64,000 nucleotides of DNA. Origin: Siphonodentalium dalli. Taxonomy: Eukaryota; Mollusca; Scaphopoda; Gadilida; Siphonodentaliidae. A program made the position numbers and the translations under genes. Each line of letters starts with the position of its first letter. The first letter of the stretch is position 1. The notes under the pieces are model-generated. The model was not told the origin of the DNA and did not search any database. It saw nothing but the letters and a program-made list of their open reading frames with translations. The stretch lies in the NCBI GenBank assembly GCA_032622095.1, contig CP136069.1, forward strand, positions 35,190,194 through 35,254,193, written 5' to 3'. Below, piece by piece: positions 1 through 64,000 of the stretch.

Positions 1-712
1 TGTTATGTAAACAGAAGCACAACTTCTGTAACACGAGCAGGCTCTTGTTTACGTACACCATCGTACATCTTGACGACAATATACTATTTACGCGCTTATT
101 ATGTTTGGCATATGAACACAACTATATATATTTTAATATTCCTTCTGTTGATGGCAATTTGAACAAATATGAATATTTCTGCAACGAAAGCCGCCCGTGC
201 CTTTAAGATATCAGAACACGTCACCGAGACTAGGGGTGGAGATGTCACTAGGTGTTCAGCGGCACTAGGCATTAAGTGTTACAGAGTCACTGGGGGTGAC
301 CGCTCCTGCTAAATCTGTCCGAAGTCGCATAATCATCCAGTGCGCATCAATAAAAGCTAAGTTGCCCTCTCTGCAATGTTATAAAAATTAGCGTGATGGC
401 ACTTAGAATGGTAAGTATTTTCTTAAAAATCCAAATTATTCTTTCAAAATTGAAACAGTTTCGTTTACATCAGAATGGTTTCAACATCCACAATATTGTT
501 ATTTGATAAATATCAATAATGAATGTAAAAAGAACAAATTTTATCTGTTTCTCCTTGTTCTTGGTGGTGATATTTTGACAGACTTTTATATTATTGCACA
601 TTTACCCACTGGTGGTGACTTGGGTCCCTTTAAGCTGAAGCATGAATCACCTACAAGTGCATGTCCATGTAACTGAAAATTATATTGCAAAGATTAATTG
701 GCATTTTTCCAG
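1..712. other. Upstream/intronic sequence without a recognised gene
   Basis: AT-rich non-coding sequence with no ORF of note on either strand. A good-looking splice donor (AATG followed by GTAAGTATTT) lies at 410/411, just after an ATG at 396, but its phase (0) does not match the phase-1 acceptor at 712/713. The sequence therefore does not prove that this is the first exon of the downstream gene. A loose GTCACC/GGTGAC inverted pair lies near 219-298. The true start codon and promoter of the VWA5A-like gene are either here unrecognised or left of the window. Confidence 0.5.
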
Positions 713-915
713 TTCCACTTCATGAAATTGACATTGATGTGTCAATCATCGGGTATGTGGCAGATGTGAAGGCTAAGCTTAAATACAAGAATGACCTTGA
801 TGATCCTATAGAAACAACATTTGTCTTTCCTCTTGACGATGAAAGCGCTGTCTACAGACTCACAGCAGAAATCGATGGACGAATGATCGAGGCTGAAGTG
901 CAGGAAAAGAAAAAG
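713..915 (+). CDS. VWA5A: VWA5A-like protein, exon encoding first half of VIT domain (partial gene)
   Basis: First recognisable coding exon of a von Willebrand factor A domain-containing protein 5A-like gene. The translation contains VPLHEIDIDVSI, then YVADVKAKLKYKN, PIETTFVFPLDDESAVYRL and EIDGRMIEAEVQEK. This is the pattern of the N-terminal VIT (vault/inter-alpha-trypsin) domain: PVPL, a beta-rich segment, an E..FVFPLD core, then A.IDGR.I.AE...K. The chosen acceptor is TTTTTCCAG at 712 (phase 1). The donor is AAAAAG/GTATAG at 915/916 (phase 0), which matches the phase-0 start of the next exon. The frame stays open upstream to 685 but has no ATG, so the exon could begin slightly earlier and the start codon must lie in a separate exon. 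Family members are usually large proteins of roughly 800 residues with VIT then VWA. The annotation rests on remembered family patterns, not on a search. Confidence 0.78.
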
Positions 916-920
916 GTATA

Positions 921-1290
921 GGACATGTCCAAGCCTTGAAATAGTGTGTCTGACTTTTGCAGAATGAGGTTCCCAGAGGGTGAATTTAGTGATGCTATAC
1001 CACACAGCAGCCTGCAGGCTAGCATCACCAAATTCACCCTCTGGTGACCTCATTATTCTCACCTTCTTAGGCATCAACTGCTACAGGAGACCAGGGATCA
1101 GATTGAAGTTCCCCAATTGAAGTTGGTGATGTTCACCCATTAGTCACCTCAATTTTGAATTTTATCTTCTGCAAATTAGGGGATATAGAACTGAATAGAA
1201 GGGGAAAATGTAACTAAATTTGGTGAAACTAAATCCCCCCTGGGAACCTCATTCTGCAAATGACAGACACACTATTTGCAGGCTTGTGCC
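921..1290. repeat. Foldback/MITE-like element with nested inverted repeats in intron 1
   Basis: The outer arm at about 931-987 is the reverse complement of about 1231-1285 with few mismatches; the shared core includes CAGAATGAGGTTCCCAG and its complement. A second, inner pair joins 961-997 to 1020-1059 around a spacer of about 22 bases. The stretch 961-987 is thus present three times: once forward and twice inverted. The element starts only a few bases after the splice donor of the preceding exon. It carries no ORF of note. The structure fits a non-autonomous foldback or MITE; the family is not recognised. Confidence 0.65.
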
Positions 1291-1623
1291 CTTTTCATAT
1301 TCAATCTTTCAACATATTAACATGCTGATCGAGTAGATAACTAACTTAGTATGGGAATCAAACATAACAGTTTTATTTGATACCACAGGATACTGAATAA
1401 TGGTGTTGTAAATACAGAACCACACATCTGTTTGAAGGAGATGAACTTCATTCCACATTCTGTAATGCCGCAAATTACAACAAGAATTTGGTGGCTCATT
1501 GTAATGCTATGGCACAACAAACTCATGCGATGATTGTCACCACATTCACATATCTGTGTTCTCAGTGCATTTTGCAAAATTAGATGATTGCAATACGTTG
1601 TTACCTACTTTCCATCTTTCTAG
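1291..1623. other. Remainder of intron 1
   Basis: AT-rich sequence between the foldback element and the acceptor CTTTCTAG that ends at 1623. It has a pyrimidine-rich tract before the acceptor and no other recognisable feature. Short ORFs here have no family features. Confidence 0.5.
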
Positions 1624-1846
1624 GCACGAGAGACATATGATGATGCAAAGAAATCTGGACATACTGCAGCTCTTTTTGAGCAGACCGTTACCAGTGATGT
1701 CTTCAGTTGCAAACTTGGGAACCTACCGCCAAAAATGGATGCAGTCCTAACATTTTCTTTCGTCTCTCAGTTGACCATTGATCCTGATGGAAGTGTTAAG
1801 TTTGAATTGCCTACGGTGCTCAACCCTCGATACAGCCCAACTTCAG
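1624..1846 (+). CDS. VWA5A: VWA5A-like protein, exon encoding second half of VIT domain
   Basis: The exon is open in phase 0 from the acceptor at 1623. The translation begins ARETYDDAKKSGHTAALFEQ, continues with DVFSCKLGNLPPKMDAVLTF and ends with FELPTVLNPRYSPTS. This is the C-terminal half of a VIT domain: A...YD.A...GH.A.L.EQ, then F...LGNLPP...A, then the closing LP.VL.PRY.P signature. The donor is TTCAG/GTTTGT at 1846/1847, leaving one base (phase 1) that joins the next exon to give a GAT codon. Phases agree on both sides (0 in, 1 out), which strongly supports the gene model. VIT domains accompany VWA or cysteine-rich modules in VWA5A, VWA5B, PARP4 and ITIH proteins. The strong PRY motif and the later exons favour VWA5A/B. 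Confidence 0.85.
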
Positions 1847-2744
1847 GTTTGTAACTCAAGCCCTTCATTACATCAATCACTCATGATCTTTCACGTTCTA
1901 TATAACATGTCAGACATTGCATCCATACTCCATGGAACACAAGCAAGTCAAGATCCATTTATTAATACAGAAAACTTCAGTTAGTTCAAAACATGCATGT
2001 ACAGGGTCTGCATGGGGCCTTGGATTCAAGGACTTCGATGAGGGGACATTCAAGGCCTAGAAAAACTTGAACATGCAAAGAGCAGTCTTGATTTGGTTGA
2101 TAACAACGGTTCCTTCCAAAAACTCCCACAATCGTTTTGTGAGACCCACATGTGTGGGTAAACTAATGGGGATGCCCAATTGAAACTTGAGTACACAGCA
2201 TACCATAATTTCTGTACAAGTTCTTTTGTTGAACATAAATGTTTGGTGACACATTGGAATGTGTTGCATAGCCTTGAAAATTCTGGAATTTAATTTATAT
2301 AGGGTCATGAAAACCTCTTGAAATTGCTGCAAAACGGCCTTGAATTTGACTTGAGAACATGAACCGGGACGTAGTTTTAAGACATTTAATTTCATTAACC
2401 CTTTCTTTACTAAATGGACTCTCGCACTCAGATATAACAAAATATACATAGGAATTGTCTATTATTCATCTGGAGTGGTTTTCAGGAAAAATAAGCAGAT
2501 GACAGATAATACAATTCCAGAAGGAGTCCTATTCATTGGAGGGAAATGTTCAGATAATAAGTTCAGTTATGGTCATATATTATTTTGGTTTGTTGAACTT
2601 ATTAAAGGGTTAAAGATGTTCATATCATAGAACTCAAATCATTCCGAAAGTATTTGACAATTTAAAAAATAGAACCTGTTAGTAAAATATTTCCTTGACA
2701 TCGCCTCTAATTCTGTTTCAAGAGCAATACTTTTGTTGAGTGAC
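1847..2744. other. Intron 2, first part; probable old interspersed repeat at about 2270-2380
   Basis: Non-coding. Around 2270-2380 there are iterated phrases (CCTTGAAAATTC, GGGTCATGAAAACC, GGCCTTGAATTTGACTTG) like those of old interspersed repeats in many animal genomes, with similar CTTGAA/TTCAAGG words near 2017-2070. A perfect hairpin CCCACA-TG-TGTGGG lies near 2146-2160. The minus-strand ORF of about 130 codons at 2057-2449 reads through this repeat and shows no domain. The rest (2450-2744) is plain AT-rich sequence. Confidence 0.35.
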
Positions 2745-3160
2745 ATGAACTTTTATTGTCCCCCGAAAATTTTCCGGAGAATTATTATAATATGCGTGCT
2801 TGCATCTGTCCATCTAGGTAATCAGATGATCACTTGAGCAATATTCAACAGAAATTCTTTGTATTTGGTACGTGGTTTACAATAGAGAAGATGCAGGTCA
2901 AGTTTGAATTTGGTCAAGGTCCGATAATGTTTTGAGGAGTTATGGCCCTTTTTCAACTTAGTAATTGGTGTTTTCTGGTTATCACAATAATAACTTGAGC
3001 AAAATTCAACACAATTTATTGATATTTGCGGATTATATGGTGTGTGGTTCACAATTGAGAAGACGCAGGCCAAGTGTGAATTTTATCATGGTTCATTGAT
3101 TGTTGACGTTATGCCCCCTTTTCGATTTTTTATGATCTCCCACCCGATGGAACCATGCAT
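2745..3160. repeat. Two tandem diverged copies of a roughly 160-bp interspersed repeat
   Basis: Copy A starts near 2833 and copy B near 2994, a spacing of 161 bp. Both begin CTTGAGCAA.ATTCAACA, continue with a TATTTG...GTGGTT.ACAAT.GAGAAG tract, then GCAGG.CAAGT.TGAATTT, and end near a TTATG.CCCTTTTTC phrase. Just upstream (2745-2830) lie CCCCCGAAAATTTTCCGG and GTCTGTCCATCTAGGTAATC-like words; similar words occur in abundant repeats of several marine invertebrates (from memory, not searched). A third, more diverged copy lies at 4490-4640. The copies look old. Confidence 0.55.
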
Positions 3161-3602
3161 GTACAAAGCGCGCAACTGCATCATTCAAATTCTGATAAGA
3201 AGCTCTTTTGTATTTTCGGCGTATTGAATGATATTATTATTTTGCATTACAGAAGTCATATGCAATCCGATTATTGAACACCATCAACTTTTTTTGCTTC
3301 CACAGTGATGAGTATGTATGACAATTGAGCCTTGTAAATTAATATGGAAAGCCATCATTTATTTTCATACTGAAGAACCAGAGGACAGGATGCATTTTCG
3401 CCCCATGTACATGCCTGATGTATCAAACGAATATATTCTTGCCTAAAAACATTTATTGAATATAAATGATCGAGTTGGCAACATGGAGTACATTATTATA
3501 AATTAAATACAGAATAGCTACATTTATGCATATGCTTGTTTTCATTCAATAAATATTTTTGGGAAAGAATGGGGCTCTCAGTTGCTGGTACAAACTTCTA
3601 TA
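3161..3602. other. Intron 2, middle part with nothing recognised
   Basis: AT-rich intronic sequence with scattered AATAAA words and short homopolymer runs. I see no exon, RNA gene or repeat in it on either strand. Confidence 0.45.
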
Positions 3603-4280
3603 TATAGAGGATATGAAATAAGTGTTTCTCTCATATGATATTTATGAAACGAGTCTAAGAATTTTCAGTTTTCTCGAGCCTCCGGCATCAGAAAACTGAA
3701 AATTTGTGACGAGTTTCATAAATATCATATGAGAGAAACACGAATTACATATTCTATTTATCATATGACACCTATAAATTGATTATGATGTCCAAAACGC
3801 ACACAAATCACTAAATAGCTATATGACATCGGCAGCAAAAGGTTAATGTGACGTCACTTCATTGCACCGGAAGCCCAATTACACCTGGTGAACTAGCAGA
3901 AATAATATGCACGCGAAGATATAGTGCGCTATTCTGTTCTCAGTTTGTGACATTATATCTATGTTTATTAGATAAATACGAATTACATATTCTATTTATC
4001 GTATAACAATGTCCAAAACTATATATTTCAAGATTATAATTGCGAGAATTTCGGCATCGCGTTGATTCGTGTATTTGACGCGCACGAATTTGACCTGCAT
4101 TTAGTCAGAGATGCGGCTCGGCCCCCGGCTGCCATTCAGCCAATCAGAACACACTTTTTGTCAACAAACCAATCAAATTATCGGAAGGTGATATGAATTA
4201 GTAATTGATATGAAATTGATTTATGACATAGTTTCCAATGTAATAATGATTGAGTCATATGATAAATTGTAATATGAACT
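3603..4280. mobile_element. Foldback-type element with a 51-52-bp near-perfect hairpin and related internal repeats
   Basis: The left arm 3622-3673 and right arm 3691-3741 are reverse complements over 51-52 bases with only a few mismatches, around a 17-base loop containing CTCGAGCCTCCGG. Complementarity continues more weakly outward to about 3603 and 3765. The sequence ACGAATTACATATTC and its flank at 3740-3768 recur in direct orientation at about 3978-4006, each followed by TGTCCAAAAC. An inverted relative (CATATGATAAAT) lies at 4250-4278. Shared pieces in both orientations suggest one composite non-autonomous foldback element. No transposase ORF and no clear target-site duplication were found, so the ends are approximate. 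Confidence 0.6.
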
Positions 4281-4489
4281 TAAAACTGTAATTTGCTAAA
4301 TGAAATTACAATTTAAATTTGCACTATTACGTAACACTGAAATGTTCTTTGAATCATTTCTGGATTAAGACTCCACAGATTAGCTCCTGAGTTAGGGGCT
4401 ATCGTTCGACGAATTACCCAAACGGAGCTGGGTACCAGCGGAGAGCCCCAAGATTTAAAAAAATTTAATTTTGGGTTGTCCAATTGATA
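4281..4489. other. Intron 2 segment with a GC-richer fold-prone patch
   Basis: Positions about 4380-4450 are richer in GC than their surroundings and contain paired words (GGGGCT with AGCCCC, AGCTCC with GGAGCT, and GCTGGGTACCAGC, close to a palindrome). There is a GTTCGACGAATT phrase faintly like a tRNA B box, but no convincing A box spacing or tRNA fold. It could be part of an old tRNA-derived or foldback repeat; no gene is called. Confidence 0.3.
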
Positions 4490-4640
4490 AATTGAGCAAT
4501 ATTCAGCATTTCCTTAATGATAATTTGATCATTCTTCAAAAGAATCTCTTGATATTTGGTGTGTGGTTCACCTTTGAGAACACGCAGGTCGTCAATTTGG
4601 AGTCAAATATTTGCCAGAATTTGACTTTTTGTTCTTAAAA
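4490..4640. repeat. Third diverged copy of the roughly 160-bp interspersed repeat
   Basis: It starts ATTGAGCAATATTCAGCA and contains TTGATATTTGGTGTGTGG followed by TTCACCTTTGAGAACACGCAG. These match the same blocks in copies at 2833 and 2994. An extra stretch of about 25-30 bases separates the first block from the second, so this copy is rearranged. Confidence 0.5.
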
Positions 4641-4734
4641 AAGATGCAGTCCCAAAAGGCCACCTCATCTGCGACCTTTTATTTTAAACTGTGACATGCA
4701 TTAACTTTGAGAATCCATTTATTTCTCTCTACAG

Positions 4735-4943
4735 ATGATGCGATTCAGGATGACGGTGATGACACGGATGACGATGATGACACAGATGACGATGATACGA
4801 GAGTCCTGCCTGATGAGTGTTATGTTAATGAGGTTCCATACAAACTTAGTTTTAACGCTACGATATCTGGTGGACGCAGTGTGCTGCAGGTTGATGGTGG
4901 GCCAGATAAGCTTGATTTATCTGAATCTGAAGGCATTTTCAAG
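4735..4943 (+). CDS. VWA5A: VWA5A-like protein, linker exon with an Asp-rich tandem tract
   Basis: The acceptor is TCTCTCTACAG at 4734, and the first two bases complete the codon left by the previous exon (phase 1). The translation starts with an acidic run (DDAIQDDGDDTDDDDDTDDDD), then VLPDECYVNEVPYKLSFNAT, then VLQVDGGPDKLDLSESEGIF. The segment from PYKLSFNATISGG onward fits the beta-rich region between VIT and VWA in VWA5A. The donor AAG/GTAACT at 4943/4944 leaves phase 0. The acidic run is written by an imperfect 18-bp coding repeat: GATGACACGGATGACGAT, followed by the same unit with one change. It may therefore vary in length. I do not remember such a tract in vertebrate VWA5A; it may be a lineage-specific linker expansion. 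Confidence 0.82.
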
Positions 4944-5081
4944 GTAACTGTAATTCTGTAAAATCAGGTTTGAATTTAGTTTTACATAATTTTGTGACTT
5001 TCGTCCACAATTTCAGCCCAATAATCAGCAATAATCACTATTTCCATTCTGTATCTCCAACACAGAAACTTTATTTTTAAG

Positions 5082-5190
5082 GTTAAACTTGATGGAGAAT
5101 TTGGATTTGACCATGACCTTACAATGAATATAACTTATGATGACGTACATGCTCCATGTGCCATATATGCAGCAGGATGTTCAGAAAAAT
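5082..5190 (+). CDS. VWA5A: VWA5A-like protein, exon just before the VWA domain
   Basis: The acceptor is TTATTTTTAAG at 5081, phase 0, after a short 138-bp intron. The translation reads VKLDGEFGFDHDLTMNI, then TYDDVHAPCAIYAAGCSEK. It resembles the family segment F.RD.E..I.Y..VH.P....E.G, which directly precedes the VWA domain in VWA5A. The donor AAAAAT/GTGAGT at 5190/5191 leaves phase 1. Together the four exons give roughly 247 residues. The VWA domain with its MIDAS (DxSxS) motif, and the C-terminal part, should follow but are absent from the remaining 58.8 kb of the window. Confidence 0.8.
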
Positions 5191-5379
5191 GTGAGTATAA
5201 TTCAAACCCAAAATTTTTAGATCTCGACTTGAAATCTAGAGGACAACACTTGTTTTATCCTGCTCCGTGATGTCTATCTCTCGGCAAACTTTAAAGAGTT
5301 AATTTGGGCATCGTGTTTTGAGCACACCTTCTGTAGTACAGCTGGATAATTCTATAGTACTATAATGATAATCATATCT
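5191..5379. other. Start of the very long intron after exon 4
   Basis: Short AT-rich non-coding stretch between the exon 4 donor and the first tandem array. No further exon is visible. Confidence 0.5.
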
Positions 5380-6048
5380 GTCATTTGAGAAGCGGAATAG
5401 TTCCCATTTGAGAAGCGGAATAATTCCCATTTGAGAAGAGTAATAATTCCCATTTGAGAAGAGTAATCATTCATATTTGGGAAGCGGTATAATTCCCATT
5501 TGAGAAGTGGAATAATTCCCATTTGAGAAGCGGAATAATTCCCATTTGAGAAGTGGAATAATTCCCATTTGAGCAGTGGAATAATTCCCATTTGAGAAGC
5601 AGAATAATTCCCATTTGAGAAGCGGAATCATTCCCATTTGAGAAGTGGAATCATTCCTATTTGAGAAGCGGAATAATTCCCATTTGAGAAGTGGAATAAT
5701 TCCCATTTGAGAAGCGAAATAATTCCCATTTGAGAAGCTGAATAATTCCCATTTGAGAAGTGGAATCATTCCTATTTGAGAAGTGGAATCTTTCCTATTT
5801 GAGAAACGGAATCATTCCCATTTGAGAAGTGAAATAATTCCCATTTGAGAAGTGGAATCATTCCTATTTGAGAAGCAGAATCATTCCTATTTGAGAAGCG
5901 GAATAATTCCCATTTGAGAAGCGGAATAATTCCCATTTGAGAAGTGGAATCATTCCTATTTGAGAAGCAGAATCATTCCTATTTGAGAAGCGGAATTATT
6001 CCCATTTGAGAAGCGTAATCGTTCCTATTTGAGAAGCAGAGTCATTCC
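5380..6048. repeat. 23-bp minisatellite, left part (about 29 units)
   Basis: Direct tandem repeat with a strict 23-bp period and a typical unit TTCCCATTTGAGAAGCGG followed by AATAA. Common variants are GCGG/GTGG/GCAG before AAT, AATAAT versus AATCAT, and TTCCC versus TTCCT. Units with AATCATTCCT become frequent to the right, giving a simple higher-order order. Because 23 is not a multiple of 3 and the minus strand lacks stops in many units, spurious minus-strand ORFs of 79-100 codons arise here; they are not genes. Confidence 0.95.
6040..6048. repeat. Left target-site duplication (AGTCATTCC)
   Basis: AGTCATTCC directly precedes the terminus CAGTCTTTG of the inserted element; the same nine bases follow its other end at 6673-6681. 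The G in AGTC is not seen in any other unit of the 23-bp array (others read AATC or AATA), so the two sites look like one duplicated target. Confidence 0.7.
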
Positions 6049-6672
6049 CAGTCTTTGTAAACATACACTCAGATTCATACTGATACTGAGTCCATTGCAC
6101 TCCCATCAACTTTTCATTTCTGTACGGTTGCGGGCTTCCCCCAAATTACGTCACACCGCGCTAAATATAAATGTAAAATTAGTCGTGATTGACAGGTGTA
6201 AACATGGTCACATGCCAGTGCCGTCATGGCCGCTTCAAGCCATGTGAAGCCGATTCTCAGAATTGGAATTAATAGTTGCAGGGTTTGTGACTTTTCATTC
6301 GGCGATAGTTTTACCGACAATAAAGGTAAACAGCATCCAGGTTCCAAAATAAAATGCATTTTAAAGACAGATCTGCTTGAAATTATAAAAAATGTCAATT
6401 TATGTGGATTTCTTTGACTTGGAACAAATTATTTCTCTCTTCTGGTATAACATGACATCATGGATACTATTTTTAACAACCTTTAGCCACACTTTCGGAA
6501 TTTCCACACCAAGAGCACGTGACATGTTAATAGTTTTTTATTGGCGCACACATTTCTTAGAGTAAGTTTTGATTGGCGGTAAATACAAGGAATCCCGGAT
6601 TTGGGAAATGAAAACTGAACGAAAGGTCGTCAGACCCACTATTTTTGTGGGTATGTAGTTTACTCCAGACTG
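6049..6672. mobile_element. 624-bp non-autonomous DNA transposon inserted in the 23-bp array
   Basis: The element begins CAGTCTTTGTAAACATAC and ends GTAGTTTACTCCAGACTG. Reverse-complementing the end gives CAGTCTGGAGTAAACTAC, so the termini form an imperfect inverted repeat sharing CAGTCT and GTAAAC. It is flanked by the 9-bp direct repeat AGTCATTCC. The 23-bp array resumes in phase right after the second copy, as expected for a clean insertion. A small hairpin ACCCAC-TATTTTT-GTGGGT sits close to the right end. A 9-bp duplication is compatible with Mutator-like or Merlin elements, or with an 8-bp hAT/P-type element plus one chance match. No transposase is present, so the superfamily is left open. 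Confidence 0.75.
6226..6417 (+). other. Short ORF with a CxxC motif inside the transposon (doubtful)
   Basis: A 63-codon frame beginning at GTCATGG, a fair Kozak context (purine at -3, G at +4). The product starts MAASSHVKPILRIGINSCRV and contains one C-x-x-C (CRVC) followed by a basic and hydrophobic tail. It might be a remnant 5' end of a transposase or a captured first exon of a zinc-binding protein. It may equally be chance, since it is short and no family is recognised. No donor or later exon is evident. Confidence 0.2.
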
Positions 6673-6780
6673 AGTCATTCCAATTTGAGAAGAGTAATCA
6701 TTCCCATTTGAGAAGCAGAATCATTCCTATTTGGGAAGCGTAATCATTCCTATTTGAGAAGTGGAATCTTTTCCATTTGT
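6673..6780. repeat. 23-bp minisatellite, right remnant (about 4-5 units), starting with the right target-site duplication
   Basis: Continuation of the same array beyond the transposon: AGTCATTCC, then CATTTGAGAAG-type units with AATCATTCC and one TTTGGGAAG variant. It fades at about 6780 (TCTTTTCCATTTG) into unrelated AT-rich sequence up to 6834. Confidence 0.85.
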
Positions 6781-6834
6781 TTTTCAATGATTCGGGATGA
6801 ATGAAGGAATAAATATTTTAACTTTTGCGTAATT

Positions 6835-6917
6835 CAGATGTCATGTGTAAAATGGTAAACGCATGTCATGTTTTACAAAATGGTAAAACAGATGTCATGT
6901 TTTACAAAATGGTAAAT
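6835..6917. repeat. 27-bp tandem repeat, three copies, abutting the 43-bp satellite
   Basis: Copies begin at 6835, 6862 and 6889, exactly 27 bp apart, with the shared core ATGTCATGTTTTACAAAATG and a GGTAAA end. The first 43-bp unit starts (TAGATGT) where a fourth copy would begin and shares the AGATGT word. The junction between the two arrays therefore falls at a point of short identity. Confidence 0.8.
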
Positions 6918-9599
6918 AGATGTTGCTGCGACTGGATAGAAAACATTGGTTTGAGGTATGGATGTTGCTATAACTGGATAGTAGAGCATTAGTTTGAGGT
7001 ATGGATGTTGCTATGACTGGATAGTAAAGCATTAGTTTGAGGTATGGATGTTGTTGCGACTGGATAGTAAAGCATTAGTTTGAGGTATGGATGTTGCTGT
7101 GACTGGATAGTAAAGCATTAGTTTGAGGTACGGATGTTGCTATGACTGGATAGTAGAGCATTAGTTTGAGGTACGGATGTTGCTGTGACTGGATAGTAGA
7201 GCATTAGTTTGAGATACGGATGTTGCTGTCACTGGATAGTAGAGCATTAGTTTGAGGCACGGATGTTGCTATGACTGGATAGTAGAGCATTAGTTTGAGG
7301 CACGGTTGTTGCTGTGACTGGATTGTAAAGCATTAGTTTGAGGTACGGATGTTGCTATGACTGGATAGTAGAGCATTAGTTTGAGGTACGGATGTTGCTA
7401 TGACTGGATAGTAGAGCATTAGTTTGAGGTACGGATGTTGCTATGACTGGATAGTAAAGCATTAGTTTGAGGCACGGATGTTGCTATGACTGGATAGTAG
7501 AGCATTAGTTTGAGGCACGGTTGTTGCTGTGACTGGATTGTAAAGCATTAGTTTGAGGTACGGATGTTGCTGTGACTGGATAGTAGAGCATTAGTTTGAG
7601 GCACGGATGTTGCTGTGACTGGATAGTAGAGCATTAGTTTGAGGTACGGATGTTGCTATGACTGGATAGTAGAGCATTAGTTTGAGGTACGGATGTTGCT
7701 ATGACTGGATTGTAAAGCATTAGTTTGAGGCACGGATGTTGCTATGACTGGATAGTAGAGCATTAGTTTGAGGCACGGTTGTTGCTGTGACTGGATTGTA
7801 AAGCATTAGTTTGAGGTACGGATGTTGCTGTGACTGGATAGTAGAGCATTAGTTTGAGGTACGGATGTTGCTATGACTGGATAGTAGAGCATTAGTTTGA
7901 GGTACGGTTGTTGCTGTGACTGGATAGTAGAGCATTAGTTTGAGGCACGGATGTTGCTGTGACTGGATAGTAGAGCATTAGTTTGAGGTACGGATGTTGC
8001 TATGACTGGATAGTAGAGCATTAGTTTGAGGTACGGATGTTGCTATGACTGGATAGTAGAGCATTAGTTTGAGGTACGGATGTTGCTATGACTGGATAGT
8101 AGAGCATTAGTTTGAGGTACGGATGTTGCTATGACTGGATAGTAGAGCATTAGTTTGAGGTACGGATGTTGCTATGACTGGATAGTAGAGCATTAGTTTG
8201 AGGTACGGATGTTGCTATGACTGGATAGTAGAGCATTAGTTTGAGGCACGGATGTTGCTGTGACTGGATAGTAGAGCATTAGTTTGAGGTACGGATGTTG
8301 CTATGACTGGATAGTAGAGCATTAGTTTGAGGTACGGATGTTGCTATGACTGGATAGTAAAGCATTAGTTTGAGGCACGGATGTTGCTATGACTGGATAG
8401 TAGAGCATTAGTTTGAGGCACGGTTGTTGCTGTGACTGGATTGTAAAGCATTAGTTTGAGGTACGGATGTTGCTGTGACTGGATAGTAGAGCATTAGTTT
8501 GAGGCACGGTTGTTGCTGTGACTGGATAGTAAAGCATTAGTTTGAGGTACGGTTGTTGCTATGACTGGATAGTAGAGCATTAGTTTGAGGTACGGATGTT
8601 GCTATGACTGGATAGTAGAGCATTAGTTTGAGGTACGGATGTTGCTATGACTGGATAGTAAAGCATTAGTTTGAGGTACGGTTGTTGCTATGACTGGATA
8701 GTAGAGCATTAGTTTGAGGTACGGTTGTTGCTATGACTGGATTGTAAAGCATTAGTTTGCGGTACGGTTGTTGCTATGACTGGATAGTAGAGCATTAGTT
8801 TGAGGTACGGATGTTGCTATGACTGGATAGTAAAGCATTAGTTTGAGGTACGGATGTTGCTATAACTGGATAGTAAAGCATTAGTTTGAGGTACGGATGT
8901 TGCTATGACTGGATAGTAAAGCATTAGTTTGAGGTACGGATGTTGCTATGACTGGATAGTAGAGCATTAGTTTGAGGTACGGATGTTGCTATGACTGGAT
9001 AGTAGAGCATTAGTTTGAGGTACGGATGTTGCTATGACTGGATAGTAAAGCATTAGTTTGAGGTACGGATGTTGCTATGACTGGATAGTAGAGCATTAGT
9101 TTGAGGTACGGATGTTGCTATGACTGGATAGTAGAGCATTAGTTTGAGGTACGGATGTTGCTATGACTGGATAGTAAAGCATTAGTTTGAGGCACGGATG
9201 TTGCTGTGACTGGATAGTAGAGCATTAGTTTGAGGTACGGATGTTGCTATGACTGGATAGTAAAGCATTAGTTTGAGGTACGGATGTTGCTATGACTGGA
9301 TAGTAGAGCATTAGTTTGAGGTACGGATGTTGCTATGACTGGATAGTAAAGCATTAGTTTGAGGTACGGATGTTGCTATGACTGGATAGTAGAGCATTAG
9401 TTTGAGGTACGGATGTTGCTATGACTGGATTGTAAAGCATTAGTTTGAGGTACGGATGTTGCTGTGACTGGATAGTAAAGCATTAGTTTGAGGTACGGAT
9501 GTTGCTATGACTGGATAGTAGAGCATTAGTTTGAGGTACGGATGTTGCTGTGACTGGATAGTAAAGCATTAGTTTGAGGTACGGATGTTGCTATGACTG

Positions 9600-10890
9600 G
9601 ATAGTAAAGCATTAGTTTGAGGTACGGATGTTGCTATAACTGGATTGTAAAGCATTAGTTTGAGGTACGGATGTTGCTATGACTGGATAGTAAAGCATTA
9701 GTTTGAGGTACGGATGTTGCTATAACTGGATTGTAAAGCATTAGTTTGAGGTACGGATGTTGCTATAACTGGATTGTAAAGCATTAGTTTGAGGTACGGA
9801 TGTTGTTATGACTGGGTAGTAAAGCATTAGTTTGAGGTACGGATGTTGCTATGACTGGATAGTAGAGCATTAGTTTGAGGTACGGATGTTGCTATGACTG
9901 GATAGTAAAGCATTAGTTTGAGGTACGGATGTTGCTATGACTGGATAGTAAAGCATTAGTTTGAGGTACGGATGTTGCTATAACTGGATTGTAAAGCATT
10001 AGTTTGAGGTACGGATGTTGCTATGACTGGATAGTAAAGCATTAGTTTGAGGTACGGTTGTTGCTATGACTGGATTGTAAAGCATTAGTTTGAGGTACGG
10101 TTGTTGCTATGACTGGATAGTAAAGCATTAGTTTGAGGTACAGTTGTTGCTATAACTGGATTGTAAAGCATTAGTTTGAGGTACGGATGTTGCTATAACT
10201 GGATTGTAAAGCATTAGTTTGAGGTACGGATGTTGCTATGACTGGATAGTAAAGCATTAGTTTGAGGTACGGTTGTTGCTGTGACTGGATTGTAAAGCAT
10301 TAGTTTGAGGTACGGATGTTGCTATGACTGGATAGTAAAGCATTAGTTTGAGGTACGGATGTTGCTATAACTGGATTGTAAAGCATTAGTTTGAGGTACG
10401 GATGTTGCTATAACTGGATTGTAAAGCATTAGTTTGAGGTACGGATGTTGTTATGACTGGGTAGTAAAGCATTAGTTTGAGGTACGGATGTTGCTATGAC
10501 TGGATAGTAGAGCATTAGTTTGAGGTACGGATGTTGCTATGACTGGATAGTAAAGCATTAGTTTGAGGTACGGATGTTGCTATGACTGGATAGTAAAGCA
10601 TTAGTTTGAGGTACGGATGTTGCTATAACTGGATTGTAAAGCATTAGTTTGAGGTACGGATGTTGCTATGACTGGATAGTAAAGCATTAGTTTGAGGTAC
10701 GGTTGTTGCTATGACTGGATTGTAAAGCATTAGTTTGAGGTACGGTTGTTGCTATGACTGGATAGTAAAGCATTAGTTTGAGGTACAGTTGTTGCTATAA
10801 CTGGATTGTAAAGCATTAGTTTGAGGTACGGATGTTGCTATAACTGGATTGTAAAGCATTAGTTTGAGGTACGGATGTTGCTATGACTGG
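9600..10890. repeat. Tandem 15-unit (645-bp) higher-order duplication in the satellite
   Basis: The rare unit with GTTATGACTGGGTAG occurs at 9806 and again at 10451, exactly 645 bp (15 x 43) apart. The order of flanking variants (CTATAAC, GGATTGTAAAGC, GTACAGTTG) matches between the two copies. Directly afterwards a 4-unit (172-bp) pattern repeats at 10924 and 11096. This part of the array is rich in the A21T + G25A combination. Confidence 0.8.
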
Positions 10891-13800
10891 ATAGTAAAGC
10901 ATTAGTTTGAGGTACGGTTGTTGCTGTGACTGGATTGTAAAGCATTAGTTTGAGGTACGGTTGTTGCTATGACTGGATAGTAGAGCATTAGTTTGAGGTA
11001 CGGATGTTGCTATGACTGGATTGTAAAGCATTAGTTTGAGGTACGGATGTTGCTATGACTGGATAGTAAAGCATTAGTTTGAGGTACGGTTGTTGCTGTG
11101 ACTGGATTGTAAAGCATTAGTTTGAGGTACGGTTGTTGCTATGACTGGATAGTAGAGCATTAGTTTGAGGTACGGATGTTGCTATGACTGGATTGTAAAG
11201 CATTAGTTTGAGGTACGGATGTTGCTATGACTGGATAGTAAAGCATTAGTTTGAGGTACGGTTGTTGCTGTGACTGGATAGTAAAGCATTAGTTTGAGGT
11301 ACGGTTGTTGCTATAACTGGATTGTAAAGCATTAGTTTGAGGTACGGATGTTGCTATGACTGGATAGTAAAGCATTAGTTTGAGGTACGGATGTTGCTAT
11401 GACTGGATATTAGAGCATTAGTTTGAGGTACGGATGTTGCTATGACTGGATAGTAAAGCATTAGTTTGAGGTACGGTTGTTGCTATGACTGGATATTAGA
11501 GCATTAGTTTGAGGTACGGATGTTGCTATGACTGGATAGTAAAGCATTAGTTTGAGGTACGGATGTTGCTATGACTGGATAGTAAAGCATTAGTTTGAGG
11601 TACGGATGTTGCTATGACTGGATAGTAAAGCATTAGTTTGAGGTACGGTTGTTGCTATAACTGGATAGTAAAGCATTAGTTTGAGGTACGGTTGTTGCTG
11701 TGACTGGATAGTAGAGCATTAGTTTGAGGTACGGTTGTTGCTATGACTGGATAGTAAAGCATTAGTTTGAGGTACGGATGTTGCTATAACTGGATTGTAA
11801 AGCATTAGTTTGAGGTACGGATGTTGCTATGACTGGATAGTAAAGCATTAGTTTGAGGTACGGATGTTGCTATGACTGGATAGTAGAGCATTAGTTTGAG
11901 GTACGGTTGTTGCTATGACTGGATAGTAAAGCATTTGTTTGAGGTACGGATGTTGCTATGACTGGATTGTAAAGCATTAGTTTGAGGTACGGTTGTTGCT
12001 ATAACTGGATAGTAAAGCATTAGTTTGAGGTACGGATGTTGCTATGACTGGATAGTAGAGCATTAGTTTGAGGTACGGATGTTGCTATGACTGGATTGTA
12101 AAGCATTAGTTTGAGGTACGGTTGTTGCTATGACTGGATAGTAAAGCATTAGTTTGAGGTACGGTTGTTGCTATGACTGGATTGTAAAGCATTAGTTTGA
12201 GGTACGGATGTTGCTATAACTGGATAGTAGAGCATTAGTTTGAGGCACGGATGTTGCTATGACTGGATTGTAAAGCATTAGTTTGAGGTACAGATGTTGC
12301 TATGACTGGATTGTAAAGCATTAATTTGAGGTACGGATGTTGCTATGACTGGATAGTAAAGCATTAGTTTGAGGCACGGTTGTTGCTATAACTGGATTGT
12401 AAAGCATTAGTTTGAGGTACGGATGTTGCTGTGACTGGATAGTAAAGCATTAGTTTGAGGTACGGATGTTGCTATAACTGGATTGTAAAGCATTAGTTTG
12501 AGGTATGGATGTTGCTGTGACTGGATAGTAAAGCATTAGTTTGAGGTACGGATGTTGCTATGACTGGATTGTAAAGCATTAGTTTGAGGTTCGGATGTTG
12601 CTATGACTGGATTGTAAAGCATTAGTTTGAGGTATGGATGTTGCTATGACTGGATTGTAAAGCATTAGTTTGAGGTATGGATGTTGCTATGACTGAATAG
12701 TAAAGCATTAGTTTGAGGTACGGTTGTTGCTATGACTGGATAGTAAAGCATTAGTTTGAGGTACGGTTGTTGCTATGACTGGATTGTAAAGCAATAGTTT
12801 GAGGTACGGATGTTGCTATGACTGGATAGTAAAGCATTAGTTTGAGGTACGGATGTTGCTATAACTGGATTGTAAAGCATTAGTTTGAGGTACGGATGTT
12901 GCTGTGACTGGATAGTAAAGCATTAGTTTGAGGTACGGATGTTGCTGTGACTGGATAGTAAAGCATTAGTTTGAGGTACGGTTGTTGCTATGACTGGAAT
13001 GTAAAGCATTAGTTTGAGGTACGGATGTTGCTATGACTGGATTGTAAAGCATTAGTTTGAGGTACGGATGTTGCTATAACTGGATAGTAGAGCATTAGTT
13101 TGAGGTACGGATATTGTTATAACTGGATAGTAGAGCATTAGTTTGAGGTACGGTTGTTGCTATAACTGGATAGTAGAGCATTAGTTTGAGGTACGGATAT
13201 TGCTATAACTGGATAGTAGAGCATTAGTTTGAGGTACGGATGTTGCTGTGACTGGATAGTAGAGCATTAGTTTGAGGTACGGATGTTGCTATGACTGGAT
13301 AGTAAAGCATTAGTTTGAGGTACGGATGTTGCTATGACTGGATAGTAGAGCATTAGTTTGAGGTATGGATGTTGCTATAACTGGATAGTAGAGCATTAGT
13401 TTGAGGTACGGATGTTGCTGTGACTGGATAGTAAAGCAATAGTTTGAGGTACGGATGTTGCTATGACTGGATAGTAAAGCATTAGTTTGAGGTATGGATG
13501 TTGCTATAACTGGATTGTAAAGCATTAGTTTGAGGTACGGATGTTGCTGTGACTGGATAGTAAAGCATTAGTTTGAGGTACGGATGTTGCTATGACTGGA
13601 TTATAAAGCATTAGTTTGAGGTACGGATGTTGCTATGACTGGATTGTAAAGCATTAGTTTGAGGTACGGATGTTGCTATGACTGGATTGTAAAGCATTAG
13701 TTTGAGGTACGGTTGTTGCTATAACTGGATAGTAGAGCATTAGTTTGAGGTACGGATATTGCTATAACTGGATAGTAGAGCATTAGTTTGAGGTACGGAT

Positions 13801-14234
13801 GTTGCTGTGACTGGATAGTAGAGCATTAGTTTGAGGTACGGATGTTGCTATGACTGGATAGTAAAGCATTAGTTTGAGGTACGGATGTTGCTATGACTGG
13901 ATAGTAGAGCATTAGTTTGAGGCACGGATGTTGCTATGACTGGATAGTAAAGCATTAGTTTGAGGTACGGATGTTGCTATGACTGGATAGTAAAGCATTA
14001 GTTTGAGGTACGGATGTTGCTATGACTGGATAGTAGAGCATTAGTTTGAGGTACTGATGTTGCTATGACTGGATAGTAGAGCATTAGTTTGAGGTACGGA
14101 TGTTGCTATGACTGGATAGTAAAGCATTAGTTTGAGGAACGGATGTTGCTATGACTGGATAGTAAAGCATTAGTTTGAGGTACGGATGTTGCTATGACTG
14201 GATAGTAAAGCATTAGTTTGAGGTACGGATGTTG

Positions 14235-16960
14235 CTATAACTGGATAGTAAAGCATTAGTTTGAGGTACGGATGTTGCTATGACTGGATAGTAAAGCATT
14301 AGTTTGAGGTACGGATGTTGCTATGACTGGATAGTAGAGCATTAGTTTGAGGTACGGATGTTGCTATGACTGGATAGTAGAGCATTAGTTTGAGGTACGG
14401 ATGTTGCTATGACTGGATAGTAAAGCATTAGTTTGAGGCACGGATGTTGCTGTGACTGGATAGTAGAGCATTAGTTTGAGGTACGTATGTTGCTATGACT
14501 GGATAGTAAAGCATTAGTTTGAGGTATGGATGTTGCTATGACTGGATAGTAGAGCATTAGTTTGAGGTACGGTTGTTGCTGTGACTGGATAGTAGAGCAT
14601 TAGTTTGAGGCACGGATGTTGCTATGACTGGATAGTAGAGCATTAGTTTGAGGTACGGATGTTGCTATGACTGGATAGTAAAGCATTAGTTTGAGGTATG
14701 GATGTTGCTATGACTGGATAGTAGAGCATTAGTTTGAGGTACGGATGTTGCTGTGACTGGATAGTAAAGCATTAGTTTGAGGTATGGATGTTGCTATGAC
14801 TGGATAGTAGAGCATTAGTTTGAGGTACGGTTGTTGCTGTGACTGGATAGTAGAGCATTAGTTTGAGGTACGGGTGTTGCTGTGACTGGATAGTAGAGCA
14901 TTAGTTTGAGGTACGGATGTTGCTATGACTGGATAGTAAAGCATTAGTTTGAGGTACGGTTGTTGCTATGACTGGATAGTAGAGCATTAGTTTGAGGTAC
15001 GGTTGTTGCTGTGACTGGATAGTAAAGCATTAGTTTGAGGTACGGTTGTTGCTATGACTGGATAGTAGAGCATTAGTTTGAGGTACTGATGTTGCTATGA
15101 CTGGATAGTAAAGCATTAGTTTGAGGTACGGTTGTTGCTATGACTGGATAGTAGAGCATTAGTTTGAGGTACGGTTGTTGCTGTGACTGGATAGTAAAGC
15201 ATTAGTTTGAGGTACGGTTGTTGCTGTGACTGGATAGTAGAGCATTAGTTTGAGGCACGGATGTTGCTGTGACTGGATAGTAAAGCATTAGTTTGAGGTA
15301 TGGATGTTGCTATGACTGGATAGTAGAGCATTAGTTTGAGGTACTGATGTTGCTATGACTGGATAGTAAAGCATTAGTTTGAGGTACTGATGTTGCTATG
15401 ACTGGATAGTAAAGCATTAGTTTGAGGTACGGTTGTTGCTATGACTGGATAGTAGAGCATTAGTTTGAGGTATGGATGATGCTATGACTGGATAGTAGAG
15501 CATTAGTTTGAGGTACGGTTGTTGCTGTGACTGGATAGTAGAGCATTAGTTTGAGGCACGGATGTTGCTGTGACTGGATAGTAAAGCATTAGTTTGAGGT
15601 ATGGATGTTGCTAAGACTGGATAGTAGAGCATTAGTTTGAGGTACGGTTGTTGCTGTGACTGGATAGTAGAGCATTAGTTTGAGGCACGGATGTTGCTAT
15701 AACTGGATAGTAAAGCATTAGTTTGAGGTACGGATGTTGCTATGACTGGATAGTAAAGCATTAGTTTGAGGTACGGATGTTGCTATGACTGGATAGTAGA
15801 GCATTAGTTTGAGGTACGGATGTTGCTATGACTGGATAGTAGAGCATTAGTTTGAGGTACGGATGTTGCTATGACTGGATAGTAAAGCATTAGTTTGAGG
15901 CACGGATGTTGCTGTGACTGGATAGTAGAGCATTAGTTTGAGGTACGTATGTTGCTATGACTGGATAGTAAAGCATTAGTTTGAGGTATGGATGTTGCTA
16001 TGACTGGATAGTAGAGCATTAGTTTGAGGTACGGTTGTTGCTGTGACTGGATAGTAGAGCATTAGTTTGAGGCACGGATGTTGCTATGACTGGATAGTAG
16101 AGCATTAGTTTGAGGTACGGATGTTGCTATGACTGGATAGTAAAGCATTAGTTTGAGGTATGGATGTTGCTATGACTGGATAGTAAAGCATTAGTTTGAG
16201 GTACGGTTGTTGCTATGACTGGATAGTAGAGCATTAGTTTGAGGTACGGTTGTTGCTGTGACTGGATAGTAAAGCATTAGTTTGAGGTACGGTTGTTGCT
16301 ATGACTGGATAGTAGAGCATTAGTTTGAGGTACTGATGTTGCTATGACTGGATAGTAAAGCATTAGTTTGAGGTACGGTTGTTGCTATGACTGGATAGTA
16401 GAGCATTAGTTTGAGGTACGGTTGTTGCTGTGACTGGATAGTAAAGCATTAGTTTGAGGTACGGTTGTTGCTGTGACTGGATAGTAGAGCATTAGTTTGA
16501 GGCACGGATGTTGCTGTGACTGGATAGTAAAGCATTAGTTTGAGGTATGGATGTTGCTATGACTGGATAGTAGAGCATTAGTTTGAGGTACTGATGTTGC
16601 TATGACTGGATAGTAAAGCATTAGTTTGAGGTACTGATGTTGCTATGACTGGATAGTAAAGCATTAGTTTGAGGTACGGTTGTTGCTATGACTGGATAGT
16701 AGAGCATTAGTTTGAGGTATGGATGTTGCTATGACTGGATAGTAGAGCATTAGTTTGAGGTACGGTTGTTGCTGTGACTGGATAGTAGAGCATTAGTTTG
16801 AGGCACGGATGTTGCTGTGACTGGATAGTAAAGCATTAGTTTGAGGTATGGATGTTGCTATGACTGGATAGTAGAGCATTAGTTTGAGGTACGGTTGTTG
16901 CTGTGACTGGATAGTAGAGCATTAGTTTGAGGCACGGATGTTGCTATGACTGGATAGTAG
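14235..16960. repeat. 34-unit higher-order duplication with a 5-unit deletion in the second copy
   Basis: The landmark variant TACGTATG occurs at 14484 and 15946, and CTATAAC at 14235 and 15697, both 1,462 bp (34 x 43) apart. Further right the offset changes to 1,247 bp (29 x 43): for example the TATGGATG units at 15467 and 16714. One copy has therefore lost, or the other gained, five whole units near 14708-14951. Copy 1 has a private change at about 15479 (GATGATGCT). Confidence 0.75.
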
Positions 16961-19900
16961 AGCATTAGTTTGAGGTACGGTTGTTGCTGTGACTGGATAG
17001 TAGAGCATTAGTTTGAGGTATGGATGTTGCTATGACTGGATAGTAGAGCATTAGTTTGAGGTACGGTTGTTGCTGTGACTGGATAGTAAAGCATTAGTTT
17101 GAGGTACGGTTGTTGCTGTGACTGGATAGTAAAGCATTAGTTTGAGGTACGGATGTTGCTGTGACTGGATAGTAGAGCATTAGTTTGAGGTACGGTTGTT
17201 GCTGTGACTGGATAGTAGAGCATTAGTTTGAGGTACGGATGTTGCTATGACTGGATAGTAAAGCATTAGTTTGAGGTACGGTTGTTGCTGTGACTGGATA
17301 GTAGAGCATTAGTTTGAGGTACGGATGTTGCTATAACTGGATAGTAAAGCATTAGTTTGAGGTACGGATGTTGCTATGACTGGATAGTAAAGCATTAGTT
17401 TGAGGTACGGATGTTGCTATGACTGGATAGTAGAGCATTAGTTTGAGGTACGGATGTTGCTATGACTGGATAGTAAAGCATTAGTTTGAGGTACGGATGT
17501 TGCTATGACTGGATAGTAGAGCATTAGTTTGAGGTACGGATGTTGCTATGACTGGATAGTAAAGCATTAGTTTGAGGTATGGATGTTGCTATGACTGGAT
17601 AGTAAAGCATTAGTTTGAGGTACGGATGTTGCTATGACTGGATAGTAAAGCATTAGTTTGAGGTACGGTTGTTGCTGTGACTGGATAGTAGAGCATTAGT
17701 TTGAGGCACGGATGTTGCTATGACTGGATAGTAGAGCATTAGTTTGAGGTACGGATGTTGCTATGACTGGATAGTAAAGCATTAGTTTGAGGTATGGATG
17801 TTGCTATGACTGGATAGTAAAGCATTAGTTTGAGGTACGGTTGTTGCTGTGACTGGATAGTAGAGCATTAGTTTGAGGCACGGATGTTGCTATGACTGGA
17901 TAGTAGAGCATTAGTTTGAGGTACGGATGTTGCTATGACTGGATAGTAAAGCATTAGTTTGAGGTATGGATGTTGCTATGACTGGATAGTAGAGCATTAG
18001 TTTGAGGTACGGATGTTGCTGTGACTGGATAGTAAAGCATTAGTTTGAGGTATGGATGTTGCTATGACTGGATAGTAAAGCATTAGTTTGAGGTACGGAT
18101 GTTGCTATGACTGGATAGTAGAGCATTAGTTTGAGGTACGGATGTTGCTGTGACTGGATAGTAGAGCATTAGTTTGAGGTACGGATGTTGCTATGACTGG
18201 ATAGTAGAGCATTAGTTTGAGGTACGGATGTTGCTATGACTGGATAGTAGAGCATTAGTTTGAGGTACGGATGTTGCTATGACTGGATAGTAGAGCATTA
18301 GTTTGAGGTACGGATGTTGCTATGACTGGATAGTAAAGCATTAGTTTGAGGTACGGATGTTGCTATGACTGGATAGTAGAGCATTAGTTTGAGGTACGGA
18401 TGTTGCTATGACTGGATAGTAAAGCATTAGTTTGAGGTACGGTTGTTGCTATGACTGGATAGTAGAGCATTAGTTTGAGGTACTGATGTTGCTATGACTG
18501 GATAGTAAAGCATTAGTTTGAGGTACTGATGTTGCTATGACTGGATAGTAAAGCATTAGTTTGAGGTACGGTTGTTGCTATGACTGGATAGTAGAGCATT
18601 AGTTTGAGGTACGGTTGTTGCTGTGACTGGATAGTAAAGCATTAGTTTGAGGTACGGTTGTTGCTATGACTGGATAGTAGAGCATTAGTTTGAGGTACTG
18701 ATGTTGCTATGACTGGATAGTAGAGCATTAGTTTGAGGTACGGTTGTTGCTATGACTGGATAGTAGAGCATTAGTTTGAGGTACGGTTGTTGCTATGACT
18801 GGATAGTAGAGCATTAGTTTGAGGTACTGATGTTGCTATGACTGGATAGTAAAGCATTAGTTTGAGGTACGGTTGTTGCTATGACTGGATAGTAAAGCAT
18901 TAGTTTGAGGTACGGATGTTGCTGTGACTGGATTGTAAAGCATTAGTTTGAGGTACGGATGTTGCTGTGACTGGATAGTAGAGCATTAGTTTGAGGTACT
19001 GATGTTGCTATGACTGGATAGTAGAGCATTAGTTTGAGGTACGGTTGTTGCTATGACTGGATAGTAAAGCATTAGTTTGAGGTACGGATGTTGCTGTGAC
19101 TGGATTGTAAAGCATTAGTTTGAGGTACGGATGTTGCTATGACTGGATAGTAGAGCATTAGTTTGAGGTACGGTTGTTGCTATGACTGGATAGTAAAGCA
19201 TTAGTTTGAGGTACGGATGTTGCTGTGACTGGATTGTAAAGCATTAGTTTGAGGTACGGATGTTGCTATGACTGGATAGTAGAGCATTAGTTTGAGGTAC
19301 TGATGTTGCTATGACTGGATAGTAGAGCATTAGTTTGAGGTACGGTTGTTGCTATGACTGGATAGTAGAGCATTAGTTTGAGGTACTGATGTTGCTATGA
19401 CTGGATAGTAAAGCATTAGTTTGAGGTACGGTTGTTGCTATGACTGGATAGTAAAGCATTAGTTTGAGGTACGGATGTTGCTGTGACTGGATTGTAAAGC
19501 ATTAGTTTGAGGTACGGATGTTGCTGTGACTGGATAGTAAAGCATTAGTTTGAGGTACGGATGTTGCTGTGACTGGATAGTAGAGCATTAGTTTGAGGTA
19601 TGGATGTTGCTATGACTGGATAGTAGAGCATTAGTTTGAGGTACGGTTGTTGCTGTGACTGGATAGTAGAGCATTAGTTTGAGGCACGGATGTTGCTATG
19701 ACTGGATAGTAGAGCATTAGTTTGAGGTACGGTTGTTGCTGTGACTGGATAGTAGAGCATTAGTTTGAGGTATGGATGTTGCTATGACTGGATAGTAGAG
19801 CATTAGTTTGAGGTACGGTTGTTGCTGTGACTGGATAGTAAAGCATTAGTTTGAGGCACGGTTGTTGCTGTGACTGGATAGTAAAGCATTAGTTTGAGGT

Positions 19901-22346
19901 ACGGATGTTGCTGTGACTGGATAGTAGAGCATTAGTTTGAGGTACGGTTGTTGCTGTGACTGGATAGTAGAGCATTAGTTTGAGGTACGGATGTTGCTAT
20001 GACTGGATAGTAAAGCATTAGTTTGAGGTACGGTTGTTGCTGTGACTGGATAGTAGAGCATTAGTTTGAGGTACGGATGTTGCTATAACTGGATAGTAAA
20101 GCATTAGTTTGAGGTACGGATGTTGCTATGACTGGATAGTAAAGCATTAGTTTGAGGTACGGATGTTGCTATGACTGGATAGTAGAGCATTAGTTTGAGG
20201 TACGGATGTTGCTATGACTGGATAGTAAAGCATTAGTTTGAGGTACGGATGTTGCTATGACTGGATAGTAGAGCATTAGTTTGAGGTACGGATGTTGCTA
20301 TGACTGGATAGTAAAGCATTAGTTTGAGGTATGGATGTTGCTATGACTGGATAGTAAAGCATTAGTTTGAGGTACGGATGTTGCTATGACTGGATAGTAA
20401 AGCATTAGTTTGAGGTACGGTTGTTGCTGTGACTGGATAGTAGAGCATTAGTTTGAGGCACGGATGTTGCTATGACTGGATAGTAGAGCATTAGTTTGAG
20501 GTACGGATGTTGCTATGACTGGATAGTAAAGCATTAGTTTGAGGTATGGATGTTGCTATGACTGGATAGTAAAGCATTAGTTTGAGGTACGGTTGTTGCT
20601 GTGACTGGATAGTAGAGCATTAGTTTGAGGCACGGATGTTGCTATGACTGGATAGTAGAGCATTAGTTTGAGGTACGGATGTTGCTATGACTGGATAGTA
20701 AAGCATTAGTTTGAGGTATGGATGTTGCTATGACTGGATAGTAGAGCATTAGTTTGAGGTACGGATGTTGCTGTGACTGGATAGTAAAGCATTAGTTTGA
20801 GGTATGGATGTTGCTATGACTGGATAGTAAAGCATTAGTTTGAGGTACGGATGTTGCTATGACTGGATAGTAGAGCATTAGTTTGAGGTACGAATGTTGC
20901 TGTGACTGGATAGTAGAGCATTAGTTTGAGGTACGGATGTTGCTATGACTGGATAGTAGAGCATTAGTTTGAGGTACGGATGTTGCTATGACTGGATAGT
21001 AGAGCATTAGTTTGAGGTACGGATGTTGCTATGACTGGATAGTAGAGCATTAGTTTGAGGTACGGATGTTGCTATGACTGGATAGTAAAGCATTAGTTTG
21101 AGGTACGGATGTTGCTATGACTGGATAGTAGAGCATTAGTTTGAGGTACGGATGTTGCTATGACTGGATAGTAAAGCATTAGTTTGAGGTACGGTTGTTG
21201 CTATGACTGGATAGTAGAGCATTAGTTTGAGGTACTGATGTTGCTATGACTGGATAGTAAAGCATTAGTTTGAGGTACTGATGTTGCTATGACTGGATAG
21301 TAAAGCATTAGTTTGAGGTACGGTTGTTGCTATGACTGGATAGTAGAGCATTAGTTTGAGGTACGGTTGTTGCTGTGACTGGATAGTAAAGCATTAGTTT
21401 GAGGTACGGTTGTTGCTATGACTGGATAGTAGAGCATTAGTTTGAGGTACTGATGTTGCTATGACTGGATAGTAGAGCATTAGTTTGAGGTACGGTTGTT
21501 GCTATGACTGGATAGTAGAGCATTAGTTTGAGGTACGGTTGTTGCTATGACTGGATAGTAGAGCATTAGTTTGAGGTACTGATGTTGCTATGACTGGATA
21601 GTAAAGCATTAGTTTGAGGTACGGTTGTTGCTATGACTGGATAGTAAAGCATTAGTTTGAGGTACGGATGTTGCTGTGACTGGATTGTAAAGCATTAGTT
21701 TGAGGTACGGATGTTGCTGTGACTGGATAGTAGAGCATTAGTTTGAGGTACTGATGTTGCTATGACTGGATAGTAGAGCATTAGTTTGAGGTACGGTTGT
21801 TGCTATGACTGGATAGTAAAGCATTAGTTTGAGGTACGGATGTTGCTGTGACTGGATTGTAAAGCATTAGTTTGAGGTACGGATGTTGCTATGACTGGAT
21901 AGTAGAGCATTAGTTTGAGGTACGGTTGTTGCTATGACTGGATAGTAAAGCATTAGTTTGAGGTACGGATGTTGCTGTGACTGGATTGTAAAGCATTAGT
22001 TTGAGGTACGGATGTTGCTATGACTGGATAGTAGAGCATTAGTTTGAGGTACTGATGTTGCTATGACTGGATAGTAGAGCATTAGTTTGAGGTACGGTTG
22101 TTGCTATGACTGGATAGTAGAGCATTAGTTTGAGGTACTGATGTTGCTATGACTGGATAGTAAAGCATTAGTTTGAGGTACGGTTGTTGCTATGACTGGA
22201 TAGTAAAGCATTAGTTTGAGGTACGGATGTTGCTGTGACTGGATTGTAAAGCATTAGTTTGAGGTACGGATGTTGCTGTGACTGGATAGTAAAGCATTAG
22301 TTTGAGGTACGGATGTTGCTGTGACTGGATAGTAGAGCATTAGTTT
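16843..22346. repeat. Tandem duplication of a 64-unit (2,752-bp) block
   Basis: Blocks 16843-19594 and 19595-22346 carry the same order of unit variants. The unit with CTATAACTGGATAGTAAAGC sits at 17331 and 20083, exactly 2,752 bp apart. Differences are few: GGTACGG versus GGCACGG at 17105/19857, and a private CGAATG near 20891 in the second copy. Near-identity over 64 ordered units implies a recent duplication. Confidence 0.8.
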
Positions 22347-22447
22347 GAGGTACGGATGTTGCTATGACTGGATAGTAGAGCATTAGTTTGAGGTATGGAT
22401 GTTGCTATGACTGGATAGTAGAGCATTAGTTTGAGGTACGGATGTTG

Positions 22448-25400
22448 TTATGACTGGATTGTAAAGCATTAGTTTGAGGCACGGATGTTGCTATGACTGG
22501 ATAGTAAAGCATTAGTTTGAGGTACTGATGTTGCTATGACTGGATAGTAAAGCATTAGTTTGAGGTACGGTTGTTGCTATGACTGGATAGTAGAGCATTA
22601 GGTTGAGGTATGGATGTTGCTATGACTGGATAGTAGAGCATTAGTTTGAGGTACGGTTGTTGCTGTGACTGGATAGTAGAGCATTAGTTTGAGGCACGGA
22701 TGTTGCTGTGACTGGATAGTAAAGCATTAGTTTGAGGTACGGATGTTGCTATGACTGGATAGTAAAGCATTAGTTTGAGGTATGGTTGTTGCTGTGACTG
22801 GATAGTAGAGCATTAGTTTGAGGCACGGATGTTGCTATGACTGGATAGTAGAGCATTAGTTTGAGGTACGGTTGTTGCTGTGACTGGATAGTAGAGCATT
22901 AGTTTGAGGTACGGTTGTTGCTGTGACTGGATAGTAAAGCATTAGTTTGAGGTACGGATGTTGCTGTTACTGGATAGTAGAGCATTAGTTTGAGGTACGG
23001 TTGTTGCTGTGACTGGATAGTAGAGCATTAGTTTGAGGTACGGATGTTGCTATGACTGGATAGTAAAGCATTAGTTTGAGGTACGGTTGTTGCTGTGACT
23101 GGATAGTAGAGCATTAGTTTGAGGTACGGATGTTGCTATAACTGGATAGTAAAGCATTAGTTTGAGGTACGGATGTTGCTATGACTGGATAGTAAAGCAT
23201 TAGTTTGAGGTACGGATGTTGCTATGACTGGATAGTAAAGCATTAGTTTGAGGTACGGATGTTGATATGACTGGATAGTAAAGCATTAGTTTGAGGTACG
23301 GTTGTTGCTGTGACTGGATAGTAGAGCATTAGTTTGAGGCACGGATGTTGCTATGACTGGATAGTAGAGCATTAGTTTGAGGTACGGATGTTGCTATGAC
23401 TGGATAGTAAAGCATTAGTTTGAGGTACGGATGTTGCTATGACTGGATAGTAAAGAATTAGTTTGAGGTACGGTTGTTGCTGTGACTGGATAGTAGAGCA
23501 TTAGTTTGAGGCACGGATGTTGCTATGACTGGATAGTAGAGCATTAGTTTGAGGTACGGATGTTGCTATGACTGGATAGTAAAGCATTAGTTTGAGGTAT
23601 GGATGTTGCTATGACTGGATAGTAAAGCATTAGTTTGAGGTACGGTTGTTGCTGTGACTGGATAGTAGAGCATTAGTTTGAGGCACGGATGTTGCTATGA
23701 CTGGATAGTAGAGCATTAGTTTGAGGTACGGATGTTGCTATGACTGGATAGTAAAGCATTAGTTTGAGGTATGGATGTTGCTATGACTGGATAGTAGAGC
23801 ATTAGTTTGAGGTACGGATGTTGCTGTGACTGGATAGTAAAGCATTAGTTTTAGGTATGGATGTTGCTATGACTGGATAGTAAAGCATTAGTTTGAGGTA
23901 CGGATGTTGCTATGACTGGATAGTAAAGCATTAGTTTGAGGTACGGATGTTGCTATGACTGGATAGTAGAGCATTAGTTTGAGGTACGGATGTTGCTGTG
24001 ACTGGATAGTAGAGCATTAGTTTGAGGTACGGATGTTGCTATGACTGGATAGTAGAGCATTAGTTTGAGGTACGGATGTTGCTATGACTGGATAGTAGAG
24101 CATTAGTTTGAGGTACGGATGTTGCTATGACTGGATAGTAGAGCATTAGTTTGAGGTACGGATGTTGCTATGACTGGATAGTAAAGCATTAGTTTGAGGT
24201 ACGGATGTTGCTATGACTGGATAGTAGAGCATTAGTTTGAGGTACGGATGTTGCTATGACTGGATAGTAAAGCATTAGTTTGAGGTACGGTTGTTGCTAT
24301 GACTGGATAGTAGAGCATTAGTTTGAGGTACTGATGTTGCTATGACTGGATAGTAAAGCATTAGTTTGATGTACTGATGTTGCTATGACTGGATAGTAAA
24401 GCATTAGTTTGAGGTACGGTTGTTGCTATGACTGGATAGTAGAGCATTAGTTTGAGGTACGGTTGTTGCTGTGACTGGATAGTAAAGCATTAGTTTGAGG
24501 TACGGTTGTTGCTATGACTGGATAGTAGAGCATTAGTTTGAGGTACTGATGTTGCTATGACTGGATAGTAAAGCATTAGTTTGAGGTACGGTTGTTGCTA
24601 TGACTGGATAGTAAAGCATTAGTTTGAGGTACGGTTGTTGCTGTGACTGGATAGTAGAGCATTAGTTTGAGGCACGGATGTTGCTGTGACTGGATAGTAA
24701 AGCATTAGTTTGAGGCACGGATGTTGCTGTGACTGGATAGTAAAGCATTAGTTTGAGGTACGGATGTTGCTGTGACTGGATAGTAGAGCATTAGTTTGAG
24801 GTACGGATGTTGCTATGACTGGATAGTAGAGCATTAGTTTGAGGTACGGATGTTGCTATGACTGGATAGTAGAGCATTAGTTTGAGGTATGGATGTTGCT
24901 ATGACTGGATAGTAGAGCATTAGTTTGAGGTATGGATGTTGCTATGACTGGATAGTAGAGCATTAGTTTGAGGTACGGATGTTGTTATGACTGGATTGTA
25001 AAGCATTAGTTTGAGGCACGGATGTTGCTATGACTGGATAGTAAAGCATTAGTTTGAGGTACTGATGTTGCTATGACTGGATAGTAAAGCATTAGTTTGA
25101 GGTACGGTTGTTGCTATGACTGGATAGTAGAGCATTAGGTTGAGGTATGGATGTTGCTATGACTGGATAGTAGAGCATTAGTTTGAGGTACGGTTGTTGC
25201 TGTGACTGGATAGTAGAGCATTAGTTTGAGGCACGGATGTTGCTGTGACTGGATAGTAAAGCATTAGTTTGAGGTATGGATGTTGCTATGACTGGATAGT
25301 AGAGCATTAGTTTGAGGTACGGATGTTGCTATGACTGGATAGTAGAGCATTAGTTTGAGGTACGGATGTTGCTATGACTGGATAGTAAAGCATTAGTTTG

Positions 25401-28400
25401 AGGTATGGTTGTTGCTGTGACTGGATAGTAGAGCATTAGTTTGAGGCACGGATGTTGCTATGACTGGATAGTAGAGCATTAGTTTGAGGTACGGTTGTTG
25501 CTGTGACTGGATAGTAGAGCATTAGTTTGAGGTACGGTTGTTGCTGTGACTGGATAGTAAAGCATTAGTTTGAGGTACGGATGTTGCTGTGACTGGATAG
25601 TAGAGCATTAGTTTGAGGTACGGTTGTTGCTGTGACTGGATAGTAGAGCATTAGTTTGAGGTACGGATGTTGCTATGACTGGATAGTAAAGCATTAGTTT
25701 GAGGTACGGTTGTTGCTGTGACTGGATAGTAGAGCATTAGTTTGAGGTACGGATGTTGCTATAACTGGATAGTAAAGCATTAGTTTGAGGTACGGATGTT
25801 GCTATGACTGGATAGTAAAGCATTAGTTTGAGGTACGGATGTTGCTATGACTGGATAGTAAAGCATTAGTTTGAGGTACGGATATTGCTATAACTGGATA
25901 GTAAAGCATTAGTTTGAGGTACGGTTGTTGCTATAACTGGATTGTAAAGCATTAGTTTGAGGTACGGTTGTTGCTATAACTGGATTGTAAAGCATTAGTT
26001 TGAGGTACGGATATTGCTATGACTGGATAGTAGAGCATTAGTTTGAGGTACGGATGTTGCTATGACTGGATAGTAAAGCATTAGTTTGAGGTACGGATGT
26101 TGCTATGACTGGATAGTAGAGCATTAGTTTGAGGTACGGATGTTGCTGTGACTGGATAGTAGAGCATTAGTTTGAGGTACGGATGTTGCTATGACTGGAT
26201 AGTAGAGCATTAGTTTGAGGTACGGATGTTGCTATGACTGGATAGTAGAGCATTAGTTTGAGGTACGGATGTTGCTGTGACTGGATAGTAAAGCATTAGT
26301 TTGAGGTACGGATGTTGCTATGACTGGATAGTAGAGCATTAGTTTGAGGTACGGATGTTGCTATAACTGGATAGTAGAGCATTAGTTTGAGGTACTGATG
26401 TTGCTATGACTGGATAGTAAAGCATTAGTTTGAGGTACGGTTGTTGCTATGACTGGATAGTAGAGCATTAGTTTGAGGTACTGATGTTGCTATGACTGGA
26501 TAGTAAAGCATTAGTTTGAGGTACTGATGTTGCTATGACTGGATAGTAAAGCATTAGTTTGAGGTACGGTTGTTGCTATGACTGGATAGTAGAGCATTAG
26601 TTTGAGGTACGATTGTTGCTGTGACTGGATAGTAAAGCATTAGTTTGAGGTACGGATGTTGCTATAACTGGATAGTAGAGCATTAGTTTGAGGTACTGAT
26701 GTTGCTATGACTGGATAGTAAAGCATTAGTTTGAGGTACGGTTGTTGCTATGACTGGATAGTAGAGCATTAGTTTGAGGTACTGATGTTGCTATGACTGG
26801 ATAGTAAAGCATTAGTTTGAGGTACGGATGTTGCTATAACTGGATAGTAGAGCATTAGTTTGAGGTACTGATGTTGCTATGACTGGATAGTAAAGCATTA
26901 GTTTGAGGTACGGTTGTTGCTATGACTGTATAGTAGAGCATTAGTTTGAGGTACTGATGTTGCTATGACTGGATAGTAGAGCATTAGTTTGAGGTACGGA
27001 TGTTGCTATAACTGGATAGTAGAGCATTAGTTTGAGGTACTGATGTTGCTATGACTGGATAGTAAAGCATTAGTTTGAGGTACAGTTGTTGCTATGACTG
27101 GATAGTAGAGCATTAGTTTGAGGTACTGATGTTGCTATGACTGGATAGTAAAGCATTAGTTTGAGGTACGGATGTTGCTATAACTGGATAGTAGAGCATT
27201 AGTTTGAGGTACTGATGTTGCTATGACTGGATAGTAAAGCATTAGTTTGAGGTACGGTTGTTGCTATGACTGGATAGTAGAGCATTAGTTTGAGGTACTG
27301 ATGTTGCTATGACTGGATAGTAAAGCATTAGTTTGAGGTACTGATGTTGCTATGACTGGATAGTAAAGCATTAGTTTGAGGTACGGTTGTTGCTATGACT
27401 GGATAGTAGAGCATTAGTTTGAGGTACGGTTGTTGCTGTGACTGGATAGTAAAGCATTAGTTTGAGGTACGGTTGTTGCTATGACTGGATAGTAGAGCAT
27501 TAGTTTGAGGTACTGATGTTGCTATGACTGGATAGTAAAGCATTAGTTTGAGGTACGGTTGTTGCTATGACTGGATAGTAGAGCATTAGTTTGAGGTACG
27601 ATTGTTGCTGTGACTGGATAGTAAAGCATTAGTTTGAGGTACGGTTGTTGCTGTGACTGGATAGTAGAGCATTAGTTTGAGGCACGGATGTTGCTGTGAC
27701 TGGATAGTAAAGCATTAGTTTGAGGTACGGATGTTGCTGTGACTGGATAGTAAAGCATTAGTTTGAGGTACGGATGTTGCTGTGACTGGATAGTAGAGCA
27801 TTAGTTTGAGGTACGGATGTTGCTATGACTGGATAGTAGAGCATTAGTTTGAGGTATGGATGTTGCTATGACTGGATAGTAGAGCATTAGTTTGAGGTAC
27901 GGATGTTGTTATGACTGGATTGTAAAGCATTAGTTTGAGGCACGGATGTTGCTATGACTGGATAGTAAAGCATTAGTTTGAGGTACTGATGTTGCTATGA
28001 CTGGATAGTAAAGCATTAGTTTGAGGTACGGTTGTTGCTATGACTGGATAGTAGAGCATTAGTTTGAGGTATGGATGTTGCTATGACTGGATAGTAGAGC
28101 ATTAGTTTGAGGTACGGTTGTTGCTGTGACTGGATAGTAGAGCATTAGTTTGAGGCACGGATGTTGCTGTGACTGGATAGTAAAGCATTAGTTTGAGGTA
28201 TGGATGTTGCTATGACTGGATAGTAGAGCATTAGTTTGAGGTACGGATGTTGCTATGACTGGATAGTAGAGCATTAGTTTGAGGTACGGATGTTGCTATG
28301 ACTGGATAGTAAAGCATTAGTTTGAGGTATGGTTGTTGCTGTGACTGGATAGTAGAGCATTAGTTTGAGGCACGGATGTTGCTATGACTGGATAGTAGAG

Positions 28401-28683
28401 CATTAGTTTGAGGTACGGTTGTTGCTGTGACTGGATAGTAGAGCATTAGTTTGAGGTACGGTTGTTGCTGTGACTGGATAGTAAAGCATTAGTTTGAGGT
28501 ACGGATGTTGCTGTGACTGGATAGTAGAGCATTAGTTTGAGGTACGGTTGTTGCTGTGACTGGATAGTAGAGCATTAGTTTGAGGTACGGATGTTGCTAT
28601 GACTGGATAGTAAAGCATTAGTTTGAGGTACGGTTGTTGCTGTGACTGGATAGTAGAGCATTAGTTTGAGGTACGGATGTTGC
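22448..28683. repeat. Repeating higher-order segments marked by a rare C9T + A21T unit
   Basis: The landmark GTTATGACTGGATTG, followed by a GGCACGG unit, occurs at 22448, 24985, 27909, 29371, 33026 and 33499. Spacings are 59, 68, 34, 85 and 11 units, all exact multiples of 43 bp. A second landmark (CTATAACTGGATAGTAAAGC) at 23136, 25759 and 28683 gives 61 and 68 units. The shared 68-unit (2,924-bp) offset marks one duplicated block, while other offsets differ by a few units because of later whole-unit gains and losses. Confidence 0.65.
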
Positions 28684-29054
28684 TATAACTGGATAGTAAA
28701 GCATTAGTTTGAGGTACGGATGTTGCTATGACTGGATAGTAAAGCATTAGTTTGAGGTACGGATGTTGCTATGACTGGATAGTAAAGCATTAGTTTGAGG
28801 TACGGATGTTGCTATGACTGGATAGTAAAGCATTAGTTTGAGGTACGGATGTTGCTATGACTGGATAGTAAAGCATTAGTTTGAGGTACGGATATTGCTA
28901 TAACTGGATAGTAAAGCATTAGTTTGAGGTACGGTTGTTGCTATAACTGGATTGTAAAGCATTAGTTTGAGGTACGGTTGTTGCTATAACTGGATTGTAA
29001 AGCATTAGTTTGAGGTACGGATATTGCTATGACTGGATAGTAGAGCATTAGTTT

Positions 29055-32000
29055 GAGGTACGGATGTTGCTATGACTGGATAGTAAAGCATTAGTTTGAG
29101 GTACGGATGTTGCTATGACTGGATAGTAGAGCATTAGTTTGAGGTACGGATGTTGCTGTGACTGGATAGTAGAGCATTAGTTTGAGGTACGGATGTTGCT
29201 ATGACTGGATAGTAGAGCATTAGTTTGAGGTACGGATGTTGCTATGACTGGATAGTAGAGCATTAGTTTGAGGTACGGATGTTGCTATGACTGGATAGTA
29301 GAGCATTAGTTTGAGGTACGGATGTTGCTATGACTGGATAGTAGAGCATTAGTTTGAGGTACGGATGTTGTTATGACTGGATTGTAAAGCATTAGTTTGA
29401 GGCACGGATGTTGCTATGACTGGATAGTAAAGCATTAGTTTGAGGTACTGATGTTGCTATGACTGGATAGTAAAGCATTAGTTTGAGGTACGGTTGTTGC
29501 TATGACTGGATAGTAGAGCATTAGGTTGAGGTATGGATGTTGCTATGACTGGATAGTAGAGCATTAGTTTGAGGTACGGTTGTTGCTGTGACTGGATAGT
29601 AGAGCATTAGTTTGAGGCACGGATGTTGCTGTGACTGGATAGTAAAGCATTAGTTTGAGGTACGGATGTTGCTATGACTGGATAGTAGAGCATTAGTTTG
29701 AGGTACGGATGTTGCTATGACTGGATAGTAGAGCATTAGTTTGAGGTACGGATGTTGCTATGACTGGATAGTAGAGCATTAGTTTGAGGTACGGATGTTG
29801 CTATGACTGGATAGTAGAGCATTAGTTTGAGGTACGGATGTTGCTATGACTGGATAGTAAAGCATTAGTTTGAGGTATGGTTGTTGCTGTGACTGGATAG
29901 TAGAGCATTAGTTTGAGGCACGGATGTTGCTATGACTGGATAGTAAAGCATTAGTTTGAGGTATGGTTGTTGCTGTGACTGGATAGTAGAGCATTAGTTT
30001 GAGGTACGGTTGTTGCTATGACTGGATAGTAAAGCATTAGTTTGAGGTATGGATGTTGCTGTGACTGGATAGTAGAGCATTAGTTTGAGGTACGGTTGTT
30101 GCTGTGACTGGATAGTAAAGCATTAGTTTGAGGTACGGATGTTGCTGTGACTGGATAGTAGAGCATTAGTTTGAGGTACGGTTGTTGCTGTGACTGGATA
30201 GTAGAGCATTAGTTTGAGGTACGGATGTTGCTATAACTGGATAGTAAAGCATTAGTTTGAGGTACGGATGTTGCTATGACTGGATAGTAAAGCATTAGTT
30301 TGAGGTACGGATGTTGCTATGACTGGATAGTAAAGCATTAGTTTGAGGTACGGATATTGCTATAACTGGATAGTAAAGCATTAGTTTGAGGTACGGTTGT
30401 TGCTATAACTGGATTGTAAAGCATTAGTTTGAGGTACGGTTGTTGCTATAACTGGATTGTAAAGCATTAGTTTGAGGTACGGATATTGCTATGACTGGAT
30501 AGTAGAGCATTAGTTTGAGGTACGGATGTTGCTATGACTGGATAGTAAAGCATTAGTTTGAGGTACGGATGTTGCTATGACTGGATAGTAGAGCATTAGT
30601 TTGAGGTACGGATGTTGCTGTGACTGGATAGTAGAGCATTAGTTTGAGGTACGGATGTTGCTATGACTGGATAGTAGAGCATTAGTTTGAGGTACGGATG
30701 TTGCTATGACTGGATAGTAGAGCATTAGTTTGAGGTACGGATGTTGCTATGACTGGATAGTAGAGCATTAGTTTGAGGTACGGATGTTGCTATGATTGGA
30801 TAGTAGAGCATTAGTTTGAGGTACGGATGTTGCTATAACTGGATAGTAGAGCATTAGTTTGAGGTACGGATGTTGCTATGACTGGATAGTAGAGCATTAG
30901 TTTGAGGTACGGTTGTTGCTGTGACTGGATAGTAAAGCATTAGTTTGAGGTACGGATGTTGCTATGACTGGATAGTAGAGCATTAGTTTGAGGTACGGAT
31001 GTTGCTATGACTGGATAGTAGAGCATTAGTTTGAGGTACGGATGTTGCTATGACTGGATAGTAGAGCATTAGTTTGAGGTACGGATGTTGCTATGACTGG
31101 ATAGTAGAGCATTAGTTTGAGGTACGGATGTTGCTATAACTGGATAGTAGAGCATTAGTTTGAGGTACGGATGTTGCTATGACTGGATAGTAGAGCATTA
31201 GTTTGAGGTACGGTTGTTGCTGTGACTGGATAGTAAAGCATTAGTTTGAGGTACGGATGTTGCTATGACTGGATAGTAGAGCATTAGTTTGAGGTACGGA
31301 TGTTGCTATGACTGGATAGTAGAGCATTAGTTTGAGGTACTGATGTTGCTATGACTGGATAGTAAAGCATTAGTTTGAGGTACGGATGTTGCTATGACTG
31401 GATAGTAAAGCATTAGTTTGAGGTACGGATGTTGCTGTGACTGGATTGTAAAGCATTAGTTTGAGGTACGGATGTTGCTATGACTGGATAGTAGAGCATT
31501 AGTTTGAGGTACGGATGTTGCTATGACTGGATTGTAGAGCATTAGTTTGAGGTACGGATGTTGCTATAACTGGATAGTAGAGCATTAGTTTGAGGTACGG
31601 ATGTTGCTATGGCTGGATAGTAAAGCATTAGTTTGAGGTAAGGATGTTGCTATGACTGGATTGTAGAGCATTAGTTTGAGGTACGGATATTGCTATGACT
31701 GGATAGTAAAGCATTAGTTTGAGGTACGGATGTTGCTATGACTGGATAGTAAAGCATTAGTTTGAGGTACGGATGTTGCTATGGCTGGATAGTAAAGCAT
31801 TAGTTTGAGGTAAGGATGTTGCTATGACTGGATTGTAGAGCATTAGTTTGAGGTACGGATATTGCTATGACTGGATAGTAAAGCATTAGTTTGAGGTACG
31901 GATGTTGCTATAACTGGATAGTAGAGCATTAGTTTGAGGTACGGATGTTGCTATGGCTGGATAGTAAAGCATTAGTTTGAGGTAAGGATGTTGCTATGAC

Positions 32001-35000
32001 TGGATTGTAGAGCATTAGTTTGAGGCACGGATATTGCTATGACTGGATAGTAAAGCATTAGTTTGAGGTACGGATGTTGCTATGACTGGATAGTAGAGCA
32101 TTAGTTTGAGGTACGGATGTTGTTATGACTGGATAGTAAAGCATTAGTTTGAGGTACGGATGTTGCTATGACTGGATAGTAGAGCATTAGTTTGAGGCAC
32201 GGATGTTGCTATGACTGGATAGTAAAGCATTAGTTTGAGGTACGGTTGTTGCTATGACTGGATAGTAAAGCATTAGTTTGAGGTACGGATGTTGCTATGA
32301 CTGGATAGTAGAGCATTGATTTGAGGTACGGATGTTGCTATGACTGGATAGTAAAGCATTAGTTTGAGGTACGGATGTTGCTGTGACTGGATAGTAGAGC
32401 ATTAGTTTGAGGTACGGATGTTGCTATGACTGGATAGTAAAGCATTAGTTTGAGGTACGGATGTTGCTATGACTGGATAGTAAAGCATTAGTTTGAGGTA
32501 CGGTTGTTGCTATGACTGGATAGTAAAGCATTAGTTTGAGGTACGGATGTTGCTATGACTGGATAGTAAAGCATTAGTTTGAGGCACGGATGTTGCTATG
32601 ACTGGATAGTAGAGCATTAGTTTGAGGTACGGATGTTGCTATGACTGGATAGTAGAGCATTAGTTTGAGGTATGGTTGTTGCTATGACTGGATAGTAGAG
32701 CATTAGTTTGAGGTACGGATGTTGCTGTGACTGGATTGTAGAGCATTAGTTTGAGGTATGGTTGTTGCTATGACTGGATAGTAAAGCATTAGTTTGAGGT
32801 ACGGATGTTGCTATGACTGGATAGTAAAGCATTAGTTTGAGGTACGGTTGTTGCTATGACTGGATAGTAAAGCATTAGTTTGAGGTACGGATGTTGCTAT
32901 GACTGGATAGTAAAGCATTAGTTTGAGGCACGGATGTTGCTATGACTGGATAGTAGAGCATTAGTTTGAGGTACGGATGTTGCTATGACTGGATAGTAGA
33001 GCATTAGTTTGAGGTACGGATGTTGTTATGACTGGATTGTAAAGCATTAGTTTGAGGCACGGATGTTGCTATGACTGGATAGTAAAGCATTAGTTTGAGG
33101 TACTGATGTTGCTATGACTGGATAGTAAAGCATTAGTTTGAGGTACGGTTGTTGCTATGACTGGATAGTAGAGCATTAGGTTGAGGTATGGATGTTGCTA
33201 TGACTGGATAGTAAAGCATTAGTTTGAGGTACGGATGTTGCTATGACTGGATAGTAGAGCATTAGTTTGAGGTACGGATGTTGCTGTGACTGGATAGTAG
33301 AGCATTAGTTTGAGGTACGGATGTTGCTATGACTGGATAGTAGAGCATTAGTTTGAGGTACGGATGTTGCTATGACTGGATAGTAGAGCATTAGTTTGAG
33401 GTACGGATGTTGCTATGACTGGATAGTAGAGCATTAGTTTGAGGTACGGATGTTGCTATGACTGGATAGTAGAGCATTAGTTTGAGGTACGGATGTTGTT
33501 ATGACTGGATTGTAAAGCATTAGTTTGAGGCACGGATGTTGCTATGACTGGATAGTAAAGCATTAGTTTGAGGTACTGATGTTGCTATGACTGGATAGTA
33601 AAGCATTAGTTTGAGGTACGGTTGTTGCTATGACTGGATAGTAGAGCATTAGGTTGAGGTATGGATGTTGCTATGACTGGATAGTAGAGCATTAGTTTGA
33701 GGTACGGTTGTTGCTGTGACTGGATAGTAGAGCATTAGTTTGAGGCACGGATGTTGCTGTGACTGGATAGTAAAGCATTAGTTTGAGGTACGGATGTTGC
33801 TATGACTGGATAGTAGAGCATTAGTTTGAGGTACGGATGTTGCTATGACTGGATAGTAGAGCATTAGTTTGAGGTACGGATGTTGCTATGACTGGATAGT
33901 AGAGCATTAGTTTGAGGTACGGATGTTGCTATGACTGGATAGTAGAGCATTAGTTTGAGGTACGGATGTTGCTATGACTGGATAGTAAAGCATTAGTTTG
34001 AGGTATGGTTGTTGCTGTGACTGGATAGTAGAGCATTAGTTTGAGGCACGGATGTTGCTATGACTGGATAGTAAAGCATTAGTTTGAGGTATGGTTGTTG
34101 CTGTGACTGGATAGTAGAGCATTAGTTTGAGGTACGGTTGTTGCTATGACTGGATAGTAAAGCATTAGTTTGAGGTATGGATGTTGCTGTGACTGGATAG
34201 TAGAGCATTAGTTTGAGGTACGGTTGTTGCTGTGACTGGATAGTAAAGCATTAGTTTGAGGTACGGATGTTGCTGTGACTGGATAGTAGAGCATTAGTTT
34301 GAGGTACGGTTGTTGCTGTGACTGGATAGTAGAGCATTAGTTTGAGGTACGGATGTTGCTATAACTGGATAGTAAAGCATTAGTTTGAGGTACGGATGTT
34401 GCTATGACTGGATAGTAAAGCATTAGTTTGAGGTACGGATGTTGCTATGACTGGATAGTAAAGCATTAGTTTGAGGTACGGATATTGCTATAACTGGATA
34501 GTAAAGCATTAGTTTGAGGTACGGTTGTTGCTATAACTGGATTGTAAAGCATTAGTTTGAGGTACGGTTGTTGCTATAACTGGATTGTAAAGCATTAGTT
34601 TGAGGTACGGATATTGCTATGACTGGATAGTAGAGCATTAGTTTGAGGTACGGATGTTGCTATGACTGGATAGTAAAGCATTAGTTTGAGGTACGGATGT
34701 TGCTATGACTGGATAGTAGAGCATTAGTTTGAGGTACGGATGTTGCTGTGACTGGATAGTAGAGCATTAGTTTGAGGTACGGATGTTGCTATGACTGGAT
34801 AGTAGAGCATTAGTTTGAGGTACGGATGTTGCTATGACTGGATAGTAGAGCATTAGTTTGAGGTACGGATGTTGCTATGACTGGATAGTAGAGCATTAGT
34901 TTGAGGTACGGATGTTGCTATGATTGGATAGTAGAGCATTAGTTTGAGGTACGGATGTTGCTATAACTGGATAGTAGAGCATTAGTTTGAGGTACGGATG

Positions 35001-37140
35001 TTGCTATGACTGGATAGTAGAGCATTAGTTTGAGGTACGGTTGTTGCTGTGACTGGATAGTAAAGCATTAGTTTGAGGTACGGATGTTGCTATGACTGGA
35101 TAGTAGAGCATTAGTTTGAGGTACGGATGTTGCTATGACTGGATAGTAGAGCATTAGTTTGAGGTACGGATGTTGCTATGACTGGATAGTAGAGCATTAG
35201 TTTGAGGTACGGATGTTGCTATGACTGGATAGTAGAGCATTAGTTTGAGGTACGGATGTTGCTATAACTGGATAGTAGAGCATTAGTTTGAGGTACGGAT
35301 GTTGCTATGACTGGATAGTAGAGCATTAGTTTGAGGTACGGTTGTTGCTGTGACTGGATAGTAAAGCATTAGTTTGAGGTACGGATGTTGCTATGACTGG
35401 ATAGTAGAGCATTAGTTTGAGGTACGGATGTTGCTATGACTGGATAGTAGAGCATTAGTTTGAGGTACTGATGTTGCTATGACTGGATAGTAAAGCATTA
35501 GTTTGAGGTACGGATGTTGCTATGACTGGATAGTAAAGCATTAGTTTGAGGTACGGATGTTGCTGTGACTGGATTGTAAAGCATTAGTTTGAGGTACGGA
35601 TGTTGCTATGACTGGATAGTAGAGCATTAGTTTGAGGTACGGATGTTGCTATGACTGGATTGTAGAGCATTAGTTTGAGGTACGGATGTTGCTATAACTG
35701 GATAGTAGAGCATTAGTTGGAGGTACGGATGTTGCTATGGCTGGATAGTAAAGCATTAGTTTGAGGTAAGGATGTTGCTATGACTGGATTGTAGAGCATT
35801 AGTTTGAGGTACGGATATTGCTATGACTGGATAGTAAAGCATTAGTTTGAGGTACGGATGTTGCTATGACTGGATAGTAAAGCATTAGTTTGAGGTACGG
35901 ATGTTGCTATGGCTGGATAGTAAAGCATTAGTTTGAGGTAAGGATGTTGCTATGACTGGATTGTAGAGCATTAGTTTGAGGTACGGATATTGCTATGACT
36001 GGATAGTAAAGCATTAGTTTGAGGTACGGATGTTGCTATAACTGGATAGTAGAGCATTAGTTTGAGGTACGGATGTTGCTATGGCTGGATAGTAAAGCAT
36101 TAGTTTGAGGTAAGGATGTTGCTATGACTGGATTGTAGAGCATTAGTTTGAGGTACGGATATTGCTATGACTGGATAGTAAAGCATTAGTTTGAGGTACG
36201 GATGTTGCTATGACTGGATAGTAGAGCATTAGTTTGAGGTACGGATGTTGTTATGACTGGATAGTAAAGCATTAGTTTGAGGTACGGATGTTGCTATGAC
36301 TGGATAGTAGAGCATTAGTTTGAGGCACGGATGTTGCTATGACTGGATAGTAAAGCATTAGTTTGAGGTACGGTTGTTGCTATGACTGGATAGTAAAGCA
36401 TTAGTTTGAGGTACGGATGTTGCTATGACTGGATAGTAGAGCATTGATTTGAGTTACGGATGTTGCTATGACTGGATAGTAAAGCATTAGTTTGAGGTAC
36501 GGATGTTGCTGTGACTGGATAGTAGAGCATTAGTTTGAGGTACGGATGTTGCTATGACTGGATAGTAAAGCATTAGTTTGAGGTACGGATGTTGCTATGA
36601 CTGGATAGTAAAGCATTAGTTTGAGGTACGGTTGTTGCTATGACTGGATAGTAAAGCATTAGTTTGAGGTACGGATGTTGCTATGACTGGATAGTAAAGC
36701 ATTAGTTTGAGGCACGGATGTTGCTATGACTGGATAGTAGAGCATTAGTTTGAGGTACGGATGTTGCTATGACTGGATAGTAGAGCATTAGTTTGAGGTA
36801 TGGTTGTTGCTATGACTGGATAGTAGAGCATTAGTTTGAGGTACGGATGTTGCTGTGACTGGATTGTAGAGCATTAGTTTGAGGTATGGTTGTTGCTATG
36901 ACTGGATAGTAAAGCATTAGTTTGAGGTACGGATGTTGCTATGACTGGATAGTAAAGCATTAGTTTGAGGTACGGTTGTTGCTATGACTGGATAGTAAAG
37001 CATTAGTTTGAGGTACGGATGTTGCTATGACTGGATAGTAAAGCATTAGTTTGAGGCACGGATGTTGCTATGACTGGATAGTAGAGCATTAGTTTGAGGT
37101 ACGGATGTTGCTATGACTGGATAGTAGAGCATTAGTTTGA
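29055..37140. repeat. Tandem duplication of a 96-unit (4,128-bp) block, the largest in the array
   Basis: Several rare units recur at exactly 4,128 bp (96 x 43): ATGATTGG at 30793/34921, ATGGCTGG at 31611/35739, GCATTGATTTGAG at 32314/36442, TTAGGTTGAGG at 29521/33649 and GTTATGACTGGATTG at 29371/33499. Variant order agrees from about 29055-33012 to 33183-37140. Private changes include AGTTGGAGG near 35717, GAGTTACGG near 36452, and GGCAC versus GGTAC near 32025/36153. The few differences point to a recent event or an assembly duplication. Confidence 0.85.
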
Positions 37141-39409
37141 GGTATGGTTGTTGCTATGACTGGATAGTAGAGCATTAGTTTGAGGTACGGATGTTGCTGT
37201 GACTGGATTGTAGAGCATTAGTTTGAGGTATGGTTGTTGCTATGACTGGATTGTAGAGCATTAGTTTGAGGTACGGATGTTGCTATGACTGGATTGTAGA
37301 GCATTAGTTTGAGGTACGGATGTTGCTATGACTGGATTGTAGAGCATTAGTTTGAGGTAGGATGTTGCTGTGACTGGATTGTAAAGCATTAGTTTGAGGT
37401 ACGGTTGCTATGACTGGATAGTAGAGCATTAGTTTGAGGTACGGTTGTTGCTATGACTGGATAGTAGAGCATTAGTTTGAGGTACGGATGTTGCTATGAC
37501 TGGATAGTAGAGCATTAGTTTGAGGTACGGTTGTTGCTATGACTGGATAGTAGAGCATTAGTTTGAGGTACGGATGTTGCTATGACTGGATAGTAGAGCA
37601 TTAGTTTGAGGTATGGTTGTTGCTATGACTGGATTGTAGAGCATTAGTTTGAGGTACGGATGTTGCTATGACTGGATAGTAGAGCATTAGTTTGAGGTAT
37701 GGTTGTTGCTATGACTGGATTGTAGAGCATTAGTTTGAGGTACAGATGTTGCTATGACTGGATTGTAGAGCATTAGTTTGAGGTACGGATGTTGCTATGA
37801 CTGGATAGTAGAGCATTAGTTTGAGGTATGGTTGTTGCTATGACTGGATAGTAGAGCATTAGTTTGAGGTACGGATGTTGCTGTGACTGGATTGTAGAGC
37901 ATTAGTTTGAGGTATGGTTGTTGCTATGACTGGATTGTAGAGCATTAGTTTGAGGTACGGATGTTGCTATGACTGGATTGTAGAGCATTAGTTTGAGGTA
38001 CGGATGTTGCTATGACTGGATTGTAGAGCATTAGTTTGAGGTAGGATGTTGCTATGACTGGATAGTAAAGCATTAGTTTGAGGTATGGTTGTTGCTATGA
38101 CTGGATAGTAGAGCATTAGTTTGAGGTATGGTTGTTGCTGTGACTGGATAGTAGAGCATTAGTTTGAGATACGGATGTTGCTATGACTGGATTGTAAAGC
38201 ATTAGTTTGAGGTACGGATGTTGCTATGACTGGATTGTAGAGCATTAGTTTGAGGTACGGATGTTGCTATGACTGGATAGTAAAGCATTAGTTTGAGGTA
38301 CGGATGTTGCTATGACTGGATAGTAGAGCATTAGTTTGAGGTATGGTTGTTGCTGTGACTGGATAGTAGAGCATTAGTTTGAGGCACGGTTGTTGCTGTG
38401 ACTGGATAGTAAAGCATTAGTTTGAGGTACGGATGTTGCTATGACTGGATTGTAAAGCATTAGTTTGAGGCACGGTTGTTGCTGTGACTGGATAGTAGAG
38501 CATTAGTTTGAGGTACGGATGTTGCTATGACTGGATTGTAAAGCATTAGTTTGAGGTACGGATGTTGCTATGACTGGATTGTAAAGCATTAGTTTGAGGT
38601 ACGGATGTTGCTATGACTGGATAGTAGAGCATTAGTTTGAGGTACGGTTGTTGCTATGACTGGATAGTAGAGCATTAGTTTGAGGTACGGTTGTTGCTAT
38701 GACTGGATAGTAGAGCATTAGTTTGAGGTACGGATGTTGCTATGACTGGATAGTAGAGCATTAGTTTGAGGTACGGATGTTGCTGTGACTGGATAGTAGA
38801 GCATTAGTTTGAGGTATGGTTGTTGCTATGACTGGATTGTAGAGCATTAGTTTGAGGTACGGATGTTGCTATGACTGGATTGTAGAGCATTAGTTTGAGG
38901 TACGGATGTTGCTGTGACTGGATAGTAGAGCATTAGTTTGAGGTACGGATGTTGCTATGACTGGATAGTAGAGCATTAGTTTGAGGTACGGATGTTGCTA
39001 TGACTGGATAGTAGAGCATTAGTTTGAGGTATGGTTGTTGCTATGACTGGATAGTAAAGCATTAGTTTGAGGTACGGATGTTGCTATGACTGGATTGTAG
39101 AGCATTAGTTTGAGGTACGGATGTTGCTATGACTGGATAGTAGAGCATTAGTTTGAGGTACGGATGTTGCTATGACTGGATTGTAGAGCATTAGTTTGAG
39201 GTACGGATGTTGCTATGACTGGATTGTAGAGCATTAGTTTGAGGTACGGATGTTGCTATGACTGGATTGTAGAGCATTAGTTTGAGGTACGGATGTTGCT
39301 ATGACTGGATAGTAGAGCATTAGTTTGAGGTATGGTTGTTGCTATGACTGGATAGTAAAGCATTAGTTTGAGGTACGGATGTTGCTATGACTGGATTGTA
39401 AAGCATTAG

Positions 39410-41240
39410 TTTGAGGTACGGATGTTGCTATGACTGGATAGTAAAGCATTAGTTTGAGGTACGGATGTTGCTATGACTGGATTGTAAAGCATTAGTTTGA
39501 GGTACGGATGTTGCTATGACTGGATAGTAGAGCATTAGTTTGAGGTACGGTTGTTGCTATGACTGGATAGTAGAGCATTAGTTTGAGGTACGGTTGTTGC
39601 TATGACTGGATAGTAGAGCATTAGTTTGAGGTACGGTTGTTGCTGTGACTGGATAGTAAAGCATTAGTTTGAGGTACGGTTGTTGCTATGACTGGATAGT
39701 AGAGCATTAGTTTGAGGTACGGATGTTGCTATGACTGGATAGTAGAGCATTAGTTTGAGGTATGGTTGTTGCTATGACTGGATAGTAGAGCATTAGTTTG
39801 AGGTACGGTTGTTGCTATGACTGGATAGTAGAGCATTAGTTTGAGGTACGGATGTTGCTATGACTGGATAGTAGAGCATTAGTTTGAGGTACGGATGTTG
39901 CTATGACTGGATAGTAGAGCATTAGATTGAGGTACGGATGTTGCTATGACTGGATAGTAAAGCATTAGTTTGAGGTACGGATGTTGCTATGACTGGATAG
40001 TAGAGCATTAGTTTGAGGTACGGTTGTTGCTGTGACTGGATAGTAGAGCATTAGTTTGAGGTACAGTTGTTGCTATGACTGGATAGTAGAGCATTAGTTT
40101 GAGGTACGGTTGTTGCTATGACTGGATAGTAGAGCATTAGTTTGAGGTATGGATGTTGCTATGACTGGATAGTAAAGCATTAGTTTGAGGTACGGATGTT
40201 GCTATGACTGGATAGTAAAGCATTAGTTTGAGGTACGGATGTTGCTATGACTGGATAGTAAAGCATTAGTTTGAGGTACGGATGTTGCTATGACTGGATT
40301 GTAAAGCATTAGTTTGAGGTACGGATGTTGCTATGACTGGATAGTAGAGCATTAGTTTGAGGTACGGATGTTGCTATGACTGGATAGTAAAGCATTAGTT
40401 TGAGGTACGGATGTTGCTATGACTGGATTGTAAAGCATTAGTTTGAGGTACGGATGTTGCTATGACTGGATAGTAAAGCATTAGTTTGAGGTACGGATGT
40501 TGCTATGACTGGATAGTAAAGCATTAGTTTGAGGTACGGATGTTGCTATGACTGGATAGTAAAGCATTAGTTTGAGGTACGGATGTTGCTATGACTGGAT
40601 TGTAAAGCATTAGTTTGAGGTACGGATGTTGCTATGACTGGATAGTAGAGCATTAGTTTGAGGTACGGTTGTTGCTATGACTGGATAGTAGAGCATTAGT
40701 TTGAGGTACGGTTGTTGCTATGACTGGATAGTAGAGCATTAGTTTGAGGTACGGTTGTTGCTGTGACTGGATAGTAAAGCATTAGTTTGAGGTACGGTTG
40801 TTGCTATGACTGGATAGTAGAGCATTAGTTTGAGGTACGGATGTTGCTATGACTGGATAGTAGAGCATTAGTTTGAGGTATGGTTGTTGCTATGACTGGA
40901 TAGTAGAGCATTAGTTTGAGGTACGGTTGTTGCTATGACTGGATAGTAGAGCATTAGTTTGAGGTACGGATGTTGCTATGACTGGATAGTAGAGCATTAG
41001 TTTGAGGTACGGATGTTGCTATGACTGGATAGTAGAGCATTAGATTGAGGTACGGATGTTGCTATGACTGGATAGTAAAGCATTAGTTTGAGGTACGGAT
41101 GTTGCTATGACTGGATAGTAGAGCATTAGTTTGAGGTACGGTTGTTGCTGTGACTGGATAGTAGAGCATTAGTTTGAGGTACGGTTGTTGCTATGACTGG
41201 ATAGTAGAGCATTAGTTTGAGGTATGGATGTTGCTATGAC
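39410..41240. repeat. 26-unit (1,118-bp) duplication
   Basis: The rare unit with ATTAGATTGAGG occurs at 39921 and 41039, 1,118 bp (26 x 43) apart. The preceding series of GGTTG, CTGTG and TATGGTTG units appears in the same order in both places. Extents are approximate. Confidence 0.7.
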
Positions 41241-41779
41241 TGGATAGTAAAGCATTAGTTTGAGGTACGGATGTTGCTATGACTGGATAGTAAAGCATTA
41301 GTTTGAGGTACGGATGTTGCTATGACTGGATAGTAAAGCATTAGTTTGAGGTACGGTTGTTGCTATGACTGGATAGTAAAGCATTAGTTTGAGGTACGGA
41401 TGTTGCTATGACTGGATAGTAAAGCATTAGTTTGAGGTACGGTTGTTGCTATGACTGGATAGTAGAGCATTAGTTTGAGGTACGGATGTTGCTATGACTG
41501 GATAGTAAAGCATTAGTTTGAGGTACGGATGTTGCTATGACTGGATAGTAGAGCATTAGTTTGAGGTATGGATGTTGCTATGACTGGATAGTAAAGCATT
41601 AGTTTGAGGTACGGATGTTGCTATGACTGGATAGTAAAGCATTAGTTTGAGGTATGGATGTTGCTATGACTGGATAGTAAAGCATTAGTTTGAGGTATGG
41701 ATGTTGCTATGACTGGATAGTAAAGCATTAGTTTGAGGTACGGATGTTGCTATGACTGGATAGTAAAGCATTAGTTTGA

Positions 41780-42125
41780 GGTATGGATGTTGCTATGACT
41801 GGATAGTAAAGCATTAGTTTGAGGTATGGATGTTGCTATGACTGGATAGTAAAGCATTAGTTTGAGGTATGGATGTTGCTATGACTGGATAGTAAAGCAT
41901 TAGTTTGAGGTATGGATGTTGCTATGACTGGATAGTAAAGCATTAGTTTGAGGTATGGATGTTGCTATGACTGGATAGTAAAGCATTAGTTTGAGGTATG
42001 GATGTTGCTATGACTGGATAGTAAAGCATTAGTTTGAGGTATGGATGTTGCTATGACTGGATAGTAAAGCATTAGTTTGAGGTATGGATGTTGCTATGAC
42101 TGGATAGTAAAGCATTAGTTTGAGG
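41780..42125. repeat. Run of eight identical CpG-less units
   Basis: Eight consecutive units carry the same pair of variants, C43T (GGTATGG) and G25A (GTAAAGC), with no other change seen. Elsewhere these variants are interspersed with others. The run indicates recent local amplification of one unit type and forms a small patch without the usual CpG. Confidence 0.8.
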
Positions 42126-42594
42126 TACGGATGTTGCTATGACTGGATAGTAAAGCATTAGTTTGAGGTACGGTTGTTGCTATGACTGGATAGTAAAGCA
42201 TTAGTTTGAGGTACGGTTGTTGCTATGACTGGATAGTAAAGCATTAGTTTGAGGTATGGATGTTGCTATGACTGGATAGTAAAGCATTAGTTTGAGGTAC
42301 GGATGTTGCTATGACTGGATAGTAAAGCATTAGTTTGAGGTCCGGTTGTTGCTATGACTGGATAGTAGAGCATTAGTTTGAGGTACGGATGTTTCTATGA
42401 CTGGATAGTAGAGCATTAGTTTGAGGTACTGATGTTGCTATGACTGGATAGTAGAGCATTAGTTTGAGGTATGGTTGTTGCTATGACTGGATAGTAGAGC
42501 ATTAGTTTGAGGTACGGATGTTGCTATGACTGGATAGTAGAGCATTAGTTTGAGGTATGGATGTTGCTATGACTGGATAGTAGAGCATTAGTTT

Positions 42595-43720
42595 GAGATA
42601 CGGTTGTTGCTATGACTGGATAGTAGAGCATTAGTTTGAGGTATGGATGTTGCTATGACTGGATAGTAGAGCATTAGTTTGAGGTATGGATGTTGCTATG
42701 ACTGGATAGTAGAGCATTAGTTTGAGGTACGGATGTTGCTATGACTGGATAGTAGAGCATTAGTTTGAGGTACGGATGTTGCTATAACTGGATAGTAGAG
42801 CATTAGTTTGAGGTACGGATGTTGCTATGACTGGATAGTAGAGCATTAGTTTGAGGTACGGTTGTTGCTATGACTGGATAGTAGAGCATTAGTTTGAGGT
42901 ACGGATGTTGCTGTGACTGGATAGTAGAGCATTAGTTTGAGGTACGGATGTTGCTGTGACTGGATAGTAAAGCATTAGTTTGAGGTACGGATGTTGCTAT
43001 GACTGGATAGTAGAGCATTAGTTTGAGGTATGGTTGTTGCTATGACTGGATAGTAGAGCATTAGTTTGAGGTACGGATGTTGCTATGACTGGATAGTAGA
43101 GCATTAGTTTGAGGTATGGATGTTGCTATGACTGGATAGTAGAGCATTAGTTTGAGATACGGTTGTTGCTATGACTGGATAGTAGAGCATTAGTTTGAGG
43201 TATGGATGTTGCTATGACTGGATAGTAGAGCATTAGTTTGAGGTATGGATGTTGCTATGACTGGATAGTAGAGCATTAGTTTGAGGTACGGATGTTGCTA
43301 TGACTGGATAGTAGAGCATTAGTTTGAGGTACGGATGTTGCTATAACTGGATAGTAGAGCATTAGTTTGAGGTACGGATGTTGCTATGACTGGATAGTAG
43401 AGCATTAGTTTGAGGTACGGTTGTTGCTATGACTGGATAGTAGAGCATTAGTTTGAGGTACGGATGTTGCTGTGACTGGATAGTAGAGCATTAGTTTGAG
43501 GTACGGATGTTGCTGTGACTGGATAGTAGAGCATTAGTTTGAGGTACGGATGTTGCTGTGACTGGATAGTAAAGCATTAGTTTGAGGTACGGATGTTGCT
43601 ATGACTGGATAGTAGAGCATTAGTTTGAGGTACGGATGTTGCTATGACTGGATAGTAGAGCATTAGTTTGAGGTACGGATGTTGCTATAACTGGATAGTA
43701 GAGCATTAGTTTGAGGTACG
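42595..43720. repeat. 13-unit (559-bp) duplication
   Basis: The rare GAGATACGG unit occurs at 42595 and 43154, exactly 559 bp (13 x 43) apart. The flanking TATGGATG and CTATAAC units appear in the same order in both copies. Confidence 0.65.
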
Positions 43721-46700
43721 GATGTTGCTATGACTGGATAGTAGAGCATTAGTTTGAGGTACGGTTGTTGCTATGACTGGATAGTAGAGCATTAGTTTGA
43801 GGTACGGATGTTGCTGTGACTGGATAGTAGAGCATTAGTTTGAGGTACGGATGTTGCTGTGACTGGATAGTAAAGCATTAGTTTGAGGTACGGATGTTGC
43901 TATGACTGGATAGTAGAGCATTAGTTTGAGGTACGGATGTTGCTATGACTGGATAGTAGAGCATTAGTTTGAGGTACGGATGTTGCTGTGACTGGATAGT
44001 AAAGCATTAGTTTGAGGTACGGATGTTGCTATGACTGGATAGTAGAGCATTAGTTTGAGGTACGGATGTTGCTATGACTGGATAGTAGAGCATTAGTTTG
44101 AGGTACGGATGTTGTTATAACTGGATAGTAAAGCATTAGTTTGAGGTACGGATGTTGCTATGACTGGATAGTAAATCATTAGTTTGAGGTACGGTTGTTG
44201 CTATAACTGGATAGTAGAGCATTAGTTTGAGGTACGGTTGTTGCTATAACTGGATAGTAGAGCATTAGTTTGAGGTACGGTTGTTGCTATGACTGGATAG
44301 TAGAGCATTAGTTTGAGGTACGGATGTTGCTATGACTGGATAGTAAAGCATTAGTTTGAGGTACGGATGTTGCTATAACTGGATTGTAGAGCATTAGTTT
44401 GAGGTACGGATGTTGCTATGACTGGATAGTAGAGCATTAGTTTGAGGTACGGTTGTTGCTATGACTGGATAGTAGAGCATTAGTTTGAGGTACGGTTGTT
44501 GCTATGACTGGATAGTAGAGCATTAGTTTGAGGTATGGTTGTTGCTATGACTGGATTGTAGAGCATTAGTTTGAGGTACGGTTGTTGCTATGACTGGATA
44601 GTAGAGCATTAGTTTGAGGTATGGTTGTTGCTATGACTGGATTGTAGAGCATTAGTTTGAGGTACGGTTGTTGCTATGACTGGATAGTAGAGCATTAGTT
44701 TGAGGTACGGTTGTTGCTATGACTGGATAGTAAAGCATTAGTTTGAGGTACGGATGTTGCTATGACTGGATAGTAGAGCATTAGTTTGAGGTACGGATGT
44801 TGCTATGACTGGATAGTAGAGCATTAGTTTGAGGTACGGATGTTGCTATGACTGGATAGTAAAGCATTAGTTTGAGGTACGGTTGTTGCTGTGACTGGAT
44901 AGTAGAGCATTAGTTTGAGGTACGGATGTTGCTATGACTGGATAGTAGAGCATTAGTTTGAGGTACGGTTGTTGCTATGACTGGATAGTAAAGCATTAGT
45001 TTGAGGTACGGATGTTGCTATGACTGGATAGTAGAGCATTAGTTTGAGGTACGGATGTTGCTATGACTGGATAGTAGAGCATTAGTTTGAGGTACGGATG
45101 TTGCTATGACTGGATAGTAAAGCATTAGTTTGAGGTACGGTTGTTGCTGTGACTGGATAGTAGAGCATTAGTTTGAGGTACGGATGTTGCTATGACTGGA
45201 TAGTAAAGCATTAGTTTGAGGTACGGATGTTGCTATGACTGGATAGTAGAGCATTAGTTTGAGGTACGGATGTTGCTATGACTGGATAGTAAAGCATTAG
45301 TTTGAGGTACGGATGTTGCTATGACTGGATAGTAGAGCATTAGTTTGAGGTACGGTTGTTGCTATGACTGGATAGTAGAGCATTAGTTTGAGGTACGGAT
45401 GTTGCTGTGACTGGATAGTAGAGCATTAGTTTGAGGTACGGATGTTGCTATGACTGGATAGTAAAGCATTAGTTTGAGGTACGGTTGTTGCTGTGACTGG
45501 ATAGTAAAGCATTAGTTTGAGGTACAGTTGTTGCTGTGACTGGATAGTAGAGCATTAGTTTGAGGTACGGATGTTGCTATGACTGGATAGTAGAGCATTA
45601 GTTTGAGGTACGGATGTTGCTATGACTGGATAGTAGAGCATTAGTTTGAGGCACGGTTGTTGCTATAACTGGATAGTAAAGCATTAGTTTGAGGTACGGA
45701 TGTTGCTGTGACTGGATTGTAGAGCATTAGTTTGAGGCACGGTTGTTGCTATAACTGGATAGTAAAGCATTAGTTTGAGGTACGGATGTTGCTGTGACTG
45801 GATAGTAAAGCATTAGTTTGAGGTACGGATGTTGCTATGACTGGATAGTAGAGCATTAGTTTGAGGTACGGATGTTGCTATGACTGGATAGTAGAGCATT
45901 AGTTTGAGGTACGGATGTTGCTATAACTGGATAGTAAAGCATTAGTTTGAGGTACGGATGTTGCCTTGACTGGATAGTAGAGCATTAGTTTGAGGTACGG
46001 TTGTTGCTATAACTGGATAGTAAAGCATTAGTTTGAGGTACGGATGTTGCTATGACTGGATAGTAAAGCATTAGTTTGAGGTACGGTTGTTGCTATGACT
46101 GGATAGTAGAGCATTAGTTTGAGGTATGGATGTTGCTATGACTGGATAGTAGAGCATTAGTTTGAGGTATGGATGTTGCTATGACTGGATAGTAGAGCAT
46201 TAGTTTGAGGTACGGTTGTTGCTGTGACTGGATAGTAGAGCATTAGTTTGAGGTACGGTTGTTGCTATGACTGGATAGTAGAGCATTAGTTTGAGGTATG
46301 GATGTTGCTATGACTGGATAGTAAAGCATTAGTTTGAGGTACGGATGTTGCTATGACTGGATAGTAGAGCATTAGTTTGAGGTACGGTTGTTGCTATGAC
46401 TGGATAGTAGAGCATTAGTTTGAGGTACGGTTGTTGCTATGACTGGATAGTAAAGCATTAGTTTGAGGTACGGATGTTGCTATGACTGGATAGTAGAGCA
46501 TTAGTTTGAGGTACGGATGTTGCTATGACTGGATAGTAGAGCATTAGTTTGAGGTATGGATGTTGCTATGACTGGATAGTAGAGCATTAGTTTGAGGTAC
46601 GGATGTTGCTATGACTGGATAGTAGAGCATTAGTTTGAGGTACGGTTGTTGCTATGACTGGATAGTAGAGCATTAGTTTGAGGTATGGATGTTGCTATGA

Positions 46701-49700
46701 CTGGATAGTAAAGCATTAGTTTGAGGTACGGATGTTGCTATGACTGGATAGTAGAGCATTAGTTTGAGGTACGGATGTTGCTATGACTGGATAGTAAAGC
46801 ATTAGTTTGAGGTACGGATGTTGCTATGACTGGATAGTAGAGCATTAGTTTGAGGTACGGATGTTGCTATGACTGGATAGTAAAGCATTAGTTTGAGGTA
46901 CGGATGTTGCTATGACTGGATAGTAGAGCATTAGTTTGAGGTACGGATGTTGCTATGACTGGATAGTAGAGCATTAGTTTGAGGTATGGATGTTGCTATG
47001 ACTGGATAGTAGAGCATTAGTTTGAGGTACGGATGTTGCTATGACTGGATAGTAGAGCATTAGTTTGAGGTACGGTTGTTGCTATGACTGGATAGTAGAG
47101 CATTAGTTTGAGGTATGGATGTTGCTATGACTGGATAGTAAAGCATTAGTTTGAGGTACGGATGTTGCTATGACTGGATAGTAGAGCATTAGTTTGAGGT
47201 ACGGATGTTGCTATGACTGGATAGTAAAGCATTAGTTTGAGGTACGGATGTTGCTATGACTGGATAGTAGAGCATTAGTTTGAGGTACGGTTGTTGCTGT
47301 GACTGGATAGTAAAGCATTAGTTTGAGGTACGGATGTTGCTGTGACTGGATAGTAGAGCATTAGTTTGAGGTACGGTTGTTGCTGTGACTGGATAGTAGA
47401 GCATTAGTTTGAGGTACGGATGTTGCTATGACTGGATAGTAGAGCATTAGTTTGAGGTACGGTTGTTGCTGTGACTGGATAGTAAAGCATTAGTTTGAGG
47501 TACGGATGTTGCTGTGACTGGATAGTAGAGCATTAGTTTGAGGTACGGTTGTTGCTATGACTGGATAGTAAAGCATTAGTTTGAGGTATGGATGTTGCTA
47601 TGACTGGATAGTAGAGCATTAGTTTGAGGTACGGATGTTGCTATGACTGGATAGTAGAGCATTAGTTTGAGGTACGGTTGTTGCTATGACTGGATAGTAA
47701 AGCATTAGTTTGAGATACGGATGTTGCTATGACTGGATAGTAAAGCATTAGTTTGAGGTACGGTTGTTGCTATGACTGGATAGTAAAGCATTAGTTTGAG
47801 GTACGGTTGTTGCTATGACTGGATAGTAGAGCATTAGTTTGAGGTACGGATGTTGCTGTGACTGGATAGTAGAGCATTAGTTTGAGGTACGGATGTTGCT
47901 ATGACTGGATAGTAGAGCATTAGTTTGAGGTACGGATGTTGCTATGACTGGATAGTAGAGCATTAGTTTGAGGTACGGATGTTGCTGTGACTGGATAGTA
48001 GAGCATTAGTTTGAGGTACGGATGTTGCTATGACTGGATAGTAGAGCATTAGTTTGAGGTACGGATGTTGCTATGACTGGGTAGTAAAGCATTAGTTTGA
48101 GGTACGGTTGTTGCTGTGACTGGATAGTAGAGCATTAGTTTGAGGTACGGATGTTGCTATGACTGGATAGTAAAGCATTAGTTTGAGGTACGGTTGTTGC
48201 TGTGACTGGATAGTAGAGCATTAGTTTGAGGTACGGATGTTGCTATGACTGGATAGTAGAGCATTAGTTTGAGGTACGGTTGTTGCTATGACTGGATAGT
48301 AGAGCATTAGTTTGAGGTACGGATGTTGCTATGACTGGATAGTAGAGCATTAGTTTGAGGTACGGTTGTTGCCTTGACTGGATAGTAGAGCATTAGTTTG
48401 AGGTACGGATGTTGCTATGACTGGATAGTAGAGCATTAGTTTGAGGTACGGATGTTGCTATGACTGGGTAGTAAAGCATTAGTTTGAGGCACGGATGTTG
48501 CTGTGACTGGATAGTAGAGCATTAGTTTGAGGTACGGTTGTTGCTGTGACTGGATAGTAGAGCATTAGTTTGAGGTACGGATGTTGCTATGACTGGATAG
48601 TAAAGCATTAGTTTGAGGTACGGTTGTTGCTGTGACTGGATAGTAGAGCATTAGTTTGAGGTACGGATGTTGCTATGACTGGATAGTAGAGCATTAGTTT
48701 GAGGTACGGATGTTGCTATGACTGGATAGTAGAGCATTAGTTTGAGGTACGGATGTTGCTGTGACTGGATAGTAGAGCATTAGTTTGAGGTACGGTTGTT
48801 GCTGTGACTGGATAGTAGAGCATTAGTTTGAGGCACGGATGTTGCTATGACTGGATAGTAAAGCATTAGTTTGAGGTACGGATGTTGCTGTGACTGGATA
48901 GTAGAGCATTAGTTTGAGGTACGGTTGTTGCTGTGACTGGATAGTAGAGCATTAGTTTGAGGCACGGATGTTGCTATGACTGGATAGTAAAGCATTAGTT
49001 TGAGGTACGGATGTTGCTATGACTGGATAGTAAAGCATTAGTTTGAGGCACGGATGTTGCTATGACTGGATAGTAAATCATTAGTTTGAGGTACGGTTGT
49101 TGCTATGACTGGATAGTAGAGCATTAGTTTGAGGCACGGATGTTGCTATGACTGGATAGTAAAGCATTAGTTTCAGGTACGGATGTTGCTATGACTGGAT
49201 AGTAAAGCATTAGTTTGAGGCACGGATGTTGCTATGACTGGATAGTAAATCATTAGTTTGAGGTACGGTTGTTGCTATGACTGGATAGTAGAGCATTAGT
49301 TTGAGGTACGGATGTTGCTATGACTGGATAGTAAAGCATTAGTTTGAGGTACGGTTGTTGCTGTGACTGGATAGTAGAGCATTAGTTTGAGGTACGGATG
49401 TTGCTATGACTGGATAGTAGAGCATTAGTTTGAGGTACGGATGTTGCTATGACTGGGTAGTAAAGCATTAGTTTGAGGTACGGATGTTGCTGTGACTGGA
49501 TAGTAGAGCATTAGTTTGAGGTACGGTTGTTGCTGTGACTGGATAGTAGAGCATTAGTTTGAGGTACGGATGTTGCTATGACTGGATAGTAAAGCATTAG
49601 TTTGAGGTACGGTTGTTGCTGTGACTGGATAGTAGAGCATTAGTTTGAGGTACGGATGTTGCTATGACTGGATAGTAGAGCATTAGTTTGAGGTACGGTT

Positions 49701-50119
49701 GTTGTTATGACTGGATAGTAGAGCATTAGTTTGAGGTACGGATGTTGCTATGACTGGATAGTAAAGCATTAGTTTGAGGTACGGTTGTTGCCTTGACTGG
49801 ATAGTAGAGCATTAGTTTGAGGTACGGATGTTGCTATGACTGGATAGTAGAGCATTAGTTTGAGGTACGGATGTTGCTATGACTGGATAGTAAAGCATTA
49901 GTTTGAGGTACGGTTGTTGCTGTGACTGGATAGTAGAGCATTAGTTTGAGGTACGGATGTTGCTATGACTGGATAGTAGAGCATTAGTTTGAGGTACGGA
50001 TGTTGCTATGACTGGATAGTAGAGCATTAGTTTGAGGTACGGATGTTGCTATGACTGGATAGTAGAGCATTAGTTTGAGGTACGGATGTTGCTGTGACTG
50101 GATAGTAGAGCATTAGTTT

Positions 50120-50375
50120 GAGGTACGGATGTTGCTATGACTGGATTGTAAAGCATTAGTTTGAGGTACGGATGTTGCTATGACTGGATTGTAAAGCATT
50201 AGTTTGAGGTACGGATGTTGCTATGACTGGATTGTAAAGCATTAGTTTGAGGTACGGATGTTGCTATGACTGGATTGTAAAGCATTAGTTTGAGGTACGG
50301 ATGTTGCTATGACTGGATTGTAAAGCATTAGTTTGAGGTACGGATGTTGCTATGACTGGATTGTAAAGCATTAGT
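50120..50375. repeat. Run of six identical A21T + G25A units
   Basis: Six consecutive units read GGATTGTAAAGC with no intervening type, ended by a GGCACGG unit. Like the run near 42 kb, this indicates local homogenisation by short-range unequal exchange or slippage. Confidence 0.75.
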
Positions 50376-51629
50376 TTGAGGCACGGATGTTGCTGTGACT
50401 GGATAGTAGAGCATTAGTTTGAGGTACGGATGTTGCTGTGACTGGATAGTAGAGCATTAGTTTGAGGTACGGTTGTTGCTGTGACTGGATTGTAAAGCAT
50501 TAGTTTGAGGTACGGATGTTGCTATGACTGGATAGTAAAGCATTAGTTTGAGGTACGGTTGTTGCTGTGACTGGATAGTAGAGCATTAGTTTGAGGTACG
50601 GATGTTGCTATGACTGGATAGTAGAGCATTAGTTTGAGGTACGGATGTTGCTATGACTGGATAGTAGAGCATTAGTTTGAGGTACGGATGTTGCTATGAC
50701 TGGATAGTAGAGCATTAGTTTGAGGTACGGATGTTGCTATGACTGGATAGTAGAGCATTAGTTTGAGGTACGGATGTTGCTATGACTGGATTGTAAAGCA
50801 TTAGTTTGAGGTACGGATGTTGCTATGACTGGATAGTAAAGCATTAGTTTGAGGTACGGATGTTGCTATGACTGGATAGTAAAGCATTAGTTTGAGGTAC
50901 GGATGTTGCTATGACTGGATAGTAAAGCATTAGTTTGAGGTACGGATGTTGCTATGACTGGATAGTAAAGCATTAGTTTGAGGTACGGTTGTTGCTATGA
51001 CTGGATAGTAAAGCATTAGTTTGAGGTACGGATGTTGCTATGACTGGATAGTAAAGCATTAGTTTGAGGTACGGATGTTGCTATGACTGGATAGTAGAGC
51101 ATTAGTTTGAGGTACGGATGTTGCTATGACTGGATAGTAGAGCATTAGTTTGAGGTACGGATGTTGCTATGACTGGATAGTAAAGCATTAGTTTGAGGTA
51201 CGGATGTTGCTATGACTGGATAGTAAAGCATTAGTTTGAGGTACGGTTGTTGCTATGACTGGATAGTAAAGCATTAGTTTGAGGTACGGATGTTGCTATG
51301 ACTGGATAGTAGAGCATTAGTTTGAGGTACGGATGTTGCTATGACTGGATAGTAAAGCATTAGTTTGAGGTACGGATGTTGCTATGACTGGATAGTAAAG
51401 CATTAGTTTGAGGTACGGATGTTGCTATGACTGGATAGTAAAGCATTAGTTTGAGGTACGGATGTTGCTGTGACTGGATAGTAAAGCATTAGTTTGAGGT
51501 ACGGTTGTTGCTATGACTGGATAGTAGAGCATTAGTTTGAGGTACGGATGTTGCTATGACTGGATAGTAAAGCATTAGTTTGAGGTACGGATGTTGCTAT
51601 GACTGGATAGTAAAGCATTAGTTTGAGGT

Positions 51630-52860
51630 ACGGTTGTTGCCTTGACTGGATAGTAGAGCATTAGTTTGAGGTACGGATGTTGCTATGACTGGATAGTAGA
51701 GCATTAGTTTGAGGTACGGATGTTGCTATGACTGGATAGTAGAGCATTAGTTTGAGGTACGGATGTTGCTATGACTGGATAGTAGAGCATTAGTTTGAGG
51801 TACGGATGTTGCTATGACTGGATAGTAAAGCATTAGTTTGAGGTACGGTTGTTGCCTTGACTGGATAGTAGAGCATTAGTTTGAGGTACGGATGTTGCTA
51901 TGACTGGATAGTAGAGCATTAGTTTGAGGTACGGATGTTGCTATGACTGGATAGTAAAGCATTAGTTTGAGGTACGGTTGTTGCCTTGACTGGATAGTAG
52001 AGCATTAGTTTGAGGTACGGATGTTGCTGTGACTGGATAGTAGAGCATTAGTTTGAGGTACGGATGTTGCTATGACTGGATAGTAGAGCATTAGTTTGAG
52101 GTACGGATGTTGCTATGACTGGATAGTAAAGCATTAGTTTGAGGTACGGTTGTTGCCTTGACTGGATAGTAGAGCATTAGTTTGAGGTACGGATGTTGCT
52201 ATGACTGGATAGTAGAGCATTAGTTTGAGGTACGGATGTTGCTATGACTGGATAGTAAAGCATTAGTTTGAGGTACGGTTGTTGCCTTGACTGGATAGTA
52301 GAGCATTAGTTTGAGGTACGGATGTTGCTATGACTGGATAGTAGAGCATTAGTTTGAGGTACTGATGTTGCTATGACTGGATAGTAGAGCATTAGTTTGA
52401 GGTACGGATGTTGCTATGACTGGATAGTAGAGCATTAGTTTGAGGTACTGATGTTGCTATGACTGGATAGTAGAGCATTAGTTTGAGGTACGGATGTTGC
52501 TATGACTGGATAGTAGAGCATTAGTTTGAGGTACGGATGTTGCTATGACTGGATAGTAGAGCATTAGTTTGAGGTACGGATGTTGCTATGACTGGATAGT
52601 AGAGCATTAGTTTGAGGTACGGTTGTTGCTATGACTGGATAGTAGAGCATTAGTTTGAGGTATGGATGTTGCAATGACTGGATAGTAGAGCATTAGTTTG
52701 AGGTACGGTTGTTGCTGTGACTGGATAGTAGAGCATTAGTTTGAGGTACGGATGTTGCTATGACTGGATAGTAGAGCATTAGTTTGAGGTACGGATGTTG
52801 CTATGACTGGATAGTAAAGCATTAGTTTGAGGTACGGTTGTTGCCTTGACTGGATAGTAG
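51630..52860. repeat. Cluster of TTGCCTTGAC units with 3- and 4-unit spacing
   Basis: The double variant T10C + A11T (TTGCCTTGAC) is rare elsewhere (near 45961, 48371, 49791, 62209). Here it recurs at about 51638, 51852, 51981, 52153, 52282 and 52840. Successive spacings of 129, 172 and 129 bp (3, 4, 3 units) show a young short-period higher-order repeat. Confidence 0.75.
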
Positions 52861-53179
52861 AGCATTAGTTTGAGGTACGGTTGTTGCTGTGACTGGATAG
52901 TAAAGCATTAGTTTGAGGTACGGTTGTTGCTATGACTGGATAGTAGAGCATTAGTTTGAGGTACGGATGTTGCTATGACTGGATAGTAAAGCATTAGTTT
53001 GAGGTACGGTTGTTGCTATGACTGGATAGTAGAGCATTAGTTTGAGGTACGGATGTTGCTATGACTGGATAGTAAAGCATTAGTTTGAGGTACGGATGTT
53101 GCTGTGACTGTATAGTAAAGCATTAGTTTGAGGTACGGATGTTGCTATGACTGGATAGTAAAGCATTAGTTTGAGGTAC

Positions 53180-56100
53180 GGATGTTGCTATAACTGGATA
53201 GTAGAGCATTAGTTTGAGGTACGGATGTTGCTATGACTGGGTAGTAAAGCATTAGTTTGAGGTACGGATGTTGCTATGACTGGATAGTAGAGCATTAGTT
53301 TGAGGTACGGTTGTTGCTGTGACTGGATAGTAGAGCATTAGTTTGAGGTACGGTTGTTGCTGTGACTGGATAGTAGAGCATTAGTTTGAGGTACGGATGT
53401 TGCTATGACTGGATAGTAGAGCATTAGTTTGAGGTACGGTTGTTGCTATGACTGGATAGTAGAGCATTAGTTTGAGGTACGGTTGTTGCTATGACTGGGT
53501 AGTAAAGCATTAGTTTGAGGTACGGATGTTGCTATGACTGGATAGTAGAGCATTAGTTTGAGGTACGGATGTTGCTATGACTGGATAGTAGAGCATTAGT
53601 TTGAGGTACGGTTGTTGCTATGACTGGATAGTAGAGCATTAGTTTGAGGTACGGATGTTGCTATGACTGGATAGTAGAGCATTAGTTTGAGGTACGGTTG
53701 TTGCTATGACTGGATAGTAGAGCATTAGTTTGAGGTACGGATGTTGCTATGACTGGATAGTAGAGCATTAGTTTGAGGTATGGATGTTGCTATGACTGGA
53801 TAGTAGAGCATTAGTTTGAGGTACGGATGTTGCTATGACTGGATAGTAGAGCATTAGTTTGAGGTACGGTTGTTGCTATAACTGGATAGTAGAGCATTAG
53901 TTTGAGGTACGGTTGTTGCTATGACTGGATAGTAGAGCATTAGTTTGAGGTACGGATGTTGCTATGACTGGATAGTAGAGCATTAGTTTGAGGTACGGAT
54001 GTTGCTGTGACTGGATAGTAGAGCATTAGTTTGAGGTACGGTTGTTGCTATGACTGGATAGTAGAGCATTAGTTTGAGGTACGGATGTTGCTATGACTGG
54101 ATAGTAGAGCATTAGTTTGAGGTACGGATGTTGCTATGACTGGATAGTAGAGCATTAGTTTGAGGTACGGATGTTGCTATGACTGGATAGTAAAGCATTA
54201 GTTTGAGGTACGGATGTTGCTATGACTGGATAGTAGAGCATTAGTTTGAGGTACGGATGTTGCTATGACTGGATAGTAAAGCATTAGTTTGAGGTACGGA
54301 TGTTGCTATGACTGGATAGTAAAGCATTAGTTTGAGGTACGGATGTTGCTATGACTGGATAGTAGAGCATTAGTTTGAGGCACGGATGTTGCTATGACTG
54401 GATAGTAGAGCATTAGTTTGAGGTACGGATGTTGCTATGACTGGATAGTAGAGCATTAGTTTGAGGTACGGATGTTGCTATGACTGGATAGTAAAGCATT
54501 AGTTTGAGGTACGGATGTTGCTATGACTGGATAGTAAAGCATTAGTTTGAGGTACGGATGTTGCTATGACTGGATAGTAGAGCATTAGTTTGAGGTACGG
54601 ATGTTGCTATGACTGGATAGTAGAGCATTAGTTTGAGGTACGGATGTTGCTATGACTGGATAGTAGAGCATTAGTTTGAGGTACGGATGTTGCTATAACT
54701 GGATAGTAGAGCATTAGTTTGAGGTACGGATGTTGCTATGACTGGGTAGTAAAGCATTAGTTTGAGGTACGGATGTTGCTATGACTGGATAGTAGAGCAT
54801 TAGTTTGAGGTACGGTTGTTGCTATGACTGGATAGTAGAGCATTAGTTTGAGGTACTGATGTTGCTATGACTGGATAGTAGAGCATTAGTTTGAGGTACG
54901 GATGTTGCTATGACTGGATAGTAGAGCATTAGTTTGAGGTACTGATGTTGCTATGACTGGATAGTAGAGCATTAGTTTGAGGTACGGATGTTGCTATGAC
55001 TGGATAGTAGAGCATTAGTTTGAGGTACGGTTGTTGCTATGACTGGATAGTAGAGCATTAGTTTGAGGTACGGTTGTTGCTATGACTGGATAGTAGAGCA
55101 TTAGTTTGAGGTACTGATGTTGCTATGACTGGATAGTAGAGCATTAGTTTGAGGTACGGATGTTGCTATGACTGGATAGTAGAGCATTAGTTTGAGGTAC
55201 GGATGTTGCTATGACTGGATAGTAGAGCATTAGTTTGAGGTACGGTTGTTGCTATGACTGGATAGTAGAGCATTAGTTTGAGGTACGGTTGTTGCTATGA
55301 CTGGATAGTAGAGCATTAGTTTGAGGTACTGATGTTGCTATGACTGGATAGTAGAGCATTAGTTTGAGGTACGGATGTTGCTATGACTGGATAGTAGAGC
55401 ATTAGTTTGAGGTACGGTTGTTGCTATGACTGGATAGTAGAGCATTAGTTTGAGGTACGGTTGTTGCTATGACTGGGTAGTAAAGCATTAGTTTGAGGTA
55501 CGGATGTTGCTATGACTGGATAGTAGAGCATTAGTTTGAGGTACGGATGTTGCTATGACTGGATAGTAGAGCATTAGTTTGAGGTACGGATGTTGCTATG
55601 ACTGGATAGTAAAGCATTAGTTTGAGGTACGGATGTTGCTATGACTGGATAGTAAAGCATTAGTTTGAGGTACGGATGTTGCTATGACTGGATAGTAAAG
55701 CATTAGTTTGAGGTACGGATGTTGCTATGACTGGATAGTAAAGCATTAGTTTGAGGTACGGATGTTGCTATGACTGGATAGTAGAGCATTAGTTTGAGGT
55801 ACGGATGTTGCTATGACTGGATAGTAAAGCATTAGTTTGAGGTACGGATGTTGCTATGACTGGATAGTAGAGCATTAGTTTGAGGTACGGATGTTGCTAT
55901 GACTGGATAGTAGAGCATTAGTTTGAGGTACGGATGTTGCTATAACTGGATAGTAGAGCATTAGTTTGAGGTACGGATGTTGCTATGACTGGGTAGTAAA
56001 GCATTAGTTTGAGGTACGGATGTTGCTATGACTGGATAGTAGAGCATTAGTTTGAGGTACGGTTGTTGCTGTGACTGGATAGTAGAGCATTAGTTTGAGG

Positions 56101-57310
56101 TACGGTTGTTGCTGTGACTGGATAGTAGAGCATTAGTTTGAGGTACGGATGTTGCTATGACTGGATAGTAGAGCATTAGTTTGAGGTACGGTTGTTGCTA
56201 TGACTGGATAGTAGAGCATTAGTTTGAGGTACGGTTGTTGCTATGACTGGGTAGTAAAGCATTAGTTTGAGGTACGGATGTTGCTATGACTGGATAGTAG
56301 AGCATTAGTTTGAGGTACGGATGTTGCTATGACTGGATAGTAGAGCATTAGTTTGAGGTACGGTTGTTGCTATGACTGGATAGTAGAGCATTAGTTTGAG
56401 GTACGGATGTTGCTATGACTGGATAGTAGAGCATTAGTTTGAGGTACGGTTGTTGCTATGACTGGATAGTAGAGCATTAGTTTGAGGTACGGATGTTGCT
56501 ATGACTGGATAGTAGAGCATTAGTTTGAGGTATGGATGTTGCTATGACTGGATAGTAGAGCATTAGTTTGAGGTACGGATGTTGCTATGACTGGATAGTA
56601 GAGCATTAGTTTGAGGTACGGTTGTTGCTATAACTGGATAGTAGAGCATTAGTTTGAGGTACGGTTGTTGCTATGACTGGATAGTAGAGCATTAGTTTGA
56701 GGTACGGATGTTGCTATGACTGGATAGTAGAGCATTAGTTTGAGGTACGGATGTTGCTGTGACTGGATAGTAGAGCATTAGTTTGAGGTACGGTTGTTGC
56801 TATGACTGGATAGTAGAGCATTAGTTTGAGGTACGGATGTTGCTATGACTGGATAGTAGAGCATTAGTTTGAGGTACGGATGTTGCTATGACTGGATAGT
56901 AGAGCATTAGTTTGAGGTACGGATGTTGCTATGACTGGATAGTAAAGCATTAGTTTGAGGTACGGATGTTGCTATGACTGGATAGTAGAGCATTAGTTTG
57001 AGGTACGGATGTTGCTATGACTGGATAGTAAAGCATTAGTTTGAGGTACGGATGTTGCTATGACTGGATAGTAAAGCATTAGTTTGAGGTACGGATGTTG
57101 CTATGACTGGATAGTAGAGCATTAGTTTGAGGCACGGATGTTGCTATGACTGGATAGTAGAGCATTAGTTTGAGGTACGGATGTTGCTATGACTGGATAG
57201 TAGAGCATTAGTTTGAGGTACGGATGTTGCTATGACTGGATAGTAAAGCATTAGTTTGAGGTACGGATGTTGCTATGACTGGATAGTAAAGCATTAGTTT
57301 GAGGTACGGA
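53180..57310. repeat. Second 64-unit (2,752-bp) offset duplication
   Basis: The ACTGGGTAGTAAAGC unit at 53239 recurs at 55991, and the GGCACGG unit at 54377 recurs at 57129, both exactly 2,752 bp apart. The match covers about 53180-54560 against 55930-57310; the intervening part differs. The offset equals that of the duplication at 16843-22346, though the unit order is not evidently the same. Confidence 0.7.
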
Positions 57311-60300
57311 TGTTGCTATGACTGGATAGTAAAGCATTAGTTTGAGGTACGGATGTTGCTATGACTGGATAGTAAAGCATTAGTTTGAGGTACGGATGTT
57401 GCTATGACTGGATAGTAGAGCATTAGTTTGAGGTACGGATGTTGCTATGACTGGATAGTAAAGCATTAGTTTGAGGTACGGATGTTGCTATGACTGGATA
57501 GTAGAGCATTAGTTTGAGGTACGGATGTTGCTATGACTGGATAGTAGAGCATTAGTTTGAGGTACGGATGTTGCTATGACTGGATAGTAAAGCATTAGTT
57601 TGAGGTACGGATGTTGCTATGACTGGATAGTAGAGCATTAGTTTGAGGTACGGTTGTTGCTATGACTGGATAGTAAAGCATTAGTTTGAGGTACGGATGT
57701 TGCTATGACTGGATAGTAGAGCATTAGTTTGAGGTACGGTTGTTGCTATGACTGGATAGTAGAGCATTAGTTTGAGGTACGGATGTTGCTATGACTGGAT
57801 AGTAAAGCATTAGTTTGAGGTACGGATGTTGCTATGACTGGATAGTAGAGCATTAGTTTGAGGTACGGATGTTGCTGTGACTGGATAGTAGAGCATTAGT
57901 TTGAGGTATGGATGTTGCTATGACTGGATTGTAAAGCATTAGTTTGAGGTACGGATGTTGCTATAACTGGATAGTAGAGCATTAGTTTGAGGTACGGATG
58001 TTGCTATGACTGGATAGTAGAGCATTAGTTTGAGGTACGGATGTTGCTATGACTGGATAGTAGAGCATTAGTTTGAGGTACGGATGTTGCTATGACTGGA
58101 TAGTAGAGCATTAGTTTGAGGTACGGATGTTGCTATGACTGGATAGTAGAGCATTAGTTTGAGGTACGGTTGCTGTGACTGGATAGTAGAGCATTAGTTT
58201 GAGGTACGGATGTTGCTATGACTGGATTGTAAAGCATTAGTTTGAGGTACGGTTGCTGTGACTGGATAGTAGAGCATTAGTTTGAGGTACGGATGTTGCT
58301 ATGACTGGATTGTAAAGCATTAGTTTGAGGTACGGTTGTTGCTATGACTGGATAGTAGAGCATTAGTTTGAGGTACGGATGTTGCTATGACTGGATAGTA
58401 GAGCATTAGTTTGAGGTACGGATGTTGCTATGACTGGATAGTAGAGCATTAGTTTGAGGTACGGATGTTGCTATGACTGGATAGTAAAGCATTAGTTTGA
58501 GGTACGGATGTTGCTATGACTGGATAGTAGAGCATTAGTTTGAGGTACGGATGTTGCTATGACTGGATAGTAAAGCATTAGTTTGAGGTACGGATGTTGC
58601 TATGACTGGATAGTAAAGCATTAGTTTGAGGTACGGATGTTGCTATGACTGGATAGTAGAGCATTAGTTTGAGGCACGGATGTTGCTATGACTGGATAGT
58701 AGAGCATTAGTTTGAGGTACGGATGTTGCTATGACTGGATAGTAGAGCATTAGTTTGAGGTACGGATGTTGCTATGACTGGATAGTAAAGCATTAGTTTG
58801 AGGTACGGATGTTGCTATGACTGGATAGTAAAGCATTAGTTTGAGGTACGGATGTTGCTATGACTGGATAGTAAAGCATTAGTTTGAGGTACGGATGTTG
58901 CTATGACTGGATAGTAAAGCATTAGTTTGAGGTACGGATGTTGCTATGACTGGATAGTAGAGCATTAGTTTGAGGTACGGATGTTGCTATGACTGGATAG
59001 TAAAGCATTAGTTTGAGGTACGGATGTTGCTATGACTGGATAGTAGAGCATTAGTTTGAGGTACGGATGTTGCTATGACTGGATAGTAGAGCATTAGTTT
59101 GAGGTACGGATGTTGCTATGACTGGATAGTAAAGCATTAGTTTGAGGTACGGATGTTGCTATGACTGGATAGTAGAGCATTAGTTTGAGGTACGGTTGTT
59201 GCTATGACTGGATAGTAAAGCATTAGTTTGAGGTACGGATGTTGCTATGACTGGATAGTAGAGCATTAGTTTGAGGTACGGTTGTTGCTATGACTGGATA
59301 GTAGAGCATTAGTTTGAGGTACGGATGTTGCTATGACTGGATAGTAGAGCATTAGTTTGAGGTACGGATGTTGCTATGACTGGATAGTAGAGCATTAGTT
59401 TGAGGTATGGATGTTGCTATAACTGGATAGTAGAGCATTAGTTTGAGGTACGGATGTTGCTATGACTGGATAGTAGAGCATTAGTTTGAGGTACGGATGT
59501 TGCTATGACTGGATAGTAGAGCATTAGTTTGAGGTACGGATGTTGCTATGACTGGATAGTAGAGCATTAGTTTGAGGTACGGATGTTGCTATGACTGGAT
59601 AGTAGAGCATTAGTTTGAGGTACGGATGTTGCTATGACTGGATAGTAGAGCATTAGTTTGAGGTACGGATGTTGCTATGACTGGATAGTAGAGCATTAGT
59701 TTGAGGTACGGTTGCTGTGACTGGATAGTAGAGCATTAGTTTGAGGTACGGATGTTGCTATGACTGGATTGTAAAGCATTAGTTTGAGGTACGGATGTTG
59801 CTATGACTGGATAGTAGAGCATTAGTTTGAGGTACGGTTGTTGCTATGACTGGATAGTAGAGCATTAGTTTGAGGTACGGATGTTACTATGACTGGATTG
59901 TAGAGCATTAGTTTGAGGTACGGTTGTTGCTATGACTGGATAGTAGAGCATTAGTTTGAGGTACGGATGTTGCTATGACTGGATAGTAGAGCATTAGTTT
60001 GAGGTACGGATGTTGCTATGACTGGATAGTAAAGCATTAGTTTGAGGTACGGATGTTGCTATGACTGGATAGTAAAGCATTAGTTTGAGGTACGGATGTT
60101 GCTATGACTGGATAGTAGAGCATTAGTTTGAGGTACGGTTGTTGTTATGACTGGATAGTAAAGCATTAGTTTGAGGCACGGATGTTGCTGTGACTGGATA
60201 GTAAAGCATTAGTTTGAGGTATGGATGTTGCTGTGACTGGATAGTAAAGCATTAGTTTGAGGTATGGATATTGCTATAACTGGATAGTAGAGCATTAGTT

Positions 60301-63300
60301 TGAGGTATGGATATTGCTATAACTGGATAGTAGAGCATTAGTTTGAGGTACTGATGTTGCTATGACTGGATAGTAGAGCATTAGTTTGAGGTACGGTTGT
60401 TGCTGTGACTGGATAGTAGAGCATTAGTTTGAGGTACGGATGTTGCTATGACTGGATAGTAGAGCATTAGTTTGAGGTACGGATGTTGCTATGACTGGAT
60501 AGTAGAGCATTAGTTTGAGGTACGGATGTTGCTATGACTGGATAGTAAAGCATTAGTTTGAGGTACGGATGTTGCTATGACTGGATAGTAAAGCATTAGT
60601 TTGAGGTACGGATGTTGCTATGACTGGATAGTAGAGCATTAGTTTGAGGTACGGATGTTGCTATGACTGGATAGTAGAGCATTAGTTTGAGGTACGGATG
60701 TTGCTATGACTGGATAGTAGAGCATTAGTTTGAGGTACGGATGTTGCTATGACTGGATAGTAGAGCATTAGTTTGAGGTACGGATGTTGCTATGACTGGA
60801 TAGTAGAGCATTAGTTTGAGGTACGGATGTTGCTATGACTGGATAGTAGAGCATTAGTTTGAGGTACGGATGTTGCTATGACTGGATAGTAGAGCATTAG
60901 TTTGAGGTACGGATGTTGCTATGACTGGATAGTAGAGCATTAGTTTGAGGTACGGATGTTGCTATGACTGGATAGTAAAGCATTAGTTTGAGGTACGGAT
61001 GTTGCTATGACTGGATAGTAAAGCATTAGTTTGAGGTACGGATGTTGCTATGACTGGATAGTAGAGCATTAGTTTGAGGTACGGATGTTGCTATGACTGG
61101 ATAGTAGAGCATTAGTTTGAGGTACGGATGTTGCTATGACTGGATAGTAGAGCATTAGTTTGAGGTACGGATGTTGCTATGACTGGATAGTAGAGCATTA
61201 GTTTGAGGTACGGATGTTGCTATGACTGGATAGTAGAGCATTAGTTTGAGGTACGGATGTTGCTATGACTGGATAGTAGAGCATTAGTTTGAGGTACGGA
61301 TGTTGCTATGACTGGATAGTAGAGCATTAGTTTGAGGTACGGATGTTGCTATGACTGGATAGTAGAGCATTAGTTTGAGGTACGGATGTTGCTATGACTG
61401 GATAGTAGAGCATTAGTTTGAGGTACTGATGTTGCTATGACTGGATAGTAGAGCATTAGTTTGAGGTACGGATGTTGCTATGACTGGATAGTAGAGCATT
61501 AGTTTGAGGTACGGATGTTGCTATGACTGGATAGTAGAGCATTAGTTTGAGGTACGGATGTTGCTATGACTGGATAGTAGAGCATTAGTTTGAGGTACGG
61601 ATGTTGCTATGACTGGATAGTAAAGCATTAGTTTGAGGTACGGATGTTGCTATGACTGGATAGTAAAGCATTAGTTTGAGGTACGGATGTTGCTATGACT
61701 GGATAGTAGAGCATTAGTTTGAGGTACGGATGTTGCTATGACTGGATGGTAGAGCATTAGTTTGAGGTACGGATGTTGCTATGACTGGATAGTAAAGCAT
61801 TAGTTTGAGGTATGGTTGTTGCTGTGACTGGATTGTAAAGCATTAGTTTGAGGTACGGATGTTGCTATGACTGGATAGTAGAGCATTAGTTTGAGGTACG
61901 GTTGTTGCTATGACTGGATAGTAAAGCATTAGTTTGAGGTACGGATGTTGCTGTGACTGGATTGTAAAGCATTAGTTTGAGGTACGGTTGTTGCTATGAC
62001 TGGATAGTAGAGCATTAGTTTGAGGTACGGATGTTGCTGTGACTGGATAGTAGAGCATTAGTTTGAGGTACGGATGTTGTTATGACTGGATAGTAGAGCA
62101 TTAGTTTGAGGTACGGATGTTGCTATGACTGGATAGTAAAGCATTAGTTTGAGGTACGGATGTTGCTATGACTGGATAGTAAAGCATTAGTTTGAGGTAC
62201 GGTTGTTGCCTTGACTGGATAGTAGAGCATTAGTTTGAGGTACGGATGTTGCTATGACTGGATAGTAGAGCATTAGTTTGAGGTACGGATGTTGCTATGA
62301 CTGGATAGTAGAGCATTAGTTTGAGGCACGGATGTTGCTGTGACTGGATAGTAAAGCATTAGTTTGAGGTACGGATGTTGCTATGACTGGATAGTAGAGC
62401 ATTAGTTTGAGGCACGGATGTTGCTGTGACTGGATAGTAAAGCATTAGTTTGAGGTACGGATGTTGCTATGACTGGATAGTAGAGCATTAGTTTGAGGCA
62501 CGGATGTTGCTGTGACTGGATAGTAAAGCATTAGTTTGAGGTACGGATGTTGCTATGACTGGATAGTAAAGCATTAGTTTGAGGCACGGATGTTGCTGTG
62601 ACTGGATAGTAAAGCATTAGTTTGAGGTACGGATGTTGCTATGACTGGATAGTAGAGCATTAGTTTGAGGTACGGATGTTGCTATAACTGGATAGTAGAG
62701 CATTAGTTTGAGGTACGGATGTTGCTATGACTGGATAGTAGAGCATTAGTTTGAGGTACGGATGTTGCTATAACTGGATAGTAGAGCATTAGTTTGAGGT
62801 ACGGTTGTTGCTATGACTGGATAGTAGAGCATTAGTTTGAGGTACGGATGTTGCTATGACTGGATAGTAGAGCATTAGTTTGAGGTACGGATGTTGCTGT
62901 GACTGGATAGTAGAGCATTAGTTTGAGGTACGGTTGTTGCTATGACTGGATAGTAGAGCATTAGTTTGAGGTACGGATGTTGCTATGACTGGATAGTAGA
63001 GCATTAGTTTGAGGTACGGATGTTGCTATGACTGGATAGTAGAGCATTAGTTTGAGGTACGGATGTTGCTATGACTGGATAGTAAAGCATTAGTTTGAGG
63101 TACGGATGTTGCTATGACTGGATAGTAGAGCATTAGTTTGAGGTACGGATGTTGCTATGACTGGATAGTAAAGCATTAGTTTGAGGTACGGATGTTGCTA
63201 TGACTGGATAGTAAAGCATTAGTTTGAGGTACGGATGTTGCTATGACTGGATAGTAGAGCATTAGTTTGAGGCACGGATGTTGCTATGACTGGATAGTAG

Positions 63301-64000
63301 AGCATTAGTTTGAGGTACGGATGTTGCTATGACTGGATAGTAGAGCATTAGTTTGAGGTACGGATGTTGCTATGACTGGATAGTAAAGCATTAGTTTGAG
63401 GTACGGATGTTGCTATGACTGGATAGTAAAGCATTAGTTTGAGGTACGGATGTTGCTATGACTGGATAGTAAAGCATTAGTTTGAGGTACGGATGTTGCT
63501 ATGACTGGATAGTAAAGCATTAGTTTGAGGTACGGATGTTGCTATGACTGGATAGTAGAGCATTAGTTTGAGGTACGGATGTTGCTATGACTGGATAGTA
63601 AAGCATTAGTTTGAGGTACGGATGTTGCTATGACTGGATAGTAGAGCATTAGTTTGAGGTACGGATGTTGCTATGACTGGATAGTAGAGCATTAGTTTGA
63701 GGTACGGATGTTGCTATGACTGGATAGTAAAGCATTAGTTTGAGGTACGGATGTTGCTATGACTGGATAGTAGAGCATTAGTTTGAGGTACGGTTGTTGC
63801 TATGACTGGATAGTAAAGCATTAGTTTGAGGTACGGATGTTGCTATGACTGGATAGTAGAGCATTAGTTTGAGGTACGGTTGTTGCTATGACTGGATAGT
63901 AGAGCATTAGTTTGAGGTACGGATGTTGCTATGACTGGATAGTAAAGCATTAGTTTGAGGTACGGATGTTGCTATGACTGGATAGTAGAGCATTAGTTTG
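56930..64000. repeat. Three copies of one variant-ordered block at the right end
   Basis: A block centred on a GGCACGG unit occurs at 57129, 58671 and 63269 with the same order of AAAGC/AGAGC units around it. The offsets are 1,542 bp (36 x 43 minus 6) and 4,598 bp (107 x 43 minus 3). The shortfalls are exactly explained by two 40-bp units (58167, 58250) and one (59709) between the copies. The last copy runs to the window edge. Confidence 0.7.

What the first reader, a model, noticed from the sequence alone, without database searches (positions are those of the whole stretch)
6918..64000. 57-kb single-orientation 43-bp satellite of about 1,330 units with no interruption
The array fills almost 90% of the window and continues past it, without a single inserted transposon, inversion or unique sequence. 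Such purity over 57 kb contrasts with the repeat-riddled 7 kb to its left. It suggests active homogenisation, or a structural role such as heterochromatin. I do not recognise the unit as a known satellite family.
Basis: seen in the sequence. Interest (0 to 1): 0.7.

Follow-up and report, generated by a model that had tools for sequence, protein, structure and literature searches.

The report
Intron repeat grown from six copies
The 43-base repeat is a 114,000-base array inside one intron of a protein-coding gene, and a near-identical second copy of that gene 110 million bases away on the same chromosome carries only six units, so the genome seems to hold a before-and-after picture of a satellite array being born.

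Summary
The array is real. It starts at window 6918/6919 and continues past the window to a total of about 114.06 kb: 2,652 units, one strand, no insert, no N.

It is not a stand-alone satellite. It lies inside one phase-1 GT-AG intron of a VIT+VWA (VWA5-like) gene, whose exons flank it on both sides, and it stretches that intron to 115.9 kb.

Genome-wide, the only other copies found (5 pattern hits, 6 units by TRF) sit 110 Mb away on the same chromosome, at the same place in a near-identical paralogous intron (0.8% mismatches in the flanks). That intron is 2.1 kb long. The window's copy lies in a rearranged 376-kb duplicate of a VIT-gene cluster, inserted in phase into an array of an unrelated 214-bp satellite.

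Five neighbouring tandem repeats differ little between the two copies. Only the 43-bp repeat changed, about 440-fold.

Blocks of 54–102 units recur at 96–100% identity, and 62% of units lie in block repeats, so growth by serial tandem block duplication is the best explanation. No support was found for a structural or heterochromatin role.

This is a new, single-locus member of a known kind (intronic mini-/satellite), valuable as a matched long/short pair. Main caveat: size and placement rest on one assembly.

The parts
713..915 (+). exon carrying the first part of the VIT domain
   Evidence: frame, splice signals and Pfam VIT PF08487 E=2.6e-33; 100% identical protein in paralog B
1624..1846 (+). 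exon with the rest of the VIT domain
4735..4943 (+). exon (Asp-rich insert and linker)
   Evidence: open frame, AG/GT borders; matched in paralogs L074 and L078
5082..5190 (+). exon immediately upstream of the giant intron (donor AAAAAT|GTGAGT at 5190/5191)
5191..64000 (+). part in the window of one phase-1 intron of about 115.9 kb; it ends at G000:C9:35311267 (acceptor TTACATTACAG|CTGGGATG) before the exon that opens the VWA domain (...FIFLIDRSG|SM...)
   Evidence: the same intron in paralog B is 2,132 bp
5382..6050 (+). 23-bp minisatellite in the same intron (29 copies here, 31 in paralog B): internal control
6835..6923 (+). 28/29-bp repeat, 3.2 copies, abutting the array (same number in paralog B)
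6918..64000 (+). 43-bp array, consensus GATGTTGCTATGACTGGATAGTAGAGCATTAGTTTGAGGTACG; 1,327 units in the window, 2,652 in all (to G000:C9:35311171)

Best explanation
It is a young, locus-specific satellite that grew from an intronic minisatellite. A segment of a VIT/VWA (VWA5-like) gene cluster at C9:145.06-145.79 Mb was copied, rearranged, into a 214-bp satellite array at C9:35.1-35.5 Mb (shown by sequence, subject to the assembly). In the copied gene, a minisatellite of a few 43-bp units between the VIT and VWA exons then grew to about 2,650 units (inferred from the comparison). Growth proceeded by repeated tandem duplication of multi-unit blocks of roughly 2-4.5 kb, as expected from unequal sister-chromatid exchange or replication-based duplication (pattern shown; molecular process inferred). 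The array would be spliced out as part of a 116-kb intron (splice sites intact; transcription not tested). It most likely has no selected function of its own.
For: (1) Intronic: VIT exons lie before the array (Pfam E=2.6e-33) and VWA exons after it (VWA_3 E=4.5e-17), same strand, in frame across GT-AG sites. (2) Locus-specific: genome count 2,657 = 2,652 here + 5 at C9:145.677 Mb, none elsewhere. (3) Matched short copy: the paralogous intron has the same edge units (first two and last two), the same GGATCC joint and the same splice sites, but only 6 units; intron 2,132 vs about 115,884 bp. (4) Recent: 173 mismatches in about 22.0 kb of aligned flank (0.8%); protein identical over 6 exons. (5) Neighbouring repeats are stable: 23-bp 29.1 vs 31.1 copies, 29-bp 3.2/3.2, 46-bp 2.3/2.3, 18-bp 2.7/2.7, 164-bp about 10.8 vs 9.9. 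(6) Block growth: runs such as 81 units at lag 80 and 76 at lag 76 are 100% identical, and 102 at lag 102 are 99%; shuffled order gives runs of at most 6. (7) 72% of the units contain only bases seen in B's units; rare variants 0.14% per site. (8) Two other paralogs have a short corresponding intron (about 0.5 and 1.8 kb) without the unit. (9) The duplicate is embedded in the 214-bp satellite without N, and the satellite's phase continues across it.
Against: No reads, optical map or second individual were available, so array length and placement rest on one assembly. Contraction in B from a formerly long array is not formally excluded; B lacks some variants that are common in A (20T, 40C, 8T, 43T), which fits expansion but is not proof. 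No transcript evidence shows that the expanded copy is still expressed.
Confidence: 0.8

Rival explanations
1. The array was already long before the gene was duplicated, and the B copy shrank to six units.
For: B keeps both array edges with only two interior units, which a deletion between the edges would also leave.
Against: Two other paralogs have no such array. The exact multi-kb block copies and few rare variants show recent growth of A. Variants common in A are absent from B.
Confidence: 0.12
2. A and B are two alleles of one locus, one of them misplaced by the assembly, and the array is a heterozygous length polymorphism.
For: 0.8% divergence with kilobase-scale indels looks like allelic divergence in a highly heterozygous invertebrate; high heterozygosity and assembly trouble are documented for chitons, for instance (PMC12005716).
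Against: The A island is joined to the 214-bp satellite on both sides without N, and the satellite resumes 4-7 bp further on in phase. A combines pieces from two places of the B cluster, one of them inverted (97.7% identity), and lacks a gene lying between B segments.
Confidence: 0.08
3. A structural or centromeric satellite with a chromosome-level role.
For: Long, pure, single-orientation array inside a domain with another satellite.
Against: One large locus in a 2.2-Gb genome, inside an intron of a gene with intact splice sites; not found on the other chromosomes.
Confidence: 0.03
4. Tandem repeats belonging to a transposon (for example the central repeats of a Helitron/Helentron).
For: Such a link is common in the oyster (PMC7492417, PMC8268682).
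Against: Only two places in the genome hold the unit, both in the same duplicated intron; both edges run into ordinary intron sequence shared by A and B.
Confidence: 0.03

Closest known systems
Satellite-filled gigantic introns of Drosophila Y-linked genes (kl-3, kl-5; Fingerhut et al. 2019, PMC6508621)
   Same: Satellite DNA forms nearly all of an intron of a protein-coding gene and must be transcribed and spliced across.
   Different: Those are megabase introns of simple 5-bp satellites on a Y chromosome. This is 114 kb of a 43-bp unit at one locus of a 215-Mb chromosome, with a near-identical short-intron paralog in the same genome. Expression was not tested here.
Minisatellites / VNTRs in introns (general knowledge)
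   Same: Unit of 10-100 bp, intronic, grows by tandem duplication, block-structured variant map.
   Different: 2,652 units and 114 kb are in the satellite size range; the paralog shows the ordinary minisatellite state (6 units).
Scattered satellites of the oyster Crassostrea gigas (PMC8268682)
   Same: Invertebrate satellites in short to medium arrays outside classical heterochromatin; longest stand-alone array there about 40 kb.
   Different: Those families are multi-locus and often Helitron-borne; this one is single-locus with no mobile-element ends found.

Membership tests
Satellite DNA (long tandem array) | head-to-tail units in long arrays (tens of kb or more) | tested here: met
   114.06 kb, 2,652 units, one strand
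Satellite DNA (classical, multi-locus) | many arrays or chromosomes, often centromeric or heterochromatic | tested here: not met
   Only C9:35.2 Mb and a 6-unit copy at C9:145.7 Mb
Intronic minisatellite/VNTR | 10-100 bp unit within an intron | tested here: met
   VIT exons before, VWA exon after, GT-AG sites
Intronic minisatellite/VNTR | copy number varies between chromosomes or alleles | not testable with these tools
   One assembly only; variation between two paralogs is shown
Gigantic satellite intron (Drosophila Y-loop type) | satellite makes up most of an intron of a gene | tested here: met
   about 114.1 of 115.9 kb
Gigantic satellite intron (Drosophila Y-loop type) | transcribed through and spliced by a dedicated programme | not testable with these tools
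   no RNA data
Higher-order-repeat satellite | one dominant multi-unit period throughout the array | tested here: not met
   Lags of long repeated runs range from 10 to over 700 units without one dominant value; identity declines smoothly with lag
Helitron/Helentron central repeats | array flanked by conserved element ends at dispersed sites | tested here: not met
   No dispersed sites found
Segmental duplication | long, near-identical, non-allelic copies | tested here: met
   A island vs B cluster at 96-100% identity at points from 35,165 to 35,500 kb, rearranged; no N at the junctions; read depth not available
VWA5-like gene (VIT + VWA) | VIT domain followed by VWA domain | tested here: met
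   PF08487 E=2.6e-33; PF13768 E=4.5e-17 on a hand-joined exon chain

The most novel reading that the evidence does not exclude
The insertion of a gene segment into a satellite domain set off runaway growth of the most homogeneous minisatellite in its intron (about 440-fold) while less homogeneous repeats a kilobase away stayed the same. This would be a natural experiment showing that the purity of the starting repeat together with its chromosomal setting decides which minisatellites become satellites, and it gives a matched pair of genes with 2-kb and 116-kb versions of one intron.
Probability: 0.3. Interest if true: 0.65.

Novelty: new member of a known kind. Interest (0 to 1): 0.5.

Why it matters
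How a short tandem repeat becomes a 100-kb satellite is usually inferred from finished arrays. Here the small and the grown state sit in two gene copies that differ by under 1% in their flanks, with five neighbouring repeats as controls and the steps of block duplication still readable. The pair also offers a direct test of what a 54-fold longer, repeat-filled intron does to transcription and splicing of an otherwise near-identical gene.

Tried and rejected
Coding function: 43 is not a multiple of 3, and all six frames of the tripled unit contain stops. Higher-order repeat: no dominant period. Dispersed transposon origin: no other sites found. Misplaced allele: judged unlikely from the gap-free, in-phase junctions with the 214-bp satellite and the rearranged make-up. 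Organism: not identified; paper searches for a 2.2-Gb, nine-chromosome assembly gave no match, and a molluscan haemocyanin domain search found nothing, with a control that could not ring. Paper search for the unit or for 43-bp satellites: nothing relevant. Paper search combining VWA5A with intron minisatellites: none.

Full report
OBSERVATION. The window is G000:C9:35190194-35254193 of a 2.227-Gb assembly in 9 sequences. TRF finds a single 43-bp array from 6919 to the window's end, and unit-by-unit segmentation gives 1,327 units with only small register shifts. Taking the sequence to the right shows that the array ends at C9:35311171: 114.06 kb, 2,652 units, 2,639 of 2,651 spacings exactly 43, no N. 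All copies are on one strand.

WHERE IT SITS. The '7 kb to its left' contains exons at 713-915, 1624-1846, 4735-4943 and 5082-5190, encoding a VIT domain (PF08487, E=2.6e-33) and a linker. About 100 bp after the array's last unit comes an exon reading SGMLTLDMAMLNFFMKFKEEMDLTKKEFIFLIDRSG, which with the following exons forms a VWA domain (PF13768, E=4.5e-17; exons joined by eye). The reading frame passes from AAAAAT|GTGAGT at 5190/5191 to TTACATTACAG|CTGGGATG across the array. The array therefore fills one phase-1 intron of about 115.9 kb. The nearest solved relatives by sequence are PARP4 (VIT part) and an inter-alpha-trypsin inhibitor heavy chain (VWA part); the VIT+VWA layout is that of VWA5-like proteins (general knowledge).

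THE SECOND COPY. A genome-wide pattern search (29 bases, up to 3 mismatches) gives 2,657 matches. Of these, 2,652 are in the array and the other five are at C9:145.677 Mb. That place is the same intron of a paralogous gene: same splice sites, same first two and last two units, same GGATCC joint, but 6.0 units by TRF and an intron of 2,132 bp. Collinear flanks align at 0.8% mismatches (173 in about 22.0 kb) plus kilobase-scale indels; six exons differ at 5 of 873 bases and at no amino acid. Other tandem repeats in the same gene copies are nearly unchanged: 23-bp 29.1 vs 31.1 copies, 29-bp 3.2 vs 3.2, 46-bp 2.3 vs 2.3, 18-bp 2.7 vs 2.7, and 164-bp about 10.8 (two rows) vs 9.9. Only the 43-bp repeat changed, by about 440-fold.

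DUPLICATION. VIT exons mark seven genes at C9:145.06-145.73 Mb and three at C9:35.19-35.49 Mb. Sample points show that the 35-Mb island corresponds to 145.625-145.790 Mb in the same orientation and to about 145.140-145.155 Mb inverted (96-100% identity). It lacks one gene that lies between those segments at 145.63 Mb. The island spans C9:35145550-35521672 and is joined on both sides to an array of a 214-bp satellite without N. The satellite breaks off at consensus position 161 and resumes at 166-169, as expected for an insertion into one unit (the chance of such phase agreement is about 4%, my estimate). Hence A is most likely the derived copy and B the source. A misplaced allele is unlikely but cannot be excluded without reads.

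HOW IT GREW. Units fall into 164 types. The common variants at positions 2, 10, 12, 24 and 42 are already present among the B units, and 72% of A units contain only bases seen in B units. Variants found in fewer than 20 units amount to 0.14% per site, less than half of the per-branch share of the A-B flank divergence (about 0.4%). Variant order shows long repeated runs: 102 units at lag 102 (99%), 81 at lag 80 (100%), 76 at lag 76 (100%), 66 at lag 65 (100%) and others; shuffled order gives runs of at most 6. 62% of the units lie in such blocks, 38% in the left half and 86% in the right half. Lags vary without one dominant period, so this is serial tandem block duplication rather than a fixed higher-order repeat. 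The block with 81 identical units has no difference in about 3.5 kb, so growth continued until recently. Collapsing the eight listed block copies as possible assembly errors would still leave about 2,040 units. Two other paralogs have a corresponding intron of about 0.5 and 1.8 kb without the unit, which favours growth in A over shrinkage in B.

MECHANISM AND FUNCTION. Shown: intronic position, matched short copy, block duplications, embedding in another satellite. Inferred: unequal exchange or replication-based duplication as the process, growth after the segmental duplication, and lack of a selected function. Why only this repeat grew is open. Its units are more alike (about 95% TRF matches) than those of the 23-bp repeat (88%), and homogeneity favours unequal pairing; the satellite-rich setting may add to it. 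Possible consequences, untested: a 54-fold longer intron, strong strand asymmetry (GC skew about +0.55 on the sense strand), and 2,379 GAG|GTA motifs that resemble weak 5' splice sites.

KNOWN KINDS. Satellite-filled introns are known, most clearly in Drosophila Y-linked kl-3 and kl-5 (PMC6508621), and intronic minisatellites are common. The unit matched nothing in the papers held; Dfam and Repbase were not available. This is a new, single-locus member of a known kind, notable for the matched short and long copies within one genome.

Noticed in passing
G000:C9:34.84-36.0 Mb (outside the window), also C2:219.27 Mb and C3:235.97 Mb: A 214-bp satellite (3,006 forward and 890 reverse hits of a 34-base pattern) surrounds the duplicated gene island; only a few loci were seen in the listing.
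   Followed up: partly
G000:C9:145.06-145.73 Mb (outside the window): A cluster of seven VIT-domain genes, the apparent source of the window's gene; two further VIT frames at C5:51.25 and C5:52.92 Mb have the same score and long open frames (686 and 697 aa).
   Followed up: partly
window 5382-6050 and 6675-6779: A 23-bp minisatellite in two pieces in the same intron; it differs by about two copies between the paralogs.
   Followed up: yes
window 6919-64000: GAG|GTA, a weak 5'-splice-site-like motif in the sense orientation, occurs 2,379 times in the 2,652 units of the full array.
   Followed up: no
window 3640-3770: An inverted repeat (arms containing ...tatgaaacgagtc... and ...gacgagtttcata...) resembling a foldback or MITE-like element.
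   Followed up: no
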